This document shows positions 1-64,000 of a stretch of 64,000 nucleotides of DNA, piece after piece (the stretch's first letter is position 1; each line of letters starts with the position of its first letter). Both the position numbers and the translations under genes were made by a program. The stretch is from Asterochloris sp. CNOR1 (Eukaryota; Chlorophyta; Trebouxiophyceae; Trebouxiales; Trebouxiaceae), in the NCBI GenBank assembly GCA_963969365.1, contig OZ017759.1:2170001-2234000 (forward strand), in the 5' to 3' direction. The notes below the pieces were generated by a model, which did no database searches, was not told where the DNA came from, and saw only the letters and a program-made list of their open reading frames with translations.

Positions 1-340
1 AGATGGTGCATCGCAGTGTGGGCTGAAGAGGGAGCCACCAGCGCCACATGCAAATGGCAGTGCTGCAGTAATGCTGGCATGGGTGCAGGCAGGCTTCTAT
101 GCTGCCATAAATGTGCAACACAGTGCGACCCAGCTTGGGTTGCAGGCCATGGAGCTCGCCCATCCCTACACGCGACTGCCCTCGCTGACGGCAAAACACG
201 TGCTGAAGGTTGTGTTGGCACCTTGCAGAGGTGGAACCTGCTGCAGCTGGCAATCTGCTGGCACTGTTTCACCCGGTCGGTCTGCCTCTTTCATTCCAAA
301 CAGGCACCATAAGGAGATTGGGCCAGCAATACAGCCTCAC

Positions 341-3300
341 CTGGATGCGAGGGTTGACTTCCAGAAAGAAGTACTCGCCGTTCTTGTCCACCATGAACTC
401 TACTGTTCCAGCGTTCCTGTAGTCAACGTGCTTTGCCAGCTTGACAGCGTCTGCATGCAGCCGGGTCCTGACCTCAGGGTCCAGCCCATAGGCAGGCGCC
501 ATCTCCACCACCTGCAGAGCATTGCTGTTTGTTGTTGAGGGTGCAGCCAACAGGCATCTGGGGGCAGCTTGCCCTGCCGTCAGGCTCAAGCCAACCCTGA
601 TACCTGCAGGGCAGTGGACTACCATCAAATGTGCAGGCGGCAGATCTACGCCCTGATGTCAGGGCCCACCCCATAGGTAAGCTCAATCTCTACCACCTGC
701 AGAGCTGCGCCGCTATGCCCAAATGCCTTCCATTGGGTCTGTGTGCAGACTGGCCTGACCTCAGGGCCCCTAGGCAGGCGCCATCTCCACCACCTGCCTT
801 GAAGTGCTGCTTTGGGGCTGTGCAGCCACCAACTGTCAAGTGTTGGCTTCGTCTCTGGGAAAACGCCGCAGACGAACAGGTGCAATCCTAGACCCCTGCA
901 GAGCAATTGCAACAATGCAGCCGGCGGCATGGCTCTGGCCTCTGGGAGCACGCTATGGCATCTGAGTGCAGCACTTTGGCAGATGCATGTTATACGCCTG
1001 CAATGCAGCACCACCATATGCGCCCCTGTTTCTTCCCCACACCGCGAAGGAGGATGCATGCAGCCAGCAGGCCATGGCCCCTGATGTGGGCACTGTTACA
1101 ACGACTTGGCTGAGGTGGCTGCTGCCCGCACCTGCACAACAAGCAGCAGGCAGGCCCAGCCAGAACCCGTGCAAACACCTGCGGACCTGGTGACACTGCG
1201 AGTCTGCACGTCAAGCACCTAGATATGACAGCAGGAGGCTCTCTCACCATCTGGTGCTTTGTTGCACAGACTGGTGCAGCTGCTGCACACAGATCAGGCT
1301 GTTTAGACTCAAGCAGGCAGTCACAGTGCACACTCCAACATTTGCATGGCCTCCTCTGTTTGCTCGTGCTGGCCTGGAAGCAGGTAGTTTGCCATGTGCA
1401 AGGCGGTGCAGATCTGCACGGTGGTGCAAACTCTGCACTGTAGGACTGTCACCTTTTGGTGCCTCCGCTGCACAGAGCAGTCCCTCTCATAGAGGTGCAC
1501 CACATTGCCGTGGTGGTCTGCCAGGATCTGAACTTCAATGTGGCGAGGGTCTTCCACGTATCGCTCAATGAACATTCTGCAGGGAGCATGTGGAGACATG
1601 AGGAGCTCCGGCTGAAATCCCAGCACCTTGAGCCTGTTTGCGTCTGCACATGCTCTACAAGGCACTCAACCTGTGAAGGTGCCTGTTGAGCAGACAAAAG
1701 GCAACCTTCAAGCGCTGTCATGACAAGGTTGAGCACAAGCATTAGCAGCTGCAGGGAAGCGTTTGTGGGTGCAGTGTAGCACACCTCCTGATTGCTTTGT
1801 GCTTTATTGATTGCAGAGGACTGCCGAGGCGGGCATGCTGAGCATGAACATTACACGGTGACTTTGCTGGCATCGGCCGCACCACCTGGCACGCAGCAAA
1901 GCAGCCAGCAGATGTCCAGCTGGCACCACACCTATAACAGCATAATGTCTCCTGAGCACTAAATCTCCCAGATGCAGACTGGCACCATGCAAAGTGCAGC
2001 GTTGCAGCTGCACAACAAGCTTGAACTATCTCCACGACCAGGATGCAGAAGCCTTCAGCTGAGCATGCTTGTGTGGGCTTTGCGTGTCAGGCCAAGGGCT
2101 CTCCTGCAAAGATAGGCCCTGTGGCCCTGCCAGCGTCTGTCTCCTAGCAACAGTGCTATATTTGCTCATACTGGAGGCTGAAGCAGGCAGAGGGTCTCGC
2201 TCCTGTAGGCTGCTGCTAACCCCCATGCAACTGCTTCAGCAAGGAGTTGCCTGCCCCACAAGCAGGATGCAGAACCCTGCAGCTGGGGCTACCTGCCTGC
2301 CGTCTCCAAACGCAGCCTTCGCCTCGTTGCTGGCTCGGGTGAAGGACTCCTCCAGGTCCTGCTCTGCAGGTCAACGGGTAGGGCAACCTGACAACCATCA
2401 TGCTGTGCAAAGCGCATACATCAAAGCCTCTGCAAAACGGTCCTAGAGATGCTTGAGAACATTGTGTCTGAGGTGTGCGAACGGCAGTTTTGCGTGCATG
2501 ATGCTGGCTTGCGTGGATGACTCCCCAGCTTCTGCTTTGCATTTGCAGAGGCCAGGAGGGGCCTCAAGGCGTCACAAACCTTTTCTCTGCCTCGATCCGT
2601 TATGCTGCCACCTGCCACACTGTGTTCTACGGGCAGGTGTTGCAGACGAGTGGTGGCAGAGGCGGTGCTGGCTAAGCGACTTCCACCTCACAGCAAGCGT
2701 CACATGACCTTCCATACCTGACCTATGCACCACTGCAGGCCGTACAGCTGTCGCAATTTTCTCAGCAGCAACCACTGGGGACATATGGTGGTGGCGTCAC
2801 CTCGATGCACGACCCTCATGCCGCGCCCGCCGCCGCCCATGGCAGCCTTCAGAATCACAGGGAAGCCCGATTCCTTTGAGAAGGATCTGGCTGACTCCAC
2901 AGTGGTAAGTGCCTGATCTGTGCCTGGCACCACAGGCACCCCGCACTCCTCTGCCAACCGGCGGGCAGTGGTCTTATCACCCATTGCCTGCACAGGGGCA
3001 GCAGGCACGGTGGTCGGGGGCGGAAAGCATTCATCTGTGGAGCACGCAGCTGAGCACTGACAATTATTCTGGGATTGACAAGATGCATTGGCACCGACAT
3101 TGTTTCCCATCTCCTGCACGAGCGCAGGAATGCTCTGAGGGAAGTTGGACAGCTGCCAGCAGTCTCCTGTCACCTGCCGAGCGAAGAGCTTGTCACTAAT
3201 CGCCTGCACATGCGCGTCAGCGGACTGGCCAGGGGCTGTCTGGGGGCCTGTGGGTGCGCAGCACTGGAAATTGGAAGCAAGCACCCACTCTCATGTGATG

Positions 3301-4898
3301 TCTCAGAGTTGCTGCAACAATCCCTGGCAGGGTCATTGAGCCCAGCTACATGTTGATTCCACTTACAGCAAACTTTAGCTTGCCACCATTCCCACGCTCT
3401 CTCCCCAGCTGCCTGCTGTATCCTGCTGCCATCTAAAAGTGAGAGCCAGTCCACCAACACATTGGCGTTCACCTCAATGGTCTTGGCCTGTGGGCCAATG
3501 AACTGGATGCCCTCCTCTCCACAGCGCCTGGCAAAGGTGGCATTCTCAGAGAGAAAGCCGTATCCTGCAGCGGAGGGCGTCAATGAGTCAAGCCAGCGAG
3601 GGAGCCAACCAACAAAGAGGGAGGTGATTGGGGCCCTTAGCTCAGAGGGCTACATTCCCACTGAGGCCCAACGCACCGCAGAAGTAGCTGCAACGCTGCC
3701 CTGCCTGCTGAGCAACATGTGCAGGATTGCAGCCTGTAGCTGTTACGCCTCTGCAGCCTGCTTTTGCTCACCGGGATGAATTGCATCGACACCCTGCTTC
3801 TTGGCCAGATAAATGATGCCTGCACCACAATGAGACAGCTTGGACCCCTGCTGTGATCGACAGCATGCCCAGATGGGGCGGCCATGCAGCCACACACACA
3901 AGTGATGAGTCGGCAGATTGCTTTGAGTTTGCAAAGTACGTTTGGGCCATGCTGAGGCAGCACATGTCATTGTAGAGCATCTTACACGCTGCAACACTTC
4001 CAGGCTGGTGCCTGCACACAGCACAGAGCAAGCAGGATGCTATGCTGCTGCCAGGCTGAAACGTGCTCACCCTCCACGTCAAGGTAAGACGCCACAGGGG
4101 TTTGCTCAGCTGTGCCGATCTGAAAGGACTCATCAGCTTTGAACCTGCAAGAGGTATCTGCCTGTTGTCAGAGCATGGCTGCAGGTGCAGCGGGGCACTA
4201 CACAGCAAGATTGGTGTTGGCGTGAACAGCATGCAGCACATCTGGCCTGTTACCCTCTGAGGTTTGCTAAAGCTCAGCCATCTGTAGCACCAGAATTTGC
4301 CGCACTGGCTCGCTGAATCACTGGGAGTGTGCGCGCACCTGTGAGGCTGCAGCCGATCAGCACCCGCATAGATGGCAACCGTGGCCAGGCCCAGCTCAGT
4401 GCCAGCTCTGAATATGCGGATAGCAATCTCGCCTGCATGAGTACTATCATCTAGGTTGCTTGCAATGCCGCTGCTGGTTAGATACCGCCAGTCATTGGCA
4501 GGGTTATCAGCGTGCATGCAACATGCAAGATTGACCTCGATTGGCGCAGAGGATTTTGGTGAAGGGGGTCTCTGATTCATCGTCTAGCTGCAGGGCAAAG
4601 GCACAATTTATGAAGCTCATCAAGGCAAGTATGCAGAAATCATCATGTCACTCACCACAGTCCCTCTCCCGCTGACAAGCGGTGCTGACGCAGGGAGGCT
4701 CCGTACAGTCACATTGTTCACAGCCCAAAAGGATGGTGGCCTGCGCCTGGCACCCCTGACTTTGTGCAGCAGTGCAAGTTGTGGATGGCATGGCCTTTGG
4801 TAAGCTAGACTCCTCTGGCCGAGGGCTATCCCGCCCAGCCTGCACTGCGCCATTGCCAAAGCTGATGCGCAGAAGGCGAAAAAGAAGTGTCGGGGCAC
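341..4898 (-). CDS. PYC: Pyruvate carboxylase, biotin-carboxylase part (3' part outside window)
   Basis: Carboxylates pyruvate to oxaloacetate, using biotin and ATP. Ten exons join with matching phases: 4898-4656, 4587-4536, 4432-4339, 4144-4071, 3819-3772, 3564-3473, 2987-2801, 2363-2297, 1576-1453 and 511-341. The protein opens with about 80 Arg/Ala-rich residues that resemble an organelle leader, probably mitochondrial. The biotin-carboxylase fold then follows in order: [41 protein letters not shown], the ATP-grasp glycine loop [30 protein letters not shown] and FLEVNPRIQ. The wording fits pyruvate carboxylase better than acetyl-CoA or methylcrotonyl-CoA carboxylase. The remaining biotin-carboxylase, carboxyltransferase and biotin-carrier parts lie beyond position 1. 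The intron after 2297 needs a GC donor (AG|GCAGGT) to keep frame. The start at 4898 is the first in-frame Met and keeps phase 0 with exon 2. Green algae have this enzyme, whereas land plants generally do not. Confidence 0.93.
640..800 (-). repeat. Two degenerate copies of a PYC exon 5' end
   Basis: Positions 645-698 and 738-800 resemble 449-517, the acceptor plus the 5' part of the exon coding [14 protein letters not shown]. Read on the minus strand, the first copy gives [16 protein letters not shown], next to its own CTGCAG. The second copy keeps the DNA match but has indels. Both sit upstream of the real exon in the same intron. Confidence 0.8.
3100..3226 (-). repeat. Two degenerate copies of the PYC exon that starts MGDKTTARR
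   Basis: One continuous minus-strand reading frame contains three related segments. [16 protein letters not shown] (about 3168-3220) and [13 protein letters not shown] (about 3085-3128) are copies, and [16 protein letters not shown] (about 2945-2996) is the real exon with its acceptor-side intron sequence. The copies lie in the intron upstream of the exon and are not expected to be translated. Confidence 0.75.
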
Positions 4899-6011
4899 AT
4901 AAACTGTTTAGGAAGGCACTGAGAGCAGACGTGCTACAGCATGAGCATGGTCATTGACGGTGAGAATGTTGGAGTTCTCCGAGCTCAACTTCTTCAGATC
5001 TGGGGGAGAGGCCTCCCCCAGCTCACAGATCCTGACTACAGCAATGCCAAATCCAAACGCAATCTAGCAATCATCGATTGCAATTTGTTGAAGGCTCCTG
5101 CCTCTCCCCTGCAGGCTCTATCTGTCATGTGCAAAAGTCACATGTTGCAACCACTTGCTGAGGCATCAGGCGTTTAGGGATCATGCAAACTGGATGAGCA
5201 TCAATCAGCTTCTGCCATGAACTGTCGAGGTCAGCAGAGGAGCACCCAAGCTGGCAATGAGGAGTTGGCAGGTGCGCAGGCCCAAGAACAAGGTGTGGAA
5301 CATCACAAAGGTGTCCTGAGCTGAGGGCCAGTGCACAATTGTACTTCCTGCCGGCTGCCTCCATCTGCACCAGAAGCACCTGATGCTTCTCCACGCTGGG
5401 AAGCATGTGCTTGCAATGCACATACTCATACACCTTGTCAGCGCCACTGAGCAATGTCGCTGATTAAGCCCCGGAACTCCATCAGTGTCCCGACACGCTC
5501 CTGCGCAACAGACAGACAATCTGCCATGTCCCAAGCAGCCCCAGCTTGATACCTCTATCAGGTGCTTTACACTGTTTGCTCTGCAGACAGCCTGCTGGTG
5601 CAAAGCCACAGTCTGGCTGGGGCAGCGCATGATCACTGATGTCACGGCATCAAGAGCCCTGCAGATAGGCCGCCATCCCATGCGGTGCTGCACAGCAGCG
5701 CCCTGCAGGAGCCCAGTGGCCTGCAAGTATCCCGCCCCTTACATGCATCACACAAAAGCCTGCCGCTTGACAGCCATGCCTGCTGCTATGAAGCCCCCAT
5801 CTGCGCTGCACAGCTGACAGCAACGAGACTCTGACTGATGCCAGCCCTGCAGACAGGCTGCTCTGGGACGGTACAGTTGGGGCTGCCATTAAAAGTTGCC
5901 ACCTGACTAGCTCTTGTGCCCTGCAGACAGGTTGCTGCTGCGTCCCATCAGTGCTGCACAGCATGCATGCCATTGACAGGCAATCCCCTGACACCCTCAT
6001 ATGCCCTGCAG
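4899..6011. other. Divergent intergenic/5' region with an echo array
   Basis: This lies between the pyruvate carboxylase start (minus) and the first recognisable exon of the MT-A70-like gene (plus), so it should contain both promoters. No convincing first exon of the plus gene was identified. From about 5579 to 5990 there are about four degenerate copies, beginning near 5579, 5660, 5846 and 5918, of the sequence around the acceptor at 6003-6080. Each starts CTGCAG and runs on into a GC-rich stretch ending near CTGCACAGC. Confidence 0.55.
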
Positions 6012-9000
6012 CCAAGCCGCCGCGGCCAAAGCGGCGCTGTGCAGCGCGCCCTGGCACTCTCCCCAGCGGAGCCCACTATGTTGGCTATGTGGAGGATGGA
6101 GAGACCCCTGAGATGATCATGAAGAAGTTTGAGGAGCTGGATCGAGTGATGGCTGCTGGAAGCGGGCAGGGACCTCTGTCTGCGGGAGAGAAACCAGGTG
6201 AACCTCAGGAAGATTCAAGGAGCTGGACTGAGTGGTGGCTGCTGGCAGTGGGCAGAGGCCTCAGCCTGCCTTGAATTCATATCATTTGGTGACACATGCG
6301 ACTTATGACAACACCAGCACCAGCCCATGTCCTCAGACCTTCAAGGGGATGGGCAGGGGCCTTAGCCTGCAGGGAGGCACACTGGGTGAGGCTCAGGCAT
6401 CGTTGCAAAACAATTTGTTCTGTGGCAGAGTCTTGAGGGCATATGCGGATGTTAGTCGTGTAGGGGAGTCCCCACGTGTAGCTCAGAGGAAAGACTTGAG
6501 GGCTATGGATCATGCAGGACATCTGGAAGACAGGGAAACATACATGCGTAAAGCTGTGTACTGGCAATGCTCAAAGTAAGTAAGAAGAATCTTGAGGAGC
6601 TGGATCAAGTAATGGAGTTGCAACGGAACACATGCTGCAGAGCCATGGCTTGGCAAGCTGTACACAAGCAATTCTGAGGGCTTGAGCCTGCAGGGCAGAT
6701 GGTCTGGGGCCGCTGTGCTGGTAGCTTTCAGGGCAGCAACAAAAGTGCAGCGCCAGCAACCTGAGAAGCTGGAAGGAGGCTGTGCCTGCCGCTGAGCATA
6801 AAGGAGCTGCACAAGCTGCGTCCAGAGACGCCAGGCAGTCCCGGCACGCAAGCTTCACATGTGTGTCCTGGCGCCCACCAGGCCGCACTTGAGGAGCGGG
6901 GGTGCCAATGCAGCTGCAGAGGCCAGGCCGGCTGCAACAACAACGATCGGTTCCAGCCCCACTGGCTCTGCCCAGGACCCCTTGGACCACCCTCAACATG
7001 TGTCCTGATGTCTGGCAGGCTCAGGAGGGAGAAGTGGAGGCATCACTGAGCTGCAGCAGCCATGCTAGGTGTCAACGCGACCTGATGCAGCCACGCTGGC
7101 TGTGCCCACAGCACCCCTCTTGCGCACTGCATAGGCATCACCATGTGTCTCGCTGCCTGACAGGTCCTGGAGGGGGTGGAGGCGCTGGCGCAGCTGCAGA
7201 GGCTTTGCAGGCTGCAGCAGCGCAGATTCAGGCCTCAGCAGGTGACTCCCTGACTGAAGCGCAGCTCATGGAGGTGAGCTGTGGCTTCTCCTATCAAGTG
7301 CTCTACAGACCGTGTTGTCTTATAAACAGAGCCTCAGCAGCTGCGTCCTCGAGCTTGCAATCCAACCAGATTCTTCTCACGAATTACTGTATGTTTCTGG
7401 GAGCCCCTTAACCAGCCTAGCAACCTCAAAACAGAGTGTGGCAAGCAATTGGCTCGCCCCCGCAGGTGTTCCAATCCAAAACACATGACCCCTGTGAGGA
7501 GCACAACTAGAGCCTGTGCGCCTGCAGGTGTTCAAGCAGACCAGCATCTTCAATGTGAAGAGTGCCATGGCCAGCAACCATAATCTGGTGGAAGGGCCTG
7601 CAAGAGGTGGGGCAGAGCTGGTGCCCAGTGACGAAGAGCTGTCAGACAGCGAAGGGTGGCAGTACCTGAGGAGCTTCTGGTCAGGTGTGAAAGGGTCAGG
7701 CTTGCGCCAGAAGCTGCGTCTTGACCAGCCTGCCTCACTTGAGTGCTGAGAGGCTGCGGCCCGGCATTGATGAAGTTGAGGACAGCGAGGGGTGGAAGTA
7801 ACCTGAGAGGTCTTGTCAGGTGCAATGCTGTGAGGCTGCCATTGCACCAGCAGCTGTGCAGAGGACAGTGATGTGCACCCTTGCAGCTGTGAGGCCGGGC
7901 GGCACCATGCAGAACATGAACCACACACCCTCAGGAAGTTAGTGACTCGCTTTGATACAATGCATGGTGCTGCTATCGACCCGGGTGTGTGCCAGACTGC
8001 ATGTAAGCACGCTGCATATGATGACCAGTAACTTGCTGATGGTCATGTTGTGCTCCAGTCTGCTGCCTCGGCCACCCTCCACATTCCTGCTTTTCGCATT
8101 ACAGATGAGGATGAAGGTCCTGCCGACGAGCAGGACAAGCTGCTGGACACAGAGCCCAGCGCTGCAAAGCCTGCCATGCTCAAGCCTGCGAAGGCGGCTT
8201 TGAGGATTGCAGCCGCTGGAGGTGGGCATTCAGGTGCGCAGTGTCACCATGAGCACTGACAGCCGCCCTCTTGATTGATGCCGGCACCACGCGGACTCCC
8301 CCTTCCCCCACTTAGTGCTCAACACCACAGGTGGCAATGAGCTTCAGTTGACAGTTGGGTGTTTGGCAAGTGGGGTTCAGAACCTACTTCTTCACTGGCA
8401 GTGATCACATGTTGTATGATTAGGGGCCAACAATGTGCAGCTTGCTGTTGCACGCCAACACTGCATTGCAGTAAGGACGCTGATCAGCATGGCAGCTGCT
8501 GCAGGTGCACGGCGACGTGGGGCATACTCCAAGCACGGACGAGTCAGTGCTGCACAGCTAAGAGCCCTGGGCCAAGGCACGGTGGGCAGGCGGGTGAGTG
8601 AAGGCAACTGTGGCACCCAGCGGCTTGTAGCCCGGCAGTCGCAGAGGATACAGTGATAACATCGGTAACATCTGAAAGAAACAAGGGGTCGTGCTTTGGG
8701 TGCAGCCAGGCCTGGACACATAATGTATAGCCCATGCGTGCCTTTGCAGGCTGAACCCCCTCCTGTGGGTGCATGTGGCTTCAGGTGTTTATCTGAGGCA
8801 CCTTGAAGAACTCAGGGAGCTCTGCTTGCTCTTGTTGAACAGCAATTCAGCCTCACTGAGCTGGGCATGATGCACTCACCGGCTCTGCTGCTTACCTGCA
8901 CCGCTCCAGCCAAGATTGCCCTGGCCCCTGCTGCAGGTTCTGCCCTGCCGTTCCTGAAAGAACTTTGCCCAACAGTGCCTCCCCTGGTGCAGGTCCACGT

Positions 9001-11793
9001 CCTGGATGCTGATGCCGTGCTCCACCTGAAACTGCCCTGCCCTCTGCCCCTGTCCTGGGGCCGCCAGGTCAAACCTTATGACCCTGCCTGTGCTTGGTGC
9101 CGGGTCATGCAGCAGAGCCGCCACAGCACCCACGCCCAGGCCCCGGAATACACAGCAGCTGAGAGGCAGGCCCCCGGGGGCAGCACGACCCCTCGCATCC
9201 CCTGCAAACCGAGCACAGGGCATCTGCAGTGCGGTGGCCAGCCGTCTGCAGCTGCAGGCAGCTCAGAGGGGCCTGCTGGGTGCCCCAACCCTGGCCACTG
9301 CAGCGCTGCTGCCCTTGTGCCTGCTGCCTGTCCTGGGCCTGGCTCTGCTCCTGCTGCTGCGGCTGCGCGGGCGGCCTGCCCTGATCCAGGCTGTGCTGCT
9401 GCCTGTGCTGACTCACAGCAGCAGCCAGCAGCAGAAGCCCTAGCCTGCGCAGGGCAGACACAGGCTGCAGCAGCGGGCTCACATGTACATACTTCAGCCA
9501 GCGCCTATGATGCCAGTGCAGCTCCTGGTGGTTGCCAGCCTTGTCAGTCACAGCTGAGGCCTGAAAGCAGTGCAGAAGACAAGCAGGCACGCCTTGTGAG
9601 GGTAGCAGCCCTCACAGCTGACGTCCTGCGAGGTCTGGGCAGCACATTCATGGCAGTCTTGATCAGTGCAGGTACATTGCCAATTACTGCTCATGGCTTG
9701 CTGGCATTCACAGCTGCAAACTTCTGTCAAGCTTCACACAGCGCTGTGCTGACAATGATGCTCCATGCACGCAGCTTGATCTGGTGCAGGACACTGCATG
9801 CGGTCATGGCGGCTGTGTCCATGAAACCTTCTGAACATCATGCTCTCCAGAAGCATACTGCATCGCCCGCTGTACCTGGGCGCTGTCACTTGTGCCTGAC
9901 CCTGTGTGGTGCCCTGCCGCCAGGCTCTGATGTCTGCAGCAGTAGTCGCTCCGCTCTGCACTGGACACCGCTGCCACTTCAGGACATATGCCCTGTGGGC
10001 TTCATCTTTGTCTGGCTGGCAAAGACAGACATTCAGGCTGCATTCCAGCAGATGGAGCACTGGGTGAGCCACTATCAGCTGCCTGACCAGTCATCTCCAC
10101 CAAATTGCCATGCCTCTCTTAAGAGACATGATGCTGCAGAGATGGGCAATGTCATAACTATACTAGGACTTGTATTGCAGGCTTGGTGGTGCGCCAGTTG
10201 ATGCTTGTCAGATAGCACACTGCTGCCGGCAGGGCGTGCAGACTAGCTCCACTGTTCTCTACCAATGGCAGGGGCTTAAGTTTGCTTGTGCTATCCTGAA
10301 CAGCTCACATGAGCACCTGCAGAGCCATGCATACATGGGAAGAGTTGCTTGAGTGACTCTTAAAAGTGTGCGCATGGCTGAATGCGGGGCTTGAGCTGCG
10401 GGAAGCCTGTGCATCTGTACTCAAGCTTGCCGCTCATTGTTGAACTGCAAGCAGGCCTGCCTACCTGCAGGATTTGTTCGATATAAGAGCCTGACATTGT
10501 TCTGCCAGCACCCATGCTGACTGCAAGGCTCGGTGTGCATGGATGAGAGATCCTTGAATGAAGGTGCTGACATTGCTGCTAACACAAGGGCTGACTGCCT
10601 GCAGAGTTTGACTACAGTGGGGAGCCCGCCCTGGGTGCTCTTGCAAGCAGCCATGCTGACCGCAAGGCTCAAGACTACATGAATGTCCTGAGATGACTCT
10701 GCAGACCTTTCGCCCAACACAAGGCCTGGCTGCCTGCAGGGCTTTGATTATGTGGAGAGCCTGACATGGGTGTTCCTGCACCCTAACAACTCCATTGCCC
10801 ACCTGCCATCGGCGCTCTGCCGAAGCTCACACCTGACTCTTTTCATATTCCGCCGTAGCGGTGAGGCACCTGCTGAGGGTGCCAGAGTGCTCTGTTGATG
10901 TGTCCTTGAGCGTCAGCTGCTTCACTACTCCTGGCACATGATGAGCTTTCTACCTATGGCACAGGCAGGCCTGCTCTGCTGTGAGTGCTGGGCAGTTTGA
11001 GGGATGATGCAGTGCTGCAAGGGCTGCAGAGACCAGCTTCTTTACTTGGATGTCCTCAGGCAGGGCCTTGGTAGCTCCCACTTTCCTTCTCGCTACAGAG
11101 TTGAGAGCTACTCATGCTGGCGGCGCTTGCTTGTTTGGCTGTCTGGCTCTCCAAGTCTTGTGGGCACCCTGGCATGGGCTCATGGCTTGCTGCCATCTTG
11201 ACTTTACTCTGTGGCAGGAACCTGACCCAAGTCGCTGCCTTGAGGCACCCAACATCATTCCCTGCATGTCTCAGCCATTTGAACTGATGCCCTTTGCGTG
11301 CCCTGCATTCATATGTTGGGTGTCTGTAGGTAAGGGTCGAGACATTGAGCTGCGTCACCAGCGCAACCCAGATGTGGTGTTTGACTGCCTGGGCCCCCTG
11401 ACAGGTGGGCTGCAGGCTGCGTGGCGCTGTTGTGTAGCACTCTCGAGCTCCTCTGCGCTGAGTTTGACGGAGCTGTGCATTTGCATTTTCCGCTTCTATT
11501 GCCTGTCCAACTAGACTGCATCAGGTTATTGTTGCTGGCTTGCAGAGGCCACAGAGCTGTGCCACGTTGGCTCCTCTCAAGTGCACCCTGTATAAGCTGA
11601 TTTAGGGCATTCCCCTGCAAACTGCAGCCAGTAAAGCCCTGCTGCAGGCTGCCACAGTGTGGTGCGTGATGAGGTGTTCAACACCATTGAGATGCTGCTC
11701 CCCAGTGGCAAGGGCAGCTTTCTTGAACTTTGGGCTCCCGGTGAGGGGCAGCGTCCAGGCTGGACCCATGTGTGCTGCCCTCCAGACAGCTGA
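6012..11793 (+). CDS. MT-A70 family methyltransferase-like protein (METTL14-like)
   Basis: MT-A70 proteins methylate adenine N6 in RNA or DNA, or act as the non-catalytic partner (METTL14). Exons join in phase: 6012-6197, 7164-7273, 7528-7684, 8105-8221, 8505-8593 and probably 8993-9067. The C-terminal exons end at 9671, then 9924-10063, 10740-10860, 11330-11404 and 11648-11793. The first ATG and the link between 9067 and about 9600 are unresolved. The N-terminal part has a basic stretch (KPPRPKRR), acidic and Ala-rich segments and no recognised domain. The C-terminal part follows the MT-A70 order: GFIFVWLAKTDI, WGFDYVESLTWV, FRRSGKGRDIELRHQRNPDV, VFNTIEMLLP, FLELWAP, RPGWTHV. No DPPW catalytic motif was found; the equivalent place reads roughly AVLISAGSDVC. 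That suggests a METTL14-type, catalytically degenerate subunit. The N-terminal exons may belong to a separate gene. Confidence 0.72.
6212..6630 (+). repeat. Three degenerate copies of an exon 3' end, downstream of the exon
   Basis: Segments at 6212-6272, 6335-6400 and 6585-6630 resemble the end of the exon at 6120-6197, which codes KKFEELDRVMAAGSGQG. The second copy continues past the donor into intron sequence like that after 6197. All three have lost the reading frame. Confidence 0.75.
6885..7060 (+). repeat. Degenerate copies of the Gly/Ala-rich exon start
   Basis: Positions about 6885-6965, and more weakly 7018-7060, resemble 7161-7240 (the acceptor and start of the exon coding GPGGGGGAGAAAEALQ). 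Both copies lie upstream of that exon. The sequence is GC-rich, so part of the similarity could be compositional. Confidence 0.5.
7770..7830 (+). repeat. Degenerate copy of an exon 3' end with donor
   Basis: The segment resembles 7636-7692, the end of the exon coding EELSDSEGWQYLRSFWSG together with its GTGTG donor side. It lies downstream, in the following intron, and contains an in-frame stop. Confidence 0.65.
10461..10661 (+). repeat. Two degenerate copies of the exon coding GFDYVESLTWV
   Basis: Positions 10461-10525 and 10591-10661 each begin with CTGCAG. They follow the order of the real exon at 10734-10800, with shared blocks such as AGAGCCTGACATTG, TTTGACTACAG and TGTTCTGC. Both lie upstream of the real exon and have lost its frame. 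Confidence 0.8.
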
Positions 11794-11820
11794 ACAGAAA
11801 AGGTTGCAGCTCATGTGTGT

Positions 11821-13800
11821 TCATTTTTCAACTGGAACATGACCACTAACACGTCTGGAGATAGTTCGGCGGAGTTTGGCTTTGTTCCTGCTGGTACATT
11901 GCGCCACCAACATGGGCAGCAGTGCAATCAGTGCACAGGCGACTATCATCAACACATTTTTGGTCGACCATAGATCAGAATTCGACTGCATTTTGCTCAA
12001 CTGTTGCCCTGCCTCAGCAATCATGAAGTTGATGGGCTGCAGGCCTATTGCCGCTGATATGATAAATGGCCTGAATGGGATGTGCATTATTGGGCTGGCG
12101 AGGTTGATAAACCTGCAAATGATGTAACATGATCTTATGTGCAACATAGCACGCAGAGGCGGCTTGGCAGATGAGTGGATAAGGGCCCACACCTAAATGC
12201 AATGCAAGAGCATCTTACCATGAAGGCGGGAAGGGGGTCACTCTCACAAGGACTAGTACTGACACAGGAAAGGTCTGCTGCTGACCAACGGCGGCCACCA
12301 ATGTCGCCAGACGGCCCGGCATGAGCCCGGCCACAACATCCTGCAAACAACAATGTTGCCTCACAACGTTTTGCCAGCCAGCTTGCCATGTGGGGCATTG
12401 GGGCCGGGAAACAAAGCTGTGATGTCTCATGTATTTCCGGGTTGCTAGCAAGGCCTCACATAGCAACAGATGAGCCCCCCAGCATGCTTCCCCACACCAA
12501 GTTACCTTGATGAGCAGGGCAGACAGACAGTAGTTGATGGCCGCGCCGAGCGTGCTCAAGGTGGCGATGGCGCAGAAGGCTGCTGGCAGGCCATACAGGG
12601 AGCCCAGTAGCAGCCCAGTGAAGCTGCAGCCGGGGGTGAAAAAGCCCACAAGGAAGAGATAGATGCTGCCAAGCAGCAGGGCCAGGCGGCCTGGGCACTC
12701 CTGCGCACATCGCAGACCATCAAAGTATTGTGCCAGGAGATGATGAGAGTGCTGTGTAGGAAGCATGGGCTGGCATGTGCCGCAAGCTGCAGAGGGAAGG
12801 GAGCACTGCCTTTACTACATGAACTGCGATGCTTGTGCAAGACATCCCTGCTGATCATGTTGCTGCCAATCTTACCTGCTTGTAGAGTTGCAAGACATCT
12901 CTCAAGTGCTGCAGCTCCTGGAAGTTCAGGGGCACCTTCAGCTCCCCAGACCCCTCTGCAAGGCAGATGCACCGTCTCTTCAGCACTGCAGAATATGTGG
13001 TTCTCAGCCACCTTCACACCCTTCTGCATTGCAGGGTTCTTGGTTGGCAGCTGCTGCATACCGCTCACAGAAAACAAGCAAGCGAATGGCAGCTCCTGGA
13101 AGGTCAAGGACATCTTCATCTCCAGTGCCTGTTCGACACTGTATTACCTGGCTGTTGAGTTTGCAGTCTGCACCAGGGTATCATGACATCATTGCAACGG
13201 GCCAAGGTGGTGCACTTTTACAGTCCTCTTGCACACAGCCAGCTCCTTTGACAAGTCAGCAGGTCAGCCTGGAGATGAGAGGCAGCATGATGTTAATATC
13301 TCCACAACAAAGTCAGAGGGGCCAACACATAAGAAGACTGTCTGTTGCCAACACAAGGACAAAAGGTTGCTGGCCGGCCTGCCTGCTGCATGGCTTCTGC
13401 AAACATCCCCAGCCAAAGGAAACTGCCCCAGCCAATGAAGATTGAGGTAGCGCATGATGGCAGGCACACACTACAAGCCTGTGCCCACACCTGTCTGCGG
13501 AATTCGTGCATGCTGCTGCTGATGCAATGAGCAGCAAGGAGGTGCTGGATGGACGACAGAAATTTTGCAACCCTCCGTCCCAGGTGCGCGGCCTGCAGAC
13601 TGACCTAGGATGCCAGCCTTTGCTCGCAACTCTTCCAGAGGTGGCAGTGTGCGAGCCAGGCAGACCAGCAGTGCCAGGCATGCCAGGTAGAGGGCTGCCA
13701 GCTTCCCAATGGGCCGCACCCAAGCTCCTGTCTGCAGGTACTGAAAGGCAGACAGAGGGCGACCCTTGCTGGCCACAGCTGGCCCGGCCTGCAGCAGCAT
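11821..13800 (-). CDS. TMEM41/VTT-domain (DedA-like) multipass membrane protein
   Basis: VTT-domain proteins of the TMEM41/VMP1/DedA group are ER or organelle membrane proteins; TMEM41B and VMP1 are lipid scramblases. Five exons close in phase: 13800-13605, 12955-12876, 12700-12506, 12340-12219 and 12112-11821. They give 294 residues. Features in order are: an N-terminal membrane segment (LAALYLACLALLVCLA), an amphipathic stretch (LNFQELQHLRDVLQLYKQ), a hydrophobic domain with FFTPGCSFTGLLLGSLYGLP, RVTPFPPSWFINLASP, IPFRPFIISAAIGLQP, a last membrane helix and a basic tail. The pair PPSWFIN and ASPI is typical of TMEM41. Met 13800 is chosen because it gives a clean length, but an upstream exon cannot be excluded. 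The stop codon lies 27 bp from the stop of the convergent MT-A70-like gene. Confidence 0.88.
13085..13125 (-). repeat. Degenerate copy of the VTT gene exon 2 start
   Basis: The run GGCAGCTCCTGGAAGGTCAA and the bases after it resemble 12907-12945, inside the exon coding LKVPLNFQELQ. The copy lies upstream of that exon on the minus strand. Confidence 0.6.
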
Positions 13801-14838
13801 GGCGGCTTTGGCTGCGGATGACAGTGCTGCTGCACTGGGTAAGTGCGTTTGCTGACCTGAGGGGGTTGTGCCTCAACATCTGACACTGCTCTGCGGTGCT
13901 TGGAGTCTTTGCTGCCATCCAGCAGCATTTCCAGTCACAAGTACAGATGGCTTGGATGGCTTAGACAGTCAGTGGAACTCATCCTTCCAGGAAGGCAAGT
14001 CACGCTATTCCCAGTAATCATCGAAGCAGCTGTCGATGGCCAGCTGCAGTAATAAAGAAAGGGGTCTTCGGTTGACCATGCCACTGCCGTGAGGCACATT
14101 GACACGAGCTGCCTCTGGAGGACTTGTTATCTCAGCATCAACTCAGGACCTCTGACGCACGAGTTTGACTCCGACATGCAGCTGGCTCAGATGCAGCAGA
14201 TACTGCCCAACCGGCAGGTGCCTGGCAAGCTGGGAGGCCAAAAAGTCCTGAGGAGGGGCAAGGCATGCCTGGCTGGATCAGCAATCCCTGTCAGCATGCC
14301 ACACAGGGGACAGCACTCTGTACAGGTCAGGGCCGGCGCGGCAGGCGCCGCAAGTGCTGCAGCAGGAGCTGTCCCTTCGTCAGCAGCCACTAGATATGGG
14401 TGAGGTATTCACACGAAAGCTCTGCAAGGTGACACTATCACACTATATTTGCACTGAGGGGCCATTGGCGCCCTGGTTAATGGACGCTGCAACAACAGGC
14501 TGTCATACCGCATACTGCGTTTAATCACAGTTCGGCCTGCAGTTGGCGTCACCTTTGCGATGCTGCACATGTCTCTGCTTGATTGACACTGGATTCTGAT
14601 CAACAGGCTTATTGCAGGTGGCTTATGGCATCTTATGCCTTCATTGCCATTGTGTATCAAGGTGGGGCTTCCTACATCACCTTGGCAGGCTGTACCTACC
14701 TGAAGCTGCCAGCATCCGCCCTCTGGGTTATCAAGTCTGCTCACGATCAGTATTGCTGTGCCGAGTGTGATGGCCGTGGACATTGTTGCTGCCTGACAAT
14801 TAGCCTGGCTGCCCGAGCCGATCATCATTGCTGCTGCC
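13801..14838. other. Divergent region between the VTT and MAPEG genes
   Basis: This interval should hold two promoters and possibly the 5' end of the MAPEG gene. One open plus-strand stretch, 14089-14403, is not recognisable as a protein family. No repeats or RNA genes were seen. Confidence 0.4.
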
Positions 14839-16704
14839 ATGTGTGTTGTCCAGCTTGCTCATGAGAAACCTCAAACTGCCCTCTCTGGTGCAGGCATCGT
14901 GTTCCAGGTGTCAAAGGCCAGAAAGACAGCGTGAGCCTCAGCACATGTCTGCATCTCAGAGCTGCACGTCGGACTGCATTTCTGGTTGGCATGCCTGGCT
15001 GCGCAGAGCTGCTCTGGCGCTGTCCAGTACAAGGGTCTGTGCCCAGCGCAGGGGTGTCATGGCTGATGGCATGTGCAAGGGTTGTGCCCCCTGTGAAGGC
15101 TGCCCCCGTGCAATGGCAGCATGCCTGGTTGCTGGTAGCTGTCCTGGTGCTACACAGTGCATGGGCTATCCTGTGCTTTGGCTGCATGCCTGCCTGCTGT
15201 GGGCTGCTCAGGTGGTGCTCAGTGCAGCCCCTGCATTCGATAGCCCCTTGAAACCCTGCACTGAAAAGTTCCAGAACACCTTTGGGCGCCTGGCATGCGG
15301 CCCTCGCATTCCTGCCTTCTGCTGAAAGGTGCTCTGGTGCTGCCAGGTGCTGCTTGTTGTTGGTGGCTTGTCACATTGCTTGCAGAGCTGTCTGTCCAGC
15401 AGTGAGGTCAAGGCTCCGCATCTCATTCCAAATGCACCTATGTCGTCGAGTATGGCAGGGATCCTGGCAGGCTCCTGCATTGCGGCACCGCTCCGGCATC
15501 CTCATACCCTGATGCAGAACCTTCCAGCTGTGTCCTGTGCTGCGCAGGAATGTGCCTTACCCTCGCATGACTGCAGACGGCGACGATGAGGCCAGCAAAA
15601 AGTGAGGCTGCGTTTCAGTCTGAGCATCATGTTGGGTGGAGGCTGGCTGCTGCTGCCCTGGCACATGCAGTTCAGCCCCTCCTTCAATCAGCAACCAGCC
15701 CAGGCTGCACACATTTTCGAGCCACAGCAAAGCATACCACCCACTCAGCGGCTGAGCTGTACTACACTTAGACGCCTCTGACTGGGTGCAGGTTCAACTG
15801 TACACTGCGGGGGCAGCTGAACACTCTGGAGAACCTGCCGATCTTCCTAGCGGTGGGCTGGCCCGCCCCTGTTTTGGCAGCAACCCTAGTTGTGCAGGGA
15901 TTAGGCTCAGGGTTTCAGGTTTCCTGGGGCTGTGCGCCAGGACAGCCCCAGGCTGTCTGCCCAACAGTTTCTTTGGCAGTACATACATGCTTGCATCTCA
16001 GCCAGGCTCTGAGGACAAGGCCAGCTGTAGGCATGCTGACCAACAGCTGTCCCATGCTGTTGGCATTCTGCTGATGGGGCAGTGTGTGCACAGGCAGCTG
16101 CCTCCTCCAGCCCCTCGCCGCTGTGAGCTCATAAGCTAATACACCCTTGCTCACTGGTTGCCTCAGCTCGGTGTTTAGCTGTGCAGGTGGATCTGCTCTT
16201 GGCCCAGGTCTACCCCCTGACAGCTGCAGCCCTCGCATTTGTGTGGGGACTGGGTGAGCGCAGATCTGCCTGCATTGTCAGAAACACACGGCAGCGCCAG
16301 CACCTTTTACAATGCCAGATTGAGCTGTGCCCTGGCGCCAATCTTATGGGACAGCACGCTCCCACCTGCAAGGGGGAGTGACATTGGCGAGCACCACACA
16401 CGTGCTTCAGCCACCGCTTGTTGCGTGGTGTGAGGGTTGGCACCACGCTTCCAACCTTTGCAGACAAGCCTCAGGCCTGCTGGTGCCTGCAGGCCGTGCT
16501 GTCTATGCCACTGGCTACGGCACTGGAGACCCTGCCAAGAGGGTCCCTGGGGCGGCTATTTCAAATCTGACACAGGTGCAGTGACTGGTGTGCCTGCCAC
16601 AGCAAAGCAATGACCAGCTCACCTGTGTCTGGTGCCCGCTGCAGATAGGCAGCATTCTCACATTGGCAGTGACAGCCTTCAATGTCATCACCGGCAGGAT
16701 CTAA
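14839..16704 (+). CDS. MAPEG family protein, microsomal glutathione S-transferase 3-like
   Basis: MGST3-type MAPEG proteins are small four-helix membrane enzymes of glutathione conjugation or peroxidation. Exons close in phase: 14839-14930, 15548-15601, 15792-15852, 16187-16253, 16493-16575 and 16645-16704. They give about 138 residues. The family order is clear: VSKARKTAANVPYPRM, FNCTLRGQLNTLENLPIFLA, VYPLTAAALAFVWGLGR, AVYATGYGTGDPAKRVPGA and a last helix ending in GRI. MGST3 proteins are usually near 150 residues. The first exon stays open upstream of Met 14839 (reading WLPEPIIIAAA), so a short upstream coding exon probably exists. The gene converges on the CHIP gene, with 148 bp between stop codons. 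Confidence 0.9.
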
Positions 16705-16852
16705 GCAGAAGCAAGCATGACATGCTCTACCAACAACTCAGAGAAGCTGCAGAAGGCCTGCGTGCTCAGCGTTTGAAGAAAACAGCAATGGTGGGCCTAC
16801 ATGAAACCACATGCAAGAGGGGCCACAGAATTCATGTGTCTCGTTTCTTGTT

Positions 16853-19800
16853 TTACATGTCACCCCATGCCCATGGGTGCTCCTCTCGGTATGCCTCCAC
16901 TGCTGAGCGGAGAGCGTAGTTGGGAGTGACCTGCAGCACACATGCTGCAGCTCAGCAAGTGAGAACTGGATTTGCTTGTAAATGCATAGTTTCTGGAAGC
17001 CCCACCTGATTCTTGCTGCAATACTGCCGCGTGACCTGCAGCACAGCAAGCTTGGTCTGAGCAGCTTTCAGCCGGCACTTAGCGCACAGAGCACGCCTCA
17101 GGCTCTCTGCTCTGCCAACACAGTCACCCTGAGGCGCAACGCAACCAATGCATAGCTCACTGGGTCAAATTCGCCGTTCTTTTGAAGGTGCTGCAATAGC
17201 GCGGCCTTTTCATATGATAGACCTGCAGAATCAAGATGATGCTGAGGCAGACATCATGCTAGCCCATGGTCAATGCAGCATGCACTGTTCAACAGGCGCC
17301 TGGCAGCAAGAATGCACTTGGCACCAGCGCTCACCTGAAGGGGTGATGACAGGATCCCTGAAAGCATCCAGCGTCAGCTGCAGTGCAGGCAAGGACCAAC
17401 ATCAGCAGCAAGCAGCAACATGGCTGTGTGAAGGGGAGATCCTAGAGCTGCTACCTCTGAACGCCACCAAGCGTGCAGGGAAAGGTGCACGCAATGTGCG
17501 CCTGCCTCCCTGCCATGGGGCACCTGCCACAAGGTCTATGCAGCATGAGTGGGGTGCAAGTGCTGCAAGAGCATGCTGCAGGATGATTGTCACATATGCA
17601 GCGGTAACATGAGCAGTGGGGGGACATTGCCAGGCCCTGCTGTGCAGGTCTGCTGCTGCAAAACCTGTTATGCAGCAGGTATGCCTAGTAGGGCACACTG
17701 CAAGGACCCGCTGTGCAAATTTGTGCAGTTCAGACGTGAGATACGCTGTAGACAAGCCTTTTAGGTGCAGGCTGCAGGGTTCTGCAGCAAAGACCTGCTG
17801 CCAGAGCAGCTGCCATGCGCATGCAGCATGCATGGCACATGATGGCTGCCAGAACGGGCTGAAGGGGAGGCTGCACATGCCTGCTGCAGCTCAGACATGC
17901 AGCAAGCCTGGCACATGGCCACACCGCTGAGGAAGAGTCTGCACAGCAAGGGCCTAATGCAACACATGCATGCAGCAAGCATGACACGCAAAGGTGAAAC
18001 CTGCTCCATTTTCAAGCATGCCGTCAACCATGCCTGGCAGGTGAAGGCTGAGGGAATCTCGCCCTGCTTGAGATCCCTCCCTGCCAGCGCAAAGAGGTCT
18101 TCCAGCTGCCGCCGCTCCTCCTGCTGCCTCGTCTGGCACAGGGCCAAGTCGCTCTGCCAGGGCAACAAAACGTTTCGGTTGCACAGATTTCGTACAGTGG
18201 CTAGCCAGGCTGTGCAAAAAGGGTGCAGGCTCTCATGGCTGCCCTGCTGGATCTGGGGCAGGTCGATCTGCAGCAGGGCAAGGGGGCTGGCGTCTGCCAG
18301 ACCTGAAACCAGCACCAGCTTGCTGAGCTGCAAATTGAGAGGCTGGCAGCAAAGTTCCTGATCAGGGCTGATCAAAGCTTCCTATGCTACACAAGGGCAA
18401 GGTCAACATGCCCTGTGTAGCAGGCAAGGTCTTGCAGACTCAGGCGCATGCAGCCCGGCCCAGCAAGGGGCAAGCCCAGTGCTTGTGAGTTTGCTGTCAT
18501 GCTGCAGGTGAGACAAGCACATGCTGCAGCCTCCAAGGCCAGAGGTCTCCCGTCTCAACAATCCACGGGCAGTGCGTTATGCATGTCACCTGAGCCTATT
18601 GCAGCACTGCCCCCCATGGTGTGTGGCTGCTCAAGAGTAGTCAATTGCCACCAACCCCCGCCATATCACAAGGTGAGCCTGCTGTGTCATGAGCTGCAGA
18701 GGCACAGCAAGTCACCAAACCCCTGTCCGTTCTTGACCATGCAAAGTGGTCATGTGCTACATCACGAGCGGCAGGCGCTACTGGACCCCAGACTGCCCCT
18801 TCTCAACGTGGCCCCTGCCTCAGGCCAGCAGTCAGACGGCACATATCCAGAAGCGGCAAGGTGCCCCATGAAGCCAATGAGAAATAGACTCACCAGGCAT
18901 TGGGCAGTGCCCACCAGGTGTTCCTGAGTCACTGCATCATGTGCCTGCTGCGCACAGGGCAGAGATCCACGTGCTCCATCGAAATGTAAAGCACCCTATC
19001 TGACCTGCACCTCCAGGTGCCCACAGAATCTTCATTGGGGGGTCAAGCTCACCGGGCGCTGGGTTGCACCCCCCAGGTGCTCCTGCATCTCTGCGTCGTG
19101 CGCCTGCTGCATCATCTGCTGCAGGCGCTGCTGGAAGGCAGCCTGCCGGGAGTGCTTGTCCCTCGAGCGCCGCTCCCAGAGCCAGAACTTGGTGAGCGCC
19201 ATCTCGCGGTGCACCTCCTCCTTGATGCTGTCGTTCTGGTTGCGTGCCAACTGCAGGGCCTGCAGGACGCAGTGTGTGGGTATCAATGTGTGGGCTCTCA
19301 TGCGTGCTCACGTTGCTGCCAGACTGGTGTAGTGCAGCGGGAGGCCCTTCTAGGCCCTTCCAGGCCCTGCAGAAGCGCTGCACAGCAACACATCAATCTT
19401 TGGTGCACCTCCTCATTGATGTCTGTCTGACTTGTGGCAACTCCGAGGCCTGCAAGGCAGAATCCTACAGTTTGAAACCTGTAGTATTCGTGCTGCAGTA
19501 CTTGTGCAACCCAGCAGATGGCAGAGCACTTCTTCTGATGTTCGGTGCAAGTTGGTGGAAAAGGGTCGCCCAAGACAGCTGCAGGTATGACAAGTGAAGA
19601 CATGCTGTAGCATACATGTATGGCTGCAATATCAGGGTGCGTTCAGCAGGAAGGGCTGAACAGCACCTCTTTTTGGTTCTGTCAGAGCACAGCAGGAATT
19701 AGCTAGCGCAGCCAGGCCTGACAGGCTCCCAATGAGTGGCTGCATGTTGATGCACAGCATGAAACATGGCTGATGCCATTCAGCAGGAATGCAGGGTGAT

Positions 19801-21051
19801 CAGTGTGCAGGCAGAGCACAGCGTGGAGGGGCCTCACCTGCTCAAGATGGGCGGCTGCCTCCGACAGATTGCCCTGATGCCGCTCATACAGCCCAAGCAG
19901 GTAGTGTGGCTGCAGGGCACAACAGGACGCATTTCAGGTCCACATTGGACGACAGTCATGCAGCTGTGAGGTTTCTTAGCGCACTCGCAGGGAGTCCGGG
20001 TGCAGGGCACAGCAGAGAAGTCAATCAGCCTGGGGTCAGCTGAGGCATGAGGCATGGTTGCATGGCATGAAAGCAGTGACTGCCAAAGTGGGGCACAGCA
20101 GAGAAGGTTGTCAGCCTGCCGTTGGCTGAGGCATGAGGCATAGCTGCATGGAGCTTAGATGTGGTCGGGCACAGTGCACAGCATGAAGGCAAGTGCAATG
20201 ACAAAGAGCATGTCTGCCACCAGGGCAGCGGCACCAGCCAACCTTTGTGGCTGCCGCACTCAAGGCTGGCAGACGATTTGGATGCCTGCTAGCTGTCAGG
20301 GCTGTCAGCAGCCTGCAACAGATGAGTCCAGCTAAAGCCAGACCTTCACAGCTTCGCGATTCCCCAGCAGCGCCTGCGAGGCGTCCTGATGCACAGCATC
20401 CCAGTCCTCCCGCCGCTTGTGGCACAGCGCCCGATTGGTGAGGGCCACGCTCCAGCCAGGCTTGCAGGTCAGGGCCTGGGTGTATTTCTGCACTACAGCG
20501 GGTGGTCAGCAGGTAGTGGGCTGCGGTGCAGCCAGGCTGGCAGGTCTTCTGGCAAACAGGCGCTGGTGGCGTGACGCAGGGTCACTACCAGCTCAAGAGT
20601 TAGAGCACTGTTTCACTAGGATGGATTCTTCCTGCAGCAAGTGGGCGCCAGGCAAGCTGGCACAAGTGGGAGCCGCAGCTCGACACAGCAGGTGCCTGGT
20701 ACAGGGTGGCCCTACAGTGCAACAAGGGACGCTGCCCATGCCAGCCTTCACACCGATGGCGCTGCCGCTCGACAGGGCACGACAGTGCGTTGCCTTTGTC
20801 CTTCAAGGCTCTCGATGACCAAGACCCACGCCAGTGACGGCTGCTTGTTTGCCCTTGCCAAACAGCACCTGCCTCTCCATCTCATCCCCTCGATGCACAC
20901 AACCCACCTCAATGGCTGCACTGTATTTGCCCTTGCCAAAGAGTGCGTTCCCCTCCTTCTTGAGCGTCTCTGCCTCCCATTCAGAGTTGACATGCCTCTG
21001 CCTCCCTGGCCAGCCTCCAGGCATGCGCATGCTGCGGACTTCAAGCTGCAC
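16853..21051 (-). CDS. STUB1: CHIP/STUB1 co-chaperone E3 ubiquitin ligase
   Basis: CHIP binds Hsp70/Hsp90 C-termini through TPRs and ubiquitinates clients through a U-box. Nine exons close in phase: 21051-20908, 20487-20350, 19909-19838, 19259-19053, 18153-18034, 17377-17335, 17222-17161, 17035-17006 and 16930-16853. They give 297 residues, the normal CHIP size. Three TPRs are seen: LKKEGNALFGKGKYSAAIE, ALTNRALCHKRREDWDAV and LLGLYERHQGNLSEAAAHLE. A charged helical hairpin follows (KFWLWERRSRDKHSRQ). The U-box reads EIPSAFTCQ, LTLDAFRDPVITPSG, SYEKAALLQHLQKNGEFDPVTR, and the end is EEHPWAWGDM. The intron after 18034 needs a GC donor (CAG|GCATGG), which is a weak site. Several in-frame Met codons (21051, 21030, 21024) could be the start. 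Confidence 0.94.
18890..18955 (-). repeat. Degenerate copy of a CHIP exon 3' end
   Basis: This resembles 19050-19118, the end of the exon coding MMQQAHDAEMQEHLGG plus its donor. Shared blocks include CACCAGG, TGCACC/TGCCCACC, CAGGTG and TGCGCCTGCTGC. It lies downstream of the exon on the minus strand. Confidence 0.7.
19400..19450 (-). repeat. Degenerate copy of a CHIP exon 5' end
   Basis: This resembles 19208-19262, the start of the exon coding LARNQNDSIKEEVHRE. The run GGTGCACCTCCTC, then TTGATG, TGGCAAC and GGCCTGCA appear in the same order. It lies upstream of the exon. Confidence 0.75.
20010..20152. repeat. Direct repeat in a CHIP intron
   Basis: Two units, about 20010-20066 and 20097-20152, share CAGCAGAGAAG, then TCAGCCTG, GGCTGAGGCATGAGGCAT and GCATGG. 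The offset is near 87 bp. They lie between TPR exons, upstream of the exon starting at 19909. Confidence 0.75.
20785..20871 (-). repeat. Copies of the CHIP first-exon 3' end
   Basis: Positions 20832-20871 resemble 20910-20950; both contain TTGCCCTTGCCAAA, the reverse complement of the code for FGKGK. A second, weaker copy at 20785-20820 contains GTGCGTTGCCTTTG. They lie downstream of the exon on the minus strand. Confidence 0.7.
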
Positions 21052-22374
21052 TAAAGCTGCACTGCTGGCAGGCAGAATGTCTCTGACTATGGCAGTCAGC
21101 TGCTTGAGGTGCAGGCTGGTCAGAGGGACCAGCTGTTAGGCAGGGGTGAGCAGCTACTGGCAGCTCCTGGGGGCCTGCCGCAGGAGGCTGCTGAAGCCTG
21201 CAGCACAGACGGGGTGCAGGTTGCTTGCTGGTCTCGTCATGGGTGTGTAGCAAAGGTGTGGCCTCCCAGCTGCTCACCAGCCTCCCCACAGTGCCCAATG
21301 GCAAGAAGTGCCCTTAGCGGCTGACGCAGGGTCTGGAAGGACTGGCAGTTCAGGGGCTCACTGGAGCTTAGCAGCTGTCACCGTGCATGCTGTTGGGGGT
21401 GCCTCGCAACACCTGCCTTGTTCAGCAAGCAGTCTCTTCGAGCTGGCTTCTACCCAGCTTGACAAGCCTGGCCTTCAGCAGGGAGGTGCATTTTCCGCAA
21501 GTTGCCTCGAGATCATAGGTTGGGCTATTATCCCAAACTTGCTTGTGATCAGATTGCAAAGCAGAAGGTTGGAAGCTCCTTCAGGGGTTGTTTGGGGCAG
21601 CTCGTTGGCATTCATGCAAGAAGAGGAGAAGACACACTCGGCTGCCCTCTTGAAGGAACATCTCATTCCGGGTTGGGGCTTTATTTGTGGGCGATGGGCT
21701 GCTGTATCTCCCACACAGAGGTCAAAAAGGTGACTGTCACCTGCGTGGTGACAGATGCCTTTGCCCCTGTTGCCGCACGATTTTGTCATCAGTTCACTTC
21801 TGGGCCTTCGCTTCAACTGCACCTGCCTGAGCGCTGTGCCGCCAGCCATACAATGTCAGCTTGGGCTTCTGCTGGTATGCCTGATCGTGCAGCTGCCTCT
21901 CTCTTGCTGCTAGGGCGCCCGGCTGGGGGGCATAATTGCGCTAATGACCCGGCTGGGGCCATGTGCTGCTGCGTGCAGGGCATTCACACGCTCCAGCCAC
22001 ATCTGCTTAGCACCAAATCAATAGGGTTCTGTTGCCCTGGCTACAGGAAGCTGAAGAGGCAGCTGTGCTCTCTGGGATCTTTGCAGGGCTGTGACCCCTT
22101 GCCCTGTCACGAGAGGCTTTGTCACTAGTTGGGGACATGGCTGAGAGTGACCATGCTTCTCTGAGTAGACTTCTGTCTTCAGTGGTCCTCACTTTGACTC
22201 GTCCTTTTACAGGACACTGACCGCTGGTACTGCTTGAGAGGACGCCTCCACTCACAACCCCCTGCAGTCACTGGCATGAACGGCTCTTGTTCTTCTGCAG
22301 GAGATTTGCAACAGATGGCAGCATGTGCCCAATGCTCACTGCACGTGCTAACAGCGATTGTCATCCTTGTGCAG
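21052..22374. other. Divergent promoter region and unresolved 5' exons of a plus-strand gene
   Basis: This lies upstream of CHIP and of the last exon at 22375. It probably holds both promoters and upstream exons of the plus gene. A candidate coding stretch at about 21498-21567 reads FRKLPRDHRLGYYPKL, but no acceptor and phase were found that join it to 22375. Confidence 0.35.
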
Positions 22375-22806
22375 GACGACACGTACGAGAGGGCGCAGGC
22401 TGATGCCCAGATCTGGGCTGGCCCCTTCCTGCACGCCAGCGCAGTGGACATCCTCCTCCTGGCTGCGCGCAGCGCTGTGAAGCAGCAGCTGGCTCCCACT
22501 ATGCCTGACAGCGACTTTTTCCAGTCCCTGGAGCAGCAGGGTAGCTCCCAGCTGCAGGCCTATGTCACGTCACTCAACAGCAGCCTCCCGGCCCCCACCT
22601 CAGCCAAGACTCTTGCTCCACAGCTGGACAGGCTGGTCGCCAGGCCCACCATGGTCATGCATTCTGACAAGAAGGAGGTGGAGGAGCATGCCCTCAAGCC
22701 AGCGCTGGATCTGCTGAAGCGGTACCCAGCTCTGGCAGACACTTACAAGCTGGAGTGTGTTATTCTGCGGTCCTTCAGCCAGCTCGGGCTGGCCTTCAAT
22801 TTCTGA
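22375..22806 (+). CDS. Last exon of an unrecognised gene
   Basis: The exon starts after the acceptor TTGTGCAG and runs in phase 0 for 143 residues to a stop. It is compositionally coding, mostly helical, and free of repeats. Blocks include IWAGPFLHASAVDILLLAA, MPDSDFFQSLEQQGSSQ, DRLVARPTMVMHSDKKEVEE and ILRSFSQLGLAFNF. No family was recognised and no motif is obvious. The end converges on the gene at 23145, with about 340 bp between stops. Confidence 0.6.
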   Translation, partial: DDTYERAQADAQIWAGPFLHASAVDILLLAARSAVKQQLAPTMPDSDFFQSLEQQGSSQLQAYVTSLNSSLPAPTSAKTLAPQLDRLVARPTMVMHSDKKEVEEHALKPALDLLKRYPALADTYKLECVILRSFSQLGLAFNF

Positions 22807-23144
22807 CACACTTTCATGGGGTAGTGGTGTTTTCTTTCTGCGAGGGGTCTGGCGCGGATGCAACTCTAGCTCTCTTCCTAGGCAGCATGCCTGTCTCCAA
22901 TGCTCCCTGGGAAGTACCAAGCTCTTTTTGCGCCTTGCTCAGAGCCCAACCTGTGTAATTAGCAGTCTGAATGGCTGCCAACAGTCTTTTTGCATGGTTG
23001 TCTTGATTGTTCAGTCTCCCGACCCTCTCCTCTTTATCATGAGCACTGGAATATTTCCTCATCCTTGCCTCTTTAAGGTTCAACTGATTGCGCACAGCCA
23101 GTATGTAGAGGTGGTCCAACTGCTGTTGGCTGCATGTACAATGG

Positions 23145-24752
23145 CTACCTAGCGGTGTCTCCAGGCTGGGTTGACCATTTCATCGATGCAGCTGCAATCA
23201 TTTCATGAAATGGCTCAATCAGCAGCTGCAGGACAAGGCTTCCACTGACCTGAACAGTCTGAGAACTGAGGCCTTCCCCTATCTCCCTGTAAATGGTGGT
23301 TCCCTGGGGAACCGGTCTGCTGGCTTTAAAAATGTTACAGGACAATAAATTTGCAGACAGCATGGATTGATATTCCATCATGGCCTGCTGCTGCCGCCAC
23401 ACATTCATATATTCAGGCCAACAGCTGTTTGGCTCTGCAGTGCAGTCTTGACTGTCATGCCTGAAGCAGATCAATTCCTCGCAGTAGTAGTGAGGCGCAA
23501 CACTCCAACCAGCAGGAGGCTTATATGAACCTATGTCTATGTCAGCATACCTGAACACAACCGAGCAGCGGGGTGGCACATCATCGAGGGTGGACAGATC
23601 GACCCAACCTGGGTGGTCTTCCAGCTCAGCGTTTCTGTGATAGACAGCAACAGACAGCCACAAATCCCTCAGATTGGGACAGCTAGCCAGACAACTGAAA
23701 CCAACATGTGGCGTCCCCGTTTGGACGTGGATCCGAACACCAAGCGTCACCAGGTGTGGCAGGCTGGCACAATGTGGCAGTGACTTGGACGAAGTCAAAT
23801 CCTGTTTGCCAACCGAGTGTACAGCTAGCTCACAACCGGCTGGCAGCTGGGTCAAGACTTTGCCAGGGCTGAACTCACCACAGTTGAGCTCCACTCTGGT
23901 CAGCTGTGCCAATGCCGCCAGCTGCTCCAGCCAGGGAATCTCTGTGATAGCTCCTCGAGGTCCCTGGGACAGATGCCCAGAAGATGCCTGCTTGTGCGCC
24001 CGCTCGGGCACAAAGTCAAACAATGCCCTCAGACCCCTTGCGCTGGGGAACTTGGTGACATCCAGCGTTGTGCAGTCCAGCGAGAATATAGCAGAAACCT
24101 CCTCCACACAGGCCAGGGTGGGACAGTCTGACGGCAGCCGGTGTGTGAATTCCAGGCGCCTGACGGTGGGAGGCAGCCAGGCCCAGCTCCTGCAAGGCAG
24201 GATGGGGAGTCAGGTCGTTGAATCACACTGGGGCCGCAAAACAACTGCTGCACATTGACAATTGGCCCTTGATACACGACGAGAGATCAGACCCTTGCTG
24301 TGCAGCACCTCATGTATGTTGCTGTGCAACACGTGACGAGCAAGGCGTGTTGGGTGCTATGCTTGCTTGGAAAACTTTTGCAGCCACAGGTGCTCTGTGT
24401 GAGCTCACTGGCTGGATGCTCAGGTAGGCCAAGCACTCAGGCCTCAGGTGAACAGCATGCCCAGCAGGCGATTTGCTCCCAGATGATTGACACTGACTGG
24501 GGTTGAGCACTGGTGGGTCAAGCCTCGGGGGCCCAAGCTTTGCCATAGCATGAGGATATGAGCGCAAGGCAACCACTCACCCGAGGCCATGACCTGACCG
24601 GAACTCTATGCCACTTGCAGCCAGCGCTGCCAGCACATCCTGCTGCAACATGGGGGCATCAGCCCCACGGAAGACCCTGTCGTGGAGGGCTGAGTGGCCA
24701 ACAGTCCGCAATTGCTTTGCCAACAATGGGCATCTGATGAGCTGAGATGGCA
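23145..24752 (-). CDS. F-box/LRR-like protein with one large exon (5' end unresolved)
   Basis: A large last exon (24189-23145, 347 residues plus stop) joins in phase to an upstream exon ending at 24581. That exon reads LPSQLIRCPLLAKQLR and then VFRGADAPMLQQDVLAALAA. The first block resembles an F-box start followed by a helix. The large exon contains leucine-rich segments such as LEQLAALAQLTRVELNCGEF, LPHLVTLGVRIHV and SCPNLRDLWLSV, which look like degenerate LRRs. A role as substrate receptor of an SCF ubiquitin ligase is inference only. The start codon was not found: the frame meets a stop in the hairpin at 24728-24797. The long single exon contrasts with its neighbours. Confidence 0.55.
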
Positions 24753-24797
24753 ATTGAAGTTGCAGCTTCGATTACCATCTCAGCTCGTCAGATGCCC
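24728..24797. repeat. Imperfect 32-bp inverted repeat (hairpin, 6-nt loop)
   Basis: Left arm 24728-24759 and right arm 24766-24797 pair across the loop TTGCAG. The outer 23 bp match with one mismatch (GGGCATCTGATGAGCTG against its partner), and the inner 9 bp with two mismatches. The element overlaps the 5' side of the F-box-like exon. Confidence 0.85.
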
Positions 24798-25070
24798 AGT
24801 GTCTCCTCTGCTCAGCTTAGGCTCCCTCTCTCTCCCTGAGGACCCTTGAATATTTGGACTTATCTCAGGCACCCTCTCTCTAAGTAATTTTCAGATTGAA
24901 TCATGACTTAAGACTAATAAAATGGCATGAGCTGATCACAGCTCTGGGGTCCAATGAGCTCACACCCAAGTTGAAGCTGGCTTTCACAGATATTGTGACT
25001 TCATGAAATACCACATTGACTCAGCATGAACGGTGACTAGACGCAACATTGACACTTGCCAAGCGGGGCC
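24798..25070. other. Spacer between F-box-like gene and RECQL4 3' end
   Basis: This is lower in GC than its surroundings. It should contain the RECQL4 3' UTR (minus) and 5' sequence of the F-box-like gene. No ORF or repeat is convincing. Confidence 0.4.
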
Positions 25071-28000
25071 TCAGCTGCTAGGGGCCTCTAGGATGGTCAA
25101 AGCCAACTGCATGATTTCTGCAAAATCCAGGTTGGTGAAGCGTTGCCAGAAGCCGCACTTGTGCCACTGGTCACTGGGATATGCTGGGCTGGCAATGCCA
25201 TGCAGAATTCTGGTCACTGCCCTGGCTGTGAGGTTCACGCCCTGCAAATCCAGTACCCACAAGTCGAGTCTCATTGGCACGTATTGCAATCCGCATCAGG
25301 CAGATCTGCTGCAATCCATGCCACACACCGCTGCCCATCCAAGCCAGGCCCAGGCATGACACAGGTGGCATGGCTGTACGCACCGGTTTGTTCCTCTTTG
25401 CCCACGCCAGGAGAGCCACACAGTCTGGTCTGAGCAGCCTGTCCACCTTTTTTAGCGGCAGCTGCCTCTCCTCTGCAGACAGGCAACCGTCACCGCAAGT
25501 CAAAGTGCTCTCTGAAAGGCACCAGGGCAGTGCTTGAGCCCATGCAATTACAGGGCAGCAAGAGAAGTGGATGCCCACCTGGCTCAGGCAGTGACTGGTC
25601 AAAGTACGAGGATACTGCTCCCCGCAGAGACTGCTCTTGGGCGGCTGCACCTTCCTGCAGGCAGCAGGGTGACCTGTCAGTGGTAGCTGTTACTTGACAC
25701 GGAAACTGCTGCTCCTTGCCAATTGCAACAAGAGGAGCCCTTCGAAAGTGTTCCGACCCTGAACATCAGAGCATCTAGGACTCTAGCAGCTGCTGTCTGT
25801 TCCTGGAAAGCGAAAAGTGGCAAGCTGCCAGGGGCAGATCTCCAGAGATGCAGGTAGTGCACGCTGTGGGTGATGCTGCTGCTCCGCTGTGACGCAGTTG
25901 AGGAGAGCCGCCGCATCGTCTGCTGCACAGCAGCTGCTGCTTCTCTTCACAACATGCTCCTCACCTGCTGTGCAGCTGTTGACAGCACACAACCGCGGGT
26001 GTCCAACTGCAACAGGCATTGGAGCCAGGCACACCTGCCTTGCACACAACTGCAGGTGTCCACTGCAGGTGCAACAGGCATGGGAGCCAGGCTCACCTGC
26101 CGTGCAGCAGCTGCCAGTGCGCAGTAGCAGGTATCCAGGCGCTCCAGCTGCTGCCTGCCCACAGCTGCATGGCGCCCTGCCAGCTCCTCACTCAGCTGCA
26201 TCAGGTCCTGGGGCACAGCTCTCACCTTCAAGTGCACAGTAGAGAGCAGTTGACAGAGGCGGGCTGCCAGACAAGGCATTCATTGTCAAATTGCAAATGG
26301 CCCCTGCACAAGCACCGCAGGCTCAGCCTGCACTGCTTGGACCACTTGTGTTGCTGTCGGGTCAACAAAGCACAGCCTGCCCTGCTTGGACCGCCCATTG
26401 CCTGTAGGCAGACGATGTGCAGCCTGCATTGCTTCTGACCAGCCATCTTGCTGATCAGTGGATTCCCAGGTGGTGCATGTTCTGCTTGCAGTCATCCTGT
26501 GGCACTTTTCTGGCAGATAACGGACAGCAGTTGCAGCTCAGCCAGCACACGGCAACCAGGCTGCGGGGCTACCCGCCAGCAGGCCCCTGCGCAGAAGGTG
26601 CAAGCCCATGCCTGAGCTTCTGCAAGGTCAGGCCGGCCTGTGGGGCAGACCGTTCAGCCCCAGCTCAAGCTGCACTCCACATAGGAGCCACCCCCAGTCC
26701 ATGAGGGCCAAAGGCAGGTACCAGCACCACCACCAGTCTGGTGCAGCACTCCTCCTAGAGGGACCATCTCCTTGAGCCTCTGCAAGCTGGCCTGACATGC
26801 AGGGGCCCCACCTCCAGGTCTGGCTCAGGCAGCACTCCGCAGGTGAGCGGCCCCTGCCAGCCAAGGCAGGAGACAACCAGCACCATGAGGATTCGCCAGC
26901 AGCATCCCGACAGAGAGCCTCTCCTGGGGCCTCTGCATGGTCAGGTGAGCTCACCTGGTAAGCAAGGGCGCCCTGGCGTGCCACCTCAAAGCGGAGCACT
27001 TCCTGCTGTGCCAGGGGTTGCAGCGCCTGAAATACCTGTACAGAGAGAGCTGTGAACGTGCTGAGTGACTGCGACATGCTGAGTGAAGTTTTCAGCTTGC
27101 TAAAGGTAGGAGGAAGGGGGAAGGGAGCGGGGAGAGAGTGACATGCCTCCTGAAAGTCAGCTGCTGACCTAGGGACTGCAGCGCGGGGCTGGGCAGGAAC
27201 ATGTTGCTGTTGCATGCTGATCAGCACATCATAGGCCTTACAGAGCAGGTCAGTGCATCAGCTGGTGTCTGTACAGGCTGCAGGACGGTTGGGGCTCCTG
27301 CTGAGGACCATGTCTTGCAGCCAGCATTGCTGCCAGCACAGGACTTGATCTTGTTGGCCTGAGCGTGCTCAAGGGGGCCGCTGCTTGCAAAGCAGTCAGG
27401 CCCCTACTGAGGCCAAGTTGTCCCTGCTTGGTCTGAGTTGGCACACACAGGCACGCCGCCTTTGCATGTTGCATGCATGCAACACAAGAAAGAATCAACA
27501 AGCAGAGGATATGCCTGGTGACCATGCAGCAGCAGGTGCTGCAGACGTAGCTGACCTGAGACATGGGTGCTCCCAGGGCATTCATTAGGTCCGCTGTGGC
27601 AACCGTGTAGCAGCCGCGCCGGTGCTTGGGACAGATGCGCAGAAGCGCTGCGATAATGGGTTGCCCATCTGCATACTGCAGCACAGGAAGCAAGGATGCC
27701 TGCGCTCTCTTATGAGCAGCAACTGTCAGCTCATGCAGATGGCTGCTGCTACTACCTGGGTAAGCTGCAGCCAGCAGTGATACCGTGGCATGCTGGCGCT
27801 GCTCTAAGCAGCATTGCTGAGAAGCTGGTTCTGGCAGGAGCCGTTGCAACGCCGGTCCAGCGCTGCTGTGTCTCTTGGCAGCCTCATGTGGGCCTCATTC
27901 TCGGGTCGTGCGTGGAGTGATGTCATATACACAAGCAACACTCCGAATAGCCCACCTCCTCTGCAGGCTTGTCGTAAAAGGAGACCTGGATGGTGACGCC

Positions 28001-31000
28001 CGTGCTGGGCAGCATGTGCACAAGCTGGCCATCATGGGCCTGCACACTCACAGACACACATCAGACAGGTCTCATGCAAAGCGCTCCTGCAGAATGCACA
28101 GCGTGCCAGGCATGGAGGGGCCAGCTGGGCTGGAGGCAAGAACGGACAGGTCTGCGCCTCCGCCAGCCGCACATGTCTGGCTGCTACAACTCTGGTGCAT
28201 CCATTGTGTGGTCAGCCATGGTGTCGAGCTGAGCAGCCACATTAAGGACAAGCAGCAGCACAGTATGGCTGGCTGTGGCCTGCACTGGGGCGGTTTGCAG
28301 CTGACGCTCCTCACATACTCACTGCATGCAGACCACCAAAGCTGGCATCACTCAAGCGCACTTCGTCACCTCCAGGTAGCTCAGCAGGGTCTCCATGGTC
28401 TCCTCCTTCATGTCCAGCTCGGCAGCGCACTTGCTGATGGCCAGGGTGCCGTACCAGGGCAGGGCCTGCTCACCACCATCTGCAGCACACAAGACTAATG
28501 CTCAAAGGCCTTGGCTTCCAGCTTGTCCAGAAGTCTCTGCTGAGAGCACCAGGCATGCTCAAGGCCTCTGCCCTGGAAAGCACTTCACTCTGCTGCCCCG
28601 ACTCAGCAAGCAACTGGCCCCGACTTCTTTCCTTGGCTTGGCCTTGTGCTGCCTCTGTGTTGCAGCAAAGCATGGCCTTCATCCTTGACAGCCGTGGTTT
28701 GATACTGCAGGGCTTTACAGACGCAGAGTCCGGGGACCCTGTGGTGAGTGCCATCATTGGGCCTGGTCAGCACCGTCGCCCCACCTGTGCTTGCTGGCAG
28801 TGCAATGACTCCCCTCCTGAAAGCCGTGCACATCTGGCTGGTCGGCACCTTTGTCCCACCTGCGCTGGCTGGCTTGGCAAACACTGCCTCCAGGAAGCTG
28901 TGCACGTTGGGCTGGTCGGTGCCGTCGGCGTGGGCCAGGGACCGCAGGCGCAGGAAGTCTCCATCGTCCAGGAAGGCAGTGCACGCTGCCTCACAGCCGT
29001 CACGCCCGGCCCTGCCAACCTGCAATTGAGCACCGGAGGAGCCCGGTGGCTGCAGACTTCTGGGCATGAGTGAGCTGTCCTGCACAATGTTTGCTTCCTG
29101 TGCTGTAGGATGCCACACAGCCATCACTGTGGCTCCAGTAAGCTGCAGACATGCAGTAGCACTTGGTATGGGGGGAGGGTCCACGTGTGGCGTTGCAGGG
29201 GGGCATTGCTGACAGTGCTTCTCAACAGTAGCCATGCATGTGTAGGCACATGGGGCAGAGACACTCTCCTGCCCTCCCACCTGCAGCCATACACTGGCGC
29301 AATGCTACATGCATTTGCAGGTACAGAGGGCAGGCCTACACAGAGACACCGCCCAGCCCCTGCATGTGCAGCCAAGCCTTGCACTGCAGAGATTTGCGGT
29401 CCAGGATGCTTACCAGTTGTTGCCCCAGACACTGCAGCTAAGTGCTGGGCGGCTGCACATGGCCTGCCAATTTTAGAAGCCAGGCACCACCAACCTATCG
29501 CATATGCCTCTGCCACTCGGCACCTAGCTGCAGTGTCAGGGCCAAGAGCTGACAAGCGTCATGGACTGCAAGTCTTTGCATTGCATTGTCAAAGCTAGGC
29601 TGCACTAGGCCTGCCAAACAGCAGCCAGGCACCGCCAAACTGCTGCATGTGGCCATGCCACCGCAGTGCAGGCGGCATGACGCCCTTGGCATTGACCCTG
29701 CCTAGCTGCAGACGTGACACGCCATCAGCATTCCAACGCCAGCCTGGTGCTGACATGAACTTGACCATGCACATGCCAGAACTCTGGGATTCACAGCCTG
29801 GTTTAAACCCTCCCGCAGACCCAGCGGTTGATTCCAACTCATCTGCTGCAGAGTCCCCTCCAGCCTGTACAGCATTTGCATGATCAGCACCCGACATGTG
29901 TGGACGGCAGCCAACAACAGACTCCCACCTGCTGCACATACTCCTCCAGGCTGCGGGGGAGGCTCATGTGCACCACTCCCCGCACCCCCTGGGCATCCAC
30001 CCCCATGCCAAAGGCCACCGTGGCCACCACCACACGCATGCGGCCAGCACAGAAGGCCGTCAGGATGCGGTCGCGCTCCTGCAGGCGCAGGCAGGGGAGA
30101 CATTGGACTCCAGGCTGCTGCCACAAGCTGTCATATTGCAGATGTGTGCAGCACAACATAGCACAGAAGGACACCTATAGCTGAGTCCCCTGCAGGCCCC
30201 ACAAATCAGATGACACAGACTGGCAGGCGATAGCGCAGGGCGTGGGAGCCATCAAGGATGCGCCCGCGCTCCTGTAGGTGCAAGTAAGAGACAGGCTTGA
30301 CATCAGGGTGGGGCGAGGCCATGAGAGTACATTGGCGCCCTACACCAAAGGCCTTTTAGATGTGCTCAGGATCCTGCACGTCCCCTGTGACAGATGTTGC
30401 CGACAAGCCTCGGCCTAGATGCTTAAGCATGTGCCTGCGTCCAGGACAGAAGGCCGTCTGGATGCGCCTGTGCCCCTGCAGATGCACAGAGATGCTGCAC
30501 ATCAGGACGTTGTTTGAGACACAGCACTTTGCAGTCTCCCAGCACCGAAGATTATTTGAATGCACTTGTGCTGTGTTAAACTGCTGCCAGTGACAAGTGC
30601 AGCCCAGTGACAAGGTGGGAAAGCACATTTTGGCACTTGCTTGCCGCCCCAGGGGATCAACAGCACTACACTTTCCACACCAAGCTGGATGGCTGAGGGA
30701 CCTGCGCTGCTGTGACGCCTTGTGCTGTCACCTTCATGTGCTTGCGCGCATGGTAGCTGACTGCGCTGACTCCAGAGGTGTAGAGAAAGCGGGCAACCTC
30801 ATCTGCCTGGCTCTGGAAGGTGCAATACACAATCACAGAGGCCGCCTCGCGCAGGGCACCCTCCCGCAACAGGGCCAGCAGAGCGCGCTTGGCGCCACCA
30901 TTGGCCGTCCCTGCAGTGGGCAGTGTCTGTGAGAACTGCAGGGAACACCTCAGAGGAACTTGCCAGCAAAGTACATGTGGCGCACAGGGCTCCCCACTGA

Positions 31001-34000
31001 TCACTTTGAGGCACATGCATCAGGTAGCCTCTGCCTGCATATGTGCTGCAGTCCTGACAGTGCTTGAATGGTGATTCGCTTCTGACTGCCCAGTTCACCT
31101 CCGTTGTGGTGCACCACAGACAGGCGCAGGTTGTCTCGCATGTTGCTATCCCGCAGCCTGTTCTCTGGCTGGATATCCAGGGCGGTGGCCACCTCTGCCT
31201 CTGTGGCCCGCGTGGCTGTTGCCGTGAGGGCCAGCACGCAGCGCGCCTGCACCTTCTGCTTCAGTAGGTGCCCCAACCGGAAGTAAGCTGACCTGCATGG
31301 CCCGGGGGGACACCAGCTGGCTTGTGAAACACTGGCTAGCAGCAACACCATCTCCAGGAATGGTGGCCCGTCAGTTTCTGGACTGCTGCAGAGGTCTCTG
31401 CAAAGAAGTGCACGCAGCCGCTAGCATTGGGGTCCTCCATCATAAGGTACTCTACCTAAAACAAGATGAGCAACGGCGATTTGATCTGGGGTGCAGCTGG
31501 TGCTAGGGCGGGCTAAATGCAGGCTGCAGGCGCATGCAACTCGCCTGAAGTTGTGGCCCCACTCTGCGACGCAGTGGGCCTCGTCAATGCACACCGCGCT
31601 GAGGGGCATGATCGGCTGCAGCGCCTGCAGGAGGGGCCAGCTGTGCAGGCGCTCGGGGGCCACGTAGAGCAGTCGCAGGCGGCCAGCCTGCATCGCAGGC
31701 AGACAGTGCTGCAGATGGGAGTGCGCAGCGCAGGGGACCATGCAGCAGGTGGGCCGCAGTCTGTCCCAGCAGGCAGGCAGCGCTCCAGGTGGACACACGC
31801 AGCGCAGTGGACGATCACAGCAGGAGTGCAACAGCCTGCACAGCAGGTAGGCAGCGCTCCAGGTGGGAACCTGCAGCGCAGTGTGCAATTGCAGCAGGTG
31901 GGCGGCAGCCTGGGTGGGGCGGCCTCCGGCAGGCACAGCATGGCTGCCAGCCTGCAGCAGCTGCCTTTGCCTGGGTGTAAGAGGGGAATGGCTCGCAGCA
32001 TTGGCTACTGTGCCCTAAGGCTCCTTCAGCAGGGTGGGCAGCTGATCAGAGGCACAGCCCGGATGAATTCATGAAGCAGGGCAGTGGGGCATAGTATGCA
32101 GGTTGCCACCAGAGGGATGCCCTGTCCCAAGGGACTGTCCAAAGCTGTTCACAAGAATGTGTGGGGATGATTACAGAGATTGCTCCTTGCCCCATTTGTC
32201 TTCTTTTTGCAACCTTGCCCTTTCGCTTGCACAGCACAGCATAGCCCTGTATACTTCATGGCCACATGCAGCAGACACAGCAGAGACTGCCAGCTTGCAC
32301 AACATGGCACCATTGCGCTGCTCACAGCATGAGATGGCGGCTGGTAGACGCATCAGCCAGCCGATGGTACAGCTGCCCAGCGCTGCAAAGACAGGCAACT
32401 CCAGAAACACAGCAAGCTGCCCTGTCTCCACACTGCACGCCATTCAGGCTCACCCGCAGGTCCCCAAGCACTTGCAGTGCCTCCTGCTTGCTCTGCCCAC
32501 CCCACAGCATCCCGGCGGGCAGCTGGGGGGGCAGCCTCTGCAGCTGATCCTGCATGAGGGCCAGAAGGGGGGACACCACCAGAGTGGTCCCACCAAGCAG
32601 CAAGGCTGGCATCTGGTAGCATAGAGACTTGCCCCAGCCTGCAAGCAGACAAAAAAGCTCAGTGACACAGCTGCCTTCGATGCCCCTTGCATCCAGATGA
32701 CTTCAATGGGCGATTCCCCCAAAGCAGCAGTGCGGCATTCGCCAGCACAGCAATTTGCCTGACTACAGCATGCTCAGCCACACAGGCGCAGCACACATAG
32801 AGTGCCGCCTCAGACAGCTCTGCCAGGGCAATGCCCCAATCTGCGTACAGCATAGTACCACAGCCACACACGTGGTCACATGTAGTACAGGATACAGCCT
32901 GCAGGCGGTCAGGCCATGTGAGGCATCCCAGACTATGCCACACGCTCCACTTCTGAGTCTCTCAAGGGACTGTTTGGATGCTGGTGGACCAGGCGAAGTC
33001 GGTCACTTTCTGGTGCAGACTGTTGCACAGCTCTATAATCCCTCAACAAGCCTCGACATCTGACAGAAGTGCCTTCCGCTCACAGGAGGATGCTCAGCAT
33101 GCCACGCCTTCAGGAAAGGGCCCACAAAAGCAGCATGGTGTGCTGATCCCCACCTGTTGGCAGGATGGCCAGGGTGGAAGTCCCCTGCAGAACGCGTCTG
33201 ACCACCTCCAGCTGCAGGCCGCGGAAGCCCTGGTGCCCAAACACCTCTCTCAGCACCTCTGCAGCCCTCTCATCTGACAGCTCGTCTAGGGGAGGGGCCA
33301 CGAACTCCTGCAGGCACAGGCCAACTGCTCTTGCTCTCTGCACCCGTCTACTTGGGCCTGCAGTCAGCGTCCTGGCTGCCCAGGGTGCCAGCCAGAGATG
33401 CTTGGGAGTCTTTGTCTGGCAGGTGCATGGCATACTGCCACATCGGCATGGGTAGGTTGGGCAGGCACCCCACAACTCATGTACGGTGCGCCATGTCTGC
33501 TTGCTGCTGCTTGAAGGCCTCACGTGCAAAGCCAGGGCTGGCAGGCCACACAAGCATTGGTGTGTTGACATAATGTCTATACAATGGCCTTGAGCCCTGA
33601 CACCTGCAGCATGTGGCATCAACCCACAGCCTTCTGAACTGACCTGCTCTGCCAGTGCTGGCTGGCTGCGCAAGCTTGCGGATGCGGGCCCTGCAGGCCC
33701 TTGGCGGGGAGCAATGCCTGGCACAGTACGCCCTGCCCCTTCATCATCGCTGTCGGCTGGCACTGCCTGTAGGCATGCACACGCTCTGTACCTTGTCAGG
33801 GAAAGCTCAACACTGTCATACCAGCTCAATCATGTCCGTCTGGGCTTCAGGGTTGTTGGTGTTGTAGATGGTCACCCATGCTGCTGTGCGGTGAGGTGCT
33901 TCATGCGGTGAGATCAAGGCGTCAATGGGCATACGCAGCCTACCAAGTGTCCTATGCCAGCAGGCATCTGGGTGAGACCGCACACTGGCTGTCTGTACAG

Positions 34001-37000
34001 CAGCAAAGCAGACGGCGTGCACGGCCCACAGCGCTGTGCTGGTAGCGCATGAGGCGGCACCATGCATGTCTGGCTATCAGCACACCGGCCAGCAACAGGC
34101 CACACCGAAGCCTGCAGCTCTCACGATGTCGCCTGGCAACAGCTACATCTACCTGCTCAGCTGACACAGCGACAAGCAAGCAATGCAGCATGCATGATGC
34201 ACTGTACCACCCGGCCGCATCTCACACCTCTCCCTGCTGCGTTGTGACACAGATAGCACACAATGCAGCTGCTGTGCCATCCTGACTGCAGACCGCTTCC
34301 CTCCCTGCTGCTTTACATCAAACAAGCATGAGAGAGTGCAATGCTCACTCTGCTGTCTGGCAGCAGGTCCAGAAACCAGCCCCTGCCTGCTGGCTCCATG
34401 AGGCAGGCAGCAAGCAACGCAGCCTGCTGGGGTTGCTGAGCTGTCTGGCAGCAGCTCCCAGCTCTTGCTGCTGACTCGTGGTACACACAGCAACAGCTGC
34501 AACGTGCTGGACTCACCGTGCCATCGGGCAGCAGCTCCTGGCACTCTTGGGCCCAGTGCCCCGCCTTGCCGCACTTGTAGCAGACGGATGAGGCATCCCG
34601 CCAGCCCTCCAGGTGGTCTGCGCCATCCCCTGCCTGCTTCAGGAAGCTGCAGGAAGTGGAAGCAGGCCGTCAGGCTGCATGACGTTGACAGTCTAGCCGT
34701 GCAAGCAATCTAGGTGTGTTGCTCGTTGCTGCCTGCTGCGGGAAAGTCCAGGAACTGTATCAGGCTGCCCAAGGCTAGGTGTACAGTAACAGACAGCCCT
34801 GTAGGTCGAGTGCTCATTGCTGCCTGCTTCAGGAAGCTGCAACATGGGGAAGCAGGCCATGAGGCTGTATAAGTTTCTACAGTCATGCCAGCCGACCAGG
34901 TGGATTCCCCATCCCCAGGAAGCTGCAACAAGGTGAGTTGACTGTCAGGCTGCAAACAGGAGACTCATCTAGGCCAAACACTCAGGCAGGTCGCAGTGTG
35001 CTGCTCACTCTCAATGGGCAGGTCATTCACGCTGGGGCTGCCACTTTCCCAACGGGAAAAGTTGCAGCACAGTGCAAAAGCTGCAGCACTGTTCCCTGCC
35101 GGCAGCGCACATGTTTCATATCGATGTGTCGGCCAGATGTTGCAGCAGCTCTAGTTTGCCTGTCAGGCTGGCTGTTTACAGCATCAGGGCTGCGGCATGT
35201 CGGCTCTGCTGTGCCCCCTGCTGCACCACCTGTGGTGCTGCAGCCCACCTGCCACGGCCGCGGCCCCTGCCACGTCGACTGAACCGCTTGGTGCGCCCCT
35301 TGGCCGCCGCCTTTGACTTAAACTTGTTCTGGGTGCCGCCGCCCTGCATGGCAAGCAACTCATATTGCAACTTGGCATGGCAAGCAACTCATCTCCCACC
35401 CTGCATGGCAACAACCCCATCTCTGTAGAGATGCCACTGCCTTACTGCTCGGCGAGCAACTCAACCCAGGTTCCACCTTCATGCACGCCTGCATGGGCAT
35501 GCCACAAGCTAATGAAGCAGGGAGGGCATTTTACACTGCAGGGAACAGCCCTTCAGGCACACTTGGTGGGCAGCTACAGACATCCTCACTCAACAAGTGG
35601 TTGTGGGCCGAGTTTTGTTGATGCACCATGCCATGTGGCAAAGGCAGCTCTGCAGGGGTTAGCGCATTCAGCAGGCATCCAGAACTCCTCACCTTCATGT
35701 TCATTCTCACAAAGTTGTCCCTCTTGCTGGTCTGCTTCAGCCTAGGTGGGCCATCGCCTGGCCTGGCGGCTGCGGTGCTCCTGCCCTTGCCCTGCGCATG
35801 ACCCCTGCCGCCTGCCCTGCTTGGCACTGCAACTGCAGCTGCAGCTGCTGATGGGTGTGGAGGACTGGCAGCTGCGTCCCCTTGCGCCCCTAGGTCTGAT
35901 TGCCTGCCATCATGTTGCTTGGACAGGCGCTCGGCCAGCACAGGCTTGCTGCCGCTGGTGCTGAGGCCCATCTCCTTCAGCCTGCATGTTACAAAAACCC
36001 CCAGGCAGGTTCTGACTCTGTCACCAGCAACAGGATGCAGACACTGCCTCTTTCAGTGCGCAGCCTGCTGAATTGTCAGGTGGCCTATGCATCTGCACAA
36101 GCCCGCAGCTTCAAGTGCACAGTGCACCTTGCAACACAAAAGGCAAACCCTGTTGATGAGGTAGCCTGCAGACGTCATGTTTACATTCCTCACCATGTGC
36201 CAAGCCTGCTCTTGCAGTGCCAAGCTGGACACAGTAGATATGCAGCAGCCTTCATCCTTCAATATAAAAGGATCTGACACCACAGCCTACCTGGCTCTCA
36301 GCTCTGCTATGGTGGGGCGTGCAGCAGCTGTCCTGCGCCGCTTGGGAACTGCTTTCTCCCCGTCTGTGCTGCTGGCTTCCCTCTCACTGGAGCTTGCATC
36401 ATCAGAGCCACTCGGCATGCAGTCTGAGCCACTTTCAGCCTGAGTGGCTGCCTCACCCCTGCCTGCTGGTGCAGAGGTGGCAGGCCCAGCAGCCCTGGTG
36501 CTGCGGGCGCCCCCTCTTGCAGCCCCTGTGCTGGCAGCCTGCACCTGGCCTCTGGGCGTGCTACAGCTGCTGCCTGGAGCAGGCGGCGCAGCAGGAGGCC
36601 CCAGTGCATGCGCGTGCTTGCGCTTGCGGCTGCCTTGAGAGACTGTGCAGGTCTGGACCACCTGCTGTTTCTCCATGCTGCCGCGCAGCCCATGCACTGC
36701 CGCTGTGGTGCCCACCTGCTGCTGTGTCCCTGTGCTGCACAGCAAATGCTGTGCCGTTGTGCTGCCAGGCTCCTGCTGTGCTGAATCCACCCTGCCATTG
36801 TCAACTGTGCTGGCCTCTGCTGCATTGGCAGACGCAGCAGCTGCTGCCACTGCCATGCCCATTAAACTCCCAGGGGCAGGCGCAGCCGCTGCCGACAGCA
36901 CGACAGCTGCATCCACCGGTTTCCCAGGGTTCTGAACAGCTTCAGGGACAGCCCCAATCTGCTGCCTGGCAGAGCCTGCCACCATGCCACCCAGCTGGCC

Positions 37001-37401
37001 TGCTTGCAGGGGCACATGCCCCAGAGAGGCAGGCTGCTGCTGGGCCGCGAGACTGGGGATTAACCCTACAGCAGAGCGCCCTGCTTTGTCGGAAGCGACA
37101 GCGAGCCTCTCTTGCTGCATATCTGCCAAGCCTTGAGCTGCCAGAGGGCTGCTGCTGGTCGTTACTGACTCATCTGGCACAATAAGCAGGGCCCGCTTCA
37201 TGCCCTGCCCGGCTGCTGCCCTGTGCGCGGTCTTCTGCAGCTGCACTTGGAGTCCCTTGTGGGCCTCCCCATCCCACACATCCCTTTCATCTGGCTGCGG
37301 CTCAGTGTCGCAGACGCTGGGATGCTGCCTGCTGCCTGCTAGAGCTTGGAAGGTTGGGGCAGTCGCCTTCGGTAGAACGGGTCTTCTGAGGAAGGGCATG
37401 C
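25071..37401 (-). CDS. RECQL4: RECQL4-type RecQ DNA helicase with SAP motif and zinc knuckle
   Basis: RECQL4 is a 3'-5' helicase acting in replication initiation and repair. Exons: 37401-36291, 35981-35693, 35343-35249, 34646-34517, 33939-33822, 33766-33644, 33307-33154, 32638-32454, 31687-31545, 31292-31099, 30910-30732, 30078-29929, 29019-28860, 28479-28370, 28039-27956, 27675-27556, 27035-26955, 26225-26097, 25472-25384 and 25241-25071. A long Ala/Ser-rich N-terminus leads into a SAP-like motif ([18 protein letters not shown]), a basic linker ([24 protein letters not shown]) and a CCHC knuckle ([14 protein letters not shown]). Helicase motifs follow: [58 protein letters not shown] and VGRAGRDG. 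The C-terminus is RECQL4-like ([26 protein letters not shown]). Phases do not close at 34517/33939 or 26097/25472, so a small exon is probably missing at each. The intron after 31545 uses a GC donor (AG|GCGAGT). Confidence 0.93.
28783..28851 (-). repeat. Copy of a RECQL4 exon 3' end
   Basis: This resembles 28855-28925, the end of the exon coding [18 protein letters not shown] with its donor. CCCACCTG, GCTGGC, AAGCCGTGCAC and GGCTGGTCGG occur in the same order, with an offset near 72 bp. On the minus strand it reads roughly [10 protein letters not shown]. Confidence 0.8.
30235..30500 (-). repeat. Two copies of the RECQL4 exon coding [14 protein letters not shown]
   Basis: Positions 30240-30290 and 30434-30500 resemble 30035-30095. 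The second is strong, sharing ACAGAAGGCCGTC, GGATGCG and CTCCTGCAG/CCCCTGCAG. On the minus strand it reads like a shifted exon ([14 protein letters not shown]). Both lie upstream of the real exon. Confidence 0.82.
31695..31915. repeat. About three tandem units of about 74 bp in a RECQL4 intron
   Basis: Units start near 31695, 31776 and 31851. They share GGCAGCGCTCCAGGTGG, GCAGCGCAGTG and GCAGCAGGTGGGC. They lie upstream of the DEAH-box exon, whose acceptor side (31688-31714) resembles a unit start. Confidence 0.75.
34360..34500 (-). repeat. Copies of the zinc-knuckle exon 3' end
   Basis: TGTCTGGCAGCAG followed by CTCC/GTCC occurs at about 34357-34380 and 34439-34470. These resemble the exon end at 34517-34545 (ATCGGGCAGCAGCTCCTGG). 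They lie downstream of the exon on the minus strand. Confidence 0.6.
34700..34975 (-). repeat. Copies of the zinc-knuckle exon 5' end
   Basis: The acceptor-side sequence at 34625-34700 (CTGCCTGCTTCAGGAAGCTG and following bases) recurs at 34728-34760, 34812-34880 and 34905-34960. The 34812 copy is nearly exact for 20 bp and carries the same AAGCAGGCC intron sequence. All lie upstream of the exon. Confidence 0.82.
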
Positions 37402-37455
37402 CTGCACAAGGCAACATTGCTGCACTCAAACAGATCAGCACAAGCTGCAATGGGG

Positions 37456-38500
37456 TTACCTGCTGACAACAGCTTCAGGCAGCATACTAAGGCGTGATCT
37501 GCTGTGGCCCCTGCCCTGGAAGAGCCTCATCATCGTCGCAGGTTCCGCGGCTTGGGAGGCAGCAGCATCCTGTATTGCTGCCGTCAAATTGCCCCGGCCA
37601 GGTGAACGGCTGAATATGGTGAGGGCCGTCACGCAGCTGTGATCATCTGCTGAGGCTCCCACCTGACTGTGGAAGGCGTCGTAGCCAAGCTTGCCATGCA
37701 CACAGGTGGGGCTACTACCTGACTGGATCGCACCTGCCAGGTGAGCCTGGCCTGCTGTTGCGTCTGCCTGATGGCACCCCTCTAAAGGACTGGCTCCTGC
37801 CAATTCTGCTTGCACAGCATGGCTTTGCAATCCTCTGTGGTGATGGCCTGCACCAGTCTTGGCAGCACCTACAGTAGCAGCAGCATCTTGCCATGGCTGC
37901 GTGCTGGCAGTGCGGCTGCCCCTGGCAGTGTTGTGAATCCTGGAGAGCACTTTGAAGGCTAGACATACCTGGCCTCAGATTGTGCATTTCAGGTACCCTT
38001 TGCGGAGACAAGGTAAAAAGCGGCTTTATTGTGCATAGGTGCCTGAGCCAGCTAAGGTTCAGTGTATGCTTGTCCTCCTGCTTGTATGCTCTTCCTGCAT
38101 GCTTGCCCAGATGGCAATGGGTCCAGTGCAGGCAAGCAGCCCTCACCGGCTCTGCGTCCCAATGAGAATTTATTTTCCTTGCTAGCACAAGCTCCTGGCC
38201 CCTTCCTGAGATGCTGCGGTCCTGAGGGCGGCTGCTCCCCTCTGCCAACGCTGAGGCTGCAGCATGGCTGCCTGTGCTGCGCCAGTGGATTCAACATCGG
38301 TGCAAGCTGCTCGCCATCAGATTCGTCCACTGAGGAGTCCGACACAGCCCCTCCGTCAGCAGAAGAACTGCCTGCACAAACAGGCATATCAGGGCAGCCC
38401 AGGGACCTGGGCAGCCCACACTTGCCAGAACCAAGGATGGTGCCCTGTAATGCTGCGCAAGCATGACCCACCTCCATAGGCCGCTGTGCCTGGGTCACTG
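37456..38500 (-). other. Possible upstream exons of the RECQL4 gene
   Basis: Two open minus-strand stretches (37950-37456 and about 38420-38100) are biased and repeat-free, with Ser/Asp-rich (DSSVDESDGEQ) and basic segments. They would suit the disordered N-terminus of RECQL4. No donor/acceptor pair with matching phase to 37401 was found, so they are not in the model. Confidence 0.35.
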
Positions 38501-39281
38501 CGAGTGCTCCGCCACTTCTTCAGCATGTCAGCTTAAGCAGAGGATGCTCAGCATGTCAGCAGGGCATTGGTGTCTCTGCGTGATCATGCATGTAGCTGCT
38601 GATGCAACGGGCACAGTAGCGCTCACCGATGTCTGGAGGGAGATCCGAGCTACTCGGTTGCCTGCCATTCTTGCTTCTCCACTCCAACATCCATGCCCTG
38701 ACGGGACTGGGAGGCAATCTCATGTGAATGTTTGGGCAAAATCTCAGGTAGGCCGAGGAAAGTGCCTTAGGTCAAGGTCAACACACATGCCACTGAACAG
38801 ACTTGCCTGATGCCAAGCCTGCAGCTTCAGCTGCATGCTGCTGTCAGCAAACCTCAATATCAATCTAAGACATAGCAGATCGCACACAGATCTTGCTGCC
38901 AGACCCTCGAAGGGCAGAGCCCTCATGCCCACTGTCGAGGTGCCTGAGGCGGACTCAGGAAAAGGGAGAGTGGTCAAGGTCAGCCAAAGAAGACAATTAG
39001 TGACACCAAGCCAAATGTGTGGTTGCTGAAGGGTACAGGCCTGATGCATTGGCTTGTAGTCAATGCTGCAGCGCCATGCACAAGGCATGGGGCCACTGCC
39101 AGCTTGGACTTCTGTGCCACAGCATAAAACTTCAGCGCCGCCTCAGCCGAGTGCAGCCAATCCAGCGGGTGTGCCAGCGTTCTGCTTTTGGGCACACACA
39201 GGCTGTTCACAGCCTGAGATATTGCTGTCTACCCAGGGGCAATCACTCAGCACCCCACAGACAAGCACTGGATCTCTGCAG

Positions 39282-42200
39282 GTGTCCTACTCACGGGATG
39301 ACATCCGCATCGCTGCTCCCAACGTGAGCCTGGACACCCTCCCAGGGCCCCACAAGCCAGACTGCCTGCTGTTTTATCACCCTGACACTGCGGAGCTGGC
39401 CCAGCGTGTGGCAGCCGCCAGCCCTAACATCCAGCTGGGAGAAGTCAAATGGGCGTAAGTGTAGCAGGGCTGCTTATCATGAGCGCTGCATGCTCACGGG
39501 ATGCTTCTATCAACCAGCTGAGCAGAAATTGGGAGGCACACTGCTGCCCAGACGGCCAAGCGGTGCTGTGCAAATCCATGGCAGGACGCAGGCTGCCACC
39601 ATTGGTCTTGAAGATACTTTGGAGGCGCCTGCTGTGCAACACCTGTGACATGGGTGTACCTGCCAGCCTGGCAAACAGCTCGTCATCTCATGAGGCCAGT
39701 GAGCAAGTCGCCTGGGCATGCCTGCAGGTCAAAGCCTGCTCGTGTCTTCACGAACTGTACAGTCAGGGTCCTCTCAGATCTTGCCAGCCACTCCAGCGCT
39801 TGACAAACAGATTGGGGATGCCGACTGGAACTCTACTGCACTGGCAAAAGGCCACACAATAAGTGGCACATCAAGAGCACATCCTGCCTGCAGGAGCTTT
39901 GCAGACGGCTTCCCCAACCTGTTTGTCAAGGATGCCACCAAGATCCGCAACAGGCATGTGGCCTTCCTGGCCTCCTTCCAGCACCCAGTGTCCATCTTTG
40001 AGCAGCTGTCCATCATCTACCAGCTGCCGCGCATGTTTGTGGGCAGCTTCACCCTGGTGCTGCCCTACTTCCCAACCGGCACAGCTGAGCGGGTAAGCCA
40101 GCGCTTTGGGACAGATTTGTGCATGACATTCTTGGGTACTTGCGTGTCTCCCAAAAGGGTGAACCGTGCCCTCTGGGTCCACGGCTGGGTGAGCTGGTGA
40201 GTACTTTTGGTTGTGCTGCCAGCCTCCGGTTCTGCAAAGGCAGCAACATCTGTGGCTAACACTCTGTTCCCTGCCTGTCCACTGGCGCCGCAAAGAGTTT
40301 GAGTGTGTGGCGTGCCAGCTTGCAGGGGAGCCTGTCAGTGGGCAGCTTCAGCCTCGTCGTGTCTGGGTTCTTTGCCACTGGCACAGCAGAAGGACTGAGA
40401 AGCATCTGTCCTGCCGCACATCTGACCGGCTTCACTCTGCGGCTTCCCGAGTGCCTGTCTGTGGCCACTGCCTGCAATTATTGTCTCCAGATAAGTTGTC
40501 ATCCTGCGTCTGCTGCAGGTGCCCTGCAGGTGCAAACTGAAGTACTTGTGGCCGCTGCATTTGCTTCAGACCTTGAGCAGCCACTCATATATGGTGTGCT
40601 GCGCCAGTGTGTGGACAGCAGACCCTGCTCCTCATGTGGAGGTGTAAGCTGGGGGAGTTGTGGCCGCTGCCTGCAACTGTTGTGAGTGTGTTGCTAGCCC
40701 TCAAACGCCCACTGCCCTGTAGGTGGAGGCTGAGGGAGATGTGGCCACTGCCTTCACGCTGGCACGCATCCTGTCCAACGTGCCCCTCTCTCGGGGTGGC
40801 CCCACCAGCGTCGTCATCTTTGACATCCATGCGCTTCAGGTAGGCAGGCCCCTCGCCATACAGCTGAGCTGAGCTCCTGCCCTGATCGGCACTTGGTGTG
40901 CAAGGATTCAGGGGGCATGCTGCAACACAGGGCAGTTATAATGGTGCCTCATGGGATACTCTCAGGGCAGCAGGCTGCAGGATGTAGGCTCAAAGTTTGC
41001 AGCTTAAGGTGGTTGCACCCCCAGCCTCCAGACTATGAATGGCAGCGACCAGGCCTGAAGGCTGCAGGTTCATTTGGTGCCATGCTGCACATGTATCCAG
41101 CACATGCGCTTTGAAAGGGCAAGTTGATGCAGGGAAACTTAAGCTGTGCAGCATCCTGACCAGCATCAATTTGCAGTTGAAATACTAAACCTGAAAGGGG
41201 GCCACGGCCTGCAGCATGCAGGCTGGGCTATGCACAGCAGCGGCATCAGCCTTATGCAGGGCCTTTGAAATGTTTCAGTTCCACATGACTGGGTGCAAAC
41301 ATGCCAGGTCCAGGTCCAGGTCTTGCTTCCTGTGCTCAATGAGGTGGTGGCCTGCCTTCAGGTCATGTGCGTGGCCTGATCTCAGCTCTCTGTGATGCGG
41401 GACCAGGTCCCGTTGGGGTCACTGCACTGCCGCGTGCAATGCATTCAGCATGCTCCCTGGTGTAAGAGTGGTCCCCCTTGACCACACATAGCCGCAGCTG
41501 CAAGGTTGGCGCACTTTCACCCACTGCATGTTTCCTGCTGCAGAAGCACCTTATCTTGGAAGCACAGCACTGTTGCCATTCAAGAGTGGCTCAATGAAAG
41601 TGTGCTGCCTGCTGCAGAATGATTCTATTTGGAGGACTCGGTGCTCCTGCTGTCACAATGTGTGGCCCTGAGATCTGGATAGAAATGTGTGCTGCCTGCT
41701 GCACAGAACTCTCTACTGTGACAACATAATGCCGCTGCTGCCAGAGAGCGGGTGAACAGATTCTATGCTGCTGAGACAGCTGTGTGCTGTCTGCTGCAGG
41801 AGCGCTTCTACTTTGGTGACACGGTGCTGCCACTGTTTGAGAGTGGGATCCCCTTGGTGCGGGAGCGCTTAGAGCGTTTACAAGACGCTGACAACATCAC
41901 GATTGCCTACCCTGATGAGGGCGCCTGGAAGCGGTTCCACTACCAGTTTGGAGACTACCCAGAGGTGGGCAGGGCTGGGAGTTTCCTTGCACGCCAGCAG
42001 TTGAGGGTTTGTTGTGGCCTGACCAGTGCGTCGACCTTTGCCCCTTGGGTGGCAGTCATGCCTGTTTGAGGGGTCCCTGGTACCTGTTATGCCACTCAGT
42101 TGGTGTCAGGCCAGGCCCAGCGTAGAAGGGCTGTCGTTCTGAGGCCACTGCATGCTGGCAACATTTCAGACATGGGCGCATCAGATTGTACCAGCAAATG

Positions 42201-43310
42201 AGGGGGCCATGCCTGTGAGGGTCGCCATTTGCCAAGCGGCATGCGGTCACAAGGGTATTTCACTCAGCTGGCAAGGTTAGTGTAGGACAAGGCAGGCACA
42301 GGCACTGCTGCCTCTGATTTCCTGCAGGGTGTGTGTGTGTGCCACATGCTCTCGCTGCCACACACACCGCTTCTGTGAGCTTGCCGGGCACAGGCACTGC
42401 CAGACACAGCTGCATCTTTGTTTTCTGCTGCAGGTCATCTGCACCAAGGTGCGGGACGGCGACAAGAGGATTGTGCGGCTGAAGGAGGGCGAGCCGCGGG
42501 GGCGCCACGTCGTCATTGTGGACGACCTTGTGCAGTCTGGGGGAACCCTGGTGGAGTGCCAAAAGCTGCTGTCCACTCAGGTGGGCACAAATTGCACCCT
42601 TTCTGGGTTCCTGACCTGCACAGGGCACATCAGCCAGGCTGTGAGCTGCCACAGGACCCAAAAGGCTGGCAGGGACCTGGTGTGCTCTCAGGTGGGCCGG
42701 GTTCATTGTGTCAACAGTGGTGGGGTTGCGCCCCCGCTTGCGACACTCCTCCAGCACCAGCACGTGCTAACCCACCCTCGCCGTGTGCCCCTGCTGTTCT
42801 GCAAAGTCTGACATGGTGAGCCATGCAGCACCCCAGCAATGGCTGCCAGTCTTGAGAGATCTTCCACCCAGGCTGGGCCAACTGCAGATGTGCCTGACTG
42901 CACTTTGCAGCCAGCAGCCAAAGAGCTGCTGCGGTCCATGCCAAGCTTAGTGACAAGCGCAATGCCCCTTGCTCCCCGCACTGCTGTTCAATCAGACCGC
43001 TGTAGCTGATGAGCTGCTGAGATGCTCCTATACGCTGCTGTCTGCAACTTTACAAATGCCTTATACCAGGGCCATTATTGCTCTGCTGCAGGGCGCAGAG
43101 TCAGTGAGCGCCTATGTCACCCATGGAGTGTTCCCAAACCACTCTTGGAAGCGTTTCACAGCAGACTCCAGCAATGGCGACCCAAAACCAGCATTTAAGT
43201 ACTTTTGGATCACAGACTCCTGTCCGTCAACAGTGGCTGCTGTCCAGAACCAGAGTCCTTTTGATGTAATCTCCCTTGCAGAACCTATTGCTGCTGCCTT
43301 GCAGATATGA
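39282..43310 (+). CDS. PRS: Ribose-phosphate pyrophosphokinase (PRPP synthetase, plant PRS3/4-like)
   Basis: Makes PRPP from ribose-5-phosphate and ATP for nucleotide, His and Trp synthesis. Six exons close in phase: 39282-39454, 39894-40092, 40723-40839, 41800-41964, 42434-42580 and 43092-43310. Motifs in order are: [86 protein letters not shown], the PRPP loop [28 protein letters not shown] and a C-terminal EPIAAALQI. The wording matches the plant cytosolic PRS4-like class (phosphate-independent class II in plants) rather than the bacterial class. The exon at 39282 is open back to Met 39063, so either the CDS starts there or an upstream exon is spliced at the TCTCTGCAG acceptor. Confidence 0.93.
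40318..40690 (+). repeat. Echoes of two PRS exon junctions in one intron
   Basis: Positions 40318-40398 copy the end of the upstream exon (40037-40097, coding [18 protein letters not shown]). GTGGGCAGCTTCA and ACTGGCACAGC are the best blocks. Positions 40448-40485, 40528-40575 and 40636-40690 copy the start of the downstream exon (40716-40765, coding [11 protein letters not shown]), each with TGTGGCC and CTGCCT or CTGCAT. The intron is therefore built largely of junction copies from both sides. Confidence 0.82.
41530..41760 (+). repeat. Three degenerate copies of the PRS exon 4 start
   Basis: Segments at about 41536-41600, 41606-41670 and 41693-41760 each start with a TGCTGCAG-like acceptor. 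They follow the order of 41791-41850 (coding [16 protein letters not shown]), for example GATTCTATTTGGAGGACTCG and GCCGCTGCTGCCAGAGAGCG. All lie upstream of the real exon. Confidence 0.8.
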
Positions 43311-45250
43311 ACGCATCGAAAATTGCAATATGCATCTTGCTCTCCCCGTCTGTAGTCTGTAGTGGCCCATCTGCAAGTAAAGATGCTTGACATCTGCAAG
43401 TCTGCACCAGTCTTTGGTCAAATCGCCCCCTAGATGGGAGACAGATTGCCTTATGACTGCTACAAATTGAGGCTGCTAGAATGTATGTAAGAGATTGAGC
43501 AATGTCACAGTACCTATGACAACCAGGTTCAACAGCTGGAGTGGCATTGATCAATATTGCTGCTGGTGCTGCTGCCTTCAAGCAGGTCAGTAGAAGTCGA
43601 GTGGTTGTCCACCTATGCTGGCATGCTCGCCTGGTCTGTGGTTGATCACGCTTGAAGGCCCACTGGTGCACAGTCAAGCAGAGCAGACCACATCCTCCGC
43701 CAGTCCCAGTCACAGTTCATCCAGCCTACACACAGCAGGATGTTCAAGCAGCCAATGCCCATGTCTGCCGTCACGTTATTTCTGTCAAGCCCATTGCACC
43801 ATCGCCAGATGACCTCCAAGCGAAGCTCGAGTATCAGAATCCTGCTGTGCCAGCTGTAGGACTGCTGGGTGGCCTATGCAAGCTGCAAGTGGTGGTCTCA
43901 AACCCCATTCGCCCCCGTGCTGCCATGCCCACTACCAGGTGCCCTCTGCCTTGTTGCAGCTTGCAAGATGTGCTTTCAACCCCACGTTGCTGTCAGAGTG
44001 TTGCTCTGCTGTGCCCACCAGAGAGAGAATAAATCTGAAGTCCGGGGCCCACAATGGACGGGCATGGGACTGACAATCCATTGCTGGAGAGTTGACCATT
44101 GCCAGTTGCTTTCTATCGGTATTATAACCGACAACCGGCCGGCCATTCCATCTCTTAAACTCACAGGCTGCCAGAAGACTGCAACGACTGGGCAACAGAG
44201 TTCTGTTTCCAGTCAAATGATGCTGTAATCATGGCGATAACCAGCATGAACCAGTTTTGAGCCAGAGGCAACACAGCTACAGTGTCCTGAAATGGATTCC
44301 GTGCTGCCAGAGGAAGGTGATGGTGATTTCCATGCTCCAAGTGGCCGGCCATCTTCAAGTTCATCCACCAGGCCACCTGGATTGTTCGGCGTGGACAGAG
44401 TCAAGCAGACAGGCAGCAGTGCCGCACAGACAGTCACAACACTGGGAGTGGATACAGCCAGGTATCCTTACACAATCAGCGCCTTTTCAGGGTCTGACAT
44501 GATCCAACCCTTTTGAGGCCTGTACTGTGAGGGCGCCTGCCATTATACTTGGGGTGTACTCAGTGCACATTGACTTGGCTGCGTAAGGTTTGCATTCCTG
44601 CAAGACAGCTAACCTGCCTCCTGCAATGTGGCATTGTCTGCTGGCAGCAAGGTCTCGCGTGTGCTTAAAGCTTTAGCAGAGGGACGCCCATTGTCAGGCA
44701 ATGTGCAGAAGCAGGCTTGCAAAAGCTGTTCTGCTCCTGCCAGCAGATGAACACGTAATCTGCCCTGCCTATGCAGATACTGGGGTCGTAGGCTCCGAGG
44801 CAAAGGCGGGACAGCCCAGCAGCTGCAGCAGCATGCTGAGGAGGGAACTGTGTGGCATGAAACCCACCACAGCAGTGAGGAGGAGCAGCAGCGCCTGCAG
44901 GAGGGTGAGGCCATTCGAAGGGTGCCGACTGTGCCCTTGCCGATCTGACTGGGGCTTTCAGGCATTCCTCAAACTCTGCTTCCGCCAGCAACATCTTCCA
45001 GCTGCGTTGCACCTGTTCGTGGTCCCACAGAAGTGCATCTGCCACAGGTGAGGGGCTGGGGCTGGCCAGACAGCTGTTGATGCTCCTGCTGAGCTTTGTC
45101 AAGTCGCACAGCATGGGAGGGGAAGCGTTGTGGAGGCTCAGGCATCTGCCAGGGCAGCCCTCTAGCATCGGGATCCAGGGGTTGAGCCTGCTGACTGTTG
45201 AGCCTGTTGCAGAGGTCAAGCAGTAGCACATGGCTGGATGGCTGCCTTAG
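43311..45250. other. Intergenic region between PRS and the membrane-lipase gene
   Basis: This should contain the PRS 3' UTR and the promoter and first exon(s) of the downstream gene. One candidate first exon starts at ATG 44292 and reads MDSVLPEEGDGDFH followed by a Ser/Pro-rich stretch to a donor near 44461 (GCCAG|GTATCC). Its phase does not join the exon at 45702 directly, so another exon would be needed. Confidence 0.35.
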
Positions 45251-45660
45251 TCATGCTGGCATGCTGTGTGCTGACGTTGCTGCACCTGCCGTTGCAGCCA
45301 TTGAGCCGACGTCTGCCTCCTGGGTGGCCCCAGTCGGCACTGAGCAGCAGGGTGGCATAGCATGTCATGCTGTCTGTCTGCTGACACCCCTGCATGCTGA
45401 AGTGACTGAGCATGCCTGCTGCAGCTATCAAGCAGCGTCCCCAGCATGCTGAGCAATGGCCCCACCCAAAGCTCCAACAACATGCAGCAGCTGAGATGCG
45501 CTGCAGAGGATGCCCATGCTGGCCTGCCGTGTGCTGAAGGCGACACGTGCTACTTCCTGCAGCCAGTAAGCAGCGACACAATCGCAGCCTCATGAACAAG
45601 TAGAACCCATGGCGCTCAAGGATGCCGGCAGCTGAGAATGCACAGCAGCTCCCATGCTGG
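45251..45660 (+). repeat. Three to four copies of an acceptor-exon junction, period about 120-140 bp
   Basis: Copies start near 45251, 45391 and 45511, and the functional one at 45653. Each has CATGCTGGC or a variant, then a CTGCTGCAG- or CCTGCAG-type acceptor, then a sequence like CCATCGAGCAGCG. The copy at 45511-45572 matches the functional junction at 45653-45718 over more than 60 bp with indels. Confidence 0.82.
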
Positions 45661-45701
45661 CCTCCCCTGTGTTTGACATTGACGCGTGCTGCCTCCTGCA
45701 G

Positions 45702-48700
45702 CCATCGAGCAGCGGCGCGACTACTGCCTCCTGAGCGAGCGGCCCCCCCGGCCGTCCAGCGCATCCGGAGGTCGGCGCTCGCGGTCCAGCTGGGCCCCCG
45801 GCAGCTTCACACCTCCACAGTCTAGGACGGGCAGTCAGTCGGGGATGCCTGGCGGGCTGCAGCCTGAGCCGAGCGAGCTCAGCCGGGCCAGCCGGGGCAG
45901 CCGGGGCAGCAGGGCCAGCCACAGCAGCGTGCTTGAACCATACAGGCAGGTCTTGCAGCTGCACACCGTCTTGGAACAGCATGGACCCGATTGTCCTGCT
46001 CCTGCACACTGTCATCGCGCAGTGTTGTCCCCACCTGTTCCACTTGCACATTGTCTGATCGCAGTGTAGTGCCCATGTCTTGCACCTGCGTGCTGTCTTC
46101 GGGAAAGGGCTGCCTCTGTTCTGCTCGCATCTGGGGCAGGCCTCTCCAGCGTGTTGACAGTGCTGCACATGATTGGCTGCTGCACAGGCCTGGAGACTCA
46201 TCTTGCGTCTGCATGCGGGGCTAACCAGCACACGCCACTGCGCTGTCTCTCCTACATCTTCAAAGAAGCTTTGTCAACTCTGTTCTGTAGCCCTGCAGGG
46301 AAGATGAGCAGTCCATCCGGATTGATGTCGATGCAGCGGAGGAGCCTGAGAGAGCAGGCCCTCCACCAACAGCCCAGGGCGCAGCTGCACCTGCACAGGC
46401 TGGCAGCGCAGCTGCTGATCTGGAGGGGGGCCCGCCTCCAGCTGAGCAGCCGGCAGCGGAGGTGCAGGGGCCTGCCCATGACGGCCGGCTGGATGCAGAC
46501 CAGGCCCAGCTGAGCGGCATGGCTGGGGATCATGCTCAGCAGAACGGCGCGTCTGGCGAGCATGCACACCTCAATGGTTCAGCAGAGCCAGCCCCGCCAG
46601 AGCCCAACGAGAAGCGTGCAGCTGCAGCTGCAGTTGCCCATGGACTGCCCAAGCACCTCATGCCGCAGCACCTCATGCACACAGACTCCCTGGTGCGCAC
46701 CTGCGGCAGGCATTAGGCTTTAGGGTTTAGGCCTTGGGGCCCCCAGGCACTGCAATGCCGGGGGCACTCCTGTTGCTTGCAGCAAGCTGCCTGTGCCAGG
46801 CACACCGAGTTGCAACACATGTTGGCCTTGCTAATGAAGCCCTCGTTGCAGCATTCTTGTAGCTTTGGGCTTGCTTTGCAGCCTTCTCGCGGCTTAGGCT
46901 CTGTATCGCACTTCTTTGCAGCAAGGACCAAGTCTGGCCATGCAGCTGATGTCATGGCGTGGTCCCACTGAGGGAGTGCACCTGTACCAGCAACTGTGTG
47001 CAAGGTATTGCTGATGTTCATCAAGGATGTGACGGCTGTATGGCTGACATGCTGGGCTATGGTGTGTACGTCTGAAACCCGATGCAGCCTCTGCAAGGTG
47101 CATATGCCCTGACACTGCTGCTGTGCACTGCAGAGTTCCCTGACCTCTGTGGACACTATGGCAACCAGCAGCGCAGACATGCAGAGCGGCAAGGAGACGC
47201 ACTATGAACCCAAGCATGATGTCATTCTGAGGTTGGCATGCCAAATGCGGTTGTCGCACTGCTTGGCTCCTGAGTTCACAGGCTGCTTTTGGGTGACAGC
47301 CTGCAGCCTCGTGCAGAAAGGAAAGGGGTTGATTGATCCTTAGATGTGCGCATCATGACACGCCTCAATGTAAAGGACCACCCTGTCATGAGGAGGCCAT
47401 GTGAGACAGACCGGCCATGGGAGGTTGTCACCCCGTGGCTGCAAGGGATGTGCCTCTGCCAGCTGCACGCAACGCATCCCCGCTAGCTGGCGGCATGTGA
47501 CAGCTGCGCGTCGGCGTGTCAGCTCCCTCAGAAGCAGCTGCCACCGTAGTTCAGAATCGACAAGGCAGCTGGCTTGTGCTATCTTGCTATACACATCTGC
47601 TGCAGTGCAGTACCTACCTGATGAGCATGAGGCCAGCTGCTGTGCTCCCCCCTCACATGCTGACAAGGCCTGCAGGCTGCAGTGACCATTCTGAAACTGG
47701 AGCGGGGTGCTATTTTCAGCTTGCAGTCTTGCAAAGTGCCAACATCTATTGCTGTGCCCCCTGCAGGCTGGAGTACATCGGGACCTCGGAGATGAAGTAC
47801 TGCCTCATGATCCTGTACACAGCAACCCTGTTTGGCACAGTGGCCCTGCTGATCGAGTTTTCCATCAAGGTCACTCAGGTGTGTACGCTCGGCATCCCGC
47901 TTTCGAGCAGTGATGCTCTGTGCTGCCGCGTTCCCACTGTTGAGCAGCGTTACTGCTGTGATGCCGTACTCCTCAGGACGCTCGTTGCTCAGAGGTGCAC
48001 CTTTCCCTGTCAGGTCATTGCCTGCTGTGGGTGCCGGCTGCGTCACTGACCCTGCAGGGCAAGTGGGCCTTCTGCTGACAACTGCAGGATGGGTATGGCC
48101 ATGAGCTGTCTGACACCAGCCAGTATCGAGCCAATGTGGCAATGGGCTCCATCATGTGGCTGCTCATCACCAGCAACCTGTGCCAACTGGGTTGGCGCAT
48201 CAGTCGGGTGGTTGCCCTCAAGAAGCGCTGGAGGAGAAGGCGGTTAATTGCCTGCTCTCTCTCCTTTGCGGAGTTGGGCATCCAGTGGGTGAGTTAAGTG
48301 TTTGCCGATGTGTTTGGGACGCATGCCTCAATCTGCTGTGAAAGAGGCTGTCAGCGGGCGCATGCCAGCGTGCTCTGTCTTGTCTAAACAGTTCAGTGAG
48401 TGTCTCAGTCAATGCATTTACTTTGTTGACTGAGTTCCTGAACCATAAGGTGCTGCTGGTGCATGACTTGGTGCATGATGGAGGTCTGTCTGGGTGGCAA
48501 AGTGCCTCAGGGTTTCGCCGACATTGGAAGCACCTGCCTGTGCGGGAACACGCCAAAAGTGCTTGCTGTGAGAGCAGTCCAGGACGCCCTGCCTCTAAGT
48601 GGCTTGTCAAAGTTGGAAAAATGCACAGAGTGCATTGCAGTGCCGATTGCTCACTGCAGCTCAATATCTTGTCCTCTCTGTCCCCAGTGGCATGTGCTTG

Positions 48701-51700
48701 CTGTGCATGCACTGAATGATGACATGTTGCTGCAGATCAATGTCTCATTCTTCATTGTGCCCAACGCTTACGTCTTGTACAACCACTGCGGCGTCTTTGC
48801 TGAACTAGTGGCTGTCAGTGGCATCATTCGATGGACCTGCTGGAATACAGTGAGAGCTTGAGTTGCCCTGCTAAAGCATCAGCTGAGCGAACATTCATTG
48901 CCTGCGACTGTGTCCTGCAGCTGCCCTGCTGCAGCCCCAGCGAGACACAGACTGCACTCCCTACTGCCATGCATCTGCTTGTCCCAGACTGACGTGGTGC
49001 ATGCTGCAGCTGCTTTCTTGAAAGCACATTGAAGTGACAGGGACCCTGCCTCCGTGCATCTGCCTTCTCTAGGGGCTGCGTTCATGTGCTGTTCAGGTCC
49101 CCTGCTTTTTGTTTGCTGCCAGGGCAACTGCATGCCTCTGGGCCGCTTTTGTTCCTGATAGCCTCCTGCTCGCCAGGACTTGCGCTTCTTGCTGCCAGCA
49201 GCAGCAGCTGAACACCGGTTGCTTCCTTGCCCACAGATCTTCATGCTCTTCTGCATTTTGGTGCATAACTCGATGCCGTGGAAGAGGGGCGCCGCCAGTA
49301 GCAGCTTCAAAAGTGGGCTGGTGGGTGACAAAATGCCCTCCCTGGGAAAGGTGAGCCTAAGCACTTTTTTCTTAGCGGCTGCACTTATGCTTTGGCTCTA
49401 TGTGGCTGCCCTTCACACAAAGATGCCAACAGAGGCCAAAAGCAGTTTCTGGTCAGCAGCTCAAGCTTTGCTGTTCTTTTATTCTGGGACGGAATGAGCG
49501 TGCCCACTGCCATGTCTACCCTTCTACATGGCCGCTTCAGGCTGTGAGCAGGAACTACTGCACAGACGACGCCGCTCTGACAGGGCTTGCACAAGGGAGC
49601 CAATTTAGGAGGGAGCCCCCCGCACAACTTGTCCTGCCTTTGCAGGACAATGCACACAGGCTCTTCAATGTGGCCACCCAGGCTCAGCCTGGCACTGACC
49701 TGATAGTGATGGATGCTCCCTGGCTGAGTCTCATCTGCTTTCACTGGCCTAAGTATGCGCTCTGGCTAGCAATTGAGGGCATCCTTGTTGGCGTCATCGT
49801 CGTGTACAACAGGGCAGGTGGGCCATTCTTGATTTGAATGTCTCGACAAGCAGTGCAAACTGTCTGTCTGTTCACCATGCAAGCCTCAATCGTGACGCCC
49901 TTGTGTCAATTGTGATCGAAGCTGACGGCGGCTGCGTGGGCGCTGCAGCGGATGCTTTCAGGGGCATGCAACTTGCGCATTTGCAGCAGTGCTTGTCTAC
50001 CTGTTGAGTCTGGAGGTAGTTTGAAGGGCGCTGCAGCTGATGTCCTGAAGGTTGCTATGTAAGTTGCCTTTCTGCCATAGCTTCTCATTCTGAGTGTCTG
50101 GCAAGCTGTGGCATTGTGCGGCCTGGCAGCATTGCTCACCCTGGACGGAAGTCCAGGCGGCTGCTCATGCTCTGCACAGTCTCATACTCTCCTGAATGTC
50201 GCAAGGGACCGGCTGCAGGTGGCATGCACAGGGGTGGGGTTTGCAAAGCCACACCTGCTTGCGCACTCTGCCACGTTGGCAGGACAGGCAGCAGAGCTGG
50301 CGCTGTGGCTGCAGGGTACACCGGCGTCGATCGGCTGCACCCAAGGCGCCAGTGCGACCTGGGGACATATGCCTGCCGGCAGAGCAAAACTCTGTATGGC
50401 TTAGTAATAGGGGTGAGCCCATGCAGCTCTTGAGAGGCCTTGTGAGCAAGGATTCAATCTGCTGCCCAGCAAGTGAAGGGTACCACAATGGGCAGAGCTC
50501 AGCTTGCAGCCCCTATCTGCTTGATGGTGTTGCCCCTCCTGCTTGAGAGCTTCAAGGAAAGTTTTGGAGTCTGTGTGCAAAGTGATGAATGGCTTACTGT
50601 GTCTGCAGGTTGTGGTTGGTTGCTTCGCATACTTCTTCTTGTATGTCTACTTGACTGCCAAGGTCGCGAAACGTCTTCAACAAAAGTCCTACACTGGTGA
50701 GGCAAAGCACTTCTACCCAGCGCCAGTCTGCATGGGTCTCTGTGGCGAGCAGCAACATGAGGCCCGCCTGGCAGATTGCAAGGTTTCACGGCTGCCTTTG
50801 CAGCTGTACATGTCTGCTAAGCAATGTGACTTATGGGCGGGACCACACTCATCATACTACAAGCTGGCTTGTTCTCTGCAGACTACAAGATCTCTAATCT
50901 GGTGGTGCGCCTTCAGGTGGGCTGATGCTTGCCTGACATGACTGCATGGTATACCCTGTCGCTTGCTGTGGAGCATCTGCATGCCATGCAGCTGCTGCGT
51001 GCTGAGCTGAGAGCTCGTGCGGCATGGGTGGGCTGCCCCCAAACTGAACCCCTGCTCTATCTACTTCTAGCACGGCTTGGCTGCCCCCAGCCTGCTTTGT
51101 TCAGGCCCACGCATCTCAGGCGGTGGCTGCTTGCCAGCCGCATGCTGTTGTGTTGGAAACAAAACGTAGCCCCTTCGTGATGCGCGGTGCATGTGGGCTC
51201 CCTGAGTGCGAGCCCAGTGGCCATTGTTGCTTGCCAGGTGACTGATCCTGCAGGCCCCTCTGCTGCAGTCTCGTGCACGCATCAGCGTCCTTCTGTTCTG
51301 CATGGTGTCCATGGTGGCTCTCTGGTGGATTTTCCCGTACAGCTGCATCACCTACCAGCAGAGCTGGCTGGGCTTCCTGCCGCTCCAGGTGGGCTTTTAG
51401 ATGTGTTGAGGCTGCATGTCCAGCAGTGTTTTAAACATCCACCATCTGGCACTCATTGGCCACATGGGGCCTGCACAGTCACGGTGGTCATCAGCAGAGC
51501 TGAGCAGGGCTGTTTGCCCTTCCAGGGGCGCTGCTAGCTGTTACAGGCAGCCCTGCTTTCCAGGAGGTCTTGGTCAACAATGACGTCTGCACAGCTGAGG
51601 CGCCTGTCAAGTGGCTAGGGGCCACCTTCAACCTGTCTGCATGCAAGGTTTCATCTGTTTGCTGGATCACCTACCAGGTGCTGACACACCTACCAGGTGC

Positions 51701-54700
51701 TGACACGTCAGCCGCTTCAGCTGGGCTGCTGCACGATAGAGGGCCGTCTGCAATCCCTGCCGCGCGCATGTCCCTGCTCGTTCTGTGTCATGCTGGCTGC
51801 AGCGCAAGGCAGCTGCGCTGGCTGAGTCTGGGCAGGCAGACTTACTGGATCAACAGCACGTCTGGGTTCTCCCTATCATGATGATGGCAAGCACAGCATG
51901 AAAGCTGACAGCTGAACTTCTGTTCGTGCAGGTTGTCATGACAGCCTGTACACTGGTGTGGTCCTATGTCGCCATGCCGATCAACCCCGCCCATCGGACG
52001 CCAGTGCTCTCGGTGAGAGTGCCTGCTCACAACAAACCTGCATGGTGCTGATAGTGTGTGGGGCCAGCCTGTGCGACCTGGAATTCTACTGGAGTCATTA
52101 AATTGTGGCATGACTGAAGATCACGGTCACCACCATGGTCGTGGGGACTACTGGACTCACAGTGACAAAGGTCCATACACAGCCAGCCAGATGCCCCCGC
52201 TCCAAGCTTGTTTTGTGAACTCTATCCAGCCCGTAGCATTCAGTGTCCTTGACCAGTGGCATGCAGAGGGAAGTATTGACCCTGCTCTGCTTGGTCTTGC
52301 TGCTGGTTCCCTGGTGTCAGCACTGATGTTGCTCCAGCTTCAGCTCCAGCATTGCATCCAGACCATGGCCTGCAGCTGTTGTATGGTCTGTTGGCAGAGC
52401 ATGGGCCATAATCTGGTGTTGCTACACGCTTGCTGCAGCTTGCGGCAATGTCACAGTCCACTTCTCCGATGCGGGGTCTTGCAGCTTCAGATACTGTCTG
52501 CCTCATCTCATGCTCTGCCTTGTGTTTGCAGCTGGCTCCAGATGTCTGCCTGGCCAGCATTTGGTATGGTATGCACAGCAACCAAGGGTGCACAGGTCCG
52601 TTCCTTATGACTTTGCTTGGGCTCAGTGCTGATCTAGCTTCGCCTGTCTGTCCCCACAGCATAAATGCTCTTTGCATGCCTTTAGAGCATGGCTCTTCTT
52701 GGTCTCACAAGGTCGCTGTTACCTGTGCAGACCTGGCTCCAGGAGTTTGCCTGGACAGAGCGTGAGAAACCTGAGAAGGTGGCAGTCAGGAACCAGACGC
52801 TGCACGGCAATGCCACGCTCGTGCAGGAGCCCATGTTCTGTTTCGAGACCACGCTCAAGCTCTTCTATTGGACCGCCCTCGTCTATGATCACAAAGAGGT
52901 GGGCGGGCCTGGGCTCTGCGATGAAATGGGATGGCAGCACAGGTGCTGCTGTTGCAGCCCAGCAATGTGCTACATGTCCATAATGGCCTCTGCTCTGGAT
53001 CAACTTAGGTCAAGCCTGCCTGCTTCATGGAGCGCTCTGCCTCAACTGTACAAGTTAGGTTGGTATGTGCTGTGGCGTGCATGAGTTATCGTGGCGCTAT
53101 GCTGCTTCAATGTGTTCGGTGTGTGGGCCCGTGTCAGCCGTGCTGACAGAGTGCACAGCCCTGTCGCATTTGGCTGCAGGCCAGGTACAGTATACAAGTG
53201 AACAGCACACCTTGCTCATGTCAGAGGTGACATAGGCTGCTGAGTATTGCAATCGGCCCCTGCATGCACAGCACAGCACAGCACAGCATGCAGCTGCAAG
53301 CAAAGTGCAGCCACAGCACCTGCCTGCGGTTGCCTTGTCCCATCAGATCAGTGTGCGCACAGCTTGAAGGCAACTTCTTGCGACTCTTCACACCGGTCAC
53401 TGTTCTCTGTGCAGGCTGTCTTTTCCCTGCAAGCTGATTGCACCTATCTATCAGTACAGATCTGGCGCATTGCAAAGAAGTACTCTATGTCCACTGCAGC
53501 AAGCTGTCTCACTCTTGACTGCTTCTTCAGGTTGACAGTACGCAAGGTGTTTTCTTCTGCTTTGAAACGTTGCGCTGCCCCCAGAAGCTCGAGCGCACAC
53601 CTTCACATTGACCATTGACCACACGCATGACCCACATTGTCAAGGGTGCTCGCACCCCTCTGCAGGCTGAGCGCACCCACCTCACTGTGGAGCAGGGCCA
53701 CAAGCACTACAACACACACAGCCACGAGCTGTTCTGGGAGCACCTGCACGACACCAAGTGCCTGATGGCCTGGGGGGATGATGCCGTCGTGCTGGCCTTC
53801 CGGGGGACCGCCTCAATGGCCAATGCCAAGGCAGACCTGCAGGTGGGGCACAAGGTGCTGGAGGGGTCGCATGGGGAGTTGCTTGCAGGGGCAGACGGTG
53901 CGCTGTCCATGAGGAGAAATGAAGCTGTACTGGCCTTCAGGGGGGCGGCCTGGATGGCCAACGCCAATGCAGACCTTCAGGTGGGGCACAAGGTGCTTGG
54001 GAGGTTGCCTTGGGAGTTGCTTACAGATGGTGTGCTGCCCATCAGGGGGCGCTGCCCTCAATGGCCTATGCCGAGGCCGACCTGCAGGTGCGCCAGGCAG
54101 ACACCATGGGCAGGCTGTCTTCTGTGGGCCAGCCTGCTGGCGCCGCATCATGATGCTGTCCTTCTGGGAGACTGCTTCCATGATCAAACCCAGGGCAGAC
54201 CTGCAGATGGGGTAAACACGGTGCTTAGGATATTGCGTGAGAGGTTGCTTGATGACGTGCTGCCCCTTCTGAGGCACTGCCCTCAATGGCTGATGCCAGG
54301 CCCACCTGCAGGTTCCCGGCTGCGACATGCTGCTGACAGTCTGTCTGATTGGTGGCAGGCCTGGCGAGCCCCCCATCCACCGGTGCGCGGGGAGTGGTGG
54401 AAGATGACTCGCCCCCTGGTGCACATGGGCTTCCTCAAGAGCTGGGTCGCCGGTGGGCTGGGCGCAAAGGTGGTGCAGCGCGTGAAGGAGCTGGTGGACA
54501 CCGGCTGCAAGGCTGGGGTGCCCGTCAAAATCTATGTGACAGGTGGGTCACCTCTGTCTGGCAGCCAAGAAAGGACTGGAAATTCAGCAGGCTGTTGCAC
54601 TGCAGGAATTGCCAGCGGCTTTGCCGGTGGGCTCTGGCTGCTGCCATCCTGTAAGAAGCAATCATGACCTGGCGCAGCACGTGCACAGTACTGCCCAACC

Positions 54701-57107
54701 CTGCTGTGTCTTAATCGTCAAGGTGTGAAAATTGCTAGGGCTGTGACGTATCGGTTGCACTGCAGGTCATTCTCTTGGGGGTGCGCTGGCCATACTGGCA
54801 GCCTACGACATTGCCAAGGCGCTGGAGAGCCCTCAGATGTGCACAAAGCAGCATGAGGTCATCTGCTACACATTTGGGAGTCCCCGCACAGGTTAGCTTC
54901 CCTGTATTTGTTTACTTTGGTATACTTATAGTATTGGTATGCTTGCAGAATCTGTCTCAGGCGCCCTGCAAGAGACTTGTGAGATCTGCAAACGAATTTT
55001 GTACTGTAAAGTGTTGCTGTGCACTGAGCCAGGATTCTTCTGGGTTGCATGGCAACAGCAGTGCCTGTCAGGTTCCCACAAAGCTGGAGGCTCATTCTCG
55101 GGCAGTGCTGGGGCCTGCTGCGCTGTCAGATGTGGCTGGTTCTTCACTCTCTGGCTGCCTGCAGGCAACTATGCCTTTGCCAAGGACTATGACCAGGTGG
55201 TTCGGGACACATGGAGCATCATCAATAATCAGGCAGGTGGAGATCTACTATCGAATACTGAGCCATGCTTGACTCCTTACCCAGCTCATTGGGTTGCCCT
55301 AGCTTCCTTCCTGACTCTGAGGGTCTCACTGGCTGTGGCTACCACTAAAGAGTCCCTTATGTGAGGCACAGACCAAGCCGTTGCCTCTGGCCGTAATGGG
55401 CATGACCGCAGCAGGGGCCCCGTTCTGCCTGCGCTGCTCTGGACGCTCTGATGGTCCTAAGCTGAATTGCCAGAAATGCAAGCTATGTTGCTCAGCAGCT
55501 GCCTATGCTGCTGCCCTGCCTGCAGGACGCAGTTGCACGCTCAGCAAAGTTTCTTGTGATGTACAAGAGGCCTGGACAGAGGGTCATGATCAATAGCAAA
55601 GGCAAGGTTGACCTTCCTGGACCCCCTCCTTCCCTCTCCTCCCCATGCCCGCCCTTCTGTTCAAGTCAACTCTGCCTAGCCAGTCTCCACCAAGTTTATG
55701 TTGTCTGTTGGTATCATTTGCCGCCCCTTGCAGCGCCTGCCCATGCCTACCAGCAGCTGCCTCCCAGCTGGTGGCTGCACCTCGCCCCACCTCACCCCAG
55801 CTGCCCACAAGACTTGCAAGGTGCTGCAGCAACATGGTGTGCCTTAGTGAATCAGGGTGTACCTGCACTGCGCAGGTGACCTCATTGTGAGGCCAACATA
55901 TGCAGAGGCCAACCTGCAGCGCACTCCGGCAGGTGAGCCCCCCACAATCTGCCAAAGCAATTCAGCAGTGCTGCTCTGTGTTTGTTGACCTAGCCTGGCT
56001 TGAGCTGCAATGGCAAAGCGTTAGTGATGTCTCTACAGAGCCTTGAAGCAGGCTATGACGCCAGAAGAGCAGCACACTGACCTGCCCAATGCTGCCCTGC
56101 TGCAGGCCAGAGCGTTTCTGACCACCTCCTGGCCAAGTACTTGAACAGCCTGATGGCCATTGTACTGAACCAGTTCAACCAGGTTGGCAGTGTGCATGTG
56201 TTTGTCCCCATTCCTGCTTTGCCTTCTGACCTGCTCACCCCGGAAGGCGCGACCACTGCATGCTGAAGGCTGCGATGCTGTGCAGCCAGCTTGCGCTGAC
56301 TGCTCCAGCTGCGCCTTTCACTCTCTTGAGCTACCTGAGGCATGCCAGGCTTCGAGATCGACCTGCGTGTCCATCCTGCAGAGGCTGTTTTGGGGCAAAA
56401 GATTGTGTGTTCATCAGCTTGAACAGCATGCCAAGTTGCCACTTCCCATCCCTGTAGAAACGGGTGCGGGGTGGCATGCGAGGGGTCATCCGCATGGCAG
56501 AGGAGAACGAGTCTCTCCGGAATGTGTTTGACAAGTACATGGGCATGAAGCTGGACGAGATGCGGAAGGTGAGCTCGGCCGCAGATGCTTCCTGGGTCTT
56601 GAGAACAGTCCTGTCTAGAGCTGCACATCAAGAAGCTGCAAATGAGGTGCCAACTGGAGCAGGACTGTATGGGCACCCTCATCGTTATTGCGGGGACTTC
56701 CTGGGTCCACTTCCTGGGTCATAAGATCATTATAAGCAGGGCTGAGGCCGCAGCAGCAAGGTACATACCTCCAGTGCTTGCATAGTCACCCTGCAATTCT
56801 GATCCTGTCCTACAATGCTGTGCAGGTGTCTCGCTGGGCCAGCACTCATGGTGGAAAAGTGCACCTAAAGGGAGCCCACATGCCTGAGATGGCCTTCTAC
56901 AGGAAGAAGAAGGATGGGCGGGTGCTGCACCACAGCGAGAGCCTGGAGCCTGACAAACTCACAGAACCGCAGATTGTCACAGCTGAGGCGCGGCACAGCC
57001 AGAAGACCGTCAGAGTGACCCAGGAGGCAGTTAAGGAGGAGGAGGAGGAACCTGAAAGCGTAGCGGTTGAGGGCTCCACTCCAGTGGCTCAGCAATACCA
57101 TCACTGA
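45702..57107 (+). CDS. Multipass membrane protein with C-terminal class 3 lipase domain
   Basis: Probably a membrane-anchored acylglycerol or phospholipid lipase. Exons: 45702-45945, 46299-46692, 47767-47878, 48088-48288, 48736-48849, 49237-49350, 49646-49817, 50609-50696, 50882-50916, 51269-51388, 51564-51647, 51932-52012, 52731-52898, 53666-53842, 54359-54542, 54766-54891, 55165-55232, 55526-55601, 55876-55932, 56106-56182, 56458-56568 and 56826-57107. The N-terminal third is disordered (Ser/Arg-, then Pro/Ala-rich). About seven hydrophobic segments follow, such as LMILYTATLFGTVALLIEF, LWLAIEGILVGVIVVY and VVGCFAYFFLYVYL. The lipase part has VVLAFRGTAS, RPLVHMGFLKSW, the nucleophile elbow VTGHSLGGALA, CYTFGSPRTGN and RVMINSKGDLIVRPT. 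A charged tail ends in QQYHH. Exons are missing between 46692 and 47767 and between 49817 and 50609, and the 5' end is open. GC donors are needed after 45945, 55232 and 55601. Confidence 0.87.
53918..54320 (+). repeat. Four tandem degenerate copies of a lipase exon 3' end
   Basis: The exon end and donor at 53778-53897 (coding VVLAFRGTASMANAKADLQ) recur at 53918-54030, 54030-54097, 54150-54250 and 54253-54320. The first copy keeps the reading frame (AVLAFRGAAWMANANADLQ), the donor GTGGGG and the intron sequence down to GGGAGTTGCTT. Later copies decay. The reading frame stays open through the array. Confidence 0.92.
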
Positions 57108-60100
57108 GGGAGGCCAGATGGAAGCTATTCTTGGTCGGCCCAGCGGCGGATGCATTGATGAGAAAGGGACATTGCTGGCTTCAGCATATTATTCTGTCCA
57201 GCTGGCTGCTGGAGTGCTTTGCCAGGTCAGCGTCGTAAGTGTAGGGCAAATTTCTGACTATCAGCAATAGGTAGTTCCCCAGTCTCTTCCTGAGCTGTTT
57301 ACATCCATGGGTGAGACTGCATCACCTGAGCTCACTATCAGGCCTACACCTTGCATTGCTTCGTCAAAGAAGAGAACGCTGTGTGCATGACTGCGAACTG
57401 GACACCTACTGTAGAAGTTGCTTTGCTGCTACACAGGCCCTGTACCTTCATTATTCCGCTTGATTTTGTCCATTTGGACAGCCTCAGCCCTTCATGCTGC
57501 TGTTCATACAAGGATGCTTCACCTGAAGCGCCTCTGAAACGCCATCGCCAATTCCTGACTATCTGCAGCTCCTGGCAGTTTCATTGTATGGTCTGCTGAT
57601 CTTGAGCTTGCCACCTCCAATGACCACCCATCCAAGACTTGTGACAGCTGGTCAGGAAGCACAATGTCACGTATTAGCATTTCGGGCCTGACATAATGTC
57701 CTTGTTGTAAAGTTGTGGACTTTGTGGTTTCAGATCTCTGGAAGCTGTCCAATTGTAGTCTGATCACAGACTGGCATGGCGTGACAGGTAGTTATGCACT
57801 GAAGGAAGGTCAGCTGGGCTGCTGATGACAGGCCTTTGTATGCCAGCTGGACTGGACTCCTGCTTTCTCTGTGCCACTCTCCCACTGATGCCCGGCAGCA
57901 TTCAACTGAATTGACTGTTACTTTGGTCATGACAACCTGAGGCTGACTAACCTGAGGAGCAACACAACAGTGAGCAATTCATAAGGGCATGTCCAATTGG
58001 CTGCGTCCATAACAAGCACAGTGCCTATCCACTGCGACCAAGCGGCACTTGCCTCCAATGCCTCCAGGCCAGCCTACAGTGTGAGGCACCTGCTAGAACA
58101 GAACAGCACAGCATGTGTCAGATTTGCTTGAACCTCCTCACATGGTCAAAGACCTCAGAAGGAATCCGACTAAGGCAAGCAAGTCATCACACACACATGG
58201 TACCAGCATTGCTGCCGCTGCCAGCTTGTAGTGTACCCATCTGGCAGCCAGAGGGTTTGCAGATGCACAGCATGCTTTTTGATAGTGTGCACAGTGAAAA
58301 GTGATGCACAGTGCAACGCAGGGATGCGACAGGTGGCCTCAGACATCCAAGGAAGATGAGCTGCACCAGCGCTCAAGCCCCGGCAAGGGCGAACGCTCTA
58401 AAGCGGGCACTGCGAATGGTTATTGAGGACGGGCCCTGATTGGAATTCTCATCATAGGCCACCTTGCATGTGCACGTGAGCACATCAGACTGGATGCTGC
58501 TCACTGTGGTGTGGGGGTCCAGCCTGAGGCTGGCAAGAGTCACCTGTCTGGCTGACTAGAGCTCCTGTCCCAAGGCGTTGGCACATGTAGACCCCTCTGC
58601 TGCTCGCGCTGAGCTGCCGGGGTTTGGGCCAACACACATTGCCCCATCTACTCAGTTGCGTGGCGACATGCCCTGCTTCACCCATTCACGCCTGCAGTGG
58701 GGCACACACACCATGTTCTTGGTGACAGCAAAGGTTCACAGGGTTGTGCACATGTTGTGCTTACAAGCAATGACTGCTCAGAACAGCGGAGAAATAAGCT
58801 TCACCAGTGGGGCGGTGCCCCTCAGATCTGTTGAGCTTGATAATTTCTGGATTCATCATGGCAGCAGCATGGCCTCAGGCAGCACAAGACCCCTCAAGCA
58901 ACATGAATGCACAACAGCACTAAGATCCAACAGCCCACAGAAGTGTTGGGCGTGCAGGCAGCGCTGGCTTGGCCACTGTACAAACCCTAACAAACTGCAC
59001 AGCCTGGGGCAAAAGAAAAGAGATGACAAGAACTGTTTGAGCAAGGCCAGCACCTTGCACAATTTCAACCTCAAAATTCCAAGAACTGGAGGGTGGCGCC
59101 GCAAGTTTAGGCAGTTGACTAGACAGAGGCCTGTGCTCTTCCACTGAGCAGAGGCAGCTGACTAGACAGAAGCATGTGCTGTTCTACCTAGCACCGCTGC
59201 AGATAGAAGCCGATCAGGGCACCTAGCTGAGAGCTCAAACAGCACAGGCTTCCAGTGGGTAGCACAAAGCTTGAAACCTAAGTAGAGTATTGCGATGCAG
59301 ACTATGCTTGAGCTTGACCACATCTTTCTCCTCAGTAACGGCACACAGACCAGCACAGCATGGCAACCCACACCTGCTTGCCCTCAGTAAGAGCCATCTT
59401 GTAGAAACAGTGACCATGGTGTCATATGTCAGGAGCACAGGCAGGAGGTAGCACTCAACCATGCTGGGTTGATGACACAGTACACCACAAAGTGTGCTGG
59501 TGCAAGGGCGGAATGCACAGCAAGGCTAGAGGCGTGTCAGTTAGAGCTAATAGGTCCACAAGGGAGCCGGCCTTTGGCCCCTTCAGACAGGGATAACTAG
59601 TAAAAGGTTTGTCATCATTCACAGCCTCCAGCCGAGGCAGCCCAACTCCTGGACTTTGTGCTGCATGCCATGCACATTGTGCCGCAGCAACGGATTAAGC
59701 CTTGCTGTATCCTCGTATACATGTGTTGAAGACACTTGCGTCAAGGTGAGTATTGGCTTTGGTGGGGTAACCAATTTGGCCCAATGAGTATTGGGCCCCC
59801 AGATGTGGTAAGGCTACAACGACGTTAGTGGTATCTTGGTGACCTACAATTTGACGTTGAGTGTGGACCACAGACCCAGTAGTGTCCGAATGTGACCTAA
59901 GTATAGCTGCGCTGATTAGATCAACAGAAAGGCAGAGCAGGCCTACTCCTGACCAAAATGACAATTGAACAGCGGCGATGATGTCTGCTGCTTACATTGG
60001 TCCTAGAACATATGCAGGTGGGAGAAGTACTTTGCTTCCCTGCGAGGGCAGCTGCCGATAGACCGTGCCAACATTGCAGCAGGGTCGGCGGAGTTGCCTC

Positions 60101-61842
60101 TGCAGGCAAGCAAATATTGTCACTTATATCGAGATCATCACCAGCCTTGCAATGCCCTCAGATGGCCAGAGGACAGGAACCATAGCAGCAGATAAGGCGA
60201 CTGGCAACGCCGCAGTCACCAGAGTCATGGCACCGCAGTCTACCTCAGACCATGCTTCAAATGCAGCAAATGCCTTGGGGACCTTGAGAAACTCATAGAA
60301 CACTGTGCAGTAGCCAGCCTGGGGATGATTTGAGCATTCAGACAACCACAAGTGTCTTCCTACCCACCGCAGGAGCCTGCCTTGCAATGCCGGATAGCTG
60401 TTGCTGTGGTGCACAGTGCAATTTTGAGATACCAGCAGCAATGGTCCACAGTGCACCATGCACCATAAAGAGCATGGCTAATCGAAGGCCGCCAGCACCG
60501 CTTCCCCACTCCACCTGATACCTTCAGGCGCACCATGCATTTTCATCCAGTCGACCTGTTGAGCTGGTCTCAATGCCGGCTCAACAAAGTGGCTGGCGTA
60601 AATTGCACGCTGCGCCTGAAGCGATCATTTGCACAAATGATTCGCAAGCATCGACATTACTGTCAGGCAAATGGATTGGCTGCAAGCTGCCCAGCTGAGG
60701 CTGAAGGCACCAGCACGCCTCTCAATTGTTGCAGCGTCTGTGACAAAGGTGCGTATATGATGGCTGATTACGATGACAGAGAGTTTGCCAGCTGCCTGCA
60801 ATGACAGAAGGTCTGCCATTGCAGGCACCTGGCTGACAGCCTGCTTGCAGCAGCCACAACCCTGTGCAGCATGTCAACACCTCTCTCCAACACACAGGCT
60901 TCACAAGAGGGCTGAACCTTCAGAAACAAGTCCGCTCTGGCTATTGAGAGCGCAACTCCCGAGTGTGTCATGACTGGTCAGACTACGACAAGGCTGTGCC
61001 AGCCACCCGGACTGGCAGCCTACTTGCACTGCATCAGCCATGAAGATGCCTGGCAGTCGCTCACCAATGAGAAATGAGCCATCAGGAAAGCTCTGCTCTG
61101 GCCACTGATTGCTGCAGCACTTGGCCATATGAGCTTTGGCCATATGAGCAAAGTCTTGTGAAGCCGTCTGACATTCATGGTGCCTGCTTGGAAACCACAC
61201 GCATATGCCCAAGGCCCCAGCACCTCAGGGGAGCTTTCCCAAAGCCACGGACATGATGCTGTGCCAGAGCCTTCCAGCTGCTGCCACTGCAATGCATGCA
61301 GTCAGGCCAGCATGAGTGCATGCTCTGCACACCTCACAGTGGCAGCTGCAACACACTCCAGGTTTGTGAGGCTCAGCGATCCCATTCCCACTCAGCCTGA
61401 TCCGTACAGTAGCACGAGCACAGACACTTCTAACAAGCATGTCTGTGTTTCAGGCCATAGCTGCGCTAGCCTGTCACCGGGCAGCCAACTCCCTGAGGGG
61501 CAACTGCAACATATCAATGACTGCCAAGCACCCCAGGAGGGCCACATGCTGACTAAAACTCTGGGCTTCACACACCACGACTTATGGATTGCGCACTGAA
61601 GAACATATACTGCGCCGGAGCAGCAGCCCAACATGCCCCCAAGCTTTGTGCACCCCAGGACAACCAGTTGACCAGCACCTAACTGCATCCACACGCTGAA
61701 CTACTTGGATCCCAGAAGTCCATGCCCAGCTTAGAAACCCCCAAGCCACCTACATCCAGCAAGCTGTGCGCAGCTGGGGGCAACACCTGCGCCGCACCCA
61801 CCTGTTCCCCACAGCTGTGGGTGTCAGGAAGACCTCGCGCCC
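57108..61842. other. Gene-poor region
   Basis: No conserved protein, splice-linked exon series or RNA gene was recognised. The longest open stretches are 58578-59147 (plus) and 60535-60804 (plus; includes LRLKRSFAQMIRKHRHY); neither resembles a known family. Composition is somewhat lower in GC than in the genic part. The lipase 3' UTR should occupy the first few hundred bases. Transposon remnants are possible, but no terminal repeats were seen. Confidence 0.45.
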
Positions 61843-62016
61843 TCACTCGGCCCTGGCACCCTCTGCGGGCGGCTGCTGCGCCCCCTGCTGCATAGCAGCC
61901 TGCCTGGCGCCCTCTGCCTTGTCCAGCTCCAGGAACTGACGCGCCAGCTTGGCCACTGTCGCCGTGGTGGGGAGGCGCGGGTCCTGGCGGCGTTTAAAGA
62001 CCATCCAGCGCAGGAC
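61843..62016 (-). CDS. Last exon of an unrecognised minus-strand gene
   Basis: After a clean acceptor (CACCTGCAG) the exon reads in phase 0 for 57 residues to a stop. The start, VLRWMVFKRRQDPRLPTT, is followed by a helix (VAKLARQFLELDKAEGARQ) and a Gln/Ala-rich tail. It is clearly coding-like, but no family was recognised. Upstream exons, probably beyond 62100, were not identified. Confidence 0.55.
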   Translation of the reverse strand, partial: VLRWMVFKRRQDPRLPTTATVAKLARQFLELDKAEGARQAAMQQGAQQPPAEGARAE

Positions 62017-62454
62017 CTGCAGGTGCAGCCCAGCTACGCTGAGAAAGCATGTCCAACATTGTGCTGCAGTCGTGTGCAGGCTTTTGTATAGAAGCAGGAG
62101 TGCGCCAGAGCCCCACAGGGCAACAGAGGCTGACCCGTGGGCAGTTGCTCAGAGGGGGGTGGTGACTAGACTGAGACTTGTACAGCAGAGACAAAATGTC
62201 CAACGCAGAATGTGCTCAAAGCAGCCCAGGTGTGCTGGGGCATGGCTTGTACATATGCTGCCAGGGGGGGATACTGGTCATCCTCCAGCGCAGACCTGGC
62301 AAAGTGCTGACGTGCAGCAGTCCAGGAGGGCAGGCTCCCCACGCAATCTGGGGAGCGTGACCTCTGGGACTCCAGCTCATTGAGACTTGCCAGGCGCAGT
62401 TTGAAACAGATCACCATGTTTCTGGGTCTGATCACCGACCCTCATGCATGCCAC

Positions 62455-62500
62455 GAGTGGCCACGCTCAGCTTGAGAGTGGCCACGCTCAGCTTGAGAGC
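62455..62500. repeat. Tandem duplication of a 19-bp unit
   Basis: The unit GAGTGGCCACGCTCAGCTT occurs twice head to tail. A related GTGGCCACGCTCAAG occurs near 63521-63536. Confidence 0.85.
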
Positions 62501-62516
62501 GGTGCTGTGCCTGACA

Positions 62517-62847
62517 CAGGTGCACAGTCTGCAAGCAGGGTGTGTTCACGAGGCAAAGCATCATGGCTATCTGCTGCTTCCAAAGAATCAGAGAGCTTGA
62601 TCCTTAGAGGCAAGAATAGTGTGATAATGCCTTGCCTTGTGAACACCCTGCTGTGCAAGGAGGTGCAATCCAGAGAAGCCACAGGTGCACAGTCTGCAAG
62701 CAGGGCTTCCAGAAGGCAAAGCGTTATCACACCTGCTGCTTCCAAAGCATCAGAGAGCTTGATCCTTAGGAAACAGCCGAGTAGTGCCATAGTGCTTTGT
62801 CTTGTGAACACCCTGCTGTGCAAGGAGGTGCAGCCCAGAGAAGCCAG
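62517..62847. repeat. Direct tandem duplication, two units of about 165 bp
   Basis: Units 62517-62682 and 62683-62847 share long blocks in order: AGGTGCACAGTCTGCAAGCA, TGCTGCTTCCAAAG, ATCAGAGAGCTTGATCCTTA, TTGTGAACACCCTGCTGTGC and AAGGAGGTGCA. Both reading directions stay largely open, but no protein family is visible. Confidence 0.92.
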
Positions 62848-64000
62848 CGGATGCTGTGTGTGGCTGGCCAGCTTCCGACACAGACTTGGGACATCACAGG
62901 GTGCATGCAGTCTCCACATCATAGTCACATATTGCAGCTGGCCTCTGGAACCTCTGCACATCAAAGACTCTCAGGAGGCTCAGAACCTGCATGCTTGCAC
63001 CCCAGGGGACGATTCAGAACATTCTGTTCTGGACAGACCGTCTCAGGCGCAAGAAGGCGGATGTTGAGCAACCCTGCTGCTCCAGCGTGTGGGTTCAGAC
63101 ACTGGCTTGAGCCATGCTCAAGCTGGGACCGGCACTGACATATGCGTTTCCCAGGACTGCTGTCAAGCACACACAGAGCCCGGAGGTCGTGTTCCCCAGA
63201 ATCTGGAAGTTCAGACGCAAATGGATTGCTTCAAATCTGCATGTGACAATATTCAGGTGCTCAGGGCACACGGCCACCATAGGTTTGGAGCTGACCATCA
63301 AACATGCCATGAGCGGGCACTCTCAGCTCAAGTAACGGTGCTGCAGTCAACACGTGCACAGCACTCGGAACTTGTGAGGGAGCAGTACCATGATGACTTG
63401 CTGAACTAAATCGCTGTTGTGCAGGTGCCAACATGCTGCTCTGGCACCAAGCTCATTCAAGAAAACGAATGAGAACCCAGCCAGACTCTGTGACCAAAGT
63501 TTGACAACCACATCTGACATGCGTGGCCACGCTCAAGTCCAAGCTGTGTGTGTCAATTTCAGGACAGGGGACATGATGGCTTCTTTCCACTATGCCTCAC
63601 TGCCTTTGCCTTGATGGCAAGGCACAGCACCCACATGCTCAACCTGAACTCCCTCGTGCCATGCACAGGGGCCGAAAAGACAAGAGCCAATGAAGACCCA
63701 TGAAGGGGCACTGGCTCTGCCAAGGCCTCATGCGATGCGCTGGTCATTTGCTGGGGCAGCGCCACTGCAGTGGCTGTGCTCCGATGGGGCAGAGCGACAG
63801 CAGTGGCAGACGCTCTGCAGATGACCAGCAGACGGCACAAGGCACAAGGCGCTGCAAGTCTGAAATATCGTGCACCCCACACCCAAGCCCATTTTTGCTT
63901 GTAGTGTGGGGCAAGGCATCTCAGATACAGCAGGACAGTGGCTCTCCTGCCGCATGTGTCCAAGCACAGACCCTATCAGGCCTCATTGGCAGGGCCCAGC
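62848..64000. other. Right-edge region without recognised genes
   Basis: Several open stretches exist on both strands but none resembles a known protein, and no exon chain with matching phases was found. It may contain 5' exons of the minus gene ending at 61843. Confidence 0.4.

What the first reader, a model, noticed from the sequence alone, without database searches (positions are those of the whole stretch)
640..54325. Introns filled with degenerate copies of neighbouring exon-intron junctions ('junction echoes')
At least seven genes on both strands show the same rule. Copies of an exon's 5' end, with its CTGCAG acceptor, lie upstream of the exon. Copies of its 3' end, with its donor, lie downstream. 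Copies number one to four, are spaced about 70-140 bp apart and decay with stops and indels, while the real exon stays intact. This points to an ongoing local tandem-duplication process centred on splice junctions, which would lengthen introns and supply decoy or alternative exons. I know of no named element class with this behaviour.
Basis: partly seen in the sequence, partly recalled or inferred. Interest (0 to 1): 0.9.

Follow-up and report, generated by a model that had tools for sequence, protein, structure and literature searches.

The report
Decayed tandem copies of exon ends
Many introns of this probable green alga hold old, decayed head-to-tail copies of the neighbouring exon's end, a real pattern that ordinary short tandem duplication outside the protected coding sequence can explain without any new element.

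Summary
In 239 predicted internal exons (window plus 24 other 10-kb loci), the acceptor region matches the exon's own upstream intron in 24 cases (0.8 expected from other introns) and its downstream intron in 1; the donor region matches the downstream intron in 25 (0.1 expected) and the upstream one in 1; exon middles match 1 and 0 times. Window and other loci agree.

The copies are local tandem duplicates and go with longer introns. But intron interiors hold such duplicates too, and the left/right rule is what any tandem duplication overlapping one exon end must give if the exon stays whole. A hand-set simulation with random placement and a quiet recent period comes close to the observed frequencies and profile. 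Copies are old: 1 of 73 is at least 85% identical, against 'ongoing'. Frameshifting indels and splice dinucleotides kept at near-neutral levels speak against maintained alternative exons; RNA was not available. Codon-position differences support shared ancestry. Limits: one genome, self-made gene models, post-hoc simulation.

The parts
341..511 (-). source exon (biotin carboxylase gene); its acceptor end faces higher coordinates
   Evidence: gene finder; Pfam PF02786 and PF00289 on the joined protein
652..705 (-). echo of 467-520 (exon 5' end and acceptor), 83% identical
744..831 (-). echo of 456-552, 77% identical
   Evidence: also found by the whole-genome search
877..910 (-). weak echo of 493-525, score 18
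2480..2541 (-). echo of the acceptor end of exon 2293-2363, 73% identical
3149..3236 (-). echo of the acceptor end of exon 2801-2987, 66% identical
7781..7837 (+). echo of the donor end of exon 7528-7684, 78% identical
18859..18951 (-). echo of the donor end of exon 19053-19259 (TPR/U-box gene), 71% identical
   Evidence: Pfam PF04564
19402..19454 (-). echo of the acceptor end of exon 19053-19259, 77% identical
31733..31997 (-). three echoes (31733-31806, 31820-31880, 31892-31997) of the acceptor end of exon 31563-31687 (helicase gene)
   Evidence: TRF period 74; Pfam PF00270/PF00271
34701..34935 (-). three echoes (34701-34792, 34794-34875, 34887-34935) of the acceptor end of exon 34517-34646, successive offsets 91-101 bp
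40333..40390 (+). echo of the donor end of exon 39894-40092 (ribose-phosphate pyrophosphokinase-like gene), 73% identical
   Evidence: Pfam PF13793
40520..40675 (+). two echoes (40520-40561, 40637-40675) of the acceptor end of exon 40723-40839
41524..41752 (+). three echoes (41524-41589, 41600-41653, 41686-41752) of the acceptor end of exon 41800-41964, successive offsets 74-95 bp
45256..45620 (+). three echoes (45256-45322, 45387-45466, 45519-45620) of the acceptor end of exon 45702-45949, successive offsets 124-139 bp
53666..53842 (+). source exon (class 3 lipase gene), donor CAG|GTGGGG at 53843; the gene finder ran it on to 53980 through the first echo
   Evidence: Pfam PF01764 on the joined protein; exon end placed by eye (inference)
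53910..54313 (+). four echoes (53910-54026, 54032-54095, 54154-54251, 54256-54313) of parts of 53771-53888, the exon 3' end with its donor
62515..62846 (.). 165-bp tandem pair, 84% matches, not tied to a listed junction: the same kind of duplication without one

Best explanation
During a past period this genome gained many short head-to-tail tandem duplications (roughly 50-200 bp), placed without strong preference for splice junctions. Those inside introns left intron-intron pairs. Where a duplication overlapped one exon end, the whole exon continues only from the inner copy, so the extra copy of an exon's start lies upstream and the extra copy of its end lies downstream. Purifying selection would have removed duplications inside exons or of whole exons. 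The extra copies then decayed as ordinary intron sequence. They look junction-centred because the exon side of such a pair changes little, so these pairs stay recognisable longer than intron-intron pairs. Shown: local direct similarity, the orientation rule, shared ancestry, age, duplicates in intron interiors, and that an untargeted model comes close to the data. Inferred: the removal of other duplications by selection, the decline in rate, the longer lifetime of exon-anchored pairs, and the molecular origin (end-joining repair of staggered breaks, or replication slippage).
For: Orientation and controls; exon-only 70-nt queries reach score 18 on the rule side 51 times and on the wrong side 4 times. 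Interior intron excess of 2.5-6.1% against 0.3-0.9% at score 15, 8-10% at the junction, near background by 80-100 nt into the exon. One simulated setting (mean unit 90, rate 0.016, quiet time 0.18) gives junction hits 13.7% (real 15.3%, chance 8 of 478) and interior pairs 0.57 per intron (real 0.60, chance 0.04), with a peak at the junction and a dip near -40 as in the data. Third codon positions differ 1.21, 1.33 and 1.41 times as often as positions 1 and 2 at score 16, 18 and 22 (bootstrap for 18: 1.17-1.52), against 0.88-0.89 in chance alignments at score 14 and 16. Arrays at fairly regular spacing. Introns with echoes are longer.
Against: The simulation was changed after a first, constant-rate version failed: it put interiors near or above the junction level. 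Its settings were chosen by hand (3, 5, 18) and not formally fitted. The real signal falls faster inside the exon than in the close run (2.2-2.6% vs 6.2% at 60 nt). Real junction copies are less identical than simulated ones, perhaps because real third positions evolve. Interior pairs at or above 85% identity are commoner than in that run (0.042 vs 0.016 per intron). The acceptor motif is kept better than its flanks (0.83 vs 0.72; simulations 0.76-0.80 vs 0.75-0.76), which the abundance of TGCAG or some use of the copies might explain. Breakpoints are too worn to test repair signatures.
Confidence: 0.8

Rival explanations
1. A process aimed at splice junctions (for example breaks linked to transcription or to exon-edge chromatin) duplicates exon ends preferentially and is still active.
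For: The junction signal is about twice the interior signal, and it falls off inside the exon faster than in the close simulated run.
Against: An untargeted model gives a similar ratio. Very few young copies.
Confidence: 0.1
2. The copies are ancient or current alternative exons (tandem exon duplication), kept for splicing diversity.
For: Many copies keep AG (30 of 44), some keep GT (17 of 39), and the acceptor motif is kept better than its flanks.
Against: AG and GT retention do not differ from neutral simulations (Fisher p 0.24 and 0.15); 6 of 111 indels in exon-derived parts are multiples of three; exon middles show no copies beyond chance.
Confidence: 0.05
3. New introns arose by tandem duplication of an AGGT-bearing exon stretch (Rogers model), leaving exon-like sequence in introns on the same sides.
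For: Predicts exon-like sequence on the same sides (model as described in passages of PMC4974935).
Against: Donor and acceptor regions of the same intron are not alike: 0 of 177 at score 18, and 1.1% against 1.6% in the control at score 14. Echo centres lie nearer the source junction (median 0.67 of the way from the far end, n=58, nearest 60 nt not searched).
Confidence: 0.04
4. Chance resemblance from the TGCAG-rich composition, or an assembly artefact.
For: TGCAG is 8.7 per kb in introns against 1.1 expected from base composition, and other-locus controls exceed shuffles.
Against: Other introns and the wrong side of the same exon share that composition yet give about one hit or fewer in 239 at score 18. 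Copies mostly differ by 20-35%, unlike recent assembly duplicates. The codon-position asymmetry is absent from chance alignments.
Confidence: 0.01

Closest known systems
Short tandem duplications from repair of breaks with 3' protrusions (PMC8355091: abstract and section list seen) and plant 'patch-mediated' tandem duplications (Vaughn and Bennetzen: recalled; only show that other papers hold phrases of its title)
   Same: Direct, local, head-to-tail duplications, frequent in the human genome according to that abstract
   Different: Here seen as an old, decayed layer in introns; endpoints and microhomology not measurable
Potato RdRp intron gain by a tandem duplication that carried parts of an existing intron/exon structure (PMC4974935: abstract and passages seen)
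   Same: A tandem duplication carrying putative branch site, polypyrimidine tract, 3' splice site and exon sequence
   Different: There it made a new intron; here the extra junctions show no sign of being kept and lie inside an existing intron, in many genes
Intron gain by tandem duplication in Drosophila (PMC2891723: passages seen)
   Same: Tandem duplication changes exon-intron structure
   Different: There coding stretches with a proto-splice site; here exon ends with existing splice sites
Minisatellite/VNTR arrays (recalled)
   Same: Two to five head-to-tail units at fairly regular spacing
   Different: Units overlap exon ends; arrays are mostly old (65-80% identity); polymorphism not testable
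Introners (PMC9860276: listing with start of abstract seen)
   Same: Large effect on introns
   Different: Introners insert copies of themselves into many genes; the three echo arrays searched in the whole genome match only their own locus

Membership tests
Local tandem duplication / decayed minisatellite | Direct orientation, short spacing, rare distant copies | tested here: met
   three arrays match only their own locus in the genome
Local tandem duplication / decayed minisatellite | Head-to-tail units at regular spacing | tested here: inconclusive
   seen in the six clearest arrays; over 58 echoes the alignment, limited to a 60|60 query, is a median 0.5 of the spacing
Local tandem duplication / decayed minisatellite | Near-identical units (typical of active minisatellites) | tested here: not met
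   1 of 16 TRF arrays of period 40 or more has over 90% matches; copy-number polymorphism was not testable. So: decayed, not active
End-joining tandem duplication (patch-mediated / fill-in) | Microhomology or blunt junction at the breakpoint | not testable with these tools
   copies too diverged
Intron gain by AGGT tandem duplication | Donor and acceptor regions of one intron are duplicates of each other | tested here: not met
   0 of 177 at score 18
Introners | Similar sequence dispersed across many genes | tested here: not met
   three echo arrays searched in the whole genome gave only their own place and, for two of three, their own exon; the search scores few candidates and missed the third array's own exon, so weak dispersed copies could escape. 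Far pairs in the window are rare
Tandem alternative exons | Whole exon copied with frame kept | tested here: not met
   exon middles at chance level; 6 of 111 indels are multiples of three
Tandem alternative exons | Copies used in mRNA | not testable with these tools
   no RNA data

The most novel reading that the evidence does not exclude
Short tandem duplication was once far more active in this algal lineage and became a leading source of intron length, with a mild real preference for exon ends (for example at transcription-linked breaks) hidden beneath the selection and detection effects; introns would then be a dated record of that era.
Probability: 0.12. Interest if true: 0.7.

Novelty: new variant of a known kind. 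Interest (0 to 1): 0.42.

Why it matters
A large set of exon-anchored tandem duplicates with known direction gives a near-neutral clock inside genes: the exon shows the starting state of the copy. It offers many natural introns in which the spliceosome must choose one junction among two to five similar ones, and shows how a plain mutational process can look like a targeted one. It also warns gene annotators: the model built here read the first lipase echo as coding.

Tried and rejected
Constant-rate duplication: too many young pairs and interiors too strong. Hypermutation of repeats (RIP-like): the exon-to-copy spectrum looks ordinary, Ts/Tv 0.87, insertions 57 and deletions 54. Copies born degenerate by error-prone synthesis: would give about equal differences at all codon positions; the ratio is 1.33, so this cannot be the whole story. 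AGGT intron gain: no signal. TGCAG excess as a residue of acceptor echoes: it is roughly strand-symmetric (TGCAG 6.57 and CTGCA 7.37 per kb in intron interiors), so more likely composition. Unfiltered pair counts gave a weaker orientation (acceptors 123 upstream, 67 downstream; donors 70 and 96), probably because they include coding repeats and overlaps of whole exons. The identity histogram is invalid for overlapping pairs (the 173 entries at or above 95% are mostly a stretch re-aligned to itself) and was replaced. Eight literature searches listed, in the rows shown, no paper that describes this pattern; only an open-licence library was searched and long lists were cut.

Rows dropped: of 635 predicted exons, 239 were used (junction part; except the 177-intron test); left out were exons with coding score under 8, under 60 nt, with a neighbouring intron under 100 nt, or at the end of a gene model. 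Introns between two used exons count twice in the interior figures. One search used looser limits (score 5, 45 nt). The gene finder often merges neighbouring genes, so its 'introns' include some intergenic DNA.
Full report
What was examined. The window is G000:C14:2170001-2234000 of a 56.38-Mb genome in 21 contigs. Genome size, GC of 53-61% and intron density resemble the lichen alga Asterochloris glomerata (56 Mb, GC 56-62% over 98% of the genome, nine introns per gene, mitochondrion 110,932 bases; passages of PMC6652019), and contig C20 is 110,056 bases long. The name is an inference. I fetched 24 further 10-kb loci at fixed positions on 18 contigs, making 304 kb with the window.

Gene models. 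A two-strand hidden Markov gene finder, seeded with peptides read in the window, was run in nine training passes. It gave 635 exons, a CAG|GTGAG donor and a CTGCAG|G acceptor. It tends to merge neighbouring genes. Of seven joined proteins sent to Pfam, five matched: biotin carboxylase, TPR/U-box, DEAD and Helicase_C (RecQ-like, a recalled name), phosphoribosyltransferase with the pyrophosphokinase N-terminal domain, and class 3 lipase; two had no match.

Is it real? Local direct similarity is far above background, with no inverted counterpart beyond 25 bp. The sharpest test used 239 internal exons: 60-nt junction segments against the two neighbouring introns, with other exons' introns as control. 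At score 18 the acceptor matched the upstream intron 24 times (0.8 expected) and the downstream one once; the donor matched the downstream intron 25 times (0.1 expected) and the upstream one once; exon middles matched 1 and 0 times. Purely exonic 70-nt queries hit the rule side 51 times and the wrong side 4 times. The window and the other 24 loci show it separately, and 18 of 25 sequences hold at least one such exon, 23 on each strand. With looser limits 30 of 125 window junctions have copies, and 17 of 125 a wrong-side match.

Is it centred on junctions? A scan of 40-nt queries shows excess inside introns too (2.5-6.1% against 0.3-0.9% at score 15), 8-10% at the junction and 20 nt into the exon, and near background by 80-100 nt into the exon. 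For a tandem duplication that overlaps one exon end, the exon continues only from the inner copy; the extra acceptor copy must lie upstream and the extra donor copy downstream. Orientation therefore does not show targeting. A simulation of random placement with conserved exons tested the amplitude. At constant rate it failed: interiors were near or above junction level, and 11 of 33 junction copies were at or above 85% identity, against 1 of 73 in reality. After a quiet recent period was added, one of 18 hand-set combinations (mean unit 90, rate 0.016, quiet 0.18 substitutions per site) gave 13.7% junction hits and 0.57 interior pairs per intron, against 15.3% and 0.60 observed, with chance levels of 8 of 478 and 0.04; one of five gave 14.5% and 0.63. 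The close run also gave the dip near -40 and a peak at the junction, though a slower fall inside the exon than observed (6.2% against 2.2-2.6% at 60 nt). The fit is post hoc and informal. It shows that strong targeting is not needed; it does not exclude a mild preference.

Age and ancestry. Junction copies are mostly 65-80% identical, 1 of 73 at or above 85%. Differences from the exon are 1.33 times more frequent at third codon positions (bootstrap 1.17-1.52; 59 alignments at score 18; 1.21 at score 16 and 1.41 at score 22), while chance alignments to other introns give 0.88-0.89 at score 14 and 16. The exon thus seems to have kept its frame and collected mainly third-position changes since the duplication. 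Indels in the copies are mostly one or two bases, 6 of 111 multiples of three. AG is intact in 30 of 44 spanning acceptor copies and GT in 17 of 39 donor copies, not distinguishable from neutral simulations, although the acceptor motif as a whole is kept better than its flanks (0.83 against 0.72; simulations 0.76-0.80 against 0.75-0.76). On balance the copies do not look maintained; RNA would be needed to say so firmly.

Consequence. Introns with an acceptor-side copy have a median of 515 nt against 280 without, donor side 467 against 302; longer introns also offer more target, so this is an association. About 23% of predicted intron bases and 29% of predicted exon bases lie in local pairs of score 22 or more; the other-locus control gave 47 pairs against 375. 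The exon figure includes coding repeats and exon ends copied into introns.

Place among known things. Short tandem duplication is a known mutation type (PMC8355091, abstract). A tandem duplication carrying an existing intron/exon structure is described in potato, where it created a new intron (PMC4974935, abstract and passages), and tandem duplication is one proposed source of new introns in Drosophila (PMC2891723, passages). The AGGT form was tested and not found here: 0 of 177 introns. Dispersed introner-like copies were sought for three arrays in the whole genome; the matches were the array itself and, for two of three, its own exon. What I did not find described in the rows listed by my eight searches is a genome-wide layer of decayed, junction-overlapping duplicates.

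Noticed in passing
introns and exons of the window and fetched loci: TGCAG is several-fold over-represented in introns (8.7 per kb vs 1.1 from base composition) and frequent in exons (5.5 per kb); in intron interiors TGCAG and CTGCA are about equally common; cause unknown.
   Followed up: partly
L016: GC 52%, lowest of the fetched loci, and the only sequence with a TRF array of period 40 or more above 90% matches (58-bp unit, 7030-7155): perhaps a different kind of region with younger duplications.
   Followed up: no
L012:5081-7904 and L022:4149-6484: Kilobase-long stretches that align to themselves at several short offsets (listed), as if built from tandem arrays.
   Followed up: no
window 62515-62846: 165-bp tandem pair with 84% matches, the longest unit TRF found in the window.
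   Followed up: no
window 51668-51706 and 62455-62499: Exact 19-bp and 21-bp tandem repeats (100% matches): short units can be young here while long ones rarely are.
   Followed up: no
window 16857-21030, minus strand: A TPR plus U-box gene (Pfam), resembling CHIP-type ubiquitin ligases (name recalled).
   Followed up: no
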